DNA from: Ligula intestinalis | Taxonomy: Eukaryota > Platyhelminthes > Cestoda > Diphyllobothriidea > Diphyllobothriidae | Assembly: GCA_036362985.1 (NCBI GenBank) | Contig: JAYGXS010000006.1 | Location: 8,471,014 to 8,535,013, forward strand | Reading direction: 5' to 3' | Length of the DNA: 64,000 nucleotides | Shown: piece after piece, positions 1-64,000 of the stretch | Layout of the letters: each line of letters begins with the position of its first letter | Position numbering within the stretch: the first letter of the stretch is position 1 | The notes under the pieces: model-generated | Database searches by the model: none | The model's input: the letters and a program-made list of their open reading frames with translations, nothing else | What the model was told of the DNA's origin: nothing | Position numbers and translations under genes: made by a program

Positions 1-639
1 ATTTTGTGCCATAAAATGCAATAATTAATTGCTATGACAAACATGTATTTCCACAGAGATAACTATTTGCGTAAGCTTGGCACAGAAACGGGAAGGCGCA
101 GTATAGGTCCTTTTTTTGCTATTGGTATGTGTCTCCGGGATGTAGGGTCAGCATTTATGTGAAGCTGATTTTGTGCACTTACGAAAAATGGCAGCCGAAG
201 AGCTGGCGTGTTATTCATTAGCCAACATGTTTGATTTGATCAAGTGCAACTGTATCCCGAATGATATCCAATTTAACAGTGCCTATAAGGAAGAATCCTG
301 GGCCAAAAGCGGTCAACAACAAAGAAAGATGACGATTTTATTCGTCGAACATCAAACATATACACTTATATGCCCATTACCGCTATTAAAAGGAAATGTT
401 TTTATATGTTCTTTCGGACCCTTGCTGGGAAACGAATGTGGGAATTAAGCCTTAATTAGCAGATGGCAACGGTTAAGCCATTTTTATTTAACAAACATAG
501 AAAGCAACGTTGACTATTTACACAGGAAGACAATCGTCACAGTAATTCATTTTGGAAAAAGCATTACCTTCTAGGATTAAGTACTGTTCTTAGATAAGTC
601 CACAAAGTCAGCACATACGGTCATTTGCGGAAAGAACTT

Positions 640-870
640 TCCCTTAGAACATACTGCTTTGATATCAATCTTCAAGAACAGTCGACGTCTCGTGGTTTTG
701 ATGGCGATCAATTTCGGTGAGCGACCAATCTGACATTCGACGAACGAGAACATTAACAGTTTCGTTTATGTCAACATTGCCAAAGATACATTTCGTTATA
801 TTGACATTTGAAGGCATCGAATGGATACTATTATACAACAAGACATTGCAATTGCTCACAAATTCACGGA
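640..870 (+). pseudogene. Tc1/mariner transposase fossil (left unit copy)
   Basis: The plus-strand translation gives a block around LVVLMAINFGERPI, then an in-frame stop, a degenerate middle with a second stop, and a tail RMDTIIQQDIAIAH. In Tc1/mariner transposases a VMVWGAI-like block precedes the second catalytic Asp in a QQDNAxxH motif. Here the Asp is present but the following Asn is Ile. The same block occurs in the copies at 48065-48285 and 55477-55740, where the least decayed version keeps QQDNASAH. Only the central part of the DDE/D domain is visible. The N-terminal DNA-binding region, the first and third acidic residues and terminal inverted repeats were not found. It cannot be functional. 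Confidence 0.65.
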
Positions 871-1799
871 GGTATGATCATAAGTAAGCTAACCACTATA
901 CGCTTTTTTTAAAAACAACAGCCAGCCTTTCTGCACGCGGCCTGCGAACAATTTTTAGGCCGCCAAATAGTCCCGAGCCCATTCCAAATGAAAATATATT
1001 TGCCTTAATCAAGCAAAACTGGCGCAAGCCTCAAAAATCGCTTTCAATTGAAAATAAATTGGCGTTCTTTTTTTGATAATTATATAGAGTAATACACAAT
1101 TGACATCATAGTTGTATATATTTCCTCCCGAATTGCTGCTGAAATACACGCAAAAGGACACTCAACAAAATACTAGTATGCTACCTTTTTATAAAATTTT
1201 TTCGTTTTGTCTTTTGATTTTATTTTATCTCAATTTTTTTCATTTATATAACGACTTTTTATCCAGGGCGTTACTAACTGCACCTTTTTTGGATTTGCAT
1301 GATCAACGGCGACAACTGTACGTTGAACACAACTAAGAGTTCACTAGCGCAATAAAATTGATGACTGCTAACCGATCTAGGATAAATAAGAAAATTCATG
1401 GATGCCAATTTATTGATACCGGAGCTGGTGAAGGCCCGTGCATTGTGATCAAATGCAAAGAAATATATAAATATATATTACGTTTTCCGCATTTAATAAA
1501 GGTACTTTATGTAGATGTGTATTCTGCCGGCTCTGCTAAGTTGGTTGGTTACATTTAACTGATTTGAGCGAAACAGTGATAAAAAAACTGTAGGTCGACT
1601 AGTAGCACACAAAACAAGGAATAATATGGTTTCTGTAATAAAGCGGCAAAACGTTAAAGCGTGCTTAAAGTACAACCACAAAATTAGTTTTAGATCTAGC
1701 ACTTTTTACAGTTAATTTTGCTCACTCATTAAATATGAAGGGTACATAATTTCGAGCTTCGCAAATAAAAAACACCAGATTGACAGTTAAGTCAGTGTG

Positions 1800-2065
1800 C
1801 GAATTGTTATGACTAAGAATAAAATTCTGTATTTCTTTGGCGATTTATATCCACATTCCTTACATTTTTCGGTTCTGAGTTACTAAAGAAAACTACTGGA
1901 GGAGAAGGCGAGAAGTAGCAAAGAAGTTGGCTGGGATAATAGGTTCATTTGCCGGTTGTTTCGGCATCCTCTACTCAATTGCTTTTTGAGACCAGGATGT
2001 TCGCTTGTATTCGCAGAAAGAGTGTTGGCTATCATGCGAAATGAATTAAATGGATCCGCAGTCTT
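1800..2065 (+). pseudogene. Small membrane-segment ORF, broken copy
   Basis: This is the left-unit counterpart of the open frames at 46906-47157 and 53710-53982. The frame reads IHIPYIFRF, a stop, then VTKENYWRRRREVAKK followed by LAGIIGSFAGCFGILYSIAF and another stop. The glycine-rich hydrophobic stretch would form one membrane helix, and the preceding Arg/Lys-rich stretch would sit on the cytoplasmic side. Two stops break this copy. No family is recognised with confidence. The basic stretch followed by a Gly-spaced helix is only loosely reminiscent of the second membrane segment of DEG/ENaC channels, but the diagnostic GxS motif is absent. Confidence 0.3.
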
Positions 2066-5000
2066 CCCTTGGATTTGAACTATTTAATAGCAAAGTGTTT
2101 GTTGTTTATTTAAATGATGAAAAGAGTCCCTAAATGCTCCCTTAAATACATTGCTTCAGCGACTATTTCAAGAGAAAGCGAACAAAATAATGAGAAGCTT
2201 ATTTGCATTAGTTCATAAAAAATACCAATTTACTTAATCAATCACATAAAGCTATATAACCTTCTATTCGGCCTCGATCTATGAGGGTTTTTTGAAACTA
2301 ATAACCGCACATAGGTTTGACGGAATGCCTATGACAAGTGCACCTTTTGCATTGCATAGATTATGCATAAGACAAAAGAAAATGCTTATATTTGAAGGCC
2401 TGTTAACACGTTTGTAGACCGATGATTTAAATGTTCAAGCAATCGCAGACAATAACGTAATATTTATGTGCATCTGTTAAGTAAATTTAACTATTTGGAA
2501 AACTAACCATTGGCAAGTGAGAAGATATTAATGCACTATATTATACTATCAATAATGTTGTTACTAAAGATAAGCGAAATAGGCAAATGTATGCTGACAT
2601 GAATCACAGCATAACTTTTAATAATTACAAAGCATTTTGTTGAAATTTTGTGGAAGAATGGATGCCATAGAATGTTTACAAATGAGCAGATTGTGAAGCC
2701 ATGACGTGAATAAAAACAATCCATTATTTACTTTTCGCCTGCGCACGTGCAATACAATATGTCTGTTTGCATCTGAGGCAAGTAGGGTATGGCATTTGTT
2801 TGTCAAGCACATAGTAGAATGACATGGCGACAAAAAAGTCAAGTCATGTGATCAATGGAGCAAAAAGTATTTCTTGAGGAAAAATCACAGTTGCTTTAAA
2901 TGATACTATTACGAGAGGTGAATTTAATAAATTGACGTACTGGCAAATACACGCATCTAAATGCAACTCACGGAACCTGCAACAAACCATCACGAAATCC
3001 AAAGTAATTGGTGTTGCCAAAATTTAAATAAAACATCAAATCTGTTTTGTCTACAGTAAAACGTTTCATTGGCAGAAAGACCTGAACAATCGTAAAGCCA
3101 TATTTCCGTAAATGGGTTATATTATAAAACCAAATAGACCAAAGTATGAAAACGTTTTGATATAACCTGATACCACAGAACACAAATATATCATAAATGG
3201 CACAACGAGCTTCACCGAGGTTGCCTTCGTCTACAGATTACTCCCCTACAGTTAAATGTGCTTACCTACGTACAACAAAAACAACATACTCCTCAGGCTT
3301 ATGCTAATTCGCACATGCAGATGGATGTGATCCAAGAGGAAAAAGTATCCTTATCATCAGAGTACGGGAAACTCCTCCTTACGCATGGAGCATCCCTGCT
3401 GCTAAGATTCGTGGCATGGCTTAGTCAAAGCGTCATTGTAAAAGTTTGCTGGCCAAATTTCCTTTAACAGAAAACAGTGAGGTTTGAACTTGACTAATCC
3501 AAATTAACCCCAGTGGGTACAATTTCTCGCCCCTCCGTTTGATGCAAACGTGTTGATCCAGAAATGTTCAAAATCCGAATTTTAGGGGTAACGTAATATT
3601 CATAAATTGCCGACAGACAGTCTGCAGTAAAGCGTACTTGTATACCATTTCCGCATGTCACTGATGCCCGAGTTTAGGTTCTGTTCTTTTTTATATGCAC
3701 AAAGCCAAATTCAGAGCTGCTAAATTGTTTCTTAGCAAAGGAAGCTTTAACCAACGTTGAATAAATCAGTCCGTAGCAATTGCGGTTTTATGCATAATAT
3801 TGTGAAATTTCTCTAAAGCTAATTGGCCCTAATTGACATTACAATTTTCAATCTACGTCTACTTAAGTTTTTAAATCTGTACTATAAATGAAAACCCATC
3901 TTTTAATGAATTCAAATTACGCTGTCTACCAAAACAAACAAATATTTATGCGAAATACTGGCAGCTTGCAATTTCATGGCGTCATAATAAACACGTAAGT
4001 CCCTCTACCTGAAAATAGCACTTTCGGTATGTGAAATGTTACAGCCTATATATGAAATGGATTGATATGGGCTGTACGATGAAAATGCGTGCGCATATAC
4101 CTGCAAGTAGCTTTTTGAGTTTTAGTTTTCTTACACAGGTAGCCGAACATTGACAGTTTAATTAATAAATCACTTAAGCAATTTGCCTAGCTCAATAATG
4201 ATTACACGCCAAGCATTTATGGAATCGCGTTAGGCGAAGAATATATTTCCTATTATTCATCATCGTACAAGTAAAATTATATAAGGGGATAAGTGTAGGG
4301 TAAACAATCACCTTGAGCAATTAGCTAGTAGTAATTTAGGTATATATATCTCAAGGGATAGAAGAGGTGAACTTTATTCATATAAGAGTGTACTTGTGCG
4401 AGGGAAAATATGAGAAATTAGTCCACCAATTACCTAAAGTGGCCCAAATTCCTGTTTTGTTGGAGGCGTGAGGACGTTATTATTTATGGTCTGGCAACGG
4501 CGTGATGGGTAGGCTTATATTAGTGACACAAGGTTGATGGACGTTAATCAAATTTACAACACAGAAGGCGATAATTAAGAGGCTAAAGTTACCTAAAAGT
4601 AACAAAATTCAGATACGCTCAAGCAACAGGGCAGAGTCCACCACGGTTTGCATAATGCTAACAGTTCAAAGCTTGTATGCGACCGATACGTTATATTTAT
4701 TATTTTTCTATCATGCAAATGAACGTTTGGTAACATGAGAACTTAAACCGATTCAGCATTATATAGTCCCTTTTAACTTAGGTAACACATTTAAATTTAT
4801 CGAGTTCTACAGAATTACAAATACCAAAAGGGTAAAAATATAATTTTAAGATGCCACGCCTACGTTCACAGAAGTCCCCATATAATAAACCGTACACATT
4901 TTATGTGACAATCTTGTTGAACGACACTTTCCAATCGGCCGGCCAATTAGGACAATTGCTGCTTATCTGCTCGCTTGACGCGTGATGAAGCATTTCTTAC

Positions 5001-5388
5001 CAAGTTGCCAGCCAAATCGATTAACCTAAATTAGTTGGCGTTCATGGGCAAACTGTAGCGCAAATACCTCTTTCCTATTATGCAATATATGTTGTTCTAT
5101 GCTGAATATGTTGACGATACTTTTATTATAGCACGGATGACATGAATTGGGACACGAGTTGGGAATTCTTCTCGATAAAGTGGATCAGATCCACCTAACT
5201 GTTATTTTTGCTGTTGCACAAAATTAGATAGTGCCTATTCTTGTTGGGCGCCCTACTCACTATAAGATATGATGAAAAAATAAAACGTGGACTTCATACA
5301 TTTCCATAGTTTTTTTCAAATAAGTAAAACGAGGCACCGCGCGCGGGCTCAATGACGTAGCCAGAAGTGTATGTTCTCCAGAAACATT

Positions 5389-5571
5389 TCAGAATAAGCT
5401 CAATCCTCTGAAAACACCACAATCATAGTTTTCTCCCATCCTAGGCATGCAGGTTCTAGCCTGTTGGTGGCGTTGAGTTCGACAAGCAGGTAGAAGGAGA
5501 GCAGGAGGGGCGTTGTCAGCGTCGGCATACGTAGAAAATTGAAGTGTCTGTTCTGACGAAACGGTATTCAC
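5389..5571 (-). other. Short ORF shared with the 49.1 kb unit copy, unknown
   Basis: A 60-codon minus-strand frame containing TYADADNAPPALLLPACRTQ and ENYDCGVFRG. The plus-strand frame at 49066-49359 in the sister unit encodes the same segments with few changes, and both are open. No domain is recognised. Conservation of a 60-codon frame between two ~90% identical repeat copies is weak evidence of coding. In the sister copy the upstream frame differs, because ~200 bp present here are missing there. Confidence 0.2.
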
Positions 5572-6249
5572 TGGGGTAGTGGGCTAGGGTAAGCAGACTG
5601 TGGCTACGAGCGTATTTTGACATCAAAGACTTGGTTTTGCTAGCCTGATTGCCACTGCCTCTGCTGTAGCTAACACCCGCTTTTGCAGCCCTTTGGAGTA
5701 GTATGTTAGTGTGAGGTACAAAACTCGAAAGGCTTTTCTCGCGTCCGCTTGGTGGTTGGTATCAATGAGGTTTCAGTTATGTTTATAACCAGAATTGGAA
5801 ATAAATCTTCGTTGATTCTCCGAATCAACCCCATACCCTGACCATTCCCGCATCTGGAACTAACTGTCAAGACAGAGACAAGAAGCCCGGATAACGTACC
5901 GCAGATGGTATGCTCGAAAAAACATGGACTACATTTTTATAAAAGTGAGCTCAGGTTGACGGAATCACGGAACAATTCCACTTTTTCATATTTTTCCTGC
6001 TCCTCTGTGATGTTTTGTACCATAAAATGCAATAATAAATTGGTATGACAAATATTTATTGCCACGGAGAAAAATATTAGCGTAAGCTTGACCCATATCT
6101 GGATTCCTTGCCAAAATGAAAAGGCTAGAATCAATGGCTCAACCATCGAGTGTTGCTATGTTATAGGTTTGCTTTGTAGGCGACACATTTGTTGTAAATG
6201 AAATGATCATCTTGAATCACTCAACAAGACCATCAACTTTACCATTTTG

Positions 6250-7000
6250 GACTTTAAATTAACACTTAAGAAGGAGGTTTAAAACAAAATCCCTTTCTGG
6301 ATGTTCCCGTACGGCAAAAGGCTGACGGAACATTACCAACCTCCGTTATACCGCATAGACACGAATGTGGAAATTTTTCTTAACCATATCAGCAACAACT
6401 CCATCCCGCAGAAAAGGAGAGCTGTCAACAGTCTGCTACGCCATGTAATGACACACTGCTCTGACAGAGAAACCTAACAAAACGAGCACTTCTATCTTTT
6501 TGAATTGTTTTTCCGCAATGGTCACCCCACAGGCTTTGTTAGCCGATACATAAGACAACAACATTCCAAGAAAAAGAAACAAGATAGTTCCACTCAGGCG
6601 CCCAAAACAAACACATTGTGAGTCCTTCCTTATATGAGGAACGTATCTGAAGTTATTGAAAGACACTTGCGGAAACACCAAACAAAAATGGCGCACAAAC
6701 CGATGGCTTCTTAACGCACTCAGCTTCTTTCCCCTCAAGATAATTTGGCCACCTTAATAAGAAAGACACCATTTGCATAATCCCATGTGAATCTTGCGAC
6801 ATGGTTTAGTGTTGCCAAATAATAAGATTCATGTCAACAGGCATTCGCGAGCAGCAATCGGCAGCGTAGAGACCTGACCGTTTTTCCTTAGTGACTACGC
6901 ATTGCCTTGACACAGGACATACCCTCGCATGGGACAAAACACGCATCATTGGAGTTTGCCACTCCAAAAAAGGCTGAGAATTTCGTTAGGCCATGCACCC
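6250..7000 (+). pseudogene. Penelope-like element fragment: RT C-terminus, linker and decayed GIY-YIG region
   Basis: Translation across frameshifts gives the PLE order: FLDVPVRQKADGTL (the conserved FLDV.v..k.DG.l block after the RT thumb), then HISNNSIPQKRRAVNSLLRH and THCSDRET (the KR.vvn.Ll.Ra..hCs block). FELFFRNGHP follows, then LPYMRNVSEVIERHLRKHQ with AHKP after a further break. The block near 6840-6960 that aligns with 30500-30700 is too decayed to show a GIY-YIG motif. The RT fingers and palm, including the active site, are absent on the 5' side, where the element abuts the ~6.0 kb unit. PLEs copy themselves by target-primed reverse transcription. This remnant has several stops and frameshifts and is inactive. 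It resembles the PLE copies at 28.99-30.9 and 36.77-38.4 kb at DNA level. Confidence 0.7.
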
Positions 7001-7099
7001 CGATAATGTATGCATCAACTCGCGTATTGAGTTAGCTGCAGTGTACATACTACGCAAAAAAGGTGGAAGAGATTGCAGCCAACAAGCAGAAAGCAAAAT

Positions 7100-7345
7100 A
7101 TCCCGCAATAAGCGTCCACGCTGCATGGCATGGACTGACCCCTGACTGATTTATCTTACAGGTGCCAATCAGCCATTACGTCATTGGGACTTCTAATTAT
7201 GTCTATCACGATATGACGCATATAGTAACTCCCAATTAATGCCCACTACAGATAACTATAAAACAGTATCAGCACTTTGAAATGCTAACTGTTATTTGAA
7301 CATTAATATCAAGTCTGCCGACAATGACCTGGGATCCAGTATCGA
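7100..7345 (-). repeat. Dispersed repeat, inverted partner of 43860-44080
   Basis: The segment around GACAATGACCTGGGATCCAG (from about 7322) recurs on the opposite strand near 43868-43890. The flanking ~200 bp toward 7100 align with 43900-44080 at lower identity, including a shared stretch resembling ATAGTTATCTG. No coding capacity is recognised. Confidence 0.5.
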
Positions 7346-7379
7346 AAATTAACTGAATAAAATTATTTTTATCCCAAAG

Positions 7380-7990
7380 GATGCCTTTCGTTGAAGTGCT
7401 CCTTTTCTTTGAATGCCAGAATGGCCATCAATAAACAAGCGCACCCCCATAAGTTCGCTTGCACTTTACTTCACCTGATCTACCAAGAAATGTATTCCTC
7501 TTTAATTATTTAGCTTAAACACTCACTAGTCAAGGGCAAGATGACCAAACCGCAAATACTATGAAAAGGTCAACGGCCAGCCAAGTTTGAAGGTGCCGTA
7601 GCTTACATTGCTGCATTGTGAATGGGAGGCAAATATGGTTTTTCACCCACAAGGACCTGGCTACTGGAGTCTGCAGAATACCAGAGAAGGTACTCTAGTA
7701 TGTATTACAGAATAAAATAAAAAAAAGAAAAAATGAATATGCTAGGACGGTACAGAACGTGAGTCACCTCCTTTTTCATCCTAAAGGTCACACCGGACAA
7801 AGGAGCGCAAACAGAGGTGTGACCACGGGTAAATGTAATTGAGAGTTCAACTATCATTTAATGGCTGCCCAAATTGACCACTTACAAGTGACAAAGCCGG
7901 CGCGGACCGATTGCCTTTAAATGCGAGAGTGGACATGGGAGACGGGACTTGTAGCAGACGTGGGCATTTTTACGATATATACAATTGTTT
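7380..7990 (+). repeat. Dispersed repeat family E, copy 1
   Basis: Matches 23400-24080 in the same orientation. Shared landmarks are CCAGAATGGCCATCAATAA (CCAGAATAGCCATCAATAA in copy 2), ACCAGCCAAGTTTG-like and CATTGTGAATGG-like blocks, AGGTGTGACCAC, and ACCGATTGC followed by AAATGCG. Copy 2 carries about 80-100 bp more in the middle. No protein family was recognised on either strand. This could be a non-coding end region of a retroelement or a non-autonomous element. Confidence 0.6.
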
Positions 7991-8483
7991 TCCTCCAAAA
8001 CTCGATGGCGCCTGGAGATACTGTAAATTTCCCCTTAACTAAAATGGATGTTACCCCCCTTTAATCAACTATTTTCTAAAACTCATTATTGTACAAAAAA
8101 CGTCCATGTGTATCATTCTGTCATCAAGAGTTGCAGTGCACTTTAACCTGCTGAGGGATTGAACTCCACTGTATAGTGGTGTCTAATCTACAGAAAGCCT
8201 TTGCCCTCACAGCAGACTAAAGTTAGGTTAAAACTTAATGTTTCCCATCATTACAATGCATTGGCTTGGCGTCATGGAAACACGATGGTGTATTTTATTA
8301 TTTGGTCCTATGTACTATTCACGGGTGATGCATCTATTATTTGCGCACTTATTTTCCTACGTAACCGAGCGCAGCTGTGTTGGATACTAATGTAGCTGCC
8401 TAGTTATATGTCCGGTTTGACCATTAATTCTCTTAAGGATAATTATCGTAGTATACGTACAACAATTATAGATAACAGGTAGA

Positions 8484-8925
8484 CTTTTGACATTGATGTC
8501 TACAAACCAGGATATATCTTGCTCATCTTCCGAAGTTATGCCGGCGAACATATCATAAGCAGTTGCAGGAACTGGTAAATTTCGTTAACTCAAATAAAAT
8601 TTTAAATCAGCAAATGGTCTGAAGTACAATCGGGTGTTGGTTAGTTCGAGTGGACATTATAAACGCAATATTGCTATTCCCGGTAGTATAGCAGATTCCG
8701 GAGTCGGCCAACGCATCCAACTTTTGTTTAACGGGCGACTTATCACAGCTGAATGCAGATAATCAGGTATGTAACTGCATTGTTTTTATGGTGCAAGATA
8801 TTTAGTTTTTTTTATTCAGATGGATGATCCTCAATTTTTCACGCAGTTTATTCTGGAGCAGACAAACTTAAATGCTAAGGACGGTGTTAGGATGCTAAAT
8901 TCACGTTTCTTATCTTTAAAAATGC
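8484..8925 (+). repeat. Dispersed repeat family F, copy 1
   Basis: Starts near GATGTCTACAAACCAGGA, which also occurs at about 16689, continues through ATGCCGGCGAACATATCATA (ATGCCGGTGAACACATCATA at 19865), and ends near the block around 8860-8920. The best match is 19861-20260. Shorter related copies follow immediately at 8935-9130 and 9535-9870, so this stretch is a loose cluster of the family. The 72-codon frame at 19865-20083 is broken here. Confidence 0.6.
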
Positions 8926-8934
8926 CATCTTACA

Positions 8935-9130
8935 AACTTCAATCAGGAAATGGTGAATAAAATCAGTCGTTGGTTTGTTCAAGTGCGCAGTTTAAACTCG
9001 ATTTTTTCAGTCAAGCTAATATATTAGTTGCGGGAGTCGGTGAGTGGCGATACTTGATACAAGCTGATCTTACTGCATTATGTGAACGACTTATCGCACT
9101 TGCATGTCTATGAAAGTGTATGCAATTTAA
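8935..9130 (+). repeat. Dispersed repeat family F, partial copy 2
   Basis: Begins with AATCAGGAAATGGTGAA, matching the AATCAGCAAATGGTCTGAAG of copy 1. It runs through a GGAGTCGG block and a CGACTTATCGC block corresponding to CGACTTATCAC in copy 1. It lacks the 5' part that contains the GATGTCTACAAACC landmark. Confidence 0.5.
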
Positions 9131-9534
9131 GAATTTTTTTCTTAAACCGATAAAAACACTCTTTAAGACAAAAAACTTAAAGGAGGCGTATTTTTCTATA
9201 AAATAAGTGCAAGACAGGATTTTTCCGTTAATGCTTTTTAAATGTATATTAGAATTAATAAAAACACTCAAAATTAATGACACAGTGCATAATTTTTAGC
9301 GGCCATTTTTGGAGAATTAACCTTTTGCATAACGGTCAAAATGTACCACATCACAGAGTCAGCATCTGAGCGTGACTGACAAAAATTGAAATTTGACTGT
9401 ATAGTTAACAAGATTGCAACCATACGCAATGTTGTTTTGCGAGTAATTACAGGTATTTTTCAAATTGCAAAATGTTTCTAGCATCTCTCACCATACTGTA
9501 GTTGGGGCAAAGGAGAAATTTAGTTAAGTAAAAT

Positions 9535-9870
9535 TAGCACTTAAATCAGGAAATTGTCTGAAGAACAATCAGTTATTGGTTTTTTCCAGTGGATGGTATT
9601 CATTTGATAAAGCTAGTCGCGGTAGCATATTGGTTTCGGAAGAAGCGGGTGGTGTTAATGGATATAAGGTGGGCTGAATTGTTTTTTTGTTAACGGCCAT
9701 TTGACCGTGGCTACAAGCGGACAACGACATATGCAAAAACACAATCATTATTAAGTGGGAGGTACACCTTGTTTATTAGGATGAATGATTCTAATTTTTC
9801 ACCGAAATTCTTTTGATGTGACCACTGAAGCAAAGAAGTGTGGCATGCAGTCTTACAAAATAATGTCAGA
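9535..9870 (+). repeat. Dispersed repeat family F, partial copy 3
   Basis: Contains AAATCAGGAAATTGTCTGAA (CAATCAGCAAATTGTCTGAA at 19930). It then has the TTGTTTATT.GGATGA and CTAATTTTTCACCGAAATTC blocks that correspond to the 3' part of the 19.86-20.26 kb copy. Same orientation as the other copies. Confidence 0.55.
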
Positions 9871-10519
9871 AAGGCATTAATCTCACTCGTATATTCGTGC
9901 TTCAACCACCTCCTATTTTCTGAGTCTGCTCCAAAGTATAGTCGGTCACTTTAGCATGAGGGCCGAATGCATATGCAGACTAAGAGTACCTCTATGAACT
10001 TTTGAAAGCACGACCTTGTTTTAAGCCAAGATAAATGAAATTTTCGAACAGTCAAGCCAAGAATATATCACTGGAAACCATTAAAATCAATTGGCTATTG
10101 CCCATATACGTTTCTTTTACGAAACCTCAATTTTCGTTTTCCTCTCGAACAACGCCGAAGTTTAAGTTTCTCAAGAAATGAAAACACAAGCCTTATTGAT
10201 TGCACTTATGCAGCATGACGGAGCCTTTCACATAATTTTTTCAAAAGCTCGTCAGCCACTGTCTTGAATACTTTTTAGACAGATGTTGAATGATGCATTC
10301 AGCCACTGATTGGATTCGTCAAAGGCGGAGAAAAGTAAATGCAGGTCTGAGGTTGACTCGCAGCCAGACGTTGCTAAAAAACCGACATCTTCTAGTGGGA
10401 ATGTGATAAAACTTTAAAAAAAACATGCGATTAAATTATTTTGGGTGCACAGGCTTGATCGGCGTAGCCTGATGGCGGCTGCATCTACCATAGCCAAAAG
10501 TCATTGTCCAAGACATTTT

Positions 10520-12200
10520 GAGTAGCATGAAGGCACGTGGTAGCTCATTTGGAAGAGCTCACCTGTGTGCAGGACAAGGAGATTCAAATAAGGAGGCTTA
10601 ATAAAGGAACTGGCGTTGTTCTAATGGACAAAACAGACTGCCGTTGAAAAGGCAATTCATTATTTTAGATGAAAAAAACTTAAGAAATACAGAAAAAAGA
10701 TAATGATTATACGGATCAGTTTAAAGCCCAGCTAACTGATTGTCTGAAAAGACTTAAAAGGACGGCGTCATAAGTGAATATGACAAAGATCGTCCTCGTC
10801 ATATAGACATGCACATACCTTGTTTATAGGAGCTGCCTTAGATTCACATAAATGGCGTGCCCGTTTGTACCGTCCTACACATGAAAAACTCGCTATACTA
10901 TGCAACAAACAAACTTAAATCCATACAGATTCAAATAACACCTCACAGCCTCCGAAATACTTTCGGGTTAGTGGATGGTGTGAAAAACTCTGATTCAAAT
11001 GAGAGGATGATGTTATAACTGGATGTCTCGTCCCTGTTCACGAACGGGCCGGTCACAGAAAGAGTCAAATTTTACCTTTAGTCAGCAGGATATTTTATTC
11101 TGGTAAGTTCACTGAAGTAATTTTTGCTAAAATGTACCTTGTATGTACAGTACCCATTTGAAAACATACGTTGTAAGCAATTGGACGACGTAGCTATGGG
11201 CTTGCTCCTGGGTCCACTTCTAGCAAGTAAATTCATTGGTAAACTGGAAGCTACGCAACTTATCCACCAGAAAAATAGTCTTAGGTAATGCAAACGGTAC
11301 GCAGATGACAAAGTCAAAATAGCGTAAGATCTAACCAACTTGTCAGTGCTAATGCATACAGTAAATCGGGCACACCTATCGATCATTTCATTCTTGATGC
11401 ACGATTGAGTAAAAGGGTTGATGGAAGCATTCAACGTAGATTTTATCCCAATTAAACGACGTCTTGACAATTCGTCCATTTTCCTAGTATCCTACCATTG
11501 AATTTCAAGCGTAATTTAGTACGATGTTTGGCGCAGAGGGTGAAAAGCATTTGCTTGACCGATAGCTTTGACGAAATGTGTAAGATTTTGAAGTCATATT
11601 TTGACCAAAGTGGCATCCTAGTCATTTTATCGCTAAAACAAGACAAAAAAGCCGCCAAAACACTCATTGTTAACAGAAGAGAATAAAATAATATATATCA
11701 GGGTCCATTTGAAGGGGACGGACCAAGCAAACTGTCATCACAGACCACCTCTAAGTGCATATATTTATTAACCTGTTTCTGTGGGGTGGGATATATTGGT
11801 CGCACGAGCCGGCATTTGTCCAAAAGAGTAAAAAAACACATTCCAGCATGCCTGATAAGGGCCAACTAAAGGGTGTAAACAGCTCCATCGCGTGGATGAC
11901 AAAAAAAGGCTTCAGAGTGATTTACAAAGTGCCTTTAGGCTATTCATAATTCCTTGGAAAGCAAAATGTTGGCTGCAGCAGAGTTGGCCGCCATAAGGCA
12001 GCGTCGACTGGCCCTGTGCGCCCGTCGCGCCGCCGCAGTAATCTTGGGCGAAACAAGCTTACACGACTACACACGGCGTATCAGTGGCCTCGAAAACGGG
12101 CTCTGCACAGACGAACAAGTTGTGAATATAACCCTGAACACGCCATTACTTGTCTTGGACGCCAGTCCGTCTAGGCATTGACATCCAGACTACAATTTCC
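10520..12200 (+). pseudogene. Penelope-like element, best-preserved copy (RT, linker, GIY-YIG)
   Basis: Across several frameshifts and stops the translation follows a PLE polyprotein. RT: KGTGVVLMDK near 10610, LPxIHINGVPV near 10840, SLRNTFGLVDGVKNSDSN near 10950, LDVSSLFTNGPVTERV near 11020-11065, then AMGLLLGPLLASKFIGKLEA near 11195 and the catalytic RYADD at about 11297 (Asp-Asp retained). Linker: NLVRCLAQRVKSICLTDSF at 11510-11570. Endonuclease: CIYLLTCFCGVGYIGRTSRH at 11745-11810, a nearly canonical GIY-YIG core with the following Arg, then SSIA and FRVIYKVP, and AELAAIRQRRLALCARRA at 11980. PLE proteins use RT for target-primed insertion with GIY-YIG as the nicking enzyme. At least three frame changes and several stops make this copy inactive. 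Element ends were not identified. Confidence 0.85.
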
Positions 12201-12249
12201 CCGACGTTCCCCACCCACCTACCCCCCACAGACCCTGACAGTAATAACA

Positions 12250-12985
12250 CTGCATCTGCTCACCACCCAGAATAGTTTATTTATTTCATAACAATATTAA
12301 TGAAAATGCCTTGTGAGAATTTATCGTATACGCTTTTTTATCGTATGACAATTTCAATGGGAATTTTTGTAATGTCATGACGTACATGAGACAAGCCACT
12401 GTTATTTTGCCACTGAGTTTCTGAAAAAAAAAACGTGAAAACTTAAATGCAGAACTGTAAAGTGCTCTTTTATTATGAGTTGAGCAATGAATAGTTGGTT
12501 CGATACCTTACGCATTAGTTCAATTGAATAATTATGGTCAATTGACACATCTCAATACTTCGAACACCTCAGATACCAAAATTTGATAGGAAATGATTTG
12601 ATGCCACCTTTTAACTCAGTCACCCTTTTTGTAAAAATGCATTTCCCTGTAGATTTTTGTGGACTTGATCTTCATGACGTTGGGTTAGGCGGATGCTTTA
12701 TCGTGGCATGTGATTTTCTGGTGAACATGGAAAAGTATCCAGTAACATATCTTCATGGAACTGTCATTCACTACGAGATCAATCACCAGCAGTAGGCTTA
12801 ACTAACTAGTTTGCGTGTTGCACGGAATTTCGCAGCATTATTACCAAGCATTAAATACCTGGAAGATAAATTAATTAAGGGAAAAATAAATGCAGTTAGG
12901 CAGTCAACTTGCTGTCCCATATTGATGGATTCGACATGAGCAGCATAATCGGGCAATCCAAGTGTAATTAAACTCATGGTGTAAA
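12250..12985. other. AT-rich stretch, nothing recognised
   Basis: A 70-codon frame at 12583-12795 has no recognisable motif. No repeat shared with the rest of the window was seen. Confidence 0.4.
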
Positions 12986-12990
12986 GCGCA

Positions 12991-13083
12991 AAATCCGTAG
13001 CTCAAGTAGGTGGAACGTTTGCTTGCGTAAAATGCCTGTCTCCTATGGGGTTCGAATCCCTCCGAATAGCGTGAGTTTTTTTT
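12991..13083 (+). pseudogene. tRNA-derived pseudogene or SINE head with Pol III boxes and T8 terminator
   Basis: TAGCTCAAGTAGG at 12998-13010 fits the Pol III A box, and GGTTCGAATCC at 13049-13059 is a perfect B box. The order and spacing (about 50 bp) are those of a tRNA gene. A TTTGC/GTAAA anticodon-type stem is present, but its loop is only four bases, so the anticodon is damaged. The D stem has one mismatch and the acceptor ends do not pair. A run of eight T (13076-13083) follows directly, as a Pol III terminator would. The best reading is a decayed tRNA gene or the 5' head of a tRNA-derived SINE, not a working tRNA. A second copy was not found in the window. Confidence 0.5.
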
Positions 13084-13089
13084 CACAAT

Positions 13090-14270
13090 TGGGTAAACTA
13101 ACATAAATGCAATCCTCGGTGGAAGTGTAAATGCGGTCACATTCTACAAAGCTGATGACAAAAGTGTCAACATGGTTGCTATAGCTGAGGTAATCGTATG
13201 CCATCAAGCTATGTGACGCAAAGTGTAATTTCTCCTCATGGCTCATAGAACGCAAGGCATCATTTTAACTGTTGGAACGAATAGGCATAAGTAAAACGGA
13301 GGTGAGCACGTGCTCCACCCTCGTATAAAACAGGGAAGACCACATTTACAAAGTGAGCACTTTTCTGTGTGCTGAAATGCTATATGGAAAATCTTATCGA
13401 TAAACGTCATGGACGTGAGAGATCAGCACAATGCTTAAGGCAATGTCGAACTCATATGCAACATTGGCGATTGACCGATACGTATGGCGACAGCAAGAAA
13501 CGGCCTAAGCCCGATTCTACAATATCTACAAAATTCACAAAGGGAATATTCTTCGCCAACGAATCATATTAATCAAAGGAACTACAACCTACGCACTTGC
13601 ACACTTAATGTTAATAACGAAACAAAGAATCACTTTCGACACGCCTAAATCCAAAAATTCTGCATGTTCTGTGTTACAAAATAACCTACTTGCAGCGTTA
13701 TAATCAACGGGTTGATAAGGCGAACGACTGTGTGTTCGCTAATCGCCGTACTTATAGCCACTGTTGTCGTAAAACGTTACAAGTAACCCGTTTTCTCTAC
13801 CACATAACCAAACCAGACGTTATTGCAATATCTCTGACCGATTCTCAGACCAAGTGGTGCGTCTGCGGCCTTGTAAAAGAGTGCATATACACATAGTTTA
13901 AAGACCTTATCAAGGTGGCCATAAAAACTGGCACAGGATTCCAGGAAAGTCATCCAATTTAAGAGATTTAGGCTAGCAAAAATCGTGAAAACTTAACAAT
14001 GCTCAAGTGAATTGGATTTCAAGCCGTAAGTATGTAGAGTATTTTTTAGCAAAAATGTTTGGTTTAAGCGCGTATATGAACTGCTAGTTGCTTTAATTCC
14101 TGTTGACGATATTCGCTAGTCAATCACAGTTAGTAGGAGAACGAACAGTCCGTGGAAGACCGCAATTGTTGGATGCATTAAGTAAAACTCTTCGTTTACA
14201 CCTATGGAGCTTTTAATATATAAGCCTCAATTAGACGATGTATCATATACAATTGTTTTCTCCAGATTTA
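13090..14270. other. Non-coding, nothing recognised
   Basis: Short frames at 13369-13572 and 13690-13896 show no known motif and no copy elsewhere in the window. Confidence 0.4.
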
Positions 14271-14279
14271 AAAATGAAG

Positions 14280-14665
14280 CTGTTATTCTAAATTAACCAT
14301 TCTGATGATGAGAACTGGTACCACCATGTTGATAGTATGTTCATTCGCACGTATTTTGGTCTAAGTAGAGCTAGCCTCTCTTTTTTGGCTCACCATTATG
14401 TCACTAGATCAAGAATAATTACGTTTAGAGGCATGATGAGGTCTGATTTTAAGACCCCATATAGACGTTTATTGCTTATTTGTTATGTACGCATACTACG
14501 AAACAATTTTTTTCCAATACTCAGTTGCTCACATCGTACGTTCGAGATAAGGCCATCTATAACACATAAAAGAAGCCAATCAGTTTACCTGTCCATCAAC
14601 GCATACGCACAGATTTTAAAACCGCAGTGGTGTGCGTATTTGCTTGCAGATGTTTTGGTCTAAAA
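14280..14665 (+). repeat. Dispersed repeat family H, copy 1
   Basis: Aligns with 20430-20690 in the same orientation. Landmarks are CTGATGATGA.AACTG followed by GATATGTTYA-like and GGCTYACCATTRTGTCA-like blocks. A 108-codon frame spans 14337-14663, but the aligned frame in the second copy is not preserved, so coding is unlikely. Confidence 0.5.
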
Positions 14666-15329
14666 CATAGTAAATTAAAAGCGATAAGGACCTTGATGTC
14701 ATTCCTACTTTTCATTTTCCCCTGCATGCAAAAGTGGCTCTCCTCTGGTAATGACAGCGTTAATGCGCCGTTATATTGATTAGTTATTCCTCGTGCTATT
14801 TGTCCCACGCCTTTTCACTCCGCAACTCTAAGATCACAAGGAAGATACTGCTGCGACCATAAGTTTATGATTTAGATTAGTTATAGTCTTGAATAGCCAC
14901 CCATACATACGTAAATGTTTGATGCGCTATCAATTGGTTTAAGCGTAAGCACAAAAAATCCTTCGGTCATCAGTCTGAAAGTGTCCACGGGATATTGATG
15001 AAGTTATGGTTGGCAACTCGGGAACCTAGCCAAGGAACATGCTGATTATAGGCAAAAACATAAAGCAAGTTCAACGTTTACGGAAAAGAAAACTGAATAG
15101 GTACGTTGTTTCTAGAGACGATGAATTGAAGACCTTGATGCAAGAAAACATATAGAATGGCTCGAATGTCACTATAAATTATATTTTTATGTTTATTTGT
15201 GTTTGCTTGTTTATTTTTGTGTGTACAGAATCAACTACACCATTTTACTTTTTCGCTTTTTACTAAAGTGTGTCTAGTGACCAAGTTCTAGTGATAAATT
15301 TGTTAAGGTTGAGCACTTCCATCTAGCAA

Positions 15330-15425
15330 TTGGATCAAGTATCTTTTAAATCACACGAAAGGAATGTCGTCAGCAGACTGCTACGCATGGCATAAACACC
15401 CATATTGATAAACTACCATCAAAAT
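15330..15425 (+). pseudogene. Short Penelope-like fragment
   Basis: GTCGTCAGCAGACTGCTACG at 15366 aligns with GCTGTCAACAGTCTGCTACG at 6420, and the translation RNVVSRLLRMA matches the KR.vv..LlrRa block of PLE proteins. Too little flanking homology remains to extend it. Confidence 0.35.
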
Positions 15426-15429
15426 GTTA

Positions 15430-16680
15430 AATTTCCATTTTATTTTCACTAATTAGCAACATTTTTTCTTTCACTAACTTGAATATACTTTGAATGCTTT
15501 CCGAACTGTTAATCTCATATTATTAACATACAAGGTTTGTTTTTAGAAACGATCTTTTGAATGCTGGTGTCGGGACTTTGATATCAGAGGACGTCCAAGA
15601 AAAAACCTCAACTACTCCTTTGCTTCAAACGTGAGTTTACTGGACTTATGTGTTACTGACTACATTTAAGTTGCACCTACATCTGGTTTGTTGCGCATTT
15701 AACCTTGTTAATCAACGTTTAAATTGAAATCGAAATGCCTCCAGATTTTTGACTAAGACATATACTGGACGAAGTCCAAGTGGCGAGCTCAAACCATCGC
15801 TGTCTTTTTCTGCATCATCTGGTTGTAAAAAATGACATGCACATGGTATGCGCATTTTAAAATTTTCTTATAACTAATTTATATTTCTAGCTAGGTTATT
15901 AAGCTTAACTTGTCACAGTAACTGAGTGATCGGTGACTTCAGCTTTTTACAAAAGACCTATGGCTTGTTTAAACAGCACCATGCCAAATGAGTTCCCGAC
16001 CTTGCCGCTGTCTTATGGTTTGAACGTATTCTTATAAGAACAATGTGCAAGCCGATGACCTTGGCGTTCATGTTTCACAGATAAGCACCTCACTATCGTA
16101 CGGTCTGGTAAGTGGCGGCTGCCTTTGTTCAGACAGATATAGAAACCAAAAAAACTTGTGTTTATGGCCTTATTCACGATAATAACCATTGTTTTATCTT
16201 TCAAAATTGGACGGTAATTGCTTATAGTTTAAATTTCCTCTGAAGCAGTATAGACATTACCTCACTTCGATCGAAAATTTTATTTTGTTTCTCTTCCATG
16301 TAAGGTAAGCAACTGTTTTTAACATTCTGCCACTAAAATTAACTACGCACGTTAAATTAAGGAATGCCTTAGCCCTTCCACAAATATTTTCCCAGATGCT
16401 GAAAACATTTGCCCTGGCAACGCTTTAGAACGCTGTTAAAACGCACTGTTATTTATTACTTGGCGTGATGAAAACAAGCGGAATGTTTTACCATTAAATG
16501 CTCTATAATATTAACGCGCGATTAATTTATTACCTTCGCTAATATTTTTCTACTTAACAGAAAGCGTATGAGTTAGTTTTTAATGTGGTTGCCTAGGAAC
16601 GAGTCTAATTTAAACGTAAATGACATTAAGGCTGGTTAAAATACTATAAATGTATACCGTAAAATTTAAAATTGTTATAT
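15430..16680. other. AT-rich stretch, nothing recognised
   Basis: No frame with a recognisable motif and no clear internal repeat was seen. Confidence 0.4.
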
Positions 16681-16682
16681 TT

Positions 16683-16765
16683 AAACTGATGTCTACAAAC
16701 CAGGAAACATCTAGCTTATCTCCGAAGTGATAAGCACCGAGCTTTTCTAAATTTGAGCCGACAGT
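16683..16765 (+). repeat. Dispersed repeat family F, short copy
   Basis: CTGATGTCTACAAACCAGGA and a TCTCCGAAGTGAT block match 8487-8545. Only about 80 bp are shared. Confidence 0.5.
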
Positions 16766-17089
16766 ATTTTTTTGCGATCCATTTCCGTGGGATTTTATCA
16801 TTGTATACCACTCTGCTTTGGTTGTCTGCAATAACGATCATGAGGTCATACCTTTAGTACACACCTACCTTTTTGAATGCATGAACACAAGTTATTTGAC
16901 CTAAAACATCCCATAATGTCAATATTTGTCAAATGCGTCCAATTTGCCACATTTGCAATTCACCAACGTCAACACCTCTGCAAACGATGACAATAGGACG
17001 AAAAAAAGCAAAGCATCGAGCTGGATGGCAACAAGCAATGAAGCGTTAATCATTGAGACATATGTCCATTCCATGTTAACTGTCGAAAA

Positions 17090-19735
17090 ATTGCCACTTA
17101 ATTTTTAATAAAAGTGTTCACTAATTGGCACGTATGTTAAAAAGGTGCATAGTAAGTCAGCAGTTATTTTTCCTCAAGAGTAAACTTGAAAGTGATATTG
17201 AGTCGCGAATAATTACGCCACCAGAATTTCATACTTTTCGTTCGGACGGAAAATCCTTATCGAGCAGTAGAGGTAGTGGAGTGGCAGTCTGTGTAAACCA
17301 GCAATGGTACACAAATTGTAAGTCCCTATTTTCCTATTCAGATAAGTTAAAAGATGACATTGCTGTAGTCTGTAAGCCTCGATTTTTACAAAATTCTAAA
17401 AGCAGCATCTATGCTAGCATCTATATTCCCCACTTTGAATGCCAAAGCGCGTAAGGGCGTTTTTTTTATTTTTTTCCTTAAACTTGACCTATTGACCTGT
17501 GAATATGTTATTGTTTTGTGTGTTGACTTCCCCCGTGTGAATTTACGCCCACGTACATTGTTAGGTTTTGACGACCCAGGTCTTTCAACACTCGTTCTTA
17601 TGACCCCAATTGATCAGCGTTTGACGAATTTTCCTTAACTTTTTTGCCATCACAAATAGAGCGTCGTTGTCAGGGTCAAATCACACTGTTTTATTGGGTC
17701 TGCCAACCATGTATTGTGGTTTTAAGAAAGGACAGTTAGCAAATCTGAGAGGAAAACTGAAGGTTCGTGCCGTGTTCCCACAGAGTATATATTTCCTTCT
17801 GACCTACATATCTGAAAACCTTCCTGCACTTCTTGAACAATTTAACGCCGAGTCGTGCTCCAATTTTCTCACAATTTTTTCAAATGAAATTTTTACTTTA
17901 TTTTTTTCCCTTGATAATTTCATGGTTAGACGTGACATAATATCTTCACCCTATCTAAAAACGTTGAGACGCCAAAAAGTTATTGTTCTGAAAACTAGGT
18001 CTACGAGATAGACGAACGGGTGTGAACGTTCTAATAAAGCGTTAGATTTCCAGGATGAATGACCTTTTGTTAATTAAATTTACTTCTTCTGCATCTTCCT
18101 GTTCTCTCTCCTCGGATGAAATTTTAAAAGTCTTAAGTATCTCACTGGTCAACGCAGCAAACTAGCACATGTGCATGCTGACATAGATTGAGATCGTTGA
18201 AATACAGACTTTATTCACACTCCCACTGCCTTCCGTCTTCAGACAGACACCATTTCCTATTACCAACTGTCTTTGTTTCTGTGTCTCTGAAAGCAGTGAT
18301 AACACATCTTAAAAGTTTCGAGGTTCAACAGCTGCTGGAACAGAAAGGATCTAACTATTTCTCCTGCAATCCTGTTCTTTTTAGTTAGCACCTGCATTGG
18401 CAAACCTCATCAACTTGTCCTTCAAGAAGTATAACATTCCTGATGAGTGGCAATCAGTGAGAATCAATTTAATCCCGAAAAAACCTTCTCCTTCGGGTTA
18501 TATATCTTTTCGCCCGATTGCCTGCTCTTCTGCACTATTAAAACTTACTAAAACGAGTCACTTAAGACATCATCATCCCGTTTTTCTGCAATTTTCCCAA
18601 GCCCTTGCAATATGCGTATAAGGCTAGGCGTAGCACACTGTTATAATTTCAGTCCACTCTGCTCTTAGAGATTTACGTTAGGGCTACCGCGCATATGGCT
18701 GTGCTTTTCTTGACAAATCATCAAACTATAATCCGATCCCGCGCCATATACTTCTTAATAAAATCTCTGCATGCGGCTCTCACAGCTGGGCTGTGTCTTT
18801 CCTCGGGGACTATTTTACTTTCTGCACTCAATTCGTTCAGTGCGGAAAGCGAAAATCCATGGTCCCTCCCAACAACTGTGGAGTTCTTCTTGGGGCTATA
18901 TTATTTCCTCATCTTTTCTCCCTCCACACTGACAACCTACAATCACCAAACAAACGCTTGTTTGTTAAATATGCTGATGATATGGTTGTTGGTCATCCCT
19001 TGAAACGTTAGTCACATTTCCAAATACTTAACGATGACCTAGACCATGTGTCAACATTTTCGTTAGCAAATGGCCTTCTACTTAACGAGTTAAAGTCAGT
19101 TCAGTGCACTTTTGACTGCTACCCTCTCCTATTCCCTCTCCTATTCACATTCTGCACACCGAAGTATCCTCTTTTCGATACCTTGGTGTTAGACTAGCAT
19201 CCAACCTTACAATTTATCTATACAAAGAAGGCCTTTTTTTTATCAAAATCCGTAAATTTTACATTAAATCCGTCGCTTGCATACAAATAACACTTCGCAT
19301 GCCCTAATATGGCCTTTTGTAGATGCATGCTTTCTCCTTCTTATTCTTCACTGCTCTCCAGTTATTTTTCCAGCCTAACTTTAAAAAAGACGTAGTCATT
19401 TTGAAATAATGCTTTTAAATGCTCTCTTTAGCTGCCGGTAATTTCTGTGTTTTTTGTAGCTTACATTTTAATGCAGCGCCACTTTAAAACGGTCAATCAA
19501 TTTGGTGATCGCATCATTGATGAGGTCGCTCACCTTCTCTACTCTGAACTAATGACTGCGAAGTCTACCTGTCCCATGCGTCGAGGTTTCCGTCATATGT
19601 CTTGCCACACATCAGCATAGCAGCACTCGGCACTCCTATTCATAGCACACTACCTCACCTGTGAAGAAGCGGAAATCGAGAAGTTTAAAGCCGATCTCTC
19701 TCCAAAGTTGATGTGGATATCGTGTAAAAAATGAA
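17090..19735 (+). pseudogene. CR1-type non-LTR retrotransposon (LINE), decayed but nearly full ORF2
   Basis: Across frameshifts the translation follows an APE-endonuclease plus reverse-transcriptase ORF2. Endonuclease part: FHTFRSDGKSLSSSRGSGVA at 17230-17285, then DDIAVVCKPRF near 17360, and EYVIVLCVDFPRVN near 17510, corresponding to the II.GDFN.P..NW block. RT part: INLSFKKYNIPDEWQS at 18410 and INLIPKKPSPSGYISFRPIA at 18465 (the IPK...RPI motif). Near 18870-18990 come NNCGVLLGAILFPHLF and the catalytic KYADDMVVGHP, so the YxDD-type residues remain. The thumb ANGLLLNELKSVQ at about 19066 follows. A diffuse C-terminal segment runs to about 19.7 kb. CR1-type LINEs nick DNA with the APE domain and prime cDNA on the nick. 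Multiple frameshifts make this copy dead. No poly(A) or 3' microsatellite tail was seen. Confidence 0.8.
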
Positions 19736-19860
19736 TTGTGAGTATAACATGGCCTTTGATCTTTAACATGTCCCCTTATTTACCTTTGCTTTCCTCAAAT
19801 GGATCGTTTTTGCTAAAAGTTCAGTTTTTATAAATCCTTAATATAGCATTATTCTTTTGC

Positions 19861-20260
19861 AACTATGCCGGTGAACACATCATATGTTGTTGTGGAAAAC
19901 GGTAAATTTCGCTATTTTAAACCAAATCTTCAATCAGCAAATTGTCTGAAGTATCATTTAGCGTCCGCTTATTCAAGTGGACCGCATATAATCGATAGTC
20001 AGGAGTCGGCCAGTGGCGTCTATGCAAATAAGCTGATCCAACTTGTGTTTAAGGGGCGATTCATCGTGGCTGCATACGGATAAACAGGCATGCAAAGACA
20101 TGGTATTTATGCCGCGGGAGGTTCATGTTGTTTATTTGTATGAAGGATACAAACTTTTTCGTGAAATTTATTCTTTGTCAACCGCTGCAGCAGAAAAACG
20201 TAATACTTAAGACAATTTTAGGATGTTTATTTCAAGTGCCCATTTTTCGGAAATGCAATT
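19861..20260 (+). repeat. Dispersed repeat family F, longest copy
   Basis: The clearest copy, directly after the LINE. It keeps a 72-codon open frame (19865-20083, starting MPVNTSYVVVENGKFRYF) that is broken in the copies at 8.5-9.9 kb. No protein family is recognised, so the frame may be chance. Family F copies lie on the same strand at 8484, 8935, 9535 and 16683. Confidence 0.6.
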
Positions 20261-20429
20261 TATACAAATGGAAATGCCTGGAAGTTATTAATCTCACATG
20301 CGAAACCTCGTTTTTGACACTTTACTGTGTTTTGCTATATCCTTCAATAAGTTGATGCACCATGAAAAACACCATTTCCTAAGTATATGGCTGAAGCGGT
20401 TATATATTTTTTTTACATAAGCCTTCCTG

Positions 20430-20690
20430 ATGATGATAACTGCTACAACCGTATCGGCAGTTGATATGTTTACAGCTTTATGGCCGCACAGAGAAGCGAC
20501 CGTCTTTTGATTGGCTTACCATTGTGTCAACATATTAAGGAAGATAACGCTTTTAGGCAAAAACACTATAAAAAGATGCCACTAATGACATAAAGGCTTA
20601 AATGTGACAGATTAAACAACACGGGCATCAAAACAATTAGACACTGCATTGGTGAATTCCAAATTATTTAGGCAAATATGCGGCCAGGTT
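20430..20690 (+). repeat. Dispersed repeat family H, copy 2
   Basis: Starts at TCCTGATGATGATAACTGCT and aligns with 14280-14665 with several indels. It sits just downstream of family F, but in the first locus F (8.5-9.9 kb) and H (14.3 kb) are separated, so F and H are probably independent or parts of one broken element. Confidence 0.5.
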
Positions 20691-20699
20691 TTGCCACAT

Positions 20700-21540
20700 T
20701 TGCCCGGTAATTCCTTATTGATAATATTTTATGTTTAAATATTTTGCACTATCTTCTTGAGAGAGAGTGATGCGCTTTTTCTTAATTTTTTTGGCGCGTA
20801 TCTTAAATTCATCGTAAAATCAGGTAAAACACATAAAAAAGTAGCCATTCCGCTTCATTTTACACCAAAAATCGGCAGCAGATTTTGTGGGCAGATTTAC
20901 AAGTTTCTTAGCATAGGTTGATTACATTTGTATTGATTAGGAACTATCTGTCAGTTTTAATCTTTAGTTTCGCCCGCATTCAAAATTGGCTTCAATCTGG
21001 AACTTGCGGTCTTTCGTGCATTGAAATTCTCATATCTATTACCGGATTGCATCCGGCTCTTCACTTTGACGAGAAGATGTAAATATATGTAAGAACATGC
21101 ACAACCTGTTTTACCAAGTGGTGGACTAAAAAGTCCCTGTCAAACTGTATGCTTTTAGCTGCTAACTGTTTAATATATTAATTTAAGCGAGTAAGGATTG
21201 ATTATTCAGTCACTAATGTGAAACTGTCAACGGTTAAATTATGACGTTGCTGTTGTCATCATGACAAGATAGTCGTGAAACATGCAACTTGTAGGCAAAG
21301 AAAGTATTCAAACAAAAACGTATGTTAAATAGGCGACTGAAAATACACGTTTTTTTTCCAGTGACAAAAGACGAAAAACGTTGAAAAGGCAAACATTCTG
21401 TCAAATTTAAACACTTGAGTCAGGCAACTGGATGAATTGTCTAGGTTTGCCTTATATCTTTCAGTCTGTTGAAAATGGATGTCAGTATCCTCGTAGCGTG
21501 ATTATGTTCCCATAGTTATTTTTTATGATCATTTCTGAAG
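20700..21540. other. AT-rich stretch, nothing recognised
   Basis: No motif-bearing frame was seen. It lies just downstream of the 3' end of the minus-strand PLE and may include its decayed tail. Confidence 0.4.
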
Positions 21541-21559
21541 TCGTTAGTCTGGTGGTATT

Positions 21560-22830
21560 TTTTGCCTCCACACTAGGTAATTATGCAAAAAGTTCAATCA
21601 TCCTGCTTAAACAGCCAACTTGGCAAGTGTTCCTTAGCTCTGGTTGCCAATTGTCTTTGTGGGTGCCCTATTTAATTGCATCCAGAAGTTAATCTAAATT
21701 TGTAAACAAAATGTCAAGGAATAATTTGGCAATTGGAATCGGAAGGTTCTTTATCGAGTTACAAAATAATGAGCTCTTTCGCAAAAAAGGTTTCTTCAAT
21801 GGTGCAACGTTAGCGTTTCCTTATTGTGGTTAAGATCGTTTTGCCCTTTAAGGGCAACGATATGTAACCGGCCTAACTTGAAGCTAACTGTTTTATAAAC
21901 GTTTGCAGATTGGGTTTGTTACACTCGTCAATAAGCTGAGCTGGGCAACCACGCTTGAATAAAGTGTCCTTAAGGCTAGCAAGTTTTGCATTCAATCTAC
22001 GTTTTAAGCAGATGTTGTTAGTTCTCTAAAAAGAGGGTGCAAAATGACGAAGCTGTCGACTGTATTTGGACAAAACATCAATAATGTAAATACTATCCTT
22101 TCCATGTATTCTTATGGAAAATTTTGCGTGTTATGGAACCATCTATCTGTCTGCCATGTAAACGTCTAAGAAAGAAAACTGGTTTTCACGTTAAAATTCC
22201 ATTGTAAATTTCATTTTCAGATACCAGCAGTTCATTTTAAATAATAGTTACTTGACTTCCTTTGTGCTTTCCACAACCACAAAGAAATATTTCGCATACC
22301 CTCTAAAGAGTGTTGTCATTTTGAATGTGAAAGATAATTTTACTCGAGTTGAAACATTTAAATGTCTGCAAAGGTAGCACCAAGAGGACAACCCGCTGCC
22401 ACTCTGTCGACTTGTCTAAAAAATTGACATTTACATAGGAATTGGACATTGTTTGTACATAATTGTAAAAAGTCACGTTATATATTTGGGGAAAGACACG
22501 TTTCAAAAGCATATGCACAAATGACATCAATTGTCTCATCGAGAGGCACGTTTGTAAATAGTGACTCAGCGTCCAAGGATATCATATATTTTCCAGCAAT
22601 ATTTTCATGACTTATTCCATTGAAAAATTTAAAACTGTCTCTCAGTTTATATGCAGAGAATCTATTGTGAATAAATTCTAGTTATTTTAATAACTAATGC
22701 GATATTCTGTGAAATGTTGAATTGGACATGGCAAAATAGATCCAACGAGTGAATGCAGCTGATGAGAGCTCACCGAATTTATAGTTCCATTAAGTTCTGC
22801 TACATACGGAATTTTCAAATTTCTATCTGG
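21560..22830 (-). pseudogene. Penelope-like element (RT palm, linker, GIY-YIG remnant)
   Basis: Read on the minus strand the RT begins near 22800. Clear blocks are KLRDSFKFFNGISHENIAGK and LDAESLFTNVPLDETIDVIC (22670-22520), then NNVQFLCKCQFFRQVDRVAA with GCPLGATFADI near 22440-22360. The second catalytic YxDD block is not readable. FLDVYMADR follows near 22160, and finally QRLATRAKEHLPSWL, written here with its decayed start as QRQLATRAKEHLPSWLFKQ near 21600, the conserved T.R.L..R..EHlP.wl part of the GIY-YIG domain. The order matches the 10.5-12.2 kb PLE, but the sequences differ enough to be a separate subfamily or an old copy. Many frameshifts and stops; inactive. Confidence 0.8.
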
Positions 22831-23399
22831 GAAAAAGATGCTTCAAATTATCAAATGCTGCTTGTCGATGCATGCGCCAACAGCTTATACAGCGCGTAAG
22901 CCCGTAGATTAGTCGCTTGGTGCCGGAAGCTTTTGCTTCTTTTTATTCAGAGTAGTTGGTGAATAAACGCATTGGTAATTCAATCAGCAAATCTTTGAAC
23001 TTCTTTAAGTGTCGCTGCTGGAAAAAAACTAAATTTAAACAGAAAAACTAAAGCTTAAGTGAGTTTTCAGAGGATGACTGGATAAATCGAGCTGTGAAAA
23101 AGTGTCCGAAGAGTATAAGAGAATGAGAGATGTAAAAAATGCAGCCGTCCTTTCATCTCCGAAGTATAGCTTCAGATGCGTGACAAAAATCTAACCAATA
23201 ATTATACGATATCAGTTTGAACATGTTAAAGAAGAGTGTTTCAGTTTGACGACTAGTCGTTAGAGAAATGTCAAGCTATCTGAAAGGTGAAGGATGTATA
23301 GGCTTTTCTTCTTCCCGACTGCCTAATACATTTCCCACATACCATCTCACACTGCAAGGATGAAGTGGCCGTTATTCCTTACGGTTTGATTGAACAGTG

Positions 23400-24080
23400 A
23401 ATTTCAAATACTTTTCTACTTTTTTCAATACCAGAATAGCCATCAATAATCAACTTGCCTCAGCTTTATTTTCTAGCACTAAAATGCAGTGGTTCAAACA
23501 AGAAAGGAATACATCTTAAATTATCCACCTGAAAAGCTCATTTGTAGAAAGATAAAACAGTTGTTGGTAAGACGATAAAAACACAAATCGAACGGGAAGG
23601 TTCACCAAAAAAACATATTTTGAAATAAAAGATAGTGCAAGTTTTTTTCCTTCGACTAATGACCAGCCAAGTTTGCATCGGCCTCAGCCAATATGACTAA
23701 ATTGTGAATGGATCCACAAATACGGTTTTGCGTCCATAAAGACGTGGTAGCAAGGTTCTGCAGAAAACTGTGGAACGAAGTCTAGTCTTTCTAGAGGTGA
23801 TATGGAGAAATGAATATGTTAGGATGGCACAGCACTTGAACCGACACCCTTATCATTCTCCGGTCAAAACAGACAAATGAGCATGAAAAGAGGTAAGCGC
23901 ACGGTCACGAACAGGTGTGACCACAGATAATAACGCTGCCGAATTGTGCATTTCCTTGGGATGTGAGCCAGCATCTGGTAGCTGCCAAGATGGACCAATA
24001 AGGAGAAACAAAGTGGGCACGAACCGATTGCTTTGAAATGCGTGGGCGCACTCGGAAGGCGGAATTTGCAGCATGCAATA
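23400..24080 (+). repeat. Dispersed repeat family E, copy 2
   Basis: Aligns with 7380-7990 in the same orientation (landmarks given there). The purine-rich GAGAGAGAAATTGAGAG stretch near 24101 lies just beyond the shared part. Confidence 0.6.
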
Positions 24081-24084
24081 ACAC

Positions 24085-25245
24085 AGAGGGATAGTGAGTC
24101 AGAGAGAGAAATTGAGAGCGAAATATTTTATTTAGAATTGGATATCCTAAACTTTCAGCAAAAGCGGCTCCATTCATGGAGATCAAAGATGAAGATAAAT
24201 AAGGGGTCATGGTAGAAGGTCAACGGTAACAGTTCATATAATACTCAAAATTAAAGTATTACACAATATTCACATTGATTGTGGAGACAGGTCAGGCTTA
24301 AACTTCTTTATTTCCACTTTGTCACAGGAAGCGTGCTAGGAATTGGAGTGCTGAGTGTTGATATGACAATATACGGTAAGACACATGACGGAAGCTTCGG
24401 CGCTTTTTACAGAAAGACTTTGCAGTCATTAATTCAGAGAAAAGGAGGTGAGCTACCTTACTAAAAATGTGATCAGCAAATAGATTGACTGTTTAAAAGT
24501 CGTGTTGTATTATAAGGTAAGCTTAACAAATCATATTAAACAAATTAAAGCTAGGAACATAACTGGAGGGCAGGAAAGAATGAGGAAATGAATGTGGGCA
24601 TCTATTATTCGCAAGAATATGGCTTTTCGTATGCGATATGATTGCAAGCGGCGAATTTAATACAACTTTTGAGGAAAAAGAAAGGTCGCAAGTTGGATCA
24701 AGTTGTTTATTTTTCTTAGCTTTTCGGCTCTGGCGGGAGTCTGAGCAGAGCGGAAATGAGCACGCACGAGAAATTAAAAGCTGACTAACAAAAAGTTCGC
24801 TCAGCCTGAAAATCTCACGCTTTATAAGGACGTTGACGTCCTTTAGTCTATACAGTATGACCAGTTTTTAGAACAATCTCTTTGCCGTCTCAGATTTTTC
24901 AGATGGAAAAAAATAAATTCTGTCATGTCCAACTACAACAGAGACAAGAAGATAACAGATAGTAGAATTTAATATAAAAAGTTTTATGTGGTATGAAAAG
25001 GTAGAAAGCTTGTCATTTATGACGGGCTGGAGCAAACAAATTTTATGTGGGGACGTGTCGCGAACCCCAGATTTCCTCTAACGTTTTACTCAAATCCCCT
25101 TTTTAGAGCTAGAATTGGTGGTATGCAGGCCCAATAACAGAGAATAATCTGCCATTGAAGACCGAGCTCTATGTATGACCGCAAAAAAGGTTGGGATGCG
25201 TGGATGATATGTAAGCAAGAGGGACGTCAGTGTGAGTGTTGAAGG
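24085..25245. other. Non-coding, nothing recognised
   Basis: A 61-codon frame at 24279-24464 has no known motif. No copy of this stretch was seen elsewhere. Confidence 0.4.
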
Positions 25246-25253
25246 AAACTTAG

Positions 25254-25745
25254 TCATTTGAATCTAACAATGTAAGCGGCGAAGATTATAACATGCTCGC
25301 AAGAGTGTGCTGCAAGTTTTAGGGAAACAACATGAAACAAAACTGATTTTAGCACCTTGACATTTAGAGATTTGATGTTAATGCTGACATAAATAATACC
25401 TCTAGAATAAGGAAAAGATCGAGGCTTGCATCCTACAGCAATAATGTCAAATAAGTCGTCTGAATAATAAAATATGTACTTACGGCTTGTGCGCCAATGT
25501 TGACTTACAAATACAGCCACTATACAAACACTGCTTCTGAATAAGGATTTTCTGTCAGATCGAAAACGAGAAAACTGTTGTGGAATGATGAGTTCAGATT
25601 CAATAACAACTATCAGCCAAGTCTCTTGCAAACAGATAACTGCAGAATTACTGTGTTCATTTTTTTGAATAAAAAGTGCCGATAACTCAACATTCTTTTT
25701 AAACAGGGATCTGCAATTTGTCGAGATAAATCCTGGAAATGTCAT
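25254..25745 (-). pseudogene. LINE (CR1-type) APE endonuclease domain, open 163-codon fragment
   Basis: A single open minus-strand frame starts MTFPGFISTNCRSLFKKNVE, followed by AVICLQETWL. These are the Asn (N.RSL..K..EL) and Glu (QETW) blocks of APE-type LINE endonucleases. Next come FSRFRSDRKSLFR, VAVFVSQHW, DIIAVGCKPRSF and CEHVIIFAAYIV (a degenerate II.GDFN block). These align block by block with the LINE at 17.1-17.5 kb, so both belong to the same CR1-like family. The usual GGVAV is altered and the GDFN Asp/Asn are missing, so the enzyme would be dead although the frame is open. RT is absent downstream. Confidence 0.75.
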
Positions 25746-25749
25746 TAAA

Positions 25750-28700
25750 TTAAGAGGCTTACGTTTATTTCCCTGCTATCAACCTGATCGGTGCATTCGT
25801 TTTCTCGCGGTCCTCCTATGGAGAAGTGCCAATATTGGTGAATTTAAAATAGGGCAGATTGGACGCATCTGACAAACACTGCCATTATGGAATTTTTTAG
25901 GTTAAATAAGTTGTTTTTGTGCATGCAAAAAGGTGCTTGTGTGCTAAAGAGATGGCCTTATGATCATAAATAAAAAAGCAAAGCAGTGAAATATAGAGTG
26001 TGGTAATCAATTACATATCTTTACGTGAATGGAGAGCTAAACATGAGTTGCTCAAATTTGAAAGCTGCAAAATAACTTCATGCGCACAACTGGAGACACG
26101 ACCATTTTTTCAATAAGATCAAATGAGAGTGGGATACATATTAAATAGAGTTCAACTGTGCCGTAAATAATTGCAAAATGCCTGATATAACGTAGGATTT
26201 AATGAATTTGGAATGTGCGCTTCCAGTAAAGAGAGCTATAGTAAATGACTTAATAGCAATTTCATGCAAAAACGAAATGAAAACCTACCGTCAGCGTGCC
26301 AAACTCCGACCACTGATTGCACTACCTTTCATCTAAATGAAGAAATATTTATTCGTAAAGCATGCCACTCATATAAACCAAATCCCTAATTTATATTTAA
26401 TTTTGCTTTGTTTAGCCGGCTGTTCTGCTTTTTTGTGGTCCTTGACTCGTACCGGAGTTTTTTACGTTAAATTAGCTTAATATTGATGTATTACCACCTG
26501 AATGCCCAATTTTCATTAAGTAAAAAATATAGTTTATGGGCGCATTAAGAATCCCCTCGCTGCAATAAAACACCAAATCATCTAAAAGATGATAATTTTG
26601 TATATTTTTTCACTGATTTGTTGTACAGCCTTTATCTATTTACTGCACAATCTAATCCATATGTTTGTGAATCATTTTTCTTTTATATCAATTATCAAAT
26701 CAATACTCAGTTGCATGAAGGAATCGCAACAAAATATCTTACTAGCTTATCTACAGAAGAAAAGTGTTTAAGCGTTATAAAAACGAATTTAATGAACATC
26801 GATTTCATTACTCTTTGAACAGACATTTTACGAAGTATAACTTTCTGTTCTTCCATTTAGTACCCTCCTGTTCCTCCAGTTATGTATCTAGCCGAGTACA
26901 TGTTCGTTAACTATGATACTTAAATGCTTCATGTACAGGACCTTAATCATTCAAGCTGCTGATGGGCTTCCAAGTAAACATTTATATAAGTTGCCTGAAT
27001 ATTTACTTTTAAGTTAAAAGCCCTGTTAATCGGAAACTTACGTGCTTCACCGGAACTCCGTCTAGTCCACTGCAATTACGTCCAAGCGCATGGAAAAAAT
27101 CCACCGAAAAATTCAGATCACAAAAATCATAACATGATGATATTTACAATGCAATGCATAGCACGTTTGTTTCTGGACGCATGAAAATCACAAATATGCA
27201 AATTGATTTAGTTTCGTTGAAATGGTAATAATGTTCAGCTTTGTAATCTCTGAATAAATTAATTTCTGATCGCGGTATATATATATCATTGTATTGAAGG
27301 TCTTTAGACGTTAAAACCCGTCACCCCTGTGAAATGTACACAAGCTGCCTTCAGACAATTCTCAGTAGTTTATATTGACCGTGTTAATTACCATACAAGC
27401 AGCCTTGTTACTTGCTACTTAGGGCTGTCTTACGGCAGCATGTGTATATTGCACAAATGCTGACGAATATCAACACAAATATACATTTGCAATTTTGGAC
27501 TTCGTCTATTGACCTTAAAAAACACTGATATTGGGCCTTTAAGCAAGTACCTTGGCTGTTAGTATGGTAAGTTACAAGGTAATAATGTATCTGGCAGCAC
27601 AGCAATAACAAGCTATTTATCTAGACAAAGTCTGTGGAAATTCCAGTTTTAAGATTAATTGGCAAATATAAGTTTTTTTTGCAAATTCTCGTTAGGTCAT
27701 TATATTTATATGATTATTACGTAAAACAGGTATATGTGTTGGTGAAGAAATAGAACGTTTGTAAGGGAAAAAGAGAGGGGGTGATTTGGATCAAAATCTG
27801 ATCAGCGTAAGGTAATATTGGAAGACAGCCTAGGTGATAAGCTGTTGGCTGTTCGATTAACAGTGCCTCATTTTACATGGACAAAAGCCGCTAATCTAAC
27901 AGGCACCAGCTGTTCAATGCGGCCGACTAACATTCTCTTCTAATGGTGATCAGTTTTTGACACTCACCCCCCTCTGTTCTTCATGCATGTCATTTGTACT
28001 TTTTTGTCTACCTACTCTCATAATTTATTTTCTTAATTATTATACAAATATAAAGGTCTGATGGTTTTTATCAAAAAAAAGATTGTTTGTCAATTAATTT
28101 TGCGAATTTGTGAATGAAAATTTTTGCAAATGTTCCTTTTGTCAGTTTTTTCTGAACATTTTTTCACCAATCTAAACAAACACTGATATTATCTGATACA
28201 CCTTTACGTTCTTAAAATGCGCGAGGCGAAAAGATTGGATTATTATTCCGTAATATTTGTATCGTCGGTTGGCATGACCACTTGCCAAAGTCCTACCATA
28301 AGAGTACAATTTAATGTATAAAAGCAGTTGTGCCACATTTAAAAATGCATAAGGGTGATGAGCAACATCTGAATGCTCTTCACCCGCGAATCCCTAGTTA
28401 TTTCCTTCTTCCGTTTTTGAACCTAAATAATTGCTGAATCTGTGGTAAAAATATTATTCAGCAAGTCATTAATCCTCAATACGAAGAAGGCGAATATTAG
28501 CAAGACTCCTTAAAACTGTGCTTAATCGTACACAATTACTAGGAATTAACTTGAATCATCCTTTAATACATAAACAAGCGGGACATAAGACATTTTTTTA
28601 GATTAATGTAAATCCTCCTATCCCGTTACGACTAATATACACCCCTTTTACTCATATTCTGAAAGGTTGTGCATCATATTCCCGAATCCATCCTAACTGT

Positions 28701-28980
28701 CTGTGGGGCAGGCCAAACCTGTGAATTATCAGCCAGTATGCTGGAGGCTGTTTCAAATAGAAAGCAGTAACTTGTAAGCGCCTGTTGTATGAACTGCCTA
28801 GTGTCCTACCGCAAAGCTTTTTTGTACAAATATTGCCTATCGATTTTATACTGCATGCCCTTACTGTCGCCTAGAAAAACTGGAGTTGGAAAAACGATTA
28901 CTTAATGAGTATTCTTTTTTCACGTGGTTTTGATGTGTCTTTACTTGCAACATATGCTCAAAATTATGTTTTCTGGTAAC
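25750..28980. other. AT-rich stretch, nothing recognised
   Basis: Only short frames without motifs (for example 26589-26771 and 27408-27611). No repeat shared with the rest of the window was detected by eye. A homopolymeric A8 lies near 28073. Confidence 0.4.
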
Positions 28981-28985
28981 AAAAT

Positions 28986-30890
28986 CGACAGCCGGTATCC
29001 TGACGTGCCCAAAACACATATATCTTTAATGACAAAATTATTGTTAAAAAAACAACATGCGCAATCCTTCCAATATGTGAGCATATTTTAGTATATCCAG
29101 CAGCATTTCATGAAATTTATTACTAACTGTAGGCGAAACTTCGAGTTAGGTTCACTCTCCGACATCAAACATACTTAAGAAGCCCGACAGACTATTAGTC
29201 TCTCTTCAGTCTCATAGATGAAATGCGCTTCAGTTGCACTCATGCAAACGGGACAAAATATAAAAATTTTTGCCGCCCTATTTTTATTTAACATTACACA
29301 TGCATACGTTATAGTTTCGTCTCTCCCCGGACAAAAAACAGTTTAGTTCACATAATGAACAAACCGAGGATTGTCCGTTACACAACTTCAAACGCTTAAT
29401 CAAGGCTTCTTATTTGCTGTCCATTTTCAAATGCTTTGTGATTCAGTATGGGAAGTCATGGACCAGAATTGATTTCTGTTACTTCGGCATCCAATTGTGC
29501 TTTGCTCTTCACCAACCTTTGTCAATATGACACCACTATCTGTGTGAAGACGTGGATAGGATGGCAGCTAGCAAACAATCTGCGATAATCGCAACACCTA
29601 AATTACCCATCCTACTCTCTCAGCCCTGTTGATATTACGATTACTACTAGAGAATACATGGGCACCACATAGGCTAAATCTCACCTGTTGTCGTCCGCTG
29701 CAGGCCCTGCGTAACATGACTTTGCTATCTTATTGGATAGGGGCACGCTCGATTAACGAAACTGGCCTGCAAATTCGTCGATTTTTATCACGTGTGATGA
29801 TCACCTTGAGGGTAGTGATAACGACTCAACCGATTATTATATAAATATTGACACTTTCTCACGAGAAAAGCACACAAGTTGTCGACGAACTCAGTGATTC
29901 TATTCCAAGCGGCATAATTTCTTCAGTCCTACGTCATGTGTGTGTATACGGAAATGTAGTCGACCAAATAAGGAAGCATTATCTGCTTCATCTTGTATTC
30001 ATTTGCGTAGCCCAGTTCAGAAATAAATTGTTTTGTCGTATAATTGGGAAGCCAGGCATCCCATCAAATGTTATTTGATGGAAGTTGTTCTTGGAGAAAG
30101 ATAATGCAATAAACACTTGACTAGGATTTTACCAATTGCCTCATTTTTCTGGATGTTTGCGTGCAGCAAAAAAATGACACGCAAAACAGCCAGCAACCTC
30201 ATGTCTTGCAGAATAATAACTGTGAAGAGGCCGCTGTGGCAGGAAAAGATGCACTGCTCTGACAAAATACATGGTGTGTCCTTCCTTATATCAAGGATAT
30301 CTGAAATTGCCCAAAGGCAAAGGCGGAAATACCAAATAAAAGTGATGCATAAACTGATCGTTACTTTACGCACACAGTTTTTACATCGTAAGAATAGTGT
30401 TATCTATTTTGCTCCTTAAGAACTCACATGAAGGATCTAATGCAAAGCCCGTAATAGGCTCTTTTGCGGCCAAACTTGAAGGACCATCTCCATACACACA
30501 TCCGCGTGCAACAACTGGATGTAAAGAGACCTAACCAGTTTTCCGAGTTGCCCATGCATAGCCTTGACGCAGGAAATAACTGCGCATATAAACTTACACG
30601 CATACTCAGATTATGCTCTTCAACAGGCCAATAATTTATTAAGGCCATTATTTTCGATTATGTATGCATAAAACGAGAGACTCATGTAACATTACAGCTA
30701 CAAACCTTGCGTAAAACTCTACATTCGTCTTATTTATATTATTTTGCGTATGGCTACTACGCACGACGTGCTCAAAACACAATGGACCAGAGTTTATAAA
30801 TTGCGTGAACTTCACAGCTTCCATTTGTGATGCGCACATGAAGGCCCTTAAAACAGGGCGCTTCAACTCCAATCTCTATTTGTTATCGCA
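28986..30890 (+). pseudogene. Penelope-like element, left member of a tail-to-tail pair
   Basis: 28986-30616 is nearly identical, as reverse complement, to 36772-38384. Decoding: FRNKLFCRIIGKPGIPSN near 30015 corresponds to the f.nklf.Qi.G.pMGSP RT block (the MGSP core is decayed). FLDVCVQQKND follows at about 30148, then LPYIKDISEIAQRQRRKYQ at 30275-30340 with VMHKLIVTLRTQFL, then FCGQTxRTISIHTSAC near 30480 as a degenerate GIY-YIG core. Matching blocks occur at 6600-6960. Upstream (29528-29790) is a non-coding segment also found at 61850-62190. Stops and frameshifts throughout; inactive. The right part 30620-30890 continues PLE homology with 6970-7020 but has no partner in the other arm, because that arm ends at an assembly gap. 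Confidence 0.7.
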
Positions 30891-31279
30891 TTATGCACGT
30901 GAATTTAACGATGCACGGTGTATCACATCGCCCGTTTGCTGAATTGCTGACCTTAGGCATGACAACGATTATTATCACAGAGAAAAACGCTGTCAGTCTA
31001 ACTCTTTGTTATATTTAGCGTGCAAAAGACAATTTTTAGCTAGAAACAGCGGATGATGATGGCTCGCAATTTGCAACAAAACCTACTGCACACGATCAGG
31101 TTGACAAATAGGCGGACAACCCTTTCGAATAACAGCATGCGTCCTTCATGCTCTAGATAGCATAAATAACAGAGCTGATCTGTCTACATTTACTCCAGCC
31201 ATCTCAAATACACACCTTTATCGCGTGCAGAGCATTTGGCCGTCAATTAAAACAACCTATTGGTGCTTTTTGATGGGCT

Positions 31280-31620
31280 TAGGCTAGATGGGTGTTACTA
31301 TGGTGGTGATCGCACTGGTTTGCCTGATGGATATAGACATCACACTGAGGATGCAAAAGAAAACTTATCCACCCAACCATTCCCGTGGTACTGATGGGTT
31401 TTCGTGCAGGGCCTCCTTTATAAGAATTTTTCCTTCGGAGCTCACCCATAAATCTCGACCATATCAACTTAACAGGACTAGCAGAAGGAGTATATTGTTG
31501 CCAAAAAAGAAGATTACCTACAGGAGAGGCGACGACAGACTCAGTTAAAGGTAGGCCAGAGGAGCCGCTAAATAAAATAAAGATTGATAATGTGGGTAAT
31601 TTATACAGCCCAAAGCAGTT
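31280..31620 (+). repeat. PLE-associated 3' module G, copy 1
   Basis: Matches 39340-39640 on the opposite strand. The shared core AAATCTCGACCATATCAACT (AAATCTCGGCCATATCAACT in the partner) encodes KSRPYQLN in both. Both copies also share an AGGCCAGAGGAGCCG block. In both places the module lies 0.9-1.3 kb downstream of a PLE on the same strand as that PLE, so it is probably the element's 3' part. An 86-codon frame (31288-31548) spans this copy; no family is recognised. Confidence 0.5.
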
Positions 31621-31799
31621 GAAATTGTCCTTAACAAAAACAAATTAACTGAGCCGCTAATTACCGGTCCACCGGTCATTTTAAGTTTTCTGCACTTCAC
31701 GAATTTGTACAAGTACCTCAATCCTACGAAGTAGAGGTAGTGAGATATTGACAAACTGGTAGTTGTCTTAATATCGATTTGATAATCTTACGATGGATA

Positions 31800-34700
31800 A
31801 TTTAAGTAAGTTATTGTAATAGCATGCTAGCATACAGTCAGTTTAAATACAGTCCGGCAAAATATTTTGCATAAATTACCAAAAGCGGATCACAACTTTC
31901 GAACATATCTCATAATAATTCCGCATAATTGTCATTGATGTCGGTGTTTTCATGTGATCATTCGTGAAGTCCGCTTTTATTCAACGTTTCTACAAAAGAT
32001 ATTTTTATAAAGTATGCATAAAGAGCATTTACCCAAAGATATTGTTTTTGCGTAAAATGTGTGATGAAAATGGCCATGTGGCTCGTATTGAGGAATACCG
32101 CAAAACAGCAAAGCATATAATCGAGAATAAAAAGTGTTTGAAAGAAAATGTCAACAACATTATTCCTAAGATTAACAAAAAGGTTCCTCGTTTAAAGTGG
32201 ATACATGTTTTATTCAGCTGAGGGGTTTACGTGCATGTTAACTTTTTCTAAGTAAATGTCATAACTAAATGTGAGAGTTTTCATTTTTGTTTATTTTACC
32301 TAAAGATTAACGATTTGAACTGACAGAAGATAAAAAAACATACGTTCCTCTTTATAATGTATTATATTCCACAAAAGTGGATTAATATAACGATCTGCTA
32401 TAAGATTGCGAATGCAAAACTATCACCGGGCGTTAAAATGGCCATTTGTTTCAATAATTTTTATGCTTTTGTCTGCTCCGGTTCCAGATCACGCATATAC
32501 GGTAAATCAATTTTAAAACCAAAGTTCTGAACGTCTTAAATCGATATGGCCTTATTAACATAACCATCGTTGTAACAAATGCATAAACTTCGTTTATGCG
32601 TGAGAAGAGTAGTTTGGTTAAAATATTTTTGACAAAATACTTTTGTTACTGTATGTTGTGCAAACAAATATCTGGTAGGCCTAACCAAATATTAAAGGCG
32701 TAAATCATTGTTTGTTTCTGCAAATAAAGTTGCTCCCGTAAAATTGGCCTCATTTGCATTGAAACAACTCCGAAATAAAATCTCACGTCAAGGAGGGACA
32801 ATTTTTTACCTTTTTTTACTTTTCCTGAAATTCTTTCACATCATTTTTCATATTATTGCAATAGTTAATCATCTCATACCTCAGAGCACATAAACTTTAT
32901 AATATTGCTCAGGATTTTGCCAAAATAAGTGCATACATATCCCCACTATTTTAACTAAGGTGGCAATGTTCCAAGCTTGAGCTACTCTTATAATTAAATC
33001 CAAATTAAGTGATTATATTCCAAGTTCCAAGTTTTTTGCAGCGCGTACAATGCTGCAGATTAGGTATGTCAGTGGTGGTTTTTTTGGAAACTGCAATTTG
33101 CCATGTTAAAGCTTCTTATTGAGGCACGTGACTGAAATTGTGAGTGGGTTTCAATGTTGACTTAAACTTTCGGCACCTCGCAGTCACTTCCGTCCACTAA
33201 GCTTGCGCTTTGACGTTAGCCTAGATGATGTTGCAGTTATCTCAAGCGGACTTTAGGCAGATGTGTATGCGCGTCCGCTTTTAAACTTGGGACAAAATAC
33301 GCTAAATATTCGCGATTGTAGCAAACTTTGTCCGAGCATTATCGAGAAAGAGGTTATTTTGCGATTTGGCATTGCTAATGTCTCCTTACCTGTGCCATTC
33401 AAATCGTTCTACAGTTAAGTTTGGCCTTCGAACGGACGCCATCAGATAGAGATGTTTCCATTAACGGGAATTGTGTTCTAAAGTGCACTCACCCATGATG
33501 CTTAGAAAGCAGGCAGCCGGCGTTTATCAGATGGCTGAAGAACCTATGCTGCGGCCACCAATTATTTTTTGGATATTTACCAAACTTATGCTTATGTACC
33601 CGAAGTTTTTCAGTAATAATATTTCCTGCTTTTAAACACTCTCTTAGCACTTCTTGTCTTGCATTCAGACTGTGCATCAGATATATGCAAAACATGATAT
33701 TTATTGCAAACATACAACATTGAGTTTGTTCATTTTTTTATACAGATGGAGGTCTGCTTACTTCCAAAATCCTACTTATGCGTACAAAGTACTTTTCGGA
33801 AAGCGAAAAGAGCGGAGACTTAATTATTATAAACGATGCTTGACTTTTAATTTTAAAGGTTTCGCAATATTTTTGAGTGTTAGTGTTACAAAGTTACCCT
33901 ACTCTGCCAAGGAAGGCAATTCTCTCATCCAAAACCCCTTGGTTAAACACAACGGCAGAGTGATAACAGAAAGCAGAAATTGTAAGTGTGTAGCAAAGTG
34001 GAGAGCCAAGGAAGAAAAAAAATATGCAAGAGATGGAAAAAAAACGCTAGATGGAAGACACTAACGGCATTGTGATGATATTGATTGCTTCGGTAGTGTG
34101 TATAATTCCGCCTAATTTGAAGACGCATTGCCGACATAATTAACATTCCTTGTGGTTATAAATTGTCACGTAATCTAACAAGAGCATGAATAGTTTTTCC
34201 AATGAGTTTCACGTGATTTACCTTTTCTTGGTCTAAATGCTCATAACAATAATATAATTTAGTGCATCGAAGATCGTAGTGCTTAATGGAAGAATGTCAT
34301 GTTTATTCTGCCTTTAAATTGCGCATTCGTCCTACATGCACAATCCAAATCTATATGATTGTCTGCTTGAACGAAAAGACAAAATTATTTTATTTTTTTA
34401 TTTGGACACTCAATAATATTTGCTTGGGATTTTATGTTCCATAATAAGCTCATGAAACGTATGCATATATTGTTGAACATAAATCACAAATTTATGCTCA
34501 ATATTTGCACTTGTACGTTAGCTCTTTCGTAAAAGAAATGACAAACCTGCATAACGGCAAATAAACCCAGCGTAATAAGTATTTGTACAACGCTGAATAT
34601 CTCGATTTCGTCAAAAAGCTTATACTTTCATTTGTAACGAAAAATACTTAGTTTAAAGCAGATTTAACTAGTCAAATAACTCTTCTGAGGCCACTGCATC

Positions 34701-35040
34701 AGGTTTGCGCTTACTAAAGTAGCCACAAAATACCAACGGAAACTAGCGGGTGTGTCAACTTAGTCTATGAGATTTTCTAACTCAAAAACTGACAAAATCC
34801 GAAAGAGTAAGCCTTATCAAAGTACGATATATATTTTTGTATAACTGCACCATACATTTTATCAGCTGTACATTCAGTGAGGAATCTATAGCCATAAATG
34901 TTGCATACTTATGCAACATGCTCGCCATTTTGTGAAAATTGAATTTTTCAATGTTTTAATTTATGCATTTTAGTCTTATTTTTAAATAATCAGAAAAGAG
35001 AGACATTTTTTAAGAATCAGTATAATAAGTGCGCAACTTC
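31800..35040. other. AT-rich, no recognisable gene
   Basis: Two longer frames occur. One at 31964-32221 (plus, 85 codons, Lys-rich, with VARIEEYRKTAKHI) and one at 33654-34064 (plus, 136 codons, basic). Neither shows a known motif, a second copy in the window or a splice context I can defend. They could be chance frames in AT-rich DNA. Confidence 0.35.
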
Positions 35041-35099
35041 CGTTGTTATATCAGTCTCCGTATTTAGCACTGTTCTCATCTCGTGGACTGGAGCATTGA

Positions 35100-35545
35100 C
35101 TTAATTTTCTATTCATGTTTACATGTACAACGCAGCATTTGACATCAGTTTGTTGGAAGCTTGTTAACTTTCGTCTTGTAATTTTGCAGGACAAATGAAT
35201 CGCCATGCAGACCTCTTTCGACTCATTAAGCAACAGATTGGGTACATTTAGGGAAGTGAGATATACAGTAGGCCACATATCTGATGATAGGTCGAGGATT
35301 GCGAGATTAAACACAAATCTGAGGTCGTTTATTAAGTTCATTGGGTTTGCTTGAGTAGCAGAATGCTGTTTACTAGGATTGAATTCCATTCAGATGAGGG
35401 AAATTGGAGAATATACAATCAAAGACAGGCGCAATCCAACCTTTGTTGATTTCCAAGGAATTTAAAATGTTATTAAGCACTGCGGAGAAAAGATTACTAT
35501 TTATACGTGCTGAAGTATAAAAATACATGCACAAAGAGCAGAACC
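35100..35545 (-). pseudogene. LINE endonuclease C-terminal fragment (probable CR1-type)
   Basis: Minus-strand translation gives NNILNSLEINKGWIAPVFDC followed by SNFPHLNG, resembling the ..L......ilvGDFNfPhlNW block of CR1-type endonucleases. After a frame change comes NLINDLRFVFNLAILDLSSD with TVYLTSLNVPNLLLNES, resembling the LI.dL...f.L.Q.......tr.....LDLvl block. A 112-codon frame (35051-35389) covers the second part. The GDFN core is decayed. Identification rests on block order rather than exact motifs. Confidence 0.4.
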
Positions 35546-36661
35546 TGTTAAATTATATTTTTCTACAACAAAGACAATTTTTTGCGTCCATAAAATTGTG
35601 GTTAATGTTTTTACGAGATACAACACTAGGGCCGAAAAAAAGGTTGATACATTTTGTTAAAAAATGTTTGCTCTATGAATATGTTTTGTTTTGGGCCCTA
35701 AAGCTAAGTAAAAAAATGGACACGAGGGGAAAAAGTCTTCTGCAGCGCCAACAAAGTAGGCATATTTGACTTTTCATGATCTCTCTCGAAATATAATATG
35801 TTTTTCATTAACTTCCTTAAATATCTTCATCGCAATTTTCTCAACATATAGACGAAAATCAATCGATATCAACACTTAAAACAAAAAAGTGAAAAATTAT
35901 CATGCTTTAGAATATTGGAGGATATTTGGGTCACACTGTCGTGCATTTAAACTTTAAAAGATGCCCTGATTTTAAAAAGACGTCTTGAAATCTGCTCTTG
36001 ATTACATAGAAATTTACGTTGTTTCCTTCCCAGCAGAGTGTTTTCTCTCTAAGTTTTAGGGAAGTCAAAAACCGGTCAAAAAAATCCCATTTGGATTTTA
36101 AATTTATCTCTAAAGGGGTATCGTACGCAGATACTCAACTTCAAATATCTAAGCAAAGCGTTTTTGAGGTATTTACCTGTTATATAAGGTCAAATAATTA
36201 ATCAGACGTATTCTTTCTCGGCTTTTGTTGTGAAAATTCATATTTGTCGGCAATTCTTAAGTCATGACCAACAAATTTTTGAGATCTCATTATTTAGGTA
36301 AATGCTTTTTAATTTGTTATCTATTCATCTGTTTTCGGTTAACAGGTTGAACGACATTGATATTTATGACCAAACATAGCAAAAATGTAAAATGTGTCAG
36401 GATTTGACTAGAATTTAAAAAACAGTTTGCTACTTGCCATACTAAAACTCTCAAAATAATTTTAAAAAAATCTTTAAACAGAAGTTTATTTCAACATACA
36501 CAAGATGGTATGAATTTGATTACAAGAACAACCAAAATCTAACCACATAATTAACAGCCAGCCTATCCAAGTGATGCAGTCAATGTTTTTTTTTATTCTG
36601 CTAAACAGATGGTATGTTATTTTCATAGAAAATGCTTTGCAATTGTCAAAAGAAATCAATA

Positions 36662-36771
36662 NNNNNNNNNNNNNNNNNNNNNNNNNNNNNNNNNNNNNNN
36701 NNNNNNNNNNNNNNNNNNNNNNNNNNNNNNNNNNNNNNNNNNNNNNNNNNNNNNNNNNNNNCATAATCTGA
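36662..36771. other. Assembly gap (110 N)
   Basis: Run of N directly adjoining the inner end of the right PLE arm. Any frames drawn through it are artefacts. Confidence 0.99.
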
Positions 36772-38384
36772 GTATGCGTGTTAGTTTATATGCGCAGTTA
36801 TTTCCTGCATTAAGGCTATGCATGGGCAACTCGGAAAACTGGTCACGTCTCTTTACATCCAGTTGGTGCTTGCGGATGTGTGTGGAGATGGTCCTTCAAG
36901 TTTGGCCGCAAAAGAGGTTATTACGGGCTTTGCATTAGATCCTTCATGTGAGTTCTTAAGAAGCAAAATAGATAACACTATTCTTAGGGTGTAAAAACTG
37001 TGTGCGTAAAGTAACGATCAGTTTGTGCATCACTTTTATTTGGTATTTCCGCCTTTGCCTTTGGGCAATTACAGATATCCTTGAAGGAAACACCATGTAT
37101 TTGTTCAGAGCAGTGCATCTTTTCCTGCCACAGCGGCCTCTTCACAGTAATTATTTTGCAAGACAGGAGGTTGCTGGCTGTTATGCGTGTCACTTTTTTG
37201 CTGCACGCAAACATCCAGAAAAATGAGGCAATTGGTATAATCCTGGTCGAGTGTTTATTAAATTATCTTTCTCCAAGAACAATTTCCATCAAATAACATT
37301 TGATGGGATGCCTGGCTTCCAAATTATATGAAAAAAAACAATTTATTTCTGAACTGGGCTACGCAAATGAATACAAGATGTAGCAGATTATGCGAACTTA
37401 TTTGGTCAACTACATTTCTGCTAACACACATGACGTAGGAATGAAGGAGTAATGCCTCCTGGATTAGAATCACTGAGTTCGTCGACAACTAGTGGTTTTT
37501 TCCTCGTGCGAAAGTGTCAATATTTATAAAATAATCGGTCGAGGCGTTATCACTACCCTCTAGGTGTTTCTCACACGTGATAAAATTCGACCAATTTGCA
37601 GGCCAGTTTCGCTTATTGAGCGTGCCCCTATCCAATTAGATAGCAACGTCATGTTACGCAGGGCCTGCAGCGGACGACAACAGGTGAGATTTAGCCTATG
37701 TGGTGCCCATGTATTCTCTAGTAGTAATCGTAATATCAACAGGACTGAGTTAGTAGGATGGGTAATTTAGGTGTTGCGATTATCGCAGATTGTTTGCTAA
37801 CTGCCATCCTATCAACGTCTTCACACAGATAGTGGTGTCATATTGACAAAGGTTGGTGAAGAGCAAAGCACAATTGGATGCCGAAGTAACAAAAATCAAT
37901 CCTGGTCCATAACTGCCCATACAGAATCACAAAGCATTTGAAAATGGACAGCAAATAAGAAGCCTTGATTAAGCGTTTGAAGCTGTTGAACGGACAATCC
38001 TCGGTTTGTTCATTATGTGAACTAACCTGTTTTTTGTCCGGGGGACAGACGAAACTATAACGTATGCATGTGTGATGTAAGATAAAAATAGGGCGGCAAA
38101 AGTTTCTATATTTTGTTCCGTTTGCATGAATGCAACTGCAGCGCATTTTATCTATGAGGCTGAAGACAGACTAATAGTCGGTCGGGCTTCTTAAGTATGT
38201 TTGATGTCGGAGAGCGAACCAAACTCGAGGTTTCGCCTACAGTCAGTAATAAATTTTATGAAATGCTGCTGGATATACTTAAATATGCTCACATATTGGA
38301 AGGATTGCGCATGTTGTTTTTTTAACAATAATTTTGTCATTGAAGATATATGTGTTTTGGGCACGTCAGGATACCGGCTGTCGA
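36772..38384 (-). pseudogene. Penelope-like element, right member of a tail-to-tail pair
   Basis: Reverse complement of 28986-30616, about 90-95% identical by eye; the shared outer end is GGATACCGGCTGTCGA at 38369-38384. On the minus strand the block NCPKAKAEIPNKSDAQTDRY near 37080 corresponds in another frame to the left copy's SEIAQRQRRKYQ. The two copies have different frameshifts, so they decayed separately after duplication or insertion. The inner (3') end is cut by the gap at 36662-36771. Inactive. Confidence 0.7.
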
Positions 38385-38399
38385 CAGGCACATTTTCTC

Positions 38400-39330
38400 A
38401 AAACTTGTCTTATGATTTGACCACTTCAATATCTGACTGAATTTTATTTTCTCGAATGGTAGAAGGTACTGTAAGGATAGATTTATTGTTAACAACATAT
38501 TAAGAAGCTTTTTTTTAGACAGCAGTCACACTTGGCGAACGCACGTGCAGTCATGCCTAAGAGATTGTCGACAGCTGATTTTACATAATTGTTGAGCTCA
38601 ACTTTTTATCCAATTGGTGTGTTGAATTACAGATGGAGGAGGGGTGCCGCTTGTAAATATCCATGTTCTGTTGGCAGGAATTGGTGTAATCAGTAAGCGC
38701 TTAGCTAGCTGGGACTTCATCATGCACGCGTGGACCTGAGCGGAAGTTGGCCAAACGTCACCGATGTAATGCTATCCTCCGGAAATCTTGTGCGATACAT
38801 GCGGAACGAGCCAAATTTACAATAAACCAATACAAATGTTGGGCAACAGTTCAGTGCACAATTCATGGGGCGCGTGGTTGCTGTCGTCATTTGCTATGTA
38901 AGGTGAATGCACATGAACAAATTTCACGTTCCTTGAAAAGAACAGGTAGTCAAACGCTTTATTCGAACTGCTAAACTGAAAGTGGCTGTCAACAAGTAAG
39001 CTTTTGTATTATTGATACGTTAAAGGAAAAGTGGTAATAATAAATTCTTACACGAAACTTGGCACGGGATCTGGAATGCACCCGAAGTTTATTTGCATAA
39101 ACACCCACTTCTAACTGTCTGTATGCTAGCCTGCTACTGGAAGTGCTTGGTAAATTTTCTTAATATGAGATAAGTAGATTGATCATTTAAAAACTCAATA
39201 TGTGTCGGTCGTCCAATACAACTAGCTCGGACGACTGAGTTGCTTGGAAAATTCGCGAAATGCACGAAACTTTAGTACATCGGTGGACCATTTAAGCTAA
39301 TTTTTTGTTCAATCAACCTCTACAGCCATG
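38400..39330. other. Spacer between two minus-strand PLE segments
   Basis: A 75-codon frame at 38747-38974 has no recognised motif. Nothing else was identified. Confidence 0.35.
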
Positions 39331-39339
39331 GGATGTAAA

Positions 39340-39640
39340 AAAAACCTGCAGTTTCAATCATCGTTTTATTTTACGGCTCCTCTGGCCTCCCATTAACTGA
39401 GCCCGGCCTTGTTTCTCCTGTATGTAATCTCCTTTCTTCAACAATAGCTTACCCCTCCTTCTAGTAATGTTAAGTTGATATGGCCGAGATTTATAGGTGG
39501 AATCGGAAGAGAAAAGTATCATATATGAGACTCGTGCATGAATGTTGGCGCCATTCCCTTTTTTGGGAGTTGAGAGAAACTTAAATATCATGTCTCAAGT
39601 TCTTTGTCGTTAAAAAGGCCCATCTTTAAAAGGCTCCACA
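39340..39640 (-). repeat. PLE-associated 3' module G, copy 2
   Basis: Inverted copy of 31280-31620; the core encodes KSRPYQLNITRRR on the minus strand. It lies downstream (minus-strand sense) of the PLE fragment at 40140-40950, mirroring the PLE-then-G order at 29-31.6 kb. Confidence 0.5.
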
Positions 39641-40139
39641 ACGCCGGCACCTAAACCATTCTGGACTTCAATTCATGCTCGAGAGCGAGGTTAACAATAA
39701 AGTCCAATTCTTGGAAATTCTCGTGCACCCCATGGAAAGGGTAAGCTAGCTCGATAAGGAAGAAATCATCCATTATATCTAATTCAAAACTTGTGACAGC
39801 GTATACGGTGGCCAAACATGATTGTCCATCTCCACCCGCATTGGCGCGCACCAAGTGGCAGTGCAAATACGTGATCATTTGCGCTCACACAAGGCCAAGG
39901 ATTTCTCGAGGCCGGTCACTGCACTTACTCATCAATTGGACGATATATGGTAGCGTATTGAAGGTAGAAACATCTGAAAAAAATACGGATAAGGGTAACA
40001 GCCCATTAATACAGATTAACATCAACGACAACTTCTTAGGCACATTCCCTGCAGGTTGTCCTGTCATTTTCCATCCAAAAATAATGCAAATTACGGTGGC
40101 AATACAAGCAAACATGCGAGTTTCAGGGAATAATTGAGA

Positions 40140-40950
40140 CGAAGACTACTCGATCGCTAGAAAAATACTTGTAAATGCCTGACGTTTCGACATCCGTCGC
40201 AGACTCATGATGAGAGACGCTAACAGAAAAAAAGTAGGAGAAACGGGTGCAACATGCAGTATTTATAGAAAACTGTCATTACGGCAAACATACAGCGGCA
40301 ATCGGCGTTAATTGCCTTATCACGCGTGGATAGTTTGTTATACTGCGTGCGGACTCTTACCGGTTGAAGTTTCAACTTGCGTGCTGGACACGGGCGTGAT
40401 GAGTGGTCGGCCATCTGGTCCTCCGCTGTGGGCGTAGGGTGATGTGGTGGCCTTGCCGTTCCAAATGTGGCGACTTGCTTTGGTCGAATTTATTCTGTGC
40501 ACCAAATATGGATTGAGCAATTAATTGCACTTTTTTACGGATCGGGGGCCCATACACGATGACTGAAATAATTCCTGGATCACCGAAATGTCATTTATTG
40601 CGCTAATATCGGCCAAATCAAATTTGAATATGTGGCCGGGTCTAATCAAATGAGCCGCAACATGAGAATTGGCATCATTTCACTGCGTGTTTAGAAATTT
40701 TCTTTTTGAGAAGTCTGCCAGTTTATCCGACACATCAACTTTGCCCACAACTGCCCCAGATCCTGTAAACGACTCCGGATTTTTCATGCCGTGACAATTT
40801 TTCTTAAGGCTTTAAATTCTGACAGCTTATGGTTGCCTCTGGCCTTTCTGTGAGTTCAAATCCAAGTGGTGTGAGATGGCGGCCGACAGCCTCCAAGAGG
40901 TTTTGACGTACGGTATCGCGCACCGAGTTTCGGGTGTGGAGGGATTTTGT
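40140..40950 (-). pseudogene. Penelope-like element, GIY-YIG region and 3' tail
   Basis: Minus-strand translation shows VDVSDKLADFSKRKF, then NSHVAAHLIRPGHIFKFD near 40670-40620, corresponding to the S.vA.H....GH.f.f segment of PLE GIY-YIG domains. IQELFQSSCMG and NPYLVHRINSTK follow. The 3' tail contains SHHESATDVETSGIYKYF near 40215-40160, then FVSIIPETRMFACIATVICI continuing inside 40137-39885. The catalytic GIY...YIG core itself is unreadable. This segment plus module G (39340-39640) likely represents one element followed by a second element at 38384, that is, two PLE segments in tandem on the minus strand. Confidence 0.55.
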
Positions 40951-40999
40951 TGGCAGTAAAGAGTTGCCAATTAATGCTCACACTATTTTAAAAATTAAT

Positions 41000-41265
41000 T
41001 CTTACACCATGGACTGATGCAATTTGCATCTAGCAGTTGGAGTCCACATTTTGTCAATAAGTAATTTTACCAACGTTTTTGACATTTTAGTTGTTTGTTG
41101 CATATTTAATATCCTATTTTATGAATCCTATTTTCTAAAAGCAGGACCTTCTTTCAAAACGATAAATTATGAATGAGAAAGCTAATATACTCGTGTAAAA
41201 TGCTAAATGCAAACAGTTTTTTTGCACAGTCAAGTTTTGTTGGAATCACACATTGGCAGTTTGGC
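41000..41265 (+). repeat. Dispersed repeat family D, copy 1
   Basis: Starts at CCATGGACTGATGCAATTTG. Matches 57815-58090 (plus) and 62880-63025 (minus). Shared features are the CCATGGACTGA start, a TTTTAGTTGTTYGTTGC-like block, a GAATGA block, and CAGTCAAGTYYTGTTGGAA near the end in copies 1 and 2. No coding capacity recognised. Confidence 0.6.
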
Positions 41266-41367
41266 AAAGAAATAACTGATTTGAAATGTTAGAACATTTT
41301 AAGAGTTATTTTTTTGTCCAAAGGTATTTGTTTGAGTCTGATGATTAGATATCACGCAACCGTTGAA

Positions 41368-42185
41368 CTAAAGACGGATAAATTTGTCCAGTGAGCCCAA
41401 AGAAACAATACACGCATTATTAAAGCTTAAAATTTGATTCTCGGGTGGTAGATCAGAAGAAAGAGGAGAGTTCACCGAAAGAGGTTGATCACAAGCCCGA
41501 AGTTTCAGGTAATGGTCTCGTCTTCCCATCTTCAGATAGTTGATACTCTGGCTCTTAATGCTGTCTTTTTTGTGACTGCATGGTTGACCAATCATGTTTG
41601 AGCCTCTCTGTGTGTCCCTCGTCTCGTCCTCAGTCACCTCGTCCGTCGGCCACCTGCCTGTCACCATGGCGGCCCCTTGTGTGTGCGCAACGTGGCCCTT
41701 TGAAACACAATGACTAATGCTCCAAATAAGCATGTTGACCGCGGCGGCGGTGGCGGCTGACCACGTGGTAATGCGGCTTGCGCTGATGTCAGACTCCGGT
41801 CTGTTCATCCCGTCACCTTCCATGGTGTCTCGAGTGGGTACCGACATGCACACGTTGGCTGAGATGTCGGCTACGCGCGTGCTTATCTCAAGTGATTCGG
41901 TGTTGGCCCCGGAAGCGTTCGATCTATTGACCCGCGTAACGCCCGAACTTGTTTTCGGCCCCCGTTGTTCGATGCTGCGTCCGTCCCCAAATAGCAAGTT
42001 CCTTAAGAATATCCACGGGCGTTTTTCGAACGGGCTCGAATGCCACCCAAACCGCAAACAGATGAACCCTGCTCATCAAAGTATGACGGAGCATTCCATA
42101 CATGAAAGGCGTTTCCCAAGTTGTGGTTAGATCTGTCGCGCCTCTTGGAATAGGGGATGGCCACTAGCTTACGTGCACCATCCGA
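41368..42185 (-). pseudogene. Penelope-like element 3' half, minus arm of head-to-head pair, GIY-YIG deleted
   Basis: A 229-codon open frame (42057-41368) encodes the PLE C-terminal tail: FGDGRSIEQRGPKTSSGV, then CMSVPTRDTMEGDGMNRPES, WPTDEVTEDETRDTQRGSNM and MGRRDHYLKLRACDQPLSVN. Upstream in another frame (42175-42010) lies RKLVAIPYSKRRDRSNHNLG with GNAFHVW, the piece that precedes GIY-YIG in this family. The two are joined directly, so about 300 bp with the endonuclease core present in the plus arm are missing. The tail is ~95% identical to 42525-43075 on the other strand and is clearly GC-richer than the surroundings. Its function is unknown; it may be tail coding or conserved untranslated sequence. 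Confidence 0.75.
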
Positions 42186-43112
42186 CAACATGCAATGCGA
42201 CTTAAAGGCCCTATAGCTAAACAGGAGAAGTCAGGCGTCGTTTACCGACTTCAGTGCAGGTGTGGGATGTGCAACTATGTTGGAGAAACCGTCTGACAAC
42301 TTCAAACGCGAATGCAGGAGCATAAGCGAGCCGTAGGGAGGTTGGACCCAAAGTCGGAGGTAGCAACCCGTGCTGCACAGATGGAACACGAATGTTACTT
42401 TAACGCGGTTAAAATTGTGTGCCGTGGTGATGATCATACATCAAGATAGGTTAAAGAAGCCTTAAAGTCGACCAACGCTTCAGTCAACCACCACATAAAT
42501 TTACCGGCCCCCTTTGTTGTTTTTAGGACTTTCTTATTTGGGGACGGACGCAGCATCGAACAACGGGGGCCGAAAACAAGTTCGGGCGTGAGAGGGGTCA
42601 ATGGACCAAACGCTTCCGGGGCCAACACCGACACACTTGAGAGTAGCACGCGCGTAGCCGACATCTCAGTCAACGTGTGCATGTCGGTACCCACTCGAGA
42701 CACCATGGAAGGCGACGGGATGAACAGACCGGAGTCTGACATCAGTGCAAGCCGCATTACCACGCGGTCAGCCGCCGCCGCCGCGGTCAACATGCTTATT
42801 TGTAGCATTAGTCATTGTGTTTCAAAGGGCCACGTTGCGCACACACAAGGGGCCGCCATGGTGACAGGCAGGTGGCCGACGGACGAGGTGACTGAGGACG
42901 AGGCGAGGGACACACAGAGAGGCTCAAACATGATTGGTCAACCATGCAGTCACAAAAAAGCCAGCATAAAGACGAGGGCCTTGAGCCAGAGTATCAACTA
43001 TCTGAAGATGGGAAGACGAGACCATTACCCGAACATTCGGGCTTGTGAGCAACCTCTTCCGGTGAACGCTTTTCTTTCTACAGAATATGGTACGTTCTGG
43101 TACATTTCGTAG
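42186..43112 (+). pseudogene. Penelope-like element 3' half, plus arm with GIY-YIG domain
   Basis: The GIY-YIG domain reads KSGVVYRLQCRCGMCNYVGE near 42225-42285, then a stop replaces the usual Gly of the T-G-R motif. QLQTRMQEHKRAVGRLDPKS, EVATRAAQMEHECYFNAVKI and SVNHHINLPAPF follow up to ~42505, a good match along the whole PLE GIY-YIG domain. After a frame change a 174-codon open frame (42588-43112) carries the same tail as the minus arm (ADISVNVCMSVPTRDTMEGD, GRRDHYPNIRACEQPLPVN). RT is missing. The two arms meet head to head near 42185. The single stop and frame change make this the youngest-looking PLE segment in the window. Confidence 0.8.
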
Positions 43113-43119
43113 ACTCTTT

Positions 43120-43855
43120 TTTCCGATTTTTTACTGATCAAAATCCATAATGTTGCGTCCCTCCGATATAAAAGCACGTTTTCAATGGTCAACGTCATTT
43201 GGCTGTTTAAGCGCGATAGAGTGCAGACTATAAAGGTGCAGGCAGGATGAGGAAATGCACCGTTAAAATTTTAAAGCAGACAAGAGCCGAATTCGCCAAG
43301 CGAAATCGAAAAAGAAGTTATACTGAAAACATATTTCTGATTGCTAGTACACCGTCACGTATAAGCCCACAAATTCTGCGACGTGTCGATGTGAACAACC
43401 ACACATTTTTAAATCTCCCTGCATAACTTGATAGCAGATGGAGAATGAGTATGTTCGGCTCCGTTTATTATTACCTTAATGATCGTATCCCGAAAGAAAC
43501 ATTTGGAATGCACGCCTTTTGGAAAATCTGGTCCATTATTCGCTCAGCACGTCGTGTGAAGTAGCCATAAACACAATATTAATAAAAGGTTTCATTTACT
43601 CTTGTAAGCGAGGTCTGTTCGTCATAACCCATTATATAAACGACCAAATAATACAAACCTACCTTATAGTTCAATAATGTTATGCTTAGTCTCTGATAGT
43701 GATTAAAAGAGGAGCTGGTCTAATGAAAGGAAAGGGGGAGGTCGACTCAAGTATGTTAATAGTTGAATGGACGATATGTCATGGAAAAAAATCCTGAATT
43801 CAAAAAAATCAACTTTTTGAAGAATGGCATTTCATATAGTAAAGCTAGTTTGTAC
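43120..43855. other. Nothing recognised
   Basis: No motif-bearing frame and no repeat partner found. Confidence 0.4.
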
Positions 43856-43859
43856 ATTG

Positions 43860-44080
43860 TTGACACTGGATCCCCAGGTCATTGTCGTCAGACTTAAGGC
43901 GATGAGAAACAGTTAATTTAAATGTCATAAAATATAGTTACAGTCATCTGATACGGCTTCTTAATGGCAGAGGAAAAATACGCGTCAGTATATAGAAGTA
44001 TAATTATTAGTCCTAATAGCGTTACTGCTAATTGATAACTGTAATTTATATCAGCCTGGGGTGCAGAGATTCTTAGTCAT
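43860..44080 (+). repeat. Dispersed repeat, inverted partner of 7100-7345
   Basis: CTGGATCCCCAGGTCATTGT near 43867 is the reverse-strand match to 7322-7342, with one extra C. Weaker homology extends to about 44080. Confidence 0.5.
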
Positions 44081-44089
44081 CCGGCATTA

Positions 44090-45140
44090 AAAATAATTAA
44101 CAGTTCCGGTATACAGGACTCCGTACTGATCAGATGTAGCCTTTGTTATATTTCTTTGAGTTGTGTTAAACTTTATCCACCTTAAGAGGTTGGGATTGTA
44201 GACATGACTTCCTTTTTATCGAGGCTAAAGCCGAATGATTCCATTTCTGTGGCGATTATGAGCAGATCACGAGCGCAAGTTGCGAAATACCCGGCTTTAA
44301 AAAAATAGTCCGTTTTTATTTAAACACGTGGTGCGTGTTAAGAATAGGCACAATACTAATAATAAGAAGCTTCTAGTGTTCTCAGCAATGTCTGATCTTC
44401 GCTACCGATTAAATAAAAGAACAATGGTGCAAATCTAAGGTGTTGCCCGTAGAATCGATTTGATAAAAAAGAAATTGATGCGCACCTACCTTATCGTGAA
44501 CTTATTTGGGTTTCAGACACGAATTCAGTGTCTACATTGCAGCAGACGTCGCTCATGTAGTTTTGACTATCACAATGAAACCACGTTCCTTGTTTCAGTC
44601 CATCTGTCATTTACAACTGTTTCTCCTGGAAAACATGGCCTCACTTAATGTGATGAGAAAACGTTAACCCAAAAAATATGTTTGCTTAACTGAGAGGTAA
44701 CATAGGTGCAAATGCATAAAATGCTCGCGGCTTTAGTTAAGGGGACAAATTCGTATCATCAGGAAAGTAAATTCTGAAGCAAAGATCAAAATACAGATGT
44801 CAACCGAGGCAATTCAGTTTTTTATAATAAATTGTTTAATCGATGCGTAAGACGGAAGAGACTGATATGTTTAACAATGAGTTAAACTTTTTCCATCTCA
44901 CAATTATTTCGCCCAATGAAGGGCCACTTGGTAATTTTATCTGTTCAATTAAGGAGCATATTTGCGAGTACTTCAATTATATTCGTACTCAATTTTGCAT
45001 CCATTCAAATGATATTTCTTTCCATGGAGAACATCATACAATTGCCACAATCAACAAACTCCCTCTGAGTATAATTTCGAACAAAATGTTCCTACGCATC
45101 AACTACTCCTTAGTTCTTTAAGCAGTTTAGTAACTGCAAA
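44090..45140. other. Nothing recognised
   Basis: Frames at 44460-44648 (62 codons) and 44843-45121 (92 codons) carry no known motif. Confidence 0.4.
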
Positions 45141-45149
45141 CATATATCC

Positions 45150-46015
45150 TGCATTTAAGTTATTAAGACGTGATGCAATTAAATCAGCCCACTAAACAGC
45201 CATCTTCCGGGAAGGAATGACCTAATAAATCCAAACCCCTAAATCAACAAAGCAAATCCCGACTCAGATGTCGTACGATAAAGTCAATCCACCCATGGAA
45301 CTTAGCATTCAGGCAACCAGTTCAGGCATTCATTGTGTGCCTAACCATAATGTCGATTGATCATCATGCCACAAATTCCCAATATACGACCAGGGCGTGG
45401 AATTATGACAATTTTTTTCGCAAAACGTGATCTGCTGATGGACCCAGACATGTAGAAACCCGGAAATTACATCAGATTAATGCTGTTTTCATGTGCCTTT
45501 ATCAGTGTCATTATCTTTGGCTGTATGTGAGTATGAAGTCCTGCGTAAATTTGAAGCGCTATGCTTAAACACTCAATGCTTTAGCGATCCTATCTTTACT
45601 TATTTTAAGATGATACACAATCGAGGAACTTATCTCATTTGACATGCCACATTGGCAGTTTGTAGTCAGGCGATAATCTAGCTGAGTTTTCGTTCAATCA
45701 ATAAAGATATAATATTTGAAGTATTCTGCGAGATAAAGGTTAATTATAGGAAAATGCCAATCTGTGATCCTACCTAGAAGTGCAAATTATTTTAAACAAT
45801 GCATATAACCAATAACTGCAAACGATTATGTTAATTAATATGATTGTTAAATTATTTGGCGTTCTCATATAGATGGATTCAATGGCCTAGTTTGCTGCCA
45901 CACGCAATGCATATCAAGTTTTGAAAATATAACTATATGAGCGGGCTCAATGATTAAAAAACACATTGGCCGTACGCTTAGGATGGCTCCTCAAAAGTTC
46001 AGTCAGTGCAAATGC
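45150..46015 (+). repeat. Module C, copy 1
   Basis: Aligns over its whole length with 56805-57650 (same strand). Landmarks are AATAAATCCAAACCCCTAAA, GACCAGGGCGTGGAATTATG, CGTGATCTGCTGATGGACCC and a CCTCAAAAGTTCAGTCAGTG end. A shortened copy lies at 58840-59480. Module C here ends at about 46015, where the tail of the ~6.0 kb unit's half B begins. No coding capacity recognised. Confidence 0.75.
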
Positions 46016-46905
46016 CGAAAATCCTATTGAACTGCGCATGCGCAGGCTCAAGGTTAATGAAAGATGCTTTTTATTCACGTCATGGCTTTGAGGTTTAGAA
46101 AAATACTGAAGACGCATCAGGCGTTATTAAAATTCTGAAGTGCCAGCAAAATAAATCACAGTATCGGTTGCATAATGTGTGATTGCTGAACATGATACAG
46201 AACCGTTAACGACGCTTTCAATTTATTTTTTATCCTTTTACTGTTAATTATTTTCTGGTATCAGGATCTGCTCATTTGTGAACATTCTATGTCTTCCATT
46301 CTTCCACAACGTTTCAAAAAATGCTTTGTAATTATTCAAAGTTATGCTGTGATTCATGTCAGCAAACATTTGCCTATTTCGCTTATCTTCAATAACAACA
46401 TGATTGATAGTATAATATAGTGCATTAAGATCTTCTCATTTACCCATGGTTAGTTTTCCAAATACTTCGATTTACTTAACAGATACACATCAATATTACG
46501 TTATTGTCTGTGATTGCTTGAACATTGAGGTCATCAGTCTACAAACGTGTTAACATGCCTTCAAATATAAGCATTTTCTTTTGTCTTATGCATAATCTAT
46601 GCAATGCAAAAGGTGCACTTGTCATAGGCATTCCGTCAAACCTATGTGCGGTTATTAGTTTCAAAAAACCCTCATAGATCGAGGCCGAATAGAAGGTTAT
46701 ATAGCTTTATGTGATTGATTAAGTAAATTGGTATTTTTTATGAACTAATGCAAATTAGCTTATCATTATTTTGTTCACTTTCTCTTGAAATAGTCGCTGC
46801 AGCAATGTATTTAAGGGAGCATTTAGGGACTCTTTCATCATTTTAATAAACAACAAACACTTTGCTATTAAAACATGCAAATCCAAGGGAAGACTGCGGA
46901 TCCAT

Positions 46906-47157
46906 TTAATCCATTTCGCATGATAGCCAACACTCTTTCTGCGAATAGAAGTGAACATCCTGGTCACAAAAAGCAATTGAGAAGAGGATGCCGAAACAAC
47001 CGGCAAATGAACCCATTATCCCAATAATCTTGTTTGCTACTTCTCGCTTTTTTTGCCAGTAGTTTACTTCAGTAACTAAGAACCGAAAAATGTAAGGAAT
47101 TTGGATATTAATCGCCAAATAAATGCAGAATTTTATTTCAGTCATAAAGATTTGCAC
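46906..47157 (-). other. Small membrane-segment ORF (83 codons), unknown
   Basis: Open minus-strand frame with INIQIPYIFRFLVTEVNYWQ, KKREVANKIIGIMGSFAGCF and GILFSIAFCDQDVHF. One predicted membrane helix spans about residues 43-65, preceded by a Lys/Arg cluster. The counterpart at 53710-53982 is also open, while that at 1800-2065 has two stops. The protein is not recognised. It could be a relic exon of a host or element gene carried inside the unit. Confidence 0.3.
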
Positions 47158-47610
47158 ACTGACTTAGCTGTCAATGTGGTGTTTTCTATTTTCGAAGCTC
47201 GCAATTATGTACACTTCATACTTATTTAATGAGCAAAATTAACTGGAGAAAGTGATAGATCTAAAACAAATTTTGTCGTGGTACTTTAGGCATACTATAA
47301 CTTTTTGCCCGCTTTTTTACAGGAATCATATTAGCCCTGGCTATGTGTGCTTCTAGTCAACCTACATTTTTTATATCACTGTATCGCTCAAATCAGTTAA
47401 ATGTAACCAAGCAACTTAGCAGAGCCGGCAGAATACACATCTGTATAAAGTACCATTATTTTATCGGAAAATGTAATATATATTTATATATTTCTTTGCA
47501 TTTTATCACAATGCACGGGCCTACGCCAGCTCCGGTATCAATAAATTGGCATCCATTAATTTTCTTATTTATCCTAGATCAGTAAGCGATAAAAAGTAGC
47601 ATACTTGTAT

Positions 47611-47858
47611 TTTGTTGAGTGTTCTTTTGTGTGTATATCAGCAGCAATTCGGGAGGACATATATACTTCTTTGATGTCAATTGTGTTTAAGTCTATAAAA
47701 TTTTGTTGAGCAATTCGGGAGGACATATATCCTTCTTTGATGTCAATTGTGTTTAAGTCTATAACATTTTGTTGAGTGTTCTTTTGTGTGTATATCAGCA
47801 GCAATTCGGGAGGACATATATACTTCTTTGATTTCAATTGTGTTTAAGTCTATAATAT
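47611..47858 (+). repeat. Three-unit minisatellite (91/66/91 bp) inside half A
   Basis: Units start with TTTGTTGAG at 47611, 47702 and 47768. Units 1 and 3 are 91 bp. Unit 2 is 66 bp because ~25 bp (the TGTTCTTTTGTGTGTATATC segment) are missing. The sister copies at ~1110-1170 and ~55160-55265 have a single unit, so the expansion is specific to this copy. A minus-strand frame (47837-47574) stays open through all three units, repeating NTIDIKE.YMSSRIA. Confidence 0.9.
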
Positions 47859-48064
47859 TATCAAGAAAGAATGTCAATTTACTTTTAATTGAAAGCTATT
47901 TTTGAGGCTTGTGCCAGTTTTGCTTCATTAAGGCAAATAGATTTTCATTTTGAATGGGGTCGGGACTATTGGGCGGGCTTAAAAATTGTTCGCAGGCCGC
48001 GTGCAGAAAGGCTGGCTGTTGTTTTAAAAAAATAAGCTTATATAGGTTAGCTTACTTCCGTGAA

Positions 48065-48285
48065 TTTGTGAGCAATTGCAATGTCTTGTTGTATAATAGT
48101 ATCCATTCGATGCCTTCAAATGTCAATATAACGAAATGCATCTTTGGCAATGTTGACATAAACGAAACTGTTAATGTTCTCGTTCGTCGAATGTCAGATT
48201 GGTCGCTCACCGAAATTGATTGCCATCAAAACCACGAGGCGTCGGCTGTTCTTGAAGATTGATATCAAAGCAGTATGTTCTAAGG
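48065..48285 (-). pseudogene. Tc1/mariner transposase fossil (middle unit copy)
   Basis: Minus-strand translation gives RRLVVLMAINFGERPI, a stop, a degenerate middle, a second stop, and RMDTIIQQDIAIAH. These are the same stops and the same Asn-to-Ile change after the Asp as in the left copy (640-870). Only the second Asp region of the DDE/D domain is visible. Inactive. Confidence 0.65.
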
Positions 48286-49065
48286 GAAAGTTCTTTCCGC
48301 AAATGACCGTATATGCTGACTTTGTGGACTTATCTAAGAACAGTACTTAATCCTAGAAGGTAATGCTTTTTCCAAAATGAATTACTGTGACGATTGTCTT
48401 CCTGTGTAAATAGTCAACGTTGTTTTCTATGTTTGTTAAATAAAAATGGCTTAACCGTTGCCGTCTGCTAATGAAGGCTTAATTCCCACATTCATTTCCC
48501 AGCAAGGGTCCGAAAGAACATATAAAAACATTCCCTTTTAATAGCGGTAATGGGCATATAAGTTTATATGTTTTATGCTCGACGAATAAAATCGTCATCT
48601 TGCTTTGTTGTAGACCGCTTCTGGCCCAGGATTCGTCCTTCTAGGCACTGTTTTATTGGATATCATTCGAGATACAGTTGCATTTGATCAAATCAAACAT
48701 ACTACCTAATGAATAACACGCCAGCTCTTCGGCTGCCATTTTTCGTAAGTGCACAAAATCAGCTTCATATCAATGCTGACCTTACATCCCGGAGACACAT
48801 ACCAATAGCAAAAAAAGGACCTAAACGGCGCCTTCCCGTTTCTGTGCCAAGCATACGCTACTAGTTATCTCTGTGGCAATACATGTTTGTCATAGCAATT
48901 TATTATTGAATTTTATGGCACAAAACATCACAGAAGAGCAGAAAAATATGAAAAGTGGAATTTTTCCGTGATTCCGTCAACCTGAGCTCACTTTTATAAA
49001 AATTTAGTCCATTTCTTTTCGAGCATACCATCTGCGGTAGGTAATCCGGCCTTCTTGTCTCTGTC

Positions 49066-49359
49066 TTGACAGCCAGTTCCCGATGCGGGAATGGTCAGAG
49101 TATGGGGTTGATTCGGAGAATCAACGAAGAATTATTTCAATTTCTCGTAGCCGCAGTCTGCTTACCCAAGCCTACTACCCCAGTGAATACCGTTTTGTCA
49201 GAACATACACTTACAATTACTACGTATGCCGACGCTGACAACACCCCTCCTCCTCTCCTTCTCCCTGCTTGTCGAACTCAACGCCACCGACAGGCTAGAA
49301 CCTGCATGTGTCAGATGGAGGAAAACTACGATTGTGGTGTTTTCAGAGGAATGAGGTAA
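49066..49359 (+). other. Short ORF shared with the left unit copy, unknown
   Basis: 97-codon frame; its C-terminal 55 codons (VNTVLSEHTL, TYADADNTPPPLLLPACRTQ, ENYDCGVFRG) match the minus-strand frame at 5571-5389. No domain recognised. The N-terminal half does not correspond in the left copy, because ~200 bp were lost here. Confidence 0.2.
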
Positions 49360-52054
49360 TTCTGAAATGTTTCACGAGAAGATACACTTTTGGCTTCTTC
49401 ATTGAGCCCACACGCGCGATGCCTCGGTTTTCTTAGTTGAATGAAACTATAGGAATGTAAAAAGTCCACTTTTCATTTTTTCATCATACTCTATAATGAG
49501 TAGAACGCCCAACAAGAATAGGCACTACCTGTTCTTGTACAGCAGCAAAAGTAACAGTTAGGTGGACCTGATCCACTTTATCGAGAAACATTCCCAACTT
49601 TTGTTCCAGTACATGTCATTTATGCTATAATAAAAAAGTTTCGTCAACATATTCAGCATAGGACAGCATATATTTAATAAAAGGAAAGAGGTAGTTTCGC
49701 TTCAGTTTGCCCATGAAGACCGGCTAATTTAGGTTCATTGATTTGGCCGGCAACTTGGCAAAAAATGCTGAAGTACGCGTTCAGCGAGCAGATAAGCAGC
49801 AATTGTCCTGCTTGGCTGGCCGATTACGAAGTCTCGTTTAACAAGCTTATCACATAAAATGTGTTTAAGTTCTGTGAACGAAGGCGTGACATCTTAACGT
49901 TATATGTTTTCTCATTATGATTTGTAATTCTGTTGAACTGGATAAATTTAAAAGTGTTCTCTTAGTTAAGTGGGACTATTTTATGCAAAAATTGTTTTAA
50001 GTTATCATGTAAACGAACGTTCATTTGCATGCTAGAGGAATAGCAAATATAGCAGATCGGTCGCCTTTGAATCTCTGTATTGTGAATATAATGTAAATTT
50101 GTTAGACTCTGCCCTGGTGTTTGAGCATTTTTTTAAATTTATTACTTTATGGATGCTTTAGTCTTTTATTTATTAGCTTTTTTGTTCTGGATTTGATCAA
50201 CCTCCGTCAACCTTTTGTCACTTATATTAGCCTAGCTATCACGTTATTACAAGGCCATAAATAATAATGTCCTCATGACCATAAAAAGACAGGAATTGGG
50301 GCCATTTGAAGTAATTTGTAGACTATGTTTGCGCATTTTCTCCTGCACAGGGAAACCTATATATGAATAAAATCCACCCCTTCTATCGCTTGAGATATAT
50401 ATTCGTAAATTACTTCTAGCATATAGCTCATGGTGATTTTTTACTCTACCCTTATCCTTTTATGTAATTTTACTTGTACGATGACGAATAATAAGAAATA
50501 TATCGTTGGCCTAACGCGATTCCTTGATTGCTTGGCGTGTAATCATTATTGAGCTAGGCAAATTGTTTAAGTGATTTATTAATTAAACTCTCAATGTTTG
50601 GCTACCTATGTAAGAAAACTAAAACTCAAAAGGCTACTTGCACGTATATGCGCAGGCATTAACGTCTAACAGCCCATAGCAAGCCATTTTATATATAGGC
50701 TGCAACATTTCACATACCGAAAGTGCTGATTACAGGTACGGGGACTTACGTGTTAATTATTACGCCATGAAATTACAAGCTGCCAGTATTTCGCATAAAC
50801 ATTTTGTTTGCTTTGGAATACAAAGTTATTCGACTTCCTCAACGATGAATTTATATTTTAAGCACAGCTATACAAACGTAGGAAGACGTAGATTGAAAAT
50901 TGTATTGTTCATTAGGACCAACTAGTTTTTAAGAGAAATTTCATAATATTTTGCATAAAAACCGCAATTTCTACGGACTGATTTATTCAACGTTGGTAAA
51001 ATCTTCTTTTGCAAAGAAAACAGTTAGCAACTCTGAATTTGGCTTTGTTTAGTTGAAAAAAAAGAGAAACTTAACTCAGGCGTCTGTGACATGCGCAGGT
51101 GGAATACAAGTACACTATACTGCAGACTGTCTGTCGGCAATTTATGAATAATACATTGCCCATAAAATTCGGATATTTGAACATTTCTGGTTCAACACGT
51201 TTGCATTATAACGAAGAAAACTCTAGAATTAATTCCCTGGAAGAGAAAACGGATGGGTGAGAAAATGAACCCACCGTGTTTAATTTGGATTAGTCAACTT
51301 CAAACCTCACTGTTTTTAGTTAAAGGATATTCAGCCAGCACAATTTTACAATGACGCCTTGACTAAGCCATGCCACAAATCTTAGCAGCAGGGATGGTCC
51401 ATGCTTAGGAAGGAGTTTCCCGTACACTGATGATAATGATACTTTTTCCTCTTGGATCACATCCATCTGCATATGCGAATTAGCATAACCCTGAGGAGTA
51501 CGTTGTTTTGTTGTACGTAGCTAAGCAAATATAACTGTATGGGAGTTATTTGTAGACGAAGGCAACCTCTGTGAAGCTCGTTGTGCTACTAATGATATAA
51601 ACTTGTCTTCAATGGTATCAGGTTTTATCAAAACGTTGTCATACTTTAGTCTTTTGATATCGGTAATATAAATCTTTTACTTTAATATGTCTTAACGAAT
51701 GTTCACGTCTTTTTGCAAATGCAACACTTTCATGTCGACAAACAAATTCGATGTTTTATTTAATTTTTTGCAACATTAAATACTTTGTGAACGGGTGGTT
51801 TGTTACAGGTTCCGTTAATTGCATTTCGACGTGGATATTCGCTAGAACGTCAATTTATTTAATTCACCTCTCGTAATAGTATCATTTAAGCAACTGCGAT
51901 TTTTTCCTCAAGAAATACTTTTTACTTCATTGATAACATGACGTGACTTTTTTGTCACCATGTTATTCTACTATGTGCCTCACAAACAAATGCCATACCT
52001 TGATTGCTCCAGATGCACAAAGACATATTGCATTGCACGTGCGCAGGCGAAAAG

Positions 52055-52064
52055 TAAATAATGG
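52055..52064 (+). repeat. 10-bp target-site duplication, left
   Basis: TAAATAATGG immediately before the foldback element, repeated exactly at 52878-52887. It is present once at the empty site in the left unit (reverse complement at 2721-2730). Confidence 0.75.
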
Positions 52065-52257
52065 ATTAGAAGTCAGTTTTTGGCAAACAATTGTTTTCAG
52101 CAACTCTTCAACAGACCAAACATTTGCAAGGGAAATTGACGCTGTACATAACAATAAAAGTTTGAATAGGTAGAAAAATCAATAACTATCTAACACGGGC
52201 GCTAATTGGCCAACGCGGACTATGTCAGTATGCGCATGTAGGCCATGTCAGCGTGTT
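52065..52257 (+). repeat. Foldback left arm
   Basis: Begins ATTAGAAGTCAGTTTTTGGC and ends CATGTCAGCGTGTT at the gap. Confidence 0.9.
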
Positions 52258-52657
52258 NNNNNNNNNNNNNNNNNNNNNNNNNNNNNNNNNNNNNNNNNNN
52301 NNNNNNNNNNNNNNNNNNNNNNNNNNNNNNNNNNNNNNNNNNNNNNNNNNNNNNNNNNNNNNNNNNNNNNNNNNNNNNNNNNNNNNNNNNNNNNNNNNNN
52401 NNNNNNNNNNNNNNNNNNNNNNNNNNNNNNNNNNNNNNNNNNNNNNNNNNNNNNNNNNNNNNNNNNNNNNNNNNNNNNNNNNNNNNNNNNNNNNNNNNNN
52501 NNNNNNNNNNNNNNNNNNNNNNNNNNNNNNNNNNNNNNNNNNNNNNNNNNNNNNNNNNNNNNNNNNNNNNNNNNNNNNNNNNNNNNNNNNNNNNNNNNNN
52601 NNNNNNNNNNNNNNNNNNNNNNNNNNNNNNNNNNNNNNNNNNNNNNNNNNNNNNNNN
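52258..52657. other. Assembly gap (400 N)
   Basis: Run of N at the centre of the inverted repeat. Frames spanning it are artefacts. Confidence 0.99.
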
Positions 52658-52850
52658 AACACGCTGACATGGCCTACATGCGCATACTGACATAGTCCGC
52701 GTTGACCAATTAGCGCCCGTGTTAGATAGTTATTGATTTTTCTACCTATTTAAACTTTTATTGTTATGTACAGCGTCAATTTCCCTTGCAAATGTTTGGT
52801 CTGATGAAGAGTTGCTGAAAACAATTGTTTGCCAAAAACTGACTTCTAAT
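52658..52850 (-). repeat. Foldback right arm
   Basis: Reverse complement of the left arm with three substitutions, so it is not a simple mirrored copy of the same read. Confidence 0.9.
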
Positions 52851-52877
52851 ATTAACCATGGGAATATTTGCGGAACT

Positions 52878-52887
52878 TAAATAATGG
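52878..52887 (+). repeat. 10-bp target-site duplication, right
   Basis: TAAATAATGG, exact match to 52055-52064, followed directly by half A of the next unit. Confidence 0.75.
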
Positions 52888-53709
52888 GATGTTTTTATTC
52901 ACGTCATGGCTGCTATGTTTTCAAAAAAATGAAGACGCATCAGGTGTAATTCCACATTCTTAAGTGCCAGCAAAATAAATCGTAGTATCGGTTGCATAAC
53001 GTGTGATAACTGAACATGATACAGAACAGTTAACGACGCTTTCAATTTATTTTTTATTATTTTTACTGTTAATTATTTTCTGGCATCAGGATCTGCTCAT
53101 TTGACAACATTCTATGGCATCACATTTCCCACTTCATTTCAAAAAAACGCTCTGTTATTATTAAAGGTTACGCTGTGATTCATGTTAGCATACATTTGCC
53201 TAGTTCGCTTATCTTTATTAACAACATGATTGATAGTTTAATATAGCGCATTAGGATCTCCTCATTGGCCCATGGTTAGTTTTCCAAATAGTTCGATTTA
53301 CTTAACAGATGCACACAAATATTACGTTATTGCCTCTGATTGCTTGCACATTTAGGTCATCCTTCTACAAACGTGTTAACATGCCTTCAAATACAAGCAT
53401 TTTCTTTTGCCTCATGCATAATCTATGCAATGCAAACGGTGCACTTGTCATAGGCATTCCGTCAAAACTAGGTGCAGTTATTAGTGTCAAAAAACCTTCT
53501 TAGATTAAGGCCGAATAGAAGGTTATATAGTTTTATGTGATTGTTTGAGTAAATTGGTATTTTGTAATAACTAATGAAAATTATCTTATCATTTTTTGTT
53601 CGCTTTCTCTTGAAATAGTCGCTGCAGCAATGTATTTAAGGGAGCATTTAGGGCCTCTTTTCATCCTTTAAATAAACAAAAAACACTTCGCTATTAAAGC
53701 ATGCAAAGC

Positions 53710-53982
53710 CTAGGGAACACTGTGGATCCATTTAATACATTTTGCATGATAGCCAACAATCTTTCTGCGTATCAAGTGAACATCCCGGTCAAAGGAAGCC
53801 ATTGAGAAGAGGATAACGAAACAACCGGCAAATGCACCCATTATCCCAGCCATCTTGTTTACTACTTCTTGCTTTCTCCGCCAGTAGTTTTCTTCAGTAA
53901 CTAAGAACCGAAAAATGTAAGGAATGTGGATATTAATCGCCAAATAAATGCAGAATTTTATTTTAGTCATAAAGATTCGCAC
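53710..53982 (-). other. Small membrane-segment ORF (90 codons), unknown
   Basis: Open frame with KFCIYLAINIHIPYIFRFLV, NYWRRKQEVVNKMAGIMGAF and AGCFVILFSMASFDRDVHL. The Gly-spaced hydrophobic helix and preceding basic cluster are as in 46906-47157. The start Met and open frame are kept, although flanking sequence varies. Unrecognised; see the left and middle copies. Confidence 0.3.
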
Positions 53983-54376
53983 ACTGACTTAGCTGTCAAT
54001 GTGGTGTTTTCTATTTTCGAAGCTTGCAATTATGTACACTTCATACTTATTTAATGAGCAAAATTAACTGTAGAAAGTGCTAGATCAAAAAAAATTTGTC
54101 GTGGTACTTTAGGCATACTATAACTTTTTGCCCGCTTTTTTACAGAAATCATATTAGCCCTGGTTATGTGTGCTTCTAGTCAACCTACATTTTTTATATC
54201 ACTGTATCGCTTTAATCTGTTAAATGTTACCAAGCAACTTAGCAGAGCCGGCAGAATGCATATCTACATAAAGTACGATTATTTAATGCGGAAAACAAAA
54301 TATATATGATTTTGTTTTTTATCACGTTGCACGGGCGATCGCCAGCCCCGGTATCAATAAATCGGCATCCAAGTAC

Positions 54377-54940
54377 AAAGTTGTGTAACAATCGCAGGTA
54401 ACGGAATGGATTTGTTCGATTGAGGTGCGACTTGTTTACGCGCGAACCTGGGATGAGTGAAAATGACCAGTGCCCATTCCTTTTAACTGCTGACCTTTCC
54501 CGCAGTCCCAGAATTAGCTCTATTATGCGTTCTATACAGTCTCTCCTGTTTTTAACTGGCTCTCATCATGCCTTCCCACAGCTGGCTGAAACTATGCCCA
54601 TCCAACGACTCCGGCTTCCAATCCTCTACCTGCAGTTGCAACGTGCTTTGTTTTTTCCACCCGTTATATACCTTTTTTGGCAGTAACGCTCTCTATCCAG
54701 ACGCCGTAACTTGTCCTCATGTACATTCCTTTCCCCCTAGATATTCTCTCCTTATTGCTCTTAGTACATGCTTAACCTTCGTCACAGACTTACCGTCTTT
54801 TATCGTATGTATGCGTTGTGACGACTTTGAAAGTTCCGTTCAGACCTGCCTTAGACCGAACTTACCACCGAAATTCGATGTTACGCAGTGTAAACCGGCT
54901 ATCTCAAAACCTCGATTACATAGGAGCATTACATTAACGA
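54377..54940 (+). mobile_element. Unclassified ~0.56 kb insertion in the third unit copy
   Basis: The flanks GGCATCCA (left) and ATTAATT.TCTTATTTATCC (right) are contiguous in the middle copy at about 47550 and in the left copy near 1370-1405, so these ~560 bp are inserted. The insert is pyrimidine- and C-richer than its surroundings on the plus strand. It carries overlapping frames at 54420-54686 and 54568-55068, the second running out into the unit. No motif is recognised and no clear target duplication was found. It may be a LINE fragment. Confidence 0.5.
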
Positions 54941-55476
54941 TCATTAATTATCTTATTTATCCTAGATCGGTAAGCAGTCATCAATTATATTTCGGTAGTG
55001 TACTCTTATGCGTGTTCAAAGTAAAAATTGTCGCCGTTGATCATGCAAATCCAAAAAAGTGCAGTTAGTCCGGTTGTGGATAAAAATTCGTTATATAAAT
55101 GAACAAAATTGTGATAAAATAGAATCGAAAGACAAAACAAAACAATGTAATAAATAGGTTACATACTTATATTTTGTTGAGTGTTATTTCGCTTGCATAA
55201 CAACAGTTATTCGGGAAGACATAGATACAAATATGTTGTCAATTGTGTTTTAGTCTATATAATTATCAAGAAAGAACGCCAATTTATGTTCAATTTAAAG
55301 CTTTTTTTAGGCTAGTGACAGTTCAACTTGATTAAGGCGAATGCATTTTCATTTCGAATGGGGTCGGGACTATTGGGCGGGATAAAAATTGTTCGCAGGT
55401 CACGTGCAGAAAGGCTGCTTTTTGTCTTAAAAAAACATTTTAGTCGTTAGTTAACTTATAATGAAACCTCCTTTGA

Positions 55477-55740
55477 TTAGTGAGCAGATGCATTGTCTTG
55501 TTGTATAATAGCATCCATTCGAAGCCTTCGAATATCAATATAACCAAATACATCTTTGACAATGTTAAAAAAGACGAAACGGGTAATGTTTTCTTTCGGC
55601 AACCGCCAGGTTGGTCGCTCACCAAAATTGATCGCCATCCACACAACGAGGTGTCGACTGTTCGTGAAGATTGATATCAAAACAGTCTGTACTTTGGGAA
55701 AGTTCTTTCCGAATATGACAGAAGGAAATGCTTTTTCCAA
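55477..55740 (-). pseudogene. Tc1/mariner transposase fossil, least decayed copy
   Basis: An 87-codon open frame ending in RLRMDAIIQQDNASAH. The HLVVWMAINFGERPT block upstream matches the VMVWGAI strand of Tc1/mariner DDE/D domains, and QQDNAxxH contains the second catalytic Asp. Unlike the left and middle copies it has no stop in this stretch and keeps the Asn. The first and third acidic residues and the DNA-binding domain are not found, and the frame ends right after the motif. Inactive remnant. Confidence 0.75.
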
Positions 55741-56549
55741 AATGAATTACTGTGACGAATGTCTTTCTTTGTAAAAAGTTAACATTTTTTAATATTTTTA
55801 TTACTTAAAAAAGGGCTTAACCGTAGCCATCTGCTGATTAAGGCTAAATTGTCTCATTCGTATCCCAACTAGGGTATGGATGAACATTGAAAAATAATCC
55901 CTGTGAATAGTGATAATGTACATATAAGTGTATATTTTTAATGCTCAAACAAATAAAATCATCATCTAGCTTTGTTGTAGACCACTTTTGGCCCAGGATT
56001 CTTCCTTTTAGTCACTGTTTAAAGGATATCATCTGCTAAACAGTTGCATTTGATCACACCAAATATACTAGCGAATGAATAACGCGCCAGCCCTTCGGCT
56101 GCCTTTTTTTGTAAGCAAATAAAATCAACTTTACATAATTACTAAACTGACATTGTGGAGGCACATACTGATAGCAAAAAAGGACCTATATTTCGCCTTC
56201 CCAATTGTTTACCAAGCTAAAAGTAATTGTTATCTCTGCGGCAATACATGTTTGTCACGCTAATTTATTATTGCATTTTATGGCACAAAACATCACAGAA
56301 TAGCAGAAAGAATATTAAAAAGTGGAATTTTTCCATGCTTCTGTCAACCTGAGTACACTTTCATCTTAAAAATTTCTGACAGAGATATGTTCCATACCTT
56401 TTTCGTTTATTTTGGAGTTCCCTAATATTATAATGCGCATGAATAAAAATTAAGTTCTGTCTTAGATAAAAGCAAGATAATTTATTTTGATATGAAACTA
56501 CTGAAATAAGCGCAAATATGTTTTTCCATTTCTCATTATGAATTTAATA

Positions 56550-57665
56550 AATGACATACAGTTTGAGTATGAGGTAGATTAGGAGAATCAACCTTCATTT
56601 TAATCTAGCTTCAGTCTCCACGTCCTTCAACTAATTTAAACTCAATTTGGATATCGACGAAACCGACGGTGAAACTGCTGTCGTGTGGTGGGCGTTCGTC
56701 AAATATTAGCATTAAAATCTATCGGGACATTATTGAGAAAAGCGGCTTCCTTACTATCAACGACATAAAGGCAATGTACATTCCTAATCCATTTGTACTA
56801 TTAAAGGCGCGCTACAATTTAATCAGCCCACTTAACAACAACGTTCAAGTAGGAATGACCAAATAAATCCAAACCCCTAAACAGCAAAGCAAATGTCGAC
56901 TTACATTTTGTACGATAAAGTAAATCCACCTATGGAACTCAGCATGCAGGCAACCAGTCCTGGCATTAATTTTGTGCCTAACCATAATGTCAATTAAACA
57001 TCATACCACAAAACTCCCAATTAACGACCAGGGCGTGGAATTATGACAATTTTTGTCGCAACACGTGATCTGCTGATGGACCCAGGCACGAGGACACGTG
57101 TTTAATATATTCTTTCAATGCCGTACCTCTTGAGCTTTTATCATTGTCATTATCTTCGGCTGTATGTGATTATAAAGTCGTGCATGAATTTGAAGCGCTA
57201 TGCTTAAAAACTCATTACTTTAGTGATTCTATCTTTTCTTATTTTTAGATGATACATAATCGAGGAACTTATCTCATCTGACATGCCGCATTGGCAGTTT
57301 TTAGTCAGGCGATAATCTAGCTGAGTTTTTGTTCAATCAACAAAGATGTAATATTTGAAGTATTCTGCGAGTTAAAGGTTAATTATAGGAAAATGCCAAC
57401 CTGTGATCCTACCTGGAAGTGCAAATTATTTTGACCAATGCAGATGACCAATATCTGCAAATGAATATGTTAATTTATATAATTATTAAATTATTTTGCG
57501 TTCTCATATAGATAGAATCAATGACCTAGGTTGCTAACACACACCATACATATCAATTTTTGAATCTTTTACTAAATGAGTGGGTTCATTTATTAAAAAA
57601 TCGATGTCCTAAAGCTAAGGACGGTTCCTCAAAATTTCAGTCAGTGTAGGAAGCAATATGCAATT
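56550..57665 (+). repeat. Module C, full copy
   Basis: 56805-57650 matches 45150-46015. The upstream part 56550-56800 matches 58840-59105 (landmarks CAGTCTCCACG, GAAACCGACGGTGAAACTG, ATATTAGCAT). It therefore extends at least 250 bp further 5' than copy 1 shows. A 65-codon frame at 56669-56866 has no motif. Confidence 0.75.
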
Positions 57666-57814
57666 TTGGTATTGTTTTCGGTCTAACTCGGTTATATGCG
57701 CAAGCAGTATACTGAAAGACACTGAAATAGTTTTGTGATGTAGTTAGCCAAAGTGACAACACAGAACTAGCTAAAAGTAAATTAAAAATTACGCTATTAC
57801 GACAACTGATTTGT

Positions 57815-58090
57815 CCACCATGGACTGAAGCAAATTACATCTGCCAATTGTCGTCCACACCAAATAACTATATGATTGTTTTCACCCTTTTACATTTTAA
57901 TCGTTCATTGCAAATTTTCTGAAGTGTGACGACATTTCGTGAATCCAGCATCAAAAATGCTCTCACAAAGCTTACCCTACTTTCCTTCAAAGAACGTCTT
58001 CTTTAAAACTATTAGGTATGAATGAAGAAGCGAGCTTACCATGGTAACACACTGATAGCAAACATATATTTACCTCAGTCAAGTCCTGTT
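57815..58090 (+). repeat. Dispersed repeat family D, copy 2
   Basis: Matches 41000-41265; starts CCATGGACTGAAGCAAATTA and ends near CAGTCAAGTCCTGTTGGAAA. Confidence 0.6.
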
Positions 58091-58099
58091 GGAAAAAAG

Positions 58100-58650
58100 G
58101 CGATGGGCGTTGCGCACGTTGTTGGAAGTTTATAATATCCACGGATCGGTATATAGGTCGGTGCATACCGCTTGCTTATTAACTTATTCCTTATTAAACT
58201 AATGTGGAATTTTAAGGCGTTTTTTTACGAGTCACGTTTTGTCCAGGGATCGCCAATTGCCGCTGATCATTAGATAGCATGCTGTCATCAGCCTCCAAGC
58301 AGATCTATTTGTCCGTTTAGCCCGTGGAAATACTACATAAGCTTCCATAACATCTTCAAGGCCTATGCTGTCACTTGTAAACTGACCAAACATTAAAGTG
58401 CCTTTGCAAAGGTCAACGAACCCTTGTCCATTTAGCGTGGAAATATGCAGCTTTTTTGAGGCGTACGAGTTAAGGAAATTATCCTTATTAAACTGCCTTT
58501 GATTGCACGCTCTCTATTATTATTTATCTGTGAACTGGTAATGCGATCCCCTGTGTGTGGCTGAAGCTATGTGCATAAGTTGATGAAAGATAGATTGCGG
58601 CTGAATGGTCATTCGTTTGTGGCAATAATGCCCATCTTACGACTGGAAAA
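58100..58650. other. Spacer, nothing recognised
   Basis: Contains two loosely similar stretches (TTTGTCCGTTTAGCCCGTGGAAATA and, ~125 bp later, TTGTCCATTTAGCGTGGAAATA), possibly a decayed local duplication. Confidence 0.3.
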
Positions 58651-58654
58651 CTGT

Positions 58655-58830
58655 AATGTGCGTGCCCTTTATAAAAATGAAGTCCCTTTTTTTCTAGCAT
58701 ACCATCTGCGGTAGGCATTTCGGCCTTCTTCTCTCTGTCTTGACAGCCGGTTCCTGATGCGGGAATGGTGAGGTAATGAGGTTGATACGGAGAATCAACG
58801 AAGATTTATTCGCATTGCTCGTAATAAACA
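58655..58830 (+). repeat. Short piece of the ~6.0 kb unit, start of half B
   Basis: Matches 49000-49145 and the reverse complement of about 5790-5935 (landmarks GCATACCATCTGCGGTAGG, CTCTGTCTTGACAGCC, GGAGAATCAACGAAG). It also keeps the ATAAACATAACT stretch found in the left copy but deleted at 49.1 kb. Confidence 0.75.
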
Positions 58831-58839
58831 TAACTCAAA

Positions 58840-59485
58840 CGGTGATTTTTATTAATGAAATACCGTCCGAGTATCCGGAAGATCAGGAGAATTAACCTTC
58901 AGTCTCCACGTGCTTCAACTTATTTAAACTCAAAGTGGATATTGCCGAAACCGACGGTGAAACTGTCGTCGTGTTGTAGGCTTTCGTAAGATATTAGCAT
59001 CAAATTCTATCGGGGCAATATTGAGAAAAGTGGCTTCCGACGTATCAACGACATAAAGGCTTGTTTATTCCTAATCCATTTGTAATATTAAAGGCGCATC
59101 GGCAGTTTTTTTTCTGGTGAAAATTTAGCTGAATGTTTGTCTAATCAACAATGATATCCTCTTAAAAATTATTCTGCAAGCATTAGTAAATTTTCAGATA
59201 CTGCCAGCATCCGAAGTGGCAATAGATTTGACCGATGAAAAAAAAACAACTGCCAACACATGTTTAGGGTTGTAATATTTTGAAGTATTTTGCATTCTCG
59301 AGGCAGGTGTTATCAATTTTTTTCGAAATTGCTAACTGCCTCATGTGCATCAGTTTTTGAATCTATAGCTATTCGACCTTTTCCATTTAATACAAACACG
59401 ATGGCTTGGCGGTTAGGGCTTTTGCCAAAACAAATACTCAGTGTAGTAAGCAATAGCAAATTGCCATATACCGCTTTTAAGTTTC
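58840..59485 (+). repeat. Module C, internally deleted copy
   Basis: 58840-59105 matches 56550-56810. It then jumps directly to sequence matching 57290-57665, so ~480 bp are deleted. A 66-codon frame at 59290-59490 has no motif. Confidence 0.7.
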
Positions 59486-59489
59486 CTTA

Positions 59490-61435
59490 AAAAACAATTG
59501 TTTTTCTGTGTTTATTATACTGTAGTGTATACATGGGCCAACATTTAATGTGTAGATTTGGGGTATTTTCCATCAGTCACTGCGGGTTTCCAGGTTATAA
59601 AGACTTGCTGCCGACGGACAGACAGTAGTATAGTTTGACGTTGGAGTTTACCATACTGGCAACATAGTAGTAGGTAAAAGCTTAGATGATTGACATATCA
59701 AAATTTGATTTGCTGTTAATTATTAACTCACATTTTGCGTCGGTGAAGGAACCAACATCACATTAATAAATGGTCATGCAAGCGCGTTTCATCTGCAAGT
59801 ATATACGTCATTCTGACCGCTTGAAAATATCGAACGAAAGTTTGTACTTATATTAAATATATAGCCGTTTGGGACTGGTATTGCTCAAAAGCCAGAGTCA
59901 ACCATCAGACAGCAGATCACGAGGGCCATAGACCCACTTTAACTGATAAAACAATCAGTTTTGGTCACCAGAATGCCAGGCCAAAGCTGCAATGCAAGGT
60001 ATTTTTATGAAACGTGCAGGCGTCTTGGCACGTGGTTGCATGAAAATGACCTTGCAATCGACCTCAAGGACAAACTCCGTTTAGTGCCTGACAACGTACA
60101 GCAGAATAGCCGCAGTGTCATCTTAGGCAAAACAAAAATATGAAGCCAATCCAATGACAAGATGGCCAGATATCTGCCGGAAAGTTAATAATTTACTTGC
60201 ACACTTAACATAGCCATATTTCCCTATGTGGCCTACTAGACGGTACGCGCACAGCCCAAATGTATCTGACAAGGGTTAACTGGACGGCAAAACAAACTTA
60301 CACATAGCTTATAGCTGAGGTCAAAAGAAAATAGGAAAGGAGCCTGCTAGGAAACATGGTATTGGCATGGGACACTTTCTGTCCGCAGCGCCGACAGGGT
60401 TGATATCACCACATGGGGCACCAACAAATGAACAGTCCCTCGGTCGAGGAGGTACGGACCCGGTAGCAAACTAATTTGCCAAAAATGACGACAGCCGCAA
60501 AGAGAAAAGAGGTCACGTGAGCCTACTAGGGATCAATTTTAAGATAAATCAACAGAAAACGGGCAGGTAAAGGTTCGTTTTTCCAGCGCAGATGTAATTT
60601 CAGTGATGAGGCAAGACACCGTCACAGAAAACAGAAGCAATTGGCTAGTTTCTTGGACAATTAAACCGAGCGAGTTTCTAAAACGTCAGTATTAATATAA
60701 TTTCGTCCATATTCTTCTATTTCGTTCTTCCATGACTTTGAACAATGATGGAAACCGTGCACACAAGTGTGTGAAAATGTTGGAAAATGTGACATGCACT
60801 CGTGAAATTTCAAAACGGCGATCAGAATCTGTCGTCAGACCAAAGAAGTTGATTGCGTGTTAGAATGCTGCAGGACACTGGTAAGTGTGATTACTGTCAT
60901 CAGAATAAGAAAGGTTGCAGGTGGGCGGTTTCAAAACCTTATATCAACCACCAGCGGTTGCATCACGGTCAATTTGCGTTATGGGCAGATACCCATTTAA
61001 TACTGTCATCGGTAGTCAAAAATGTCAATATTTTCGATCAAACCACTAATAAACTCAGCCCGTCGATCACTGTTTAGTACGTTGAGCTTCTGCTTAATGC
61101 GTCGCGGGTAGCATATACGAGTTGTGTACCGGCTGCGATCAGGTATGGCTGGCTGATGATGCATCTTGAGTAAGAAAGGGCACTTCCAGTTGCCCTTTCA
61201 TTTTCAGCAATTTTCATTGACCAACGCTCTTTGAAATTGTGCGGCTGGTAGCGGAGCTGGGAAGTTAACCCCAAGGCAGAACACGACCAGCGTTAAGACT
61301 ACGAGATAAGTGAGTCTTTTGATGCATTTTAAGACATAAATTTCCCGAGCAGCAAAGCAATTCAATATTTCCACGGGATGTTATATGAATATATGAAAAT
61401 TATTTTTTTCGAAAATGACTTGCCCGCCTACGCAC
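59490..61435. other. No recognisable gene
   Basis: Frames at 59961-60143 (60 codons) and 60853-61077 (74 codons, with a CDYCHQNKKGC Cys/His cluster too short to call a zinc finger) lack a family match. No repeat partner seen. Confidence 0.35.
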
Positions 61436-61439
61436 TTCT

Positions 61440-61610
61440 TAATCGGCAATTAAAGCTGAATAAAACGCTTATCTTTAAATAAGTTTTCTTTCATAGAAAA
61501 ACGCATGCTGATGCTCCAACTTACTGTATGGCATATATTAACATAGGAGCCTGCTGAATACGACGTACGGTAGTATTCGGATCCAATGCGTAAGCAGCTG
61601 GATGGATTAC
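61440..61610 (+). repeat. Local direct repeat, copy 1
   Basis: Resembles 62610-62780 in the same orientation. Shared blocks are an AATAAAACG start, TTTCTT.CATAGAA, ATATTAACATA.GAG, and a later ATTCGGATC. Divergence is substantial. Confidence 0.45.
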
Positions 61611-61849
61611 AAACGTTTCCTGCGAGAAAAGACATTTTGCTGATAAAAATGCACCATCTTATTTGGCCATTTTGGGTCGGCTCCATTTCTGTCATCATAG
61701 AAATGACGTATTATTTCATAGAACTTTGGGTTTTCTGGTTTAGGCTCAATGACTCAGAGTACCTCTTGACGTTTTTCCCTCCTCAGGAAGTGGCTATGCC
61801 AAAAAATAAGAGGTCAATGCTTAAGCACTTGCCACAAGGTCACTGTCAC

Positions 61850-62195
61850 AAGCGATAGGGTACAGCCAATTTGCAGGTCATTCTCGCATACGGAGCAGGA
61901 CTTCCAGCCAATACCAGAGTCCCATCATGTTGAGCATGGCTTGCAGGGGGCGGCAACGCGAGAGAGTCCGCCTGCGCAGGTGCCCAGACCTTATCCAATA
62001 GGAACACGCAAGTCCGACGAGATGGACAGAGTAAGGGAGGTACTGTAGGCATGGCAATTGCCTGCAGAAAGTTTGTTCTCTGCATTTTTCGTCCACCTCT
62101 ACAAGACACAGTGACTGGTGTCATAGTACTATACGATATAACACGTGCCAGTGGAGGTGAACGTATAAGTTGATCAAAGAAATTCGGATGCCACA
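61850..62195 (-). repeat. Diverged copy of the PLE upstream segment (29528-29790)
   Basis: On the minus strand the order TATGACACCAGT, CTGTGT, GTGGA, CTGCAGGC-type and YYATTGGATA..G, CCTGCAAATT matches 29528-29790, with longer conserved blocks CTGCAGGCCxTGCxxAACATGA. A 116-codon frame spans it, but the aligned frames in the other copies are not preserved. Probably the 5' untranslated or terminal region of the PLE family. Confidence 0.5.
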
Positions 62196-62609
62196 ATTAA
62201 CGTTATCAATCCTTATTTAAGATCTTGCAGTGCGGCTATTATATACAACTAAATATTAATTCGATAGATGGTACTAGTCATGATTATTCACAGAACCTTT
62301 AAAAGCAGACAAGTAGTCCGCCTACGAATTGGACTGTGCAGTAAATAGATGAAAACAGCATAACAGAATATCCAACCAATGCAACGAAAGATTCTCCTTT
62401 AACCAAATAAAGAAGACTCTACTCTTATGTGATTGTGCATGATATTTTATTTTCCCCTTTGACACCAGCATCGCTATTTGGTAAATTGATGCAATCAAAT
62501 TGCTTCGATAGGTTTTAACTTTTTATTTCGACAAAAAAGCCAAGTCTTTTGGTGTACTATAAATGAGTAACAATTGATATTCTACAGCTAAATGGCTGAC
62601 CTACATCAA

Positions 62610-62780
62610 CAGTTTCAACTTAATAAAACGATGCAGTTTGCAATTCTTTCTTATCATAGAAGAAGATGCGTGACTGCGCGAACTCATTTGAGGATAATTA
62701 TTAACATAAGAGTCGGTCAAGTCAACGAAAGTCAGAATTCGGATCGAGTGTGAGAACAACTGAATGGACGATATTTTTAA
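62610..62780 (+). repeat. Local direct repeat, copy 2
   Basis: See 61440-61610. Between the copies lies the PLE-related segment 61850-62195. Confidence 0.45.
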
Positions 62781-62879
62781 AAACATATCCTGCATGCAAA
62801 AATAATTGTTAATTCTAAGTAAGGTGTTCTTTTAAAAAATAGACTAAACTTAGAAAGAATAGTTTTGATGTTGTTACCC

Positions 62880-63025
62880 CAGGTCGGCGCTAGGTTTGAT
62901 AATTTGTGCAACGAACAATTAAAACATCGAAACATATTGATAAAAGTGTAAAGTCATTTGCTGTGAGTGCTAATTGGCAGGTGCAATTTGCGTCAGTCCA
63001 TGGTGGACAAATTAAGTCGAAATAG
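62880..63025 (-). repeat. Dispersed repeat family D, partial copy 3
   Basis: Reverse strand reads CCATGGACTGACGCAAATTG then a CTGCCAATTAG block, matching 57820-57960; only ~145 bp remain. Confidence 0.6.
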
Positions 63026-63029
63026 GTCA

Positions 63030-64000
63030 TCACCGTTATGTTTTTCTCTTAGTGTGGCGCAAATGATTTAACACTAAGTATTATATTCATATAACACGTC
63101 CTTGGCAAGTGCACACGTAAATCAACGATACTTATTTACGAAAAAATAAGCCGTAGGTTTCCGTAAACGCAAATGACTGTTCACAATGTTTTGTGTTGTT
63201 CGGTGAAAAACATTTGCAGAATAGTTGACAAAACAAACTTTGTAAAAACCTAGCCTGAAAGAATTGCTCGTTCTTGCTTTGTTGCCAAATACATCATAAT
63301 TTCCTAAATGAAATCTAATAATTTTACATATGTTAACTTTAAGAAAATTCAATCAATTAAAGTGAAAGGGATGCGTGCAATGTATTACATTAGAAGTGTA
63401 ATCGGTTTACTCTTTTTGTGCCAAAAATTTCTCTGCGGATGTTTTCCATGACCGGGAAAGTAATCCCAGTGGGATAGGGTGCAGTTTCAGTGTAACAGGT
63501 AGGCTTAAAATTTCCACTGATAAGACCTCAGTAACACATATTCAGACAGCTTCAGTTTACTATCATTTCGATGCCGATCAGCAGCTTTAGATGAACGACT
63601 CAAGAATCAAAAAGGAATGTTATGACAGAATAGAAAATCACATTTTGGAAAGTACATTAATCTAAAATAATTGCACCAATGCTGATTAAAATCACGTTTA
63701 TACTGCTGGCTAATTACGTTCTTCCGTTGCGGTTTCTCCACCAAAATGAATACGTTTTGCTCGATAATATAAAAAGACGGAAATTTACACAACCTACGGA
63801 TGAGATAAATCAGTAAATAGCTAAACAATTTAAAGCATTGCAGAGTTAAAAGATGCAGGACATAGCATCTTATTGCGTCAAGACAGCGTAGTGGTACACT
63901 GCAGTGAGACGGCTCCTGCCACATAAAGCTATAATAAAATTAGTTTGTTAATGCCCTTTACGGTGTAATGAGTTGAATAGACAATGTGTAATTGGGCATT
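63030..64000. other. AT-rich stretch, nothing recognised
   Basis: Minus-strand frames at 63122-63352 and 63607-63924 (105 codons) have no known motif or copy in the window. Confidence 0.4.

Follow-up and report, generated by a model that had tools for sequence, protein, structure and literature searches.

A likely old and decayed cluster of local segmental duplications carrying transposon relics in Ligula intestinalis

Organisation of the two loci

The window analysed here is a 64,000-nucleotide stretch of Ligula intestinalis DNA (C6:8471014-8535013, GC ~37%), to which we added 80 kb of upstream and 60 kb of downstream flanking sequence, negative coordinates denoting positions upstream of the window; the assembly searched comprises 644,354,889 bases in 2377 contigs. 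Self-alignment delineated a unit of ~6.0 kb with the order S-D-A-B-E, common to positions 1-6092 (minus strand) and 46.0-56.4 kb (plus strand) (Table 1). The left locus consists of the minus-strand blocks 6090-5788, 5610-2718, 2701-1399 and 1400-2, and the right locus of the plus-strand blocks 46063-47587, 47589-49148, 49144-52067, 52888-54371 and 54942-56375, the main left/right blocks sharing 77-93% identity over 0.3-2.9 kb, which is far above chance (lowest E-value, 0). These alignments reproduce the orders given in a first-pass annotation of this DNA, namely, B-A in the left locus (minus) and B-tail, A, B, A in the right locus (plus). The annotation had also described both junctions as contiguous in at least one place, and we found that B-E|S-(D)-A runs without a gap in both loci and that A-to-B is gapless in the left locus. 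Since the right A-to-B2 join is broken by the 52068-52850 insertion with its 400 N, the contiguous A-B order is documented by the left copy. This left locus continues into another copy, as positions 2-79 are a direct repeat of 6013-6090 (87% identity) and the upstream DNA continues to -499: beyond the left E, which ends at -49, S recurs (-66..-233), with part of A (-228..-425) and 58 bp of B (-442..-499) behind it and N thereafter. Position 56375, previously taken as the right-hand end, does not stand as such, because the homology goes on: 54942-58749 and 59101-65930 match -12844..-16699 and -17413..-24270, respectively, in inverted orientation (80-87%, ~11 kb), and this match stops 7 bases short of a 13 kb N run.

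We found no coding content in the unit, which is probably without function as a unit. As had been stated before, long ORFs are missing: the longest ATG/GTG/TTG frame in both loci, with frames running through an N run set aside, has 166 aa (54568-55068), lies mostly within an insertion and has no Pfam match. A candidate coding exon in B (53713-53988, minus) was rejected, as the other two copies carry stop codons there and no family reached the cut-off. No RNA family was detected at gathering scores in the window, and a single sub-threshold tmRNA match in 44900-59600 is put down to chance.

Table 1. Parts of the left and right loci, in window coordinates (R-U1 and R-U2, first and second units of the right locus)
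Feature	Position	Strand	Evidence
Left full unit, E (dead Tc1/mariner element)	1..1320, on upstream to ~-49	minus	genome search, family alignment, Pfam, tree
B core, left unit	1321..2717	minus	self-alignment; no near-full copy found elsewhere
A core, left unit	2718..5421	minus	two near-full copies in the assembly, this one and 49.3-52.1 kb
D, dispersed repeat, perhaps 3' end of a Penelope-like element	5422..5771	minus	genome matches; motif seen by eye
S, segment opening the unit; second site at 58668-58840	5772..5943	minus	self-alignment, junction alignment
Tail of E from a third tandem copy, truncated, with the E|S junction where it ends	5944..6092	minus	self-alignment, junction alignment
X1, copy of 56799-57646, adjoining truncated B1	45161..46008	plus	self-alignment
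B1 of right locus (R-U2), 5' end cut	46020..47588	plus	self-alignment
E of R-U2, with 66-bp tandem duplication at 47643-47776	47589..48976	plus	alignment
Right E|S junction and S	48977..49148	plus	junction alignment
Truncated D and A of R-U1	49149..52067	plus	self-alignment
Insertion with inverted arms of 193 bp (98.4%) and 400 N in the middle (52258-52657)	52068..52850	plus	self-alignment
B2 of R-U1	52888..54371	plus	self-alignment
570-bp insertion, missing from left copies	54372..54941	plus	54371 and 54942 adjacent in left copies
Last bases of B, then E of R-U1, the E copy of the window that extends furthest 3'	54942..56551 (approximate)	plus	alignment
Y-X-Z-S-Y'-X'-W, continued right arm, inverted match to upstream arm	56552..64000, homology to 65930	plus	alignment

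Local and dispersed parts of the unit

We searched the assembly with the parts of the unit separately. The A search, in which 40 of 170 candidates were scored, returned three local rows (100%, 82% and an 85% fragment), and its other 37 rows cover D only. The B search, with all 15 candidates scored, returned five local rows, of which three are near-full, and 10 rows elsewhere of 40-51 bp. Near-full copies in the 644 Mb assembly thus number two for A (among the 40 of 170 candidates scored) and three for B, all at this locus, although copies collapsed in the assembly would escape these counts. That the bulk of A and B was found only here argues against a macrosatellite and against a mobile 6 kb unit or circle. 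Low copy number in otherwise non-repetitive sequence of >1 kb, as found for the A and B cores (A with 40 of 170 candidates scored), is expected of a local segmental duplication, and the homology runs through transposons and apparently unique DNA alike, as can be seen from the A-B-E alignment, the 11 kb inverted match and the co-copying of E. The 10 short rows of the B search all lie at a ~50-bp word of B (1967-2017), which recurs across the genome at 84-90% identity.

Judged from its sequence, E is a dead Tc1/mariner element dispersed genome-wide. A genome search with positions 1000-2000 gave at least 45 rows (40 of 156 candidates scored), eight within the cluster and 37 elsewhere, and all 37 of the latter fall in positions 1-299 of the query, i.e., in E; E was matched in all 20 of these places that we fetched. 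Of these 20 loci, 14 have a match to the left E that ends within 15 bases of -49, and 18 have one that ends within 10 bases of 1297, the latter end being favoured because the loci were picked by a match near 1297. The first-pass annotation had named one fixed pair of ends shared by all genome-wide copies as a finding that would speak against its reading, and this holds for the E part alone. Positions -49 and 1297 are where the local E copies are cut or carry a deletion, and the E family itself extends beyond both. The family alignment (17 rows: 15 dispersed loci and two local copies) reads as a degenerate Tc1/mariner transposase, and its consensus has TIR-like ends, TACAGTAGTCGCC / GGCGACTACTGTA. 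The earlier statement that terminal inverted repeats are lacking therefore needs a qualification for E. HTH_Tnp_Tc3_2 (PF01498) scored above the cut-off in two of five ORF pieces from E relatives (E-values 1.9e-8 and 1.6e-7), and DDE_3 reached 0.051, below the cut-off, in one of the five. We take LQDNAPAH and PPNSPDLNPIENIF in the E family to be DDE-type remnants. E resembles Tc1/mariner transposons in these family ends, domain matches and remnants; it differs from them in that the local copies are truncated passengers of a duplication and in that the copies read are broken.

An unrooted tree of four local and 15 dispersed E sequences, which left out five of the 20 fetched loci (L026, L033, L037, L041 and L042, the contigs of the last two being 99.96% identical), set the dispersed sequences apart with a UFBoot value of 100. 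Within the local set, the left-second and right-second units were joined at 100, and these two formed a group with the left-first unit at 99. That the local copies group apart from the 15 dispersed ones suggests that the transposon was copied with the locus; most likely, E entered the ancestral locus once and was then copied with it. With the dispersed E sequences as the outgroup, the right-first unit would have split off first and the left-first unit next, leaving the two second units as the last to separate.

Another dispersed repeat of the unit is D, which may be the 3' end of a Penelope-like element. It matches 37 other genome rows (40 of 170 candidates scored), and three fetched copies align with it at ~82% identity. 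Relatives of D at two dispersed loci, L012 and L043, bear a motif, recognised by eye, that presumably corresponds to the GIY-YIG end of Penelope-like elements. No match to the Pfam GIY-YIG or RT families or to any PDB entry was found for the D relatives. At L012:4000-7200, there are clustered direct and inverted copies, putatively Penelope-like, without Pfam confirmation. Tandem arrangement is a further point of likeness, as Penelope-like elements with pseudo-LTRs are described as being in tandem or partial tandem (PMC11167929). However, D makes up just ~350 bp of the unit, and A, B and E showed nothing of the Penelope type. A pLTR-ORF-pLTR arrangement with an internal RT was not found, there being no RT match in the scanned pieces of at least 90 aa in both loci, and no hammerhead ribozyme was matched in 44900-59600. 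A Penelope tandem as the explanation of the whole unit was rejected, since it fits D alone. An LTR retrotransposon was rejected as well: direct end repeats exist (2-79 / 6013-6090), but they belong to the tail of E, the mariner relic, and no retroelement domain was found in the scanned pieces (at least 90 aa) of A and B.

Junctions, divergence and assembly

The three E|S joints (5943/5960, -49/-66 and 48976/48993) have one and the same breakpoint, which supports a head-to-tail duplication. S occurs with another upstream flank at 58.6 kb and at -16.7 kb. The bases at the breakpoint are CTTTCAT and CTTCTAT in the longer E copies, CCTTTAT and ATTTTAT in S with its own flank, and CTTTTAT or ATTTTAT in the three joints. 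E and S are thus alike there over no more than a few bases, in a short and imperfect match, and any microhomology at the junction would be weak. A single breakpoint shared by three junctions is as expected of one ancestral tandem duplication, and the simplest reading is that one such joint arose and was then copied along. Later deletions differ: S runs into A at the left second joint, but into the middle of D at the right joint. With three junctions at one breakpoint, the order of events can be traced.

The divergence between the left and right copies is uneven. K2P between the left and right second units is 0.06-0.09 for B, E and the junction, while left-right K2P reaches 0.18 in A, 0.20 in both the first-unit E and the X-Z flank, and 0.135 and 0.208 in two parts of W. 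Such uneven distances, 0.06 to 0.21, are not what one simple inverted duplication gives. Windowed identity ranges from ~73% to 98%, with one window at 57% across a segment absent from the right copy. Within B, the two U2 (second-unit) copies share a run of 19 variable sites (permutation P 0.0002) and the two right copies share one of eight sites (P 0.017), and in E a run is common to the two left units (P 0.001); these are the three of 12 run tests with P below 0.05, uncorrected for the 12 tests, the other nine having no significant run. This pattern suggests sequence exchange between the copies.

N runs lie upstream of the window at -50600..-50501, -34934..-34535, -11778..-11679 and -599..-500, and from position 1 onwards at 36662-36761, 52258-52657, 65938-78933 and 102486-102585. 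The round sizes of most of them, and the same 47 bp on either side of the run at 102486-102585, point to assembly gaps. The left arm is broken by the runs at -599..-500 and -11778..-11679, and the piece between them, -11678..-600, matches 28599..17595 in inverted orientation over its whole length (96.6%, K2P 0.035). Since this match ends exactly at the contig ends, as that of a misplaced haplotig would, the piece is a probable misplaced haplotig. In addition, the piece from 36762 to 38384, directly after a 100-N run, is an inverted copy of 30615-28985 (93.6%, K2P 0.067). The annotation had allowed that its junctions might coincide with assembly joins. This is not so for B-E|S-A; it applies in part to A-to-B2, which spans the 400-N run, and to the relation between the loci, which hangs on the join at 36662-36761. 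As the opposite strands of the two loci depend on this join, in a region cut by N runs and holding a probable misplaced haplotig, their relative strand is not secure and is the weakest part of the finding; the inverted layout could partly be a scaffolding product. The region is a good place to check the assembly for misplaced haplotigs.

Origin of the cluster

We consider it likely that the two loci are an old, decayed local cluster of segmental duplications at one C6 site, tandem and, as assembled, inverted, with transposon relics. Such a cluster is an ordinary kind of genome rearrangement, and is neither a satellite array nor an integrated circle. Local segmental (low-copy) duplications, both tandem and inverted, are made by replication-based or end-joining mechanisms. 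The cluster resembles them in having few copies at one locus, in direct and inverted orientation, with mosaic identity and carried transposon relics; unlike in these, the similarity at the junction is short and imperfect, the copies are much decayed and the layout is partly hidden by N. In the proposed course of events, a mariner element (E) would have inserted once into the ancestral locus, and a break in E would then have been joined to S by template switching or end joining, giving the tandem duplication. A longer stretch would subsequently have been copied in inverted orientation, its left and right flanks now differing by a K2P of ~0.2. Later exchange between copies, by duplication or gene conversion, may have produced the patchy identities of 73-98%, and deletions and new insertions (52068-52850 and 54372-54941) would finally have broken up the copies.

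Haplotypes can leave false duplications in assemblies. We give a minor but real chance to an assembly artefact, in which the two loci are haplotypes (or collapsed paralogues) of one locus, placed in opposite orientations by scaffolding. The N runs between and within the loci, the full-length inverted match of the N-bounded piece -11678..-600, the end of the right arm match 7 bases before the 13 kb N run, and the same 47 bp on both sides of the run at 102486-102585, as expected of an unclosed contig overlap, are all in its favour. However, the arms differ by K2P 0.06-0.21 and carry different insertions, above the 0.035 of the probable haplotig, and the tandem E|S junction lies within gapless sequence at both loci, so that the duplication as such remains. 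Less likely still is a reading in which a larger inverted-repeat amplicon, with arms that would exchange by gene conversion and further copies that would be hidden in the N runs, shows only partly as the present cluster; if this were true, the cluster would be comparable to the palindromic amplicons of sex chromosomes.

The first-pass annotation had favoured a macrosatellite or an integrated circle, and neither interpretation is supported. A head-to-tail 6 kb array, mostly collapsed in or missing from the assembly, is very improbable: a kilobase unit arranged head to tail, one junction seen three times, the third, truncated copy at 5944-6092 and arms ending at N runs are in its favour, but in place of many head-to-tail copies there are two near-full A and three near-full B in 644 Mb (40 of 170 candidates scored for A), the non-transposon part was found at this one locus, and the B and A copies are strongly diverged (K2P 0.09-0.18), unlike a homogenised array. 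Hardly any weight is left for permuted copies derived from an integrated circular molecule of ~6 kb. The B-A order at one place and A-B at another are on its side, but no circle is needed to explain this order, since tandem duplication suffices; the flanks common to both loci are longer than the unit, and the searches found no A-B copies at other sites, such as a circle might have left (A: 40 of 170 candidates scored). When raw sequence is all that is read, a decayed segmental duplication can thus pass for a satellite or a circle.

Other repeats lie nearby. An inverted repeat of ~550 bp (41458-42006 / 42522-43079, 92%) is GC-rich and has overlapping frames of 125-234 aa, with no Pfam match in the three of four frames scanned and no protein relatives for the one searched. 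An inverted pair at 16.8-20.3 kb / 24.1-26.0 kb consists of decayed LINE-like pieces, with a reverse transcriptase match (PF00078) at 18682-19008 (E 3.6e-6, below the cut-off). Single arms of the 52068-52850 insertion also occur at two of the dispersed loci, L027 and L035, at 87-92% identity.
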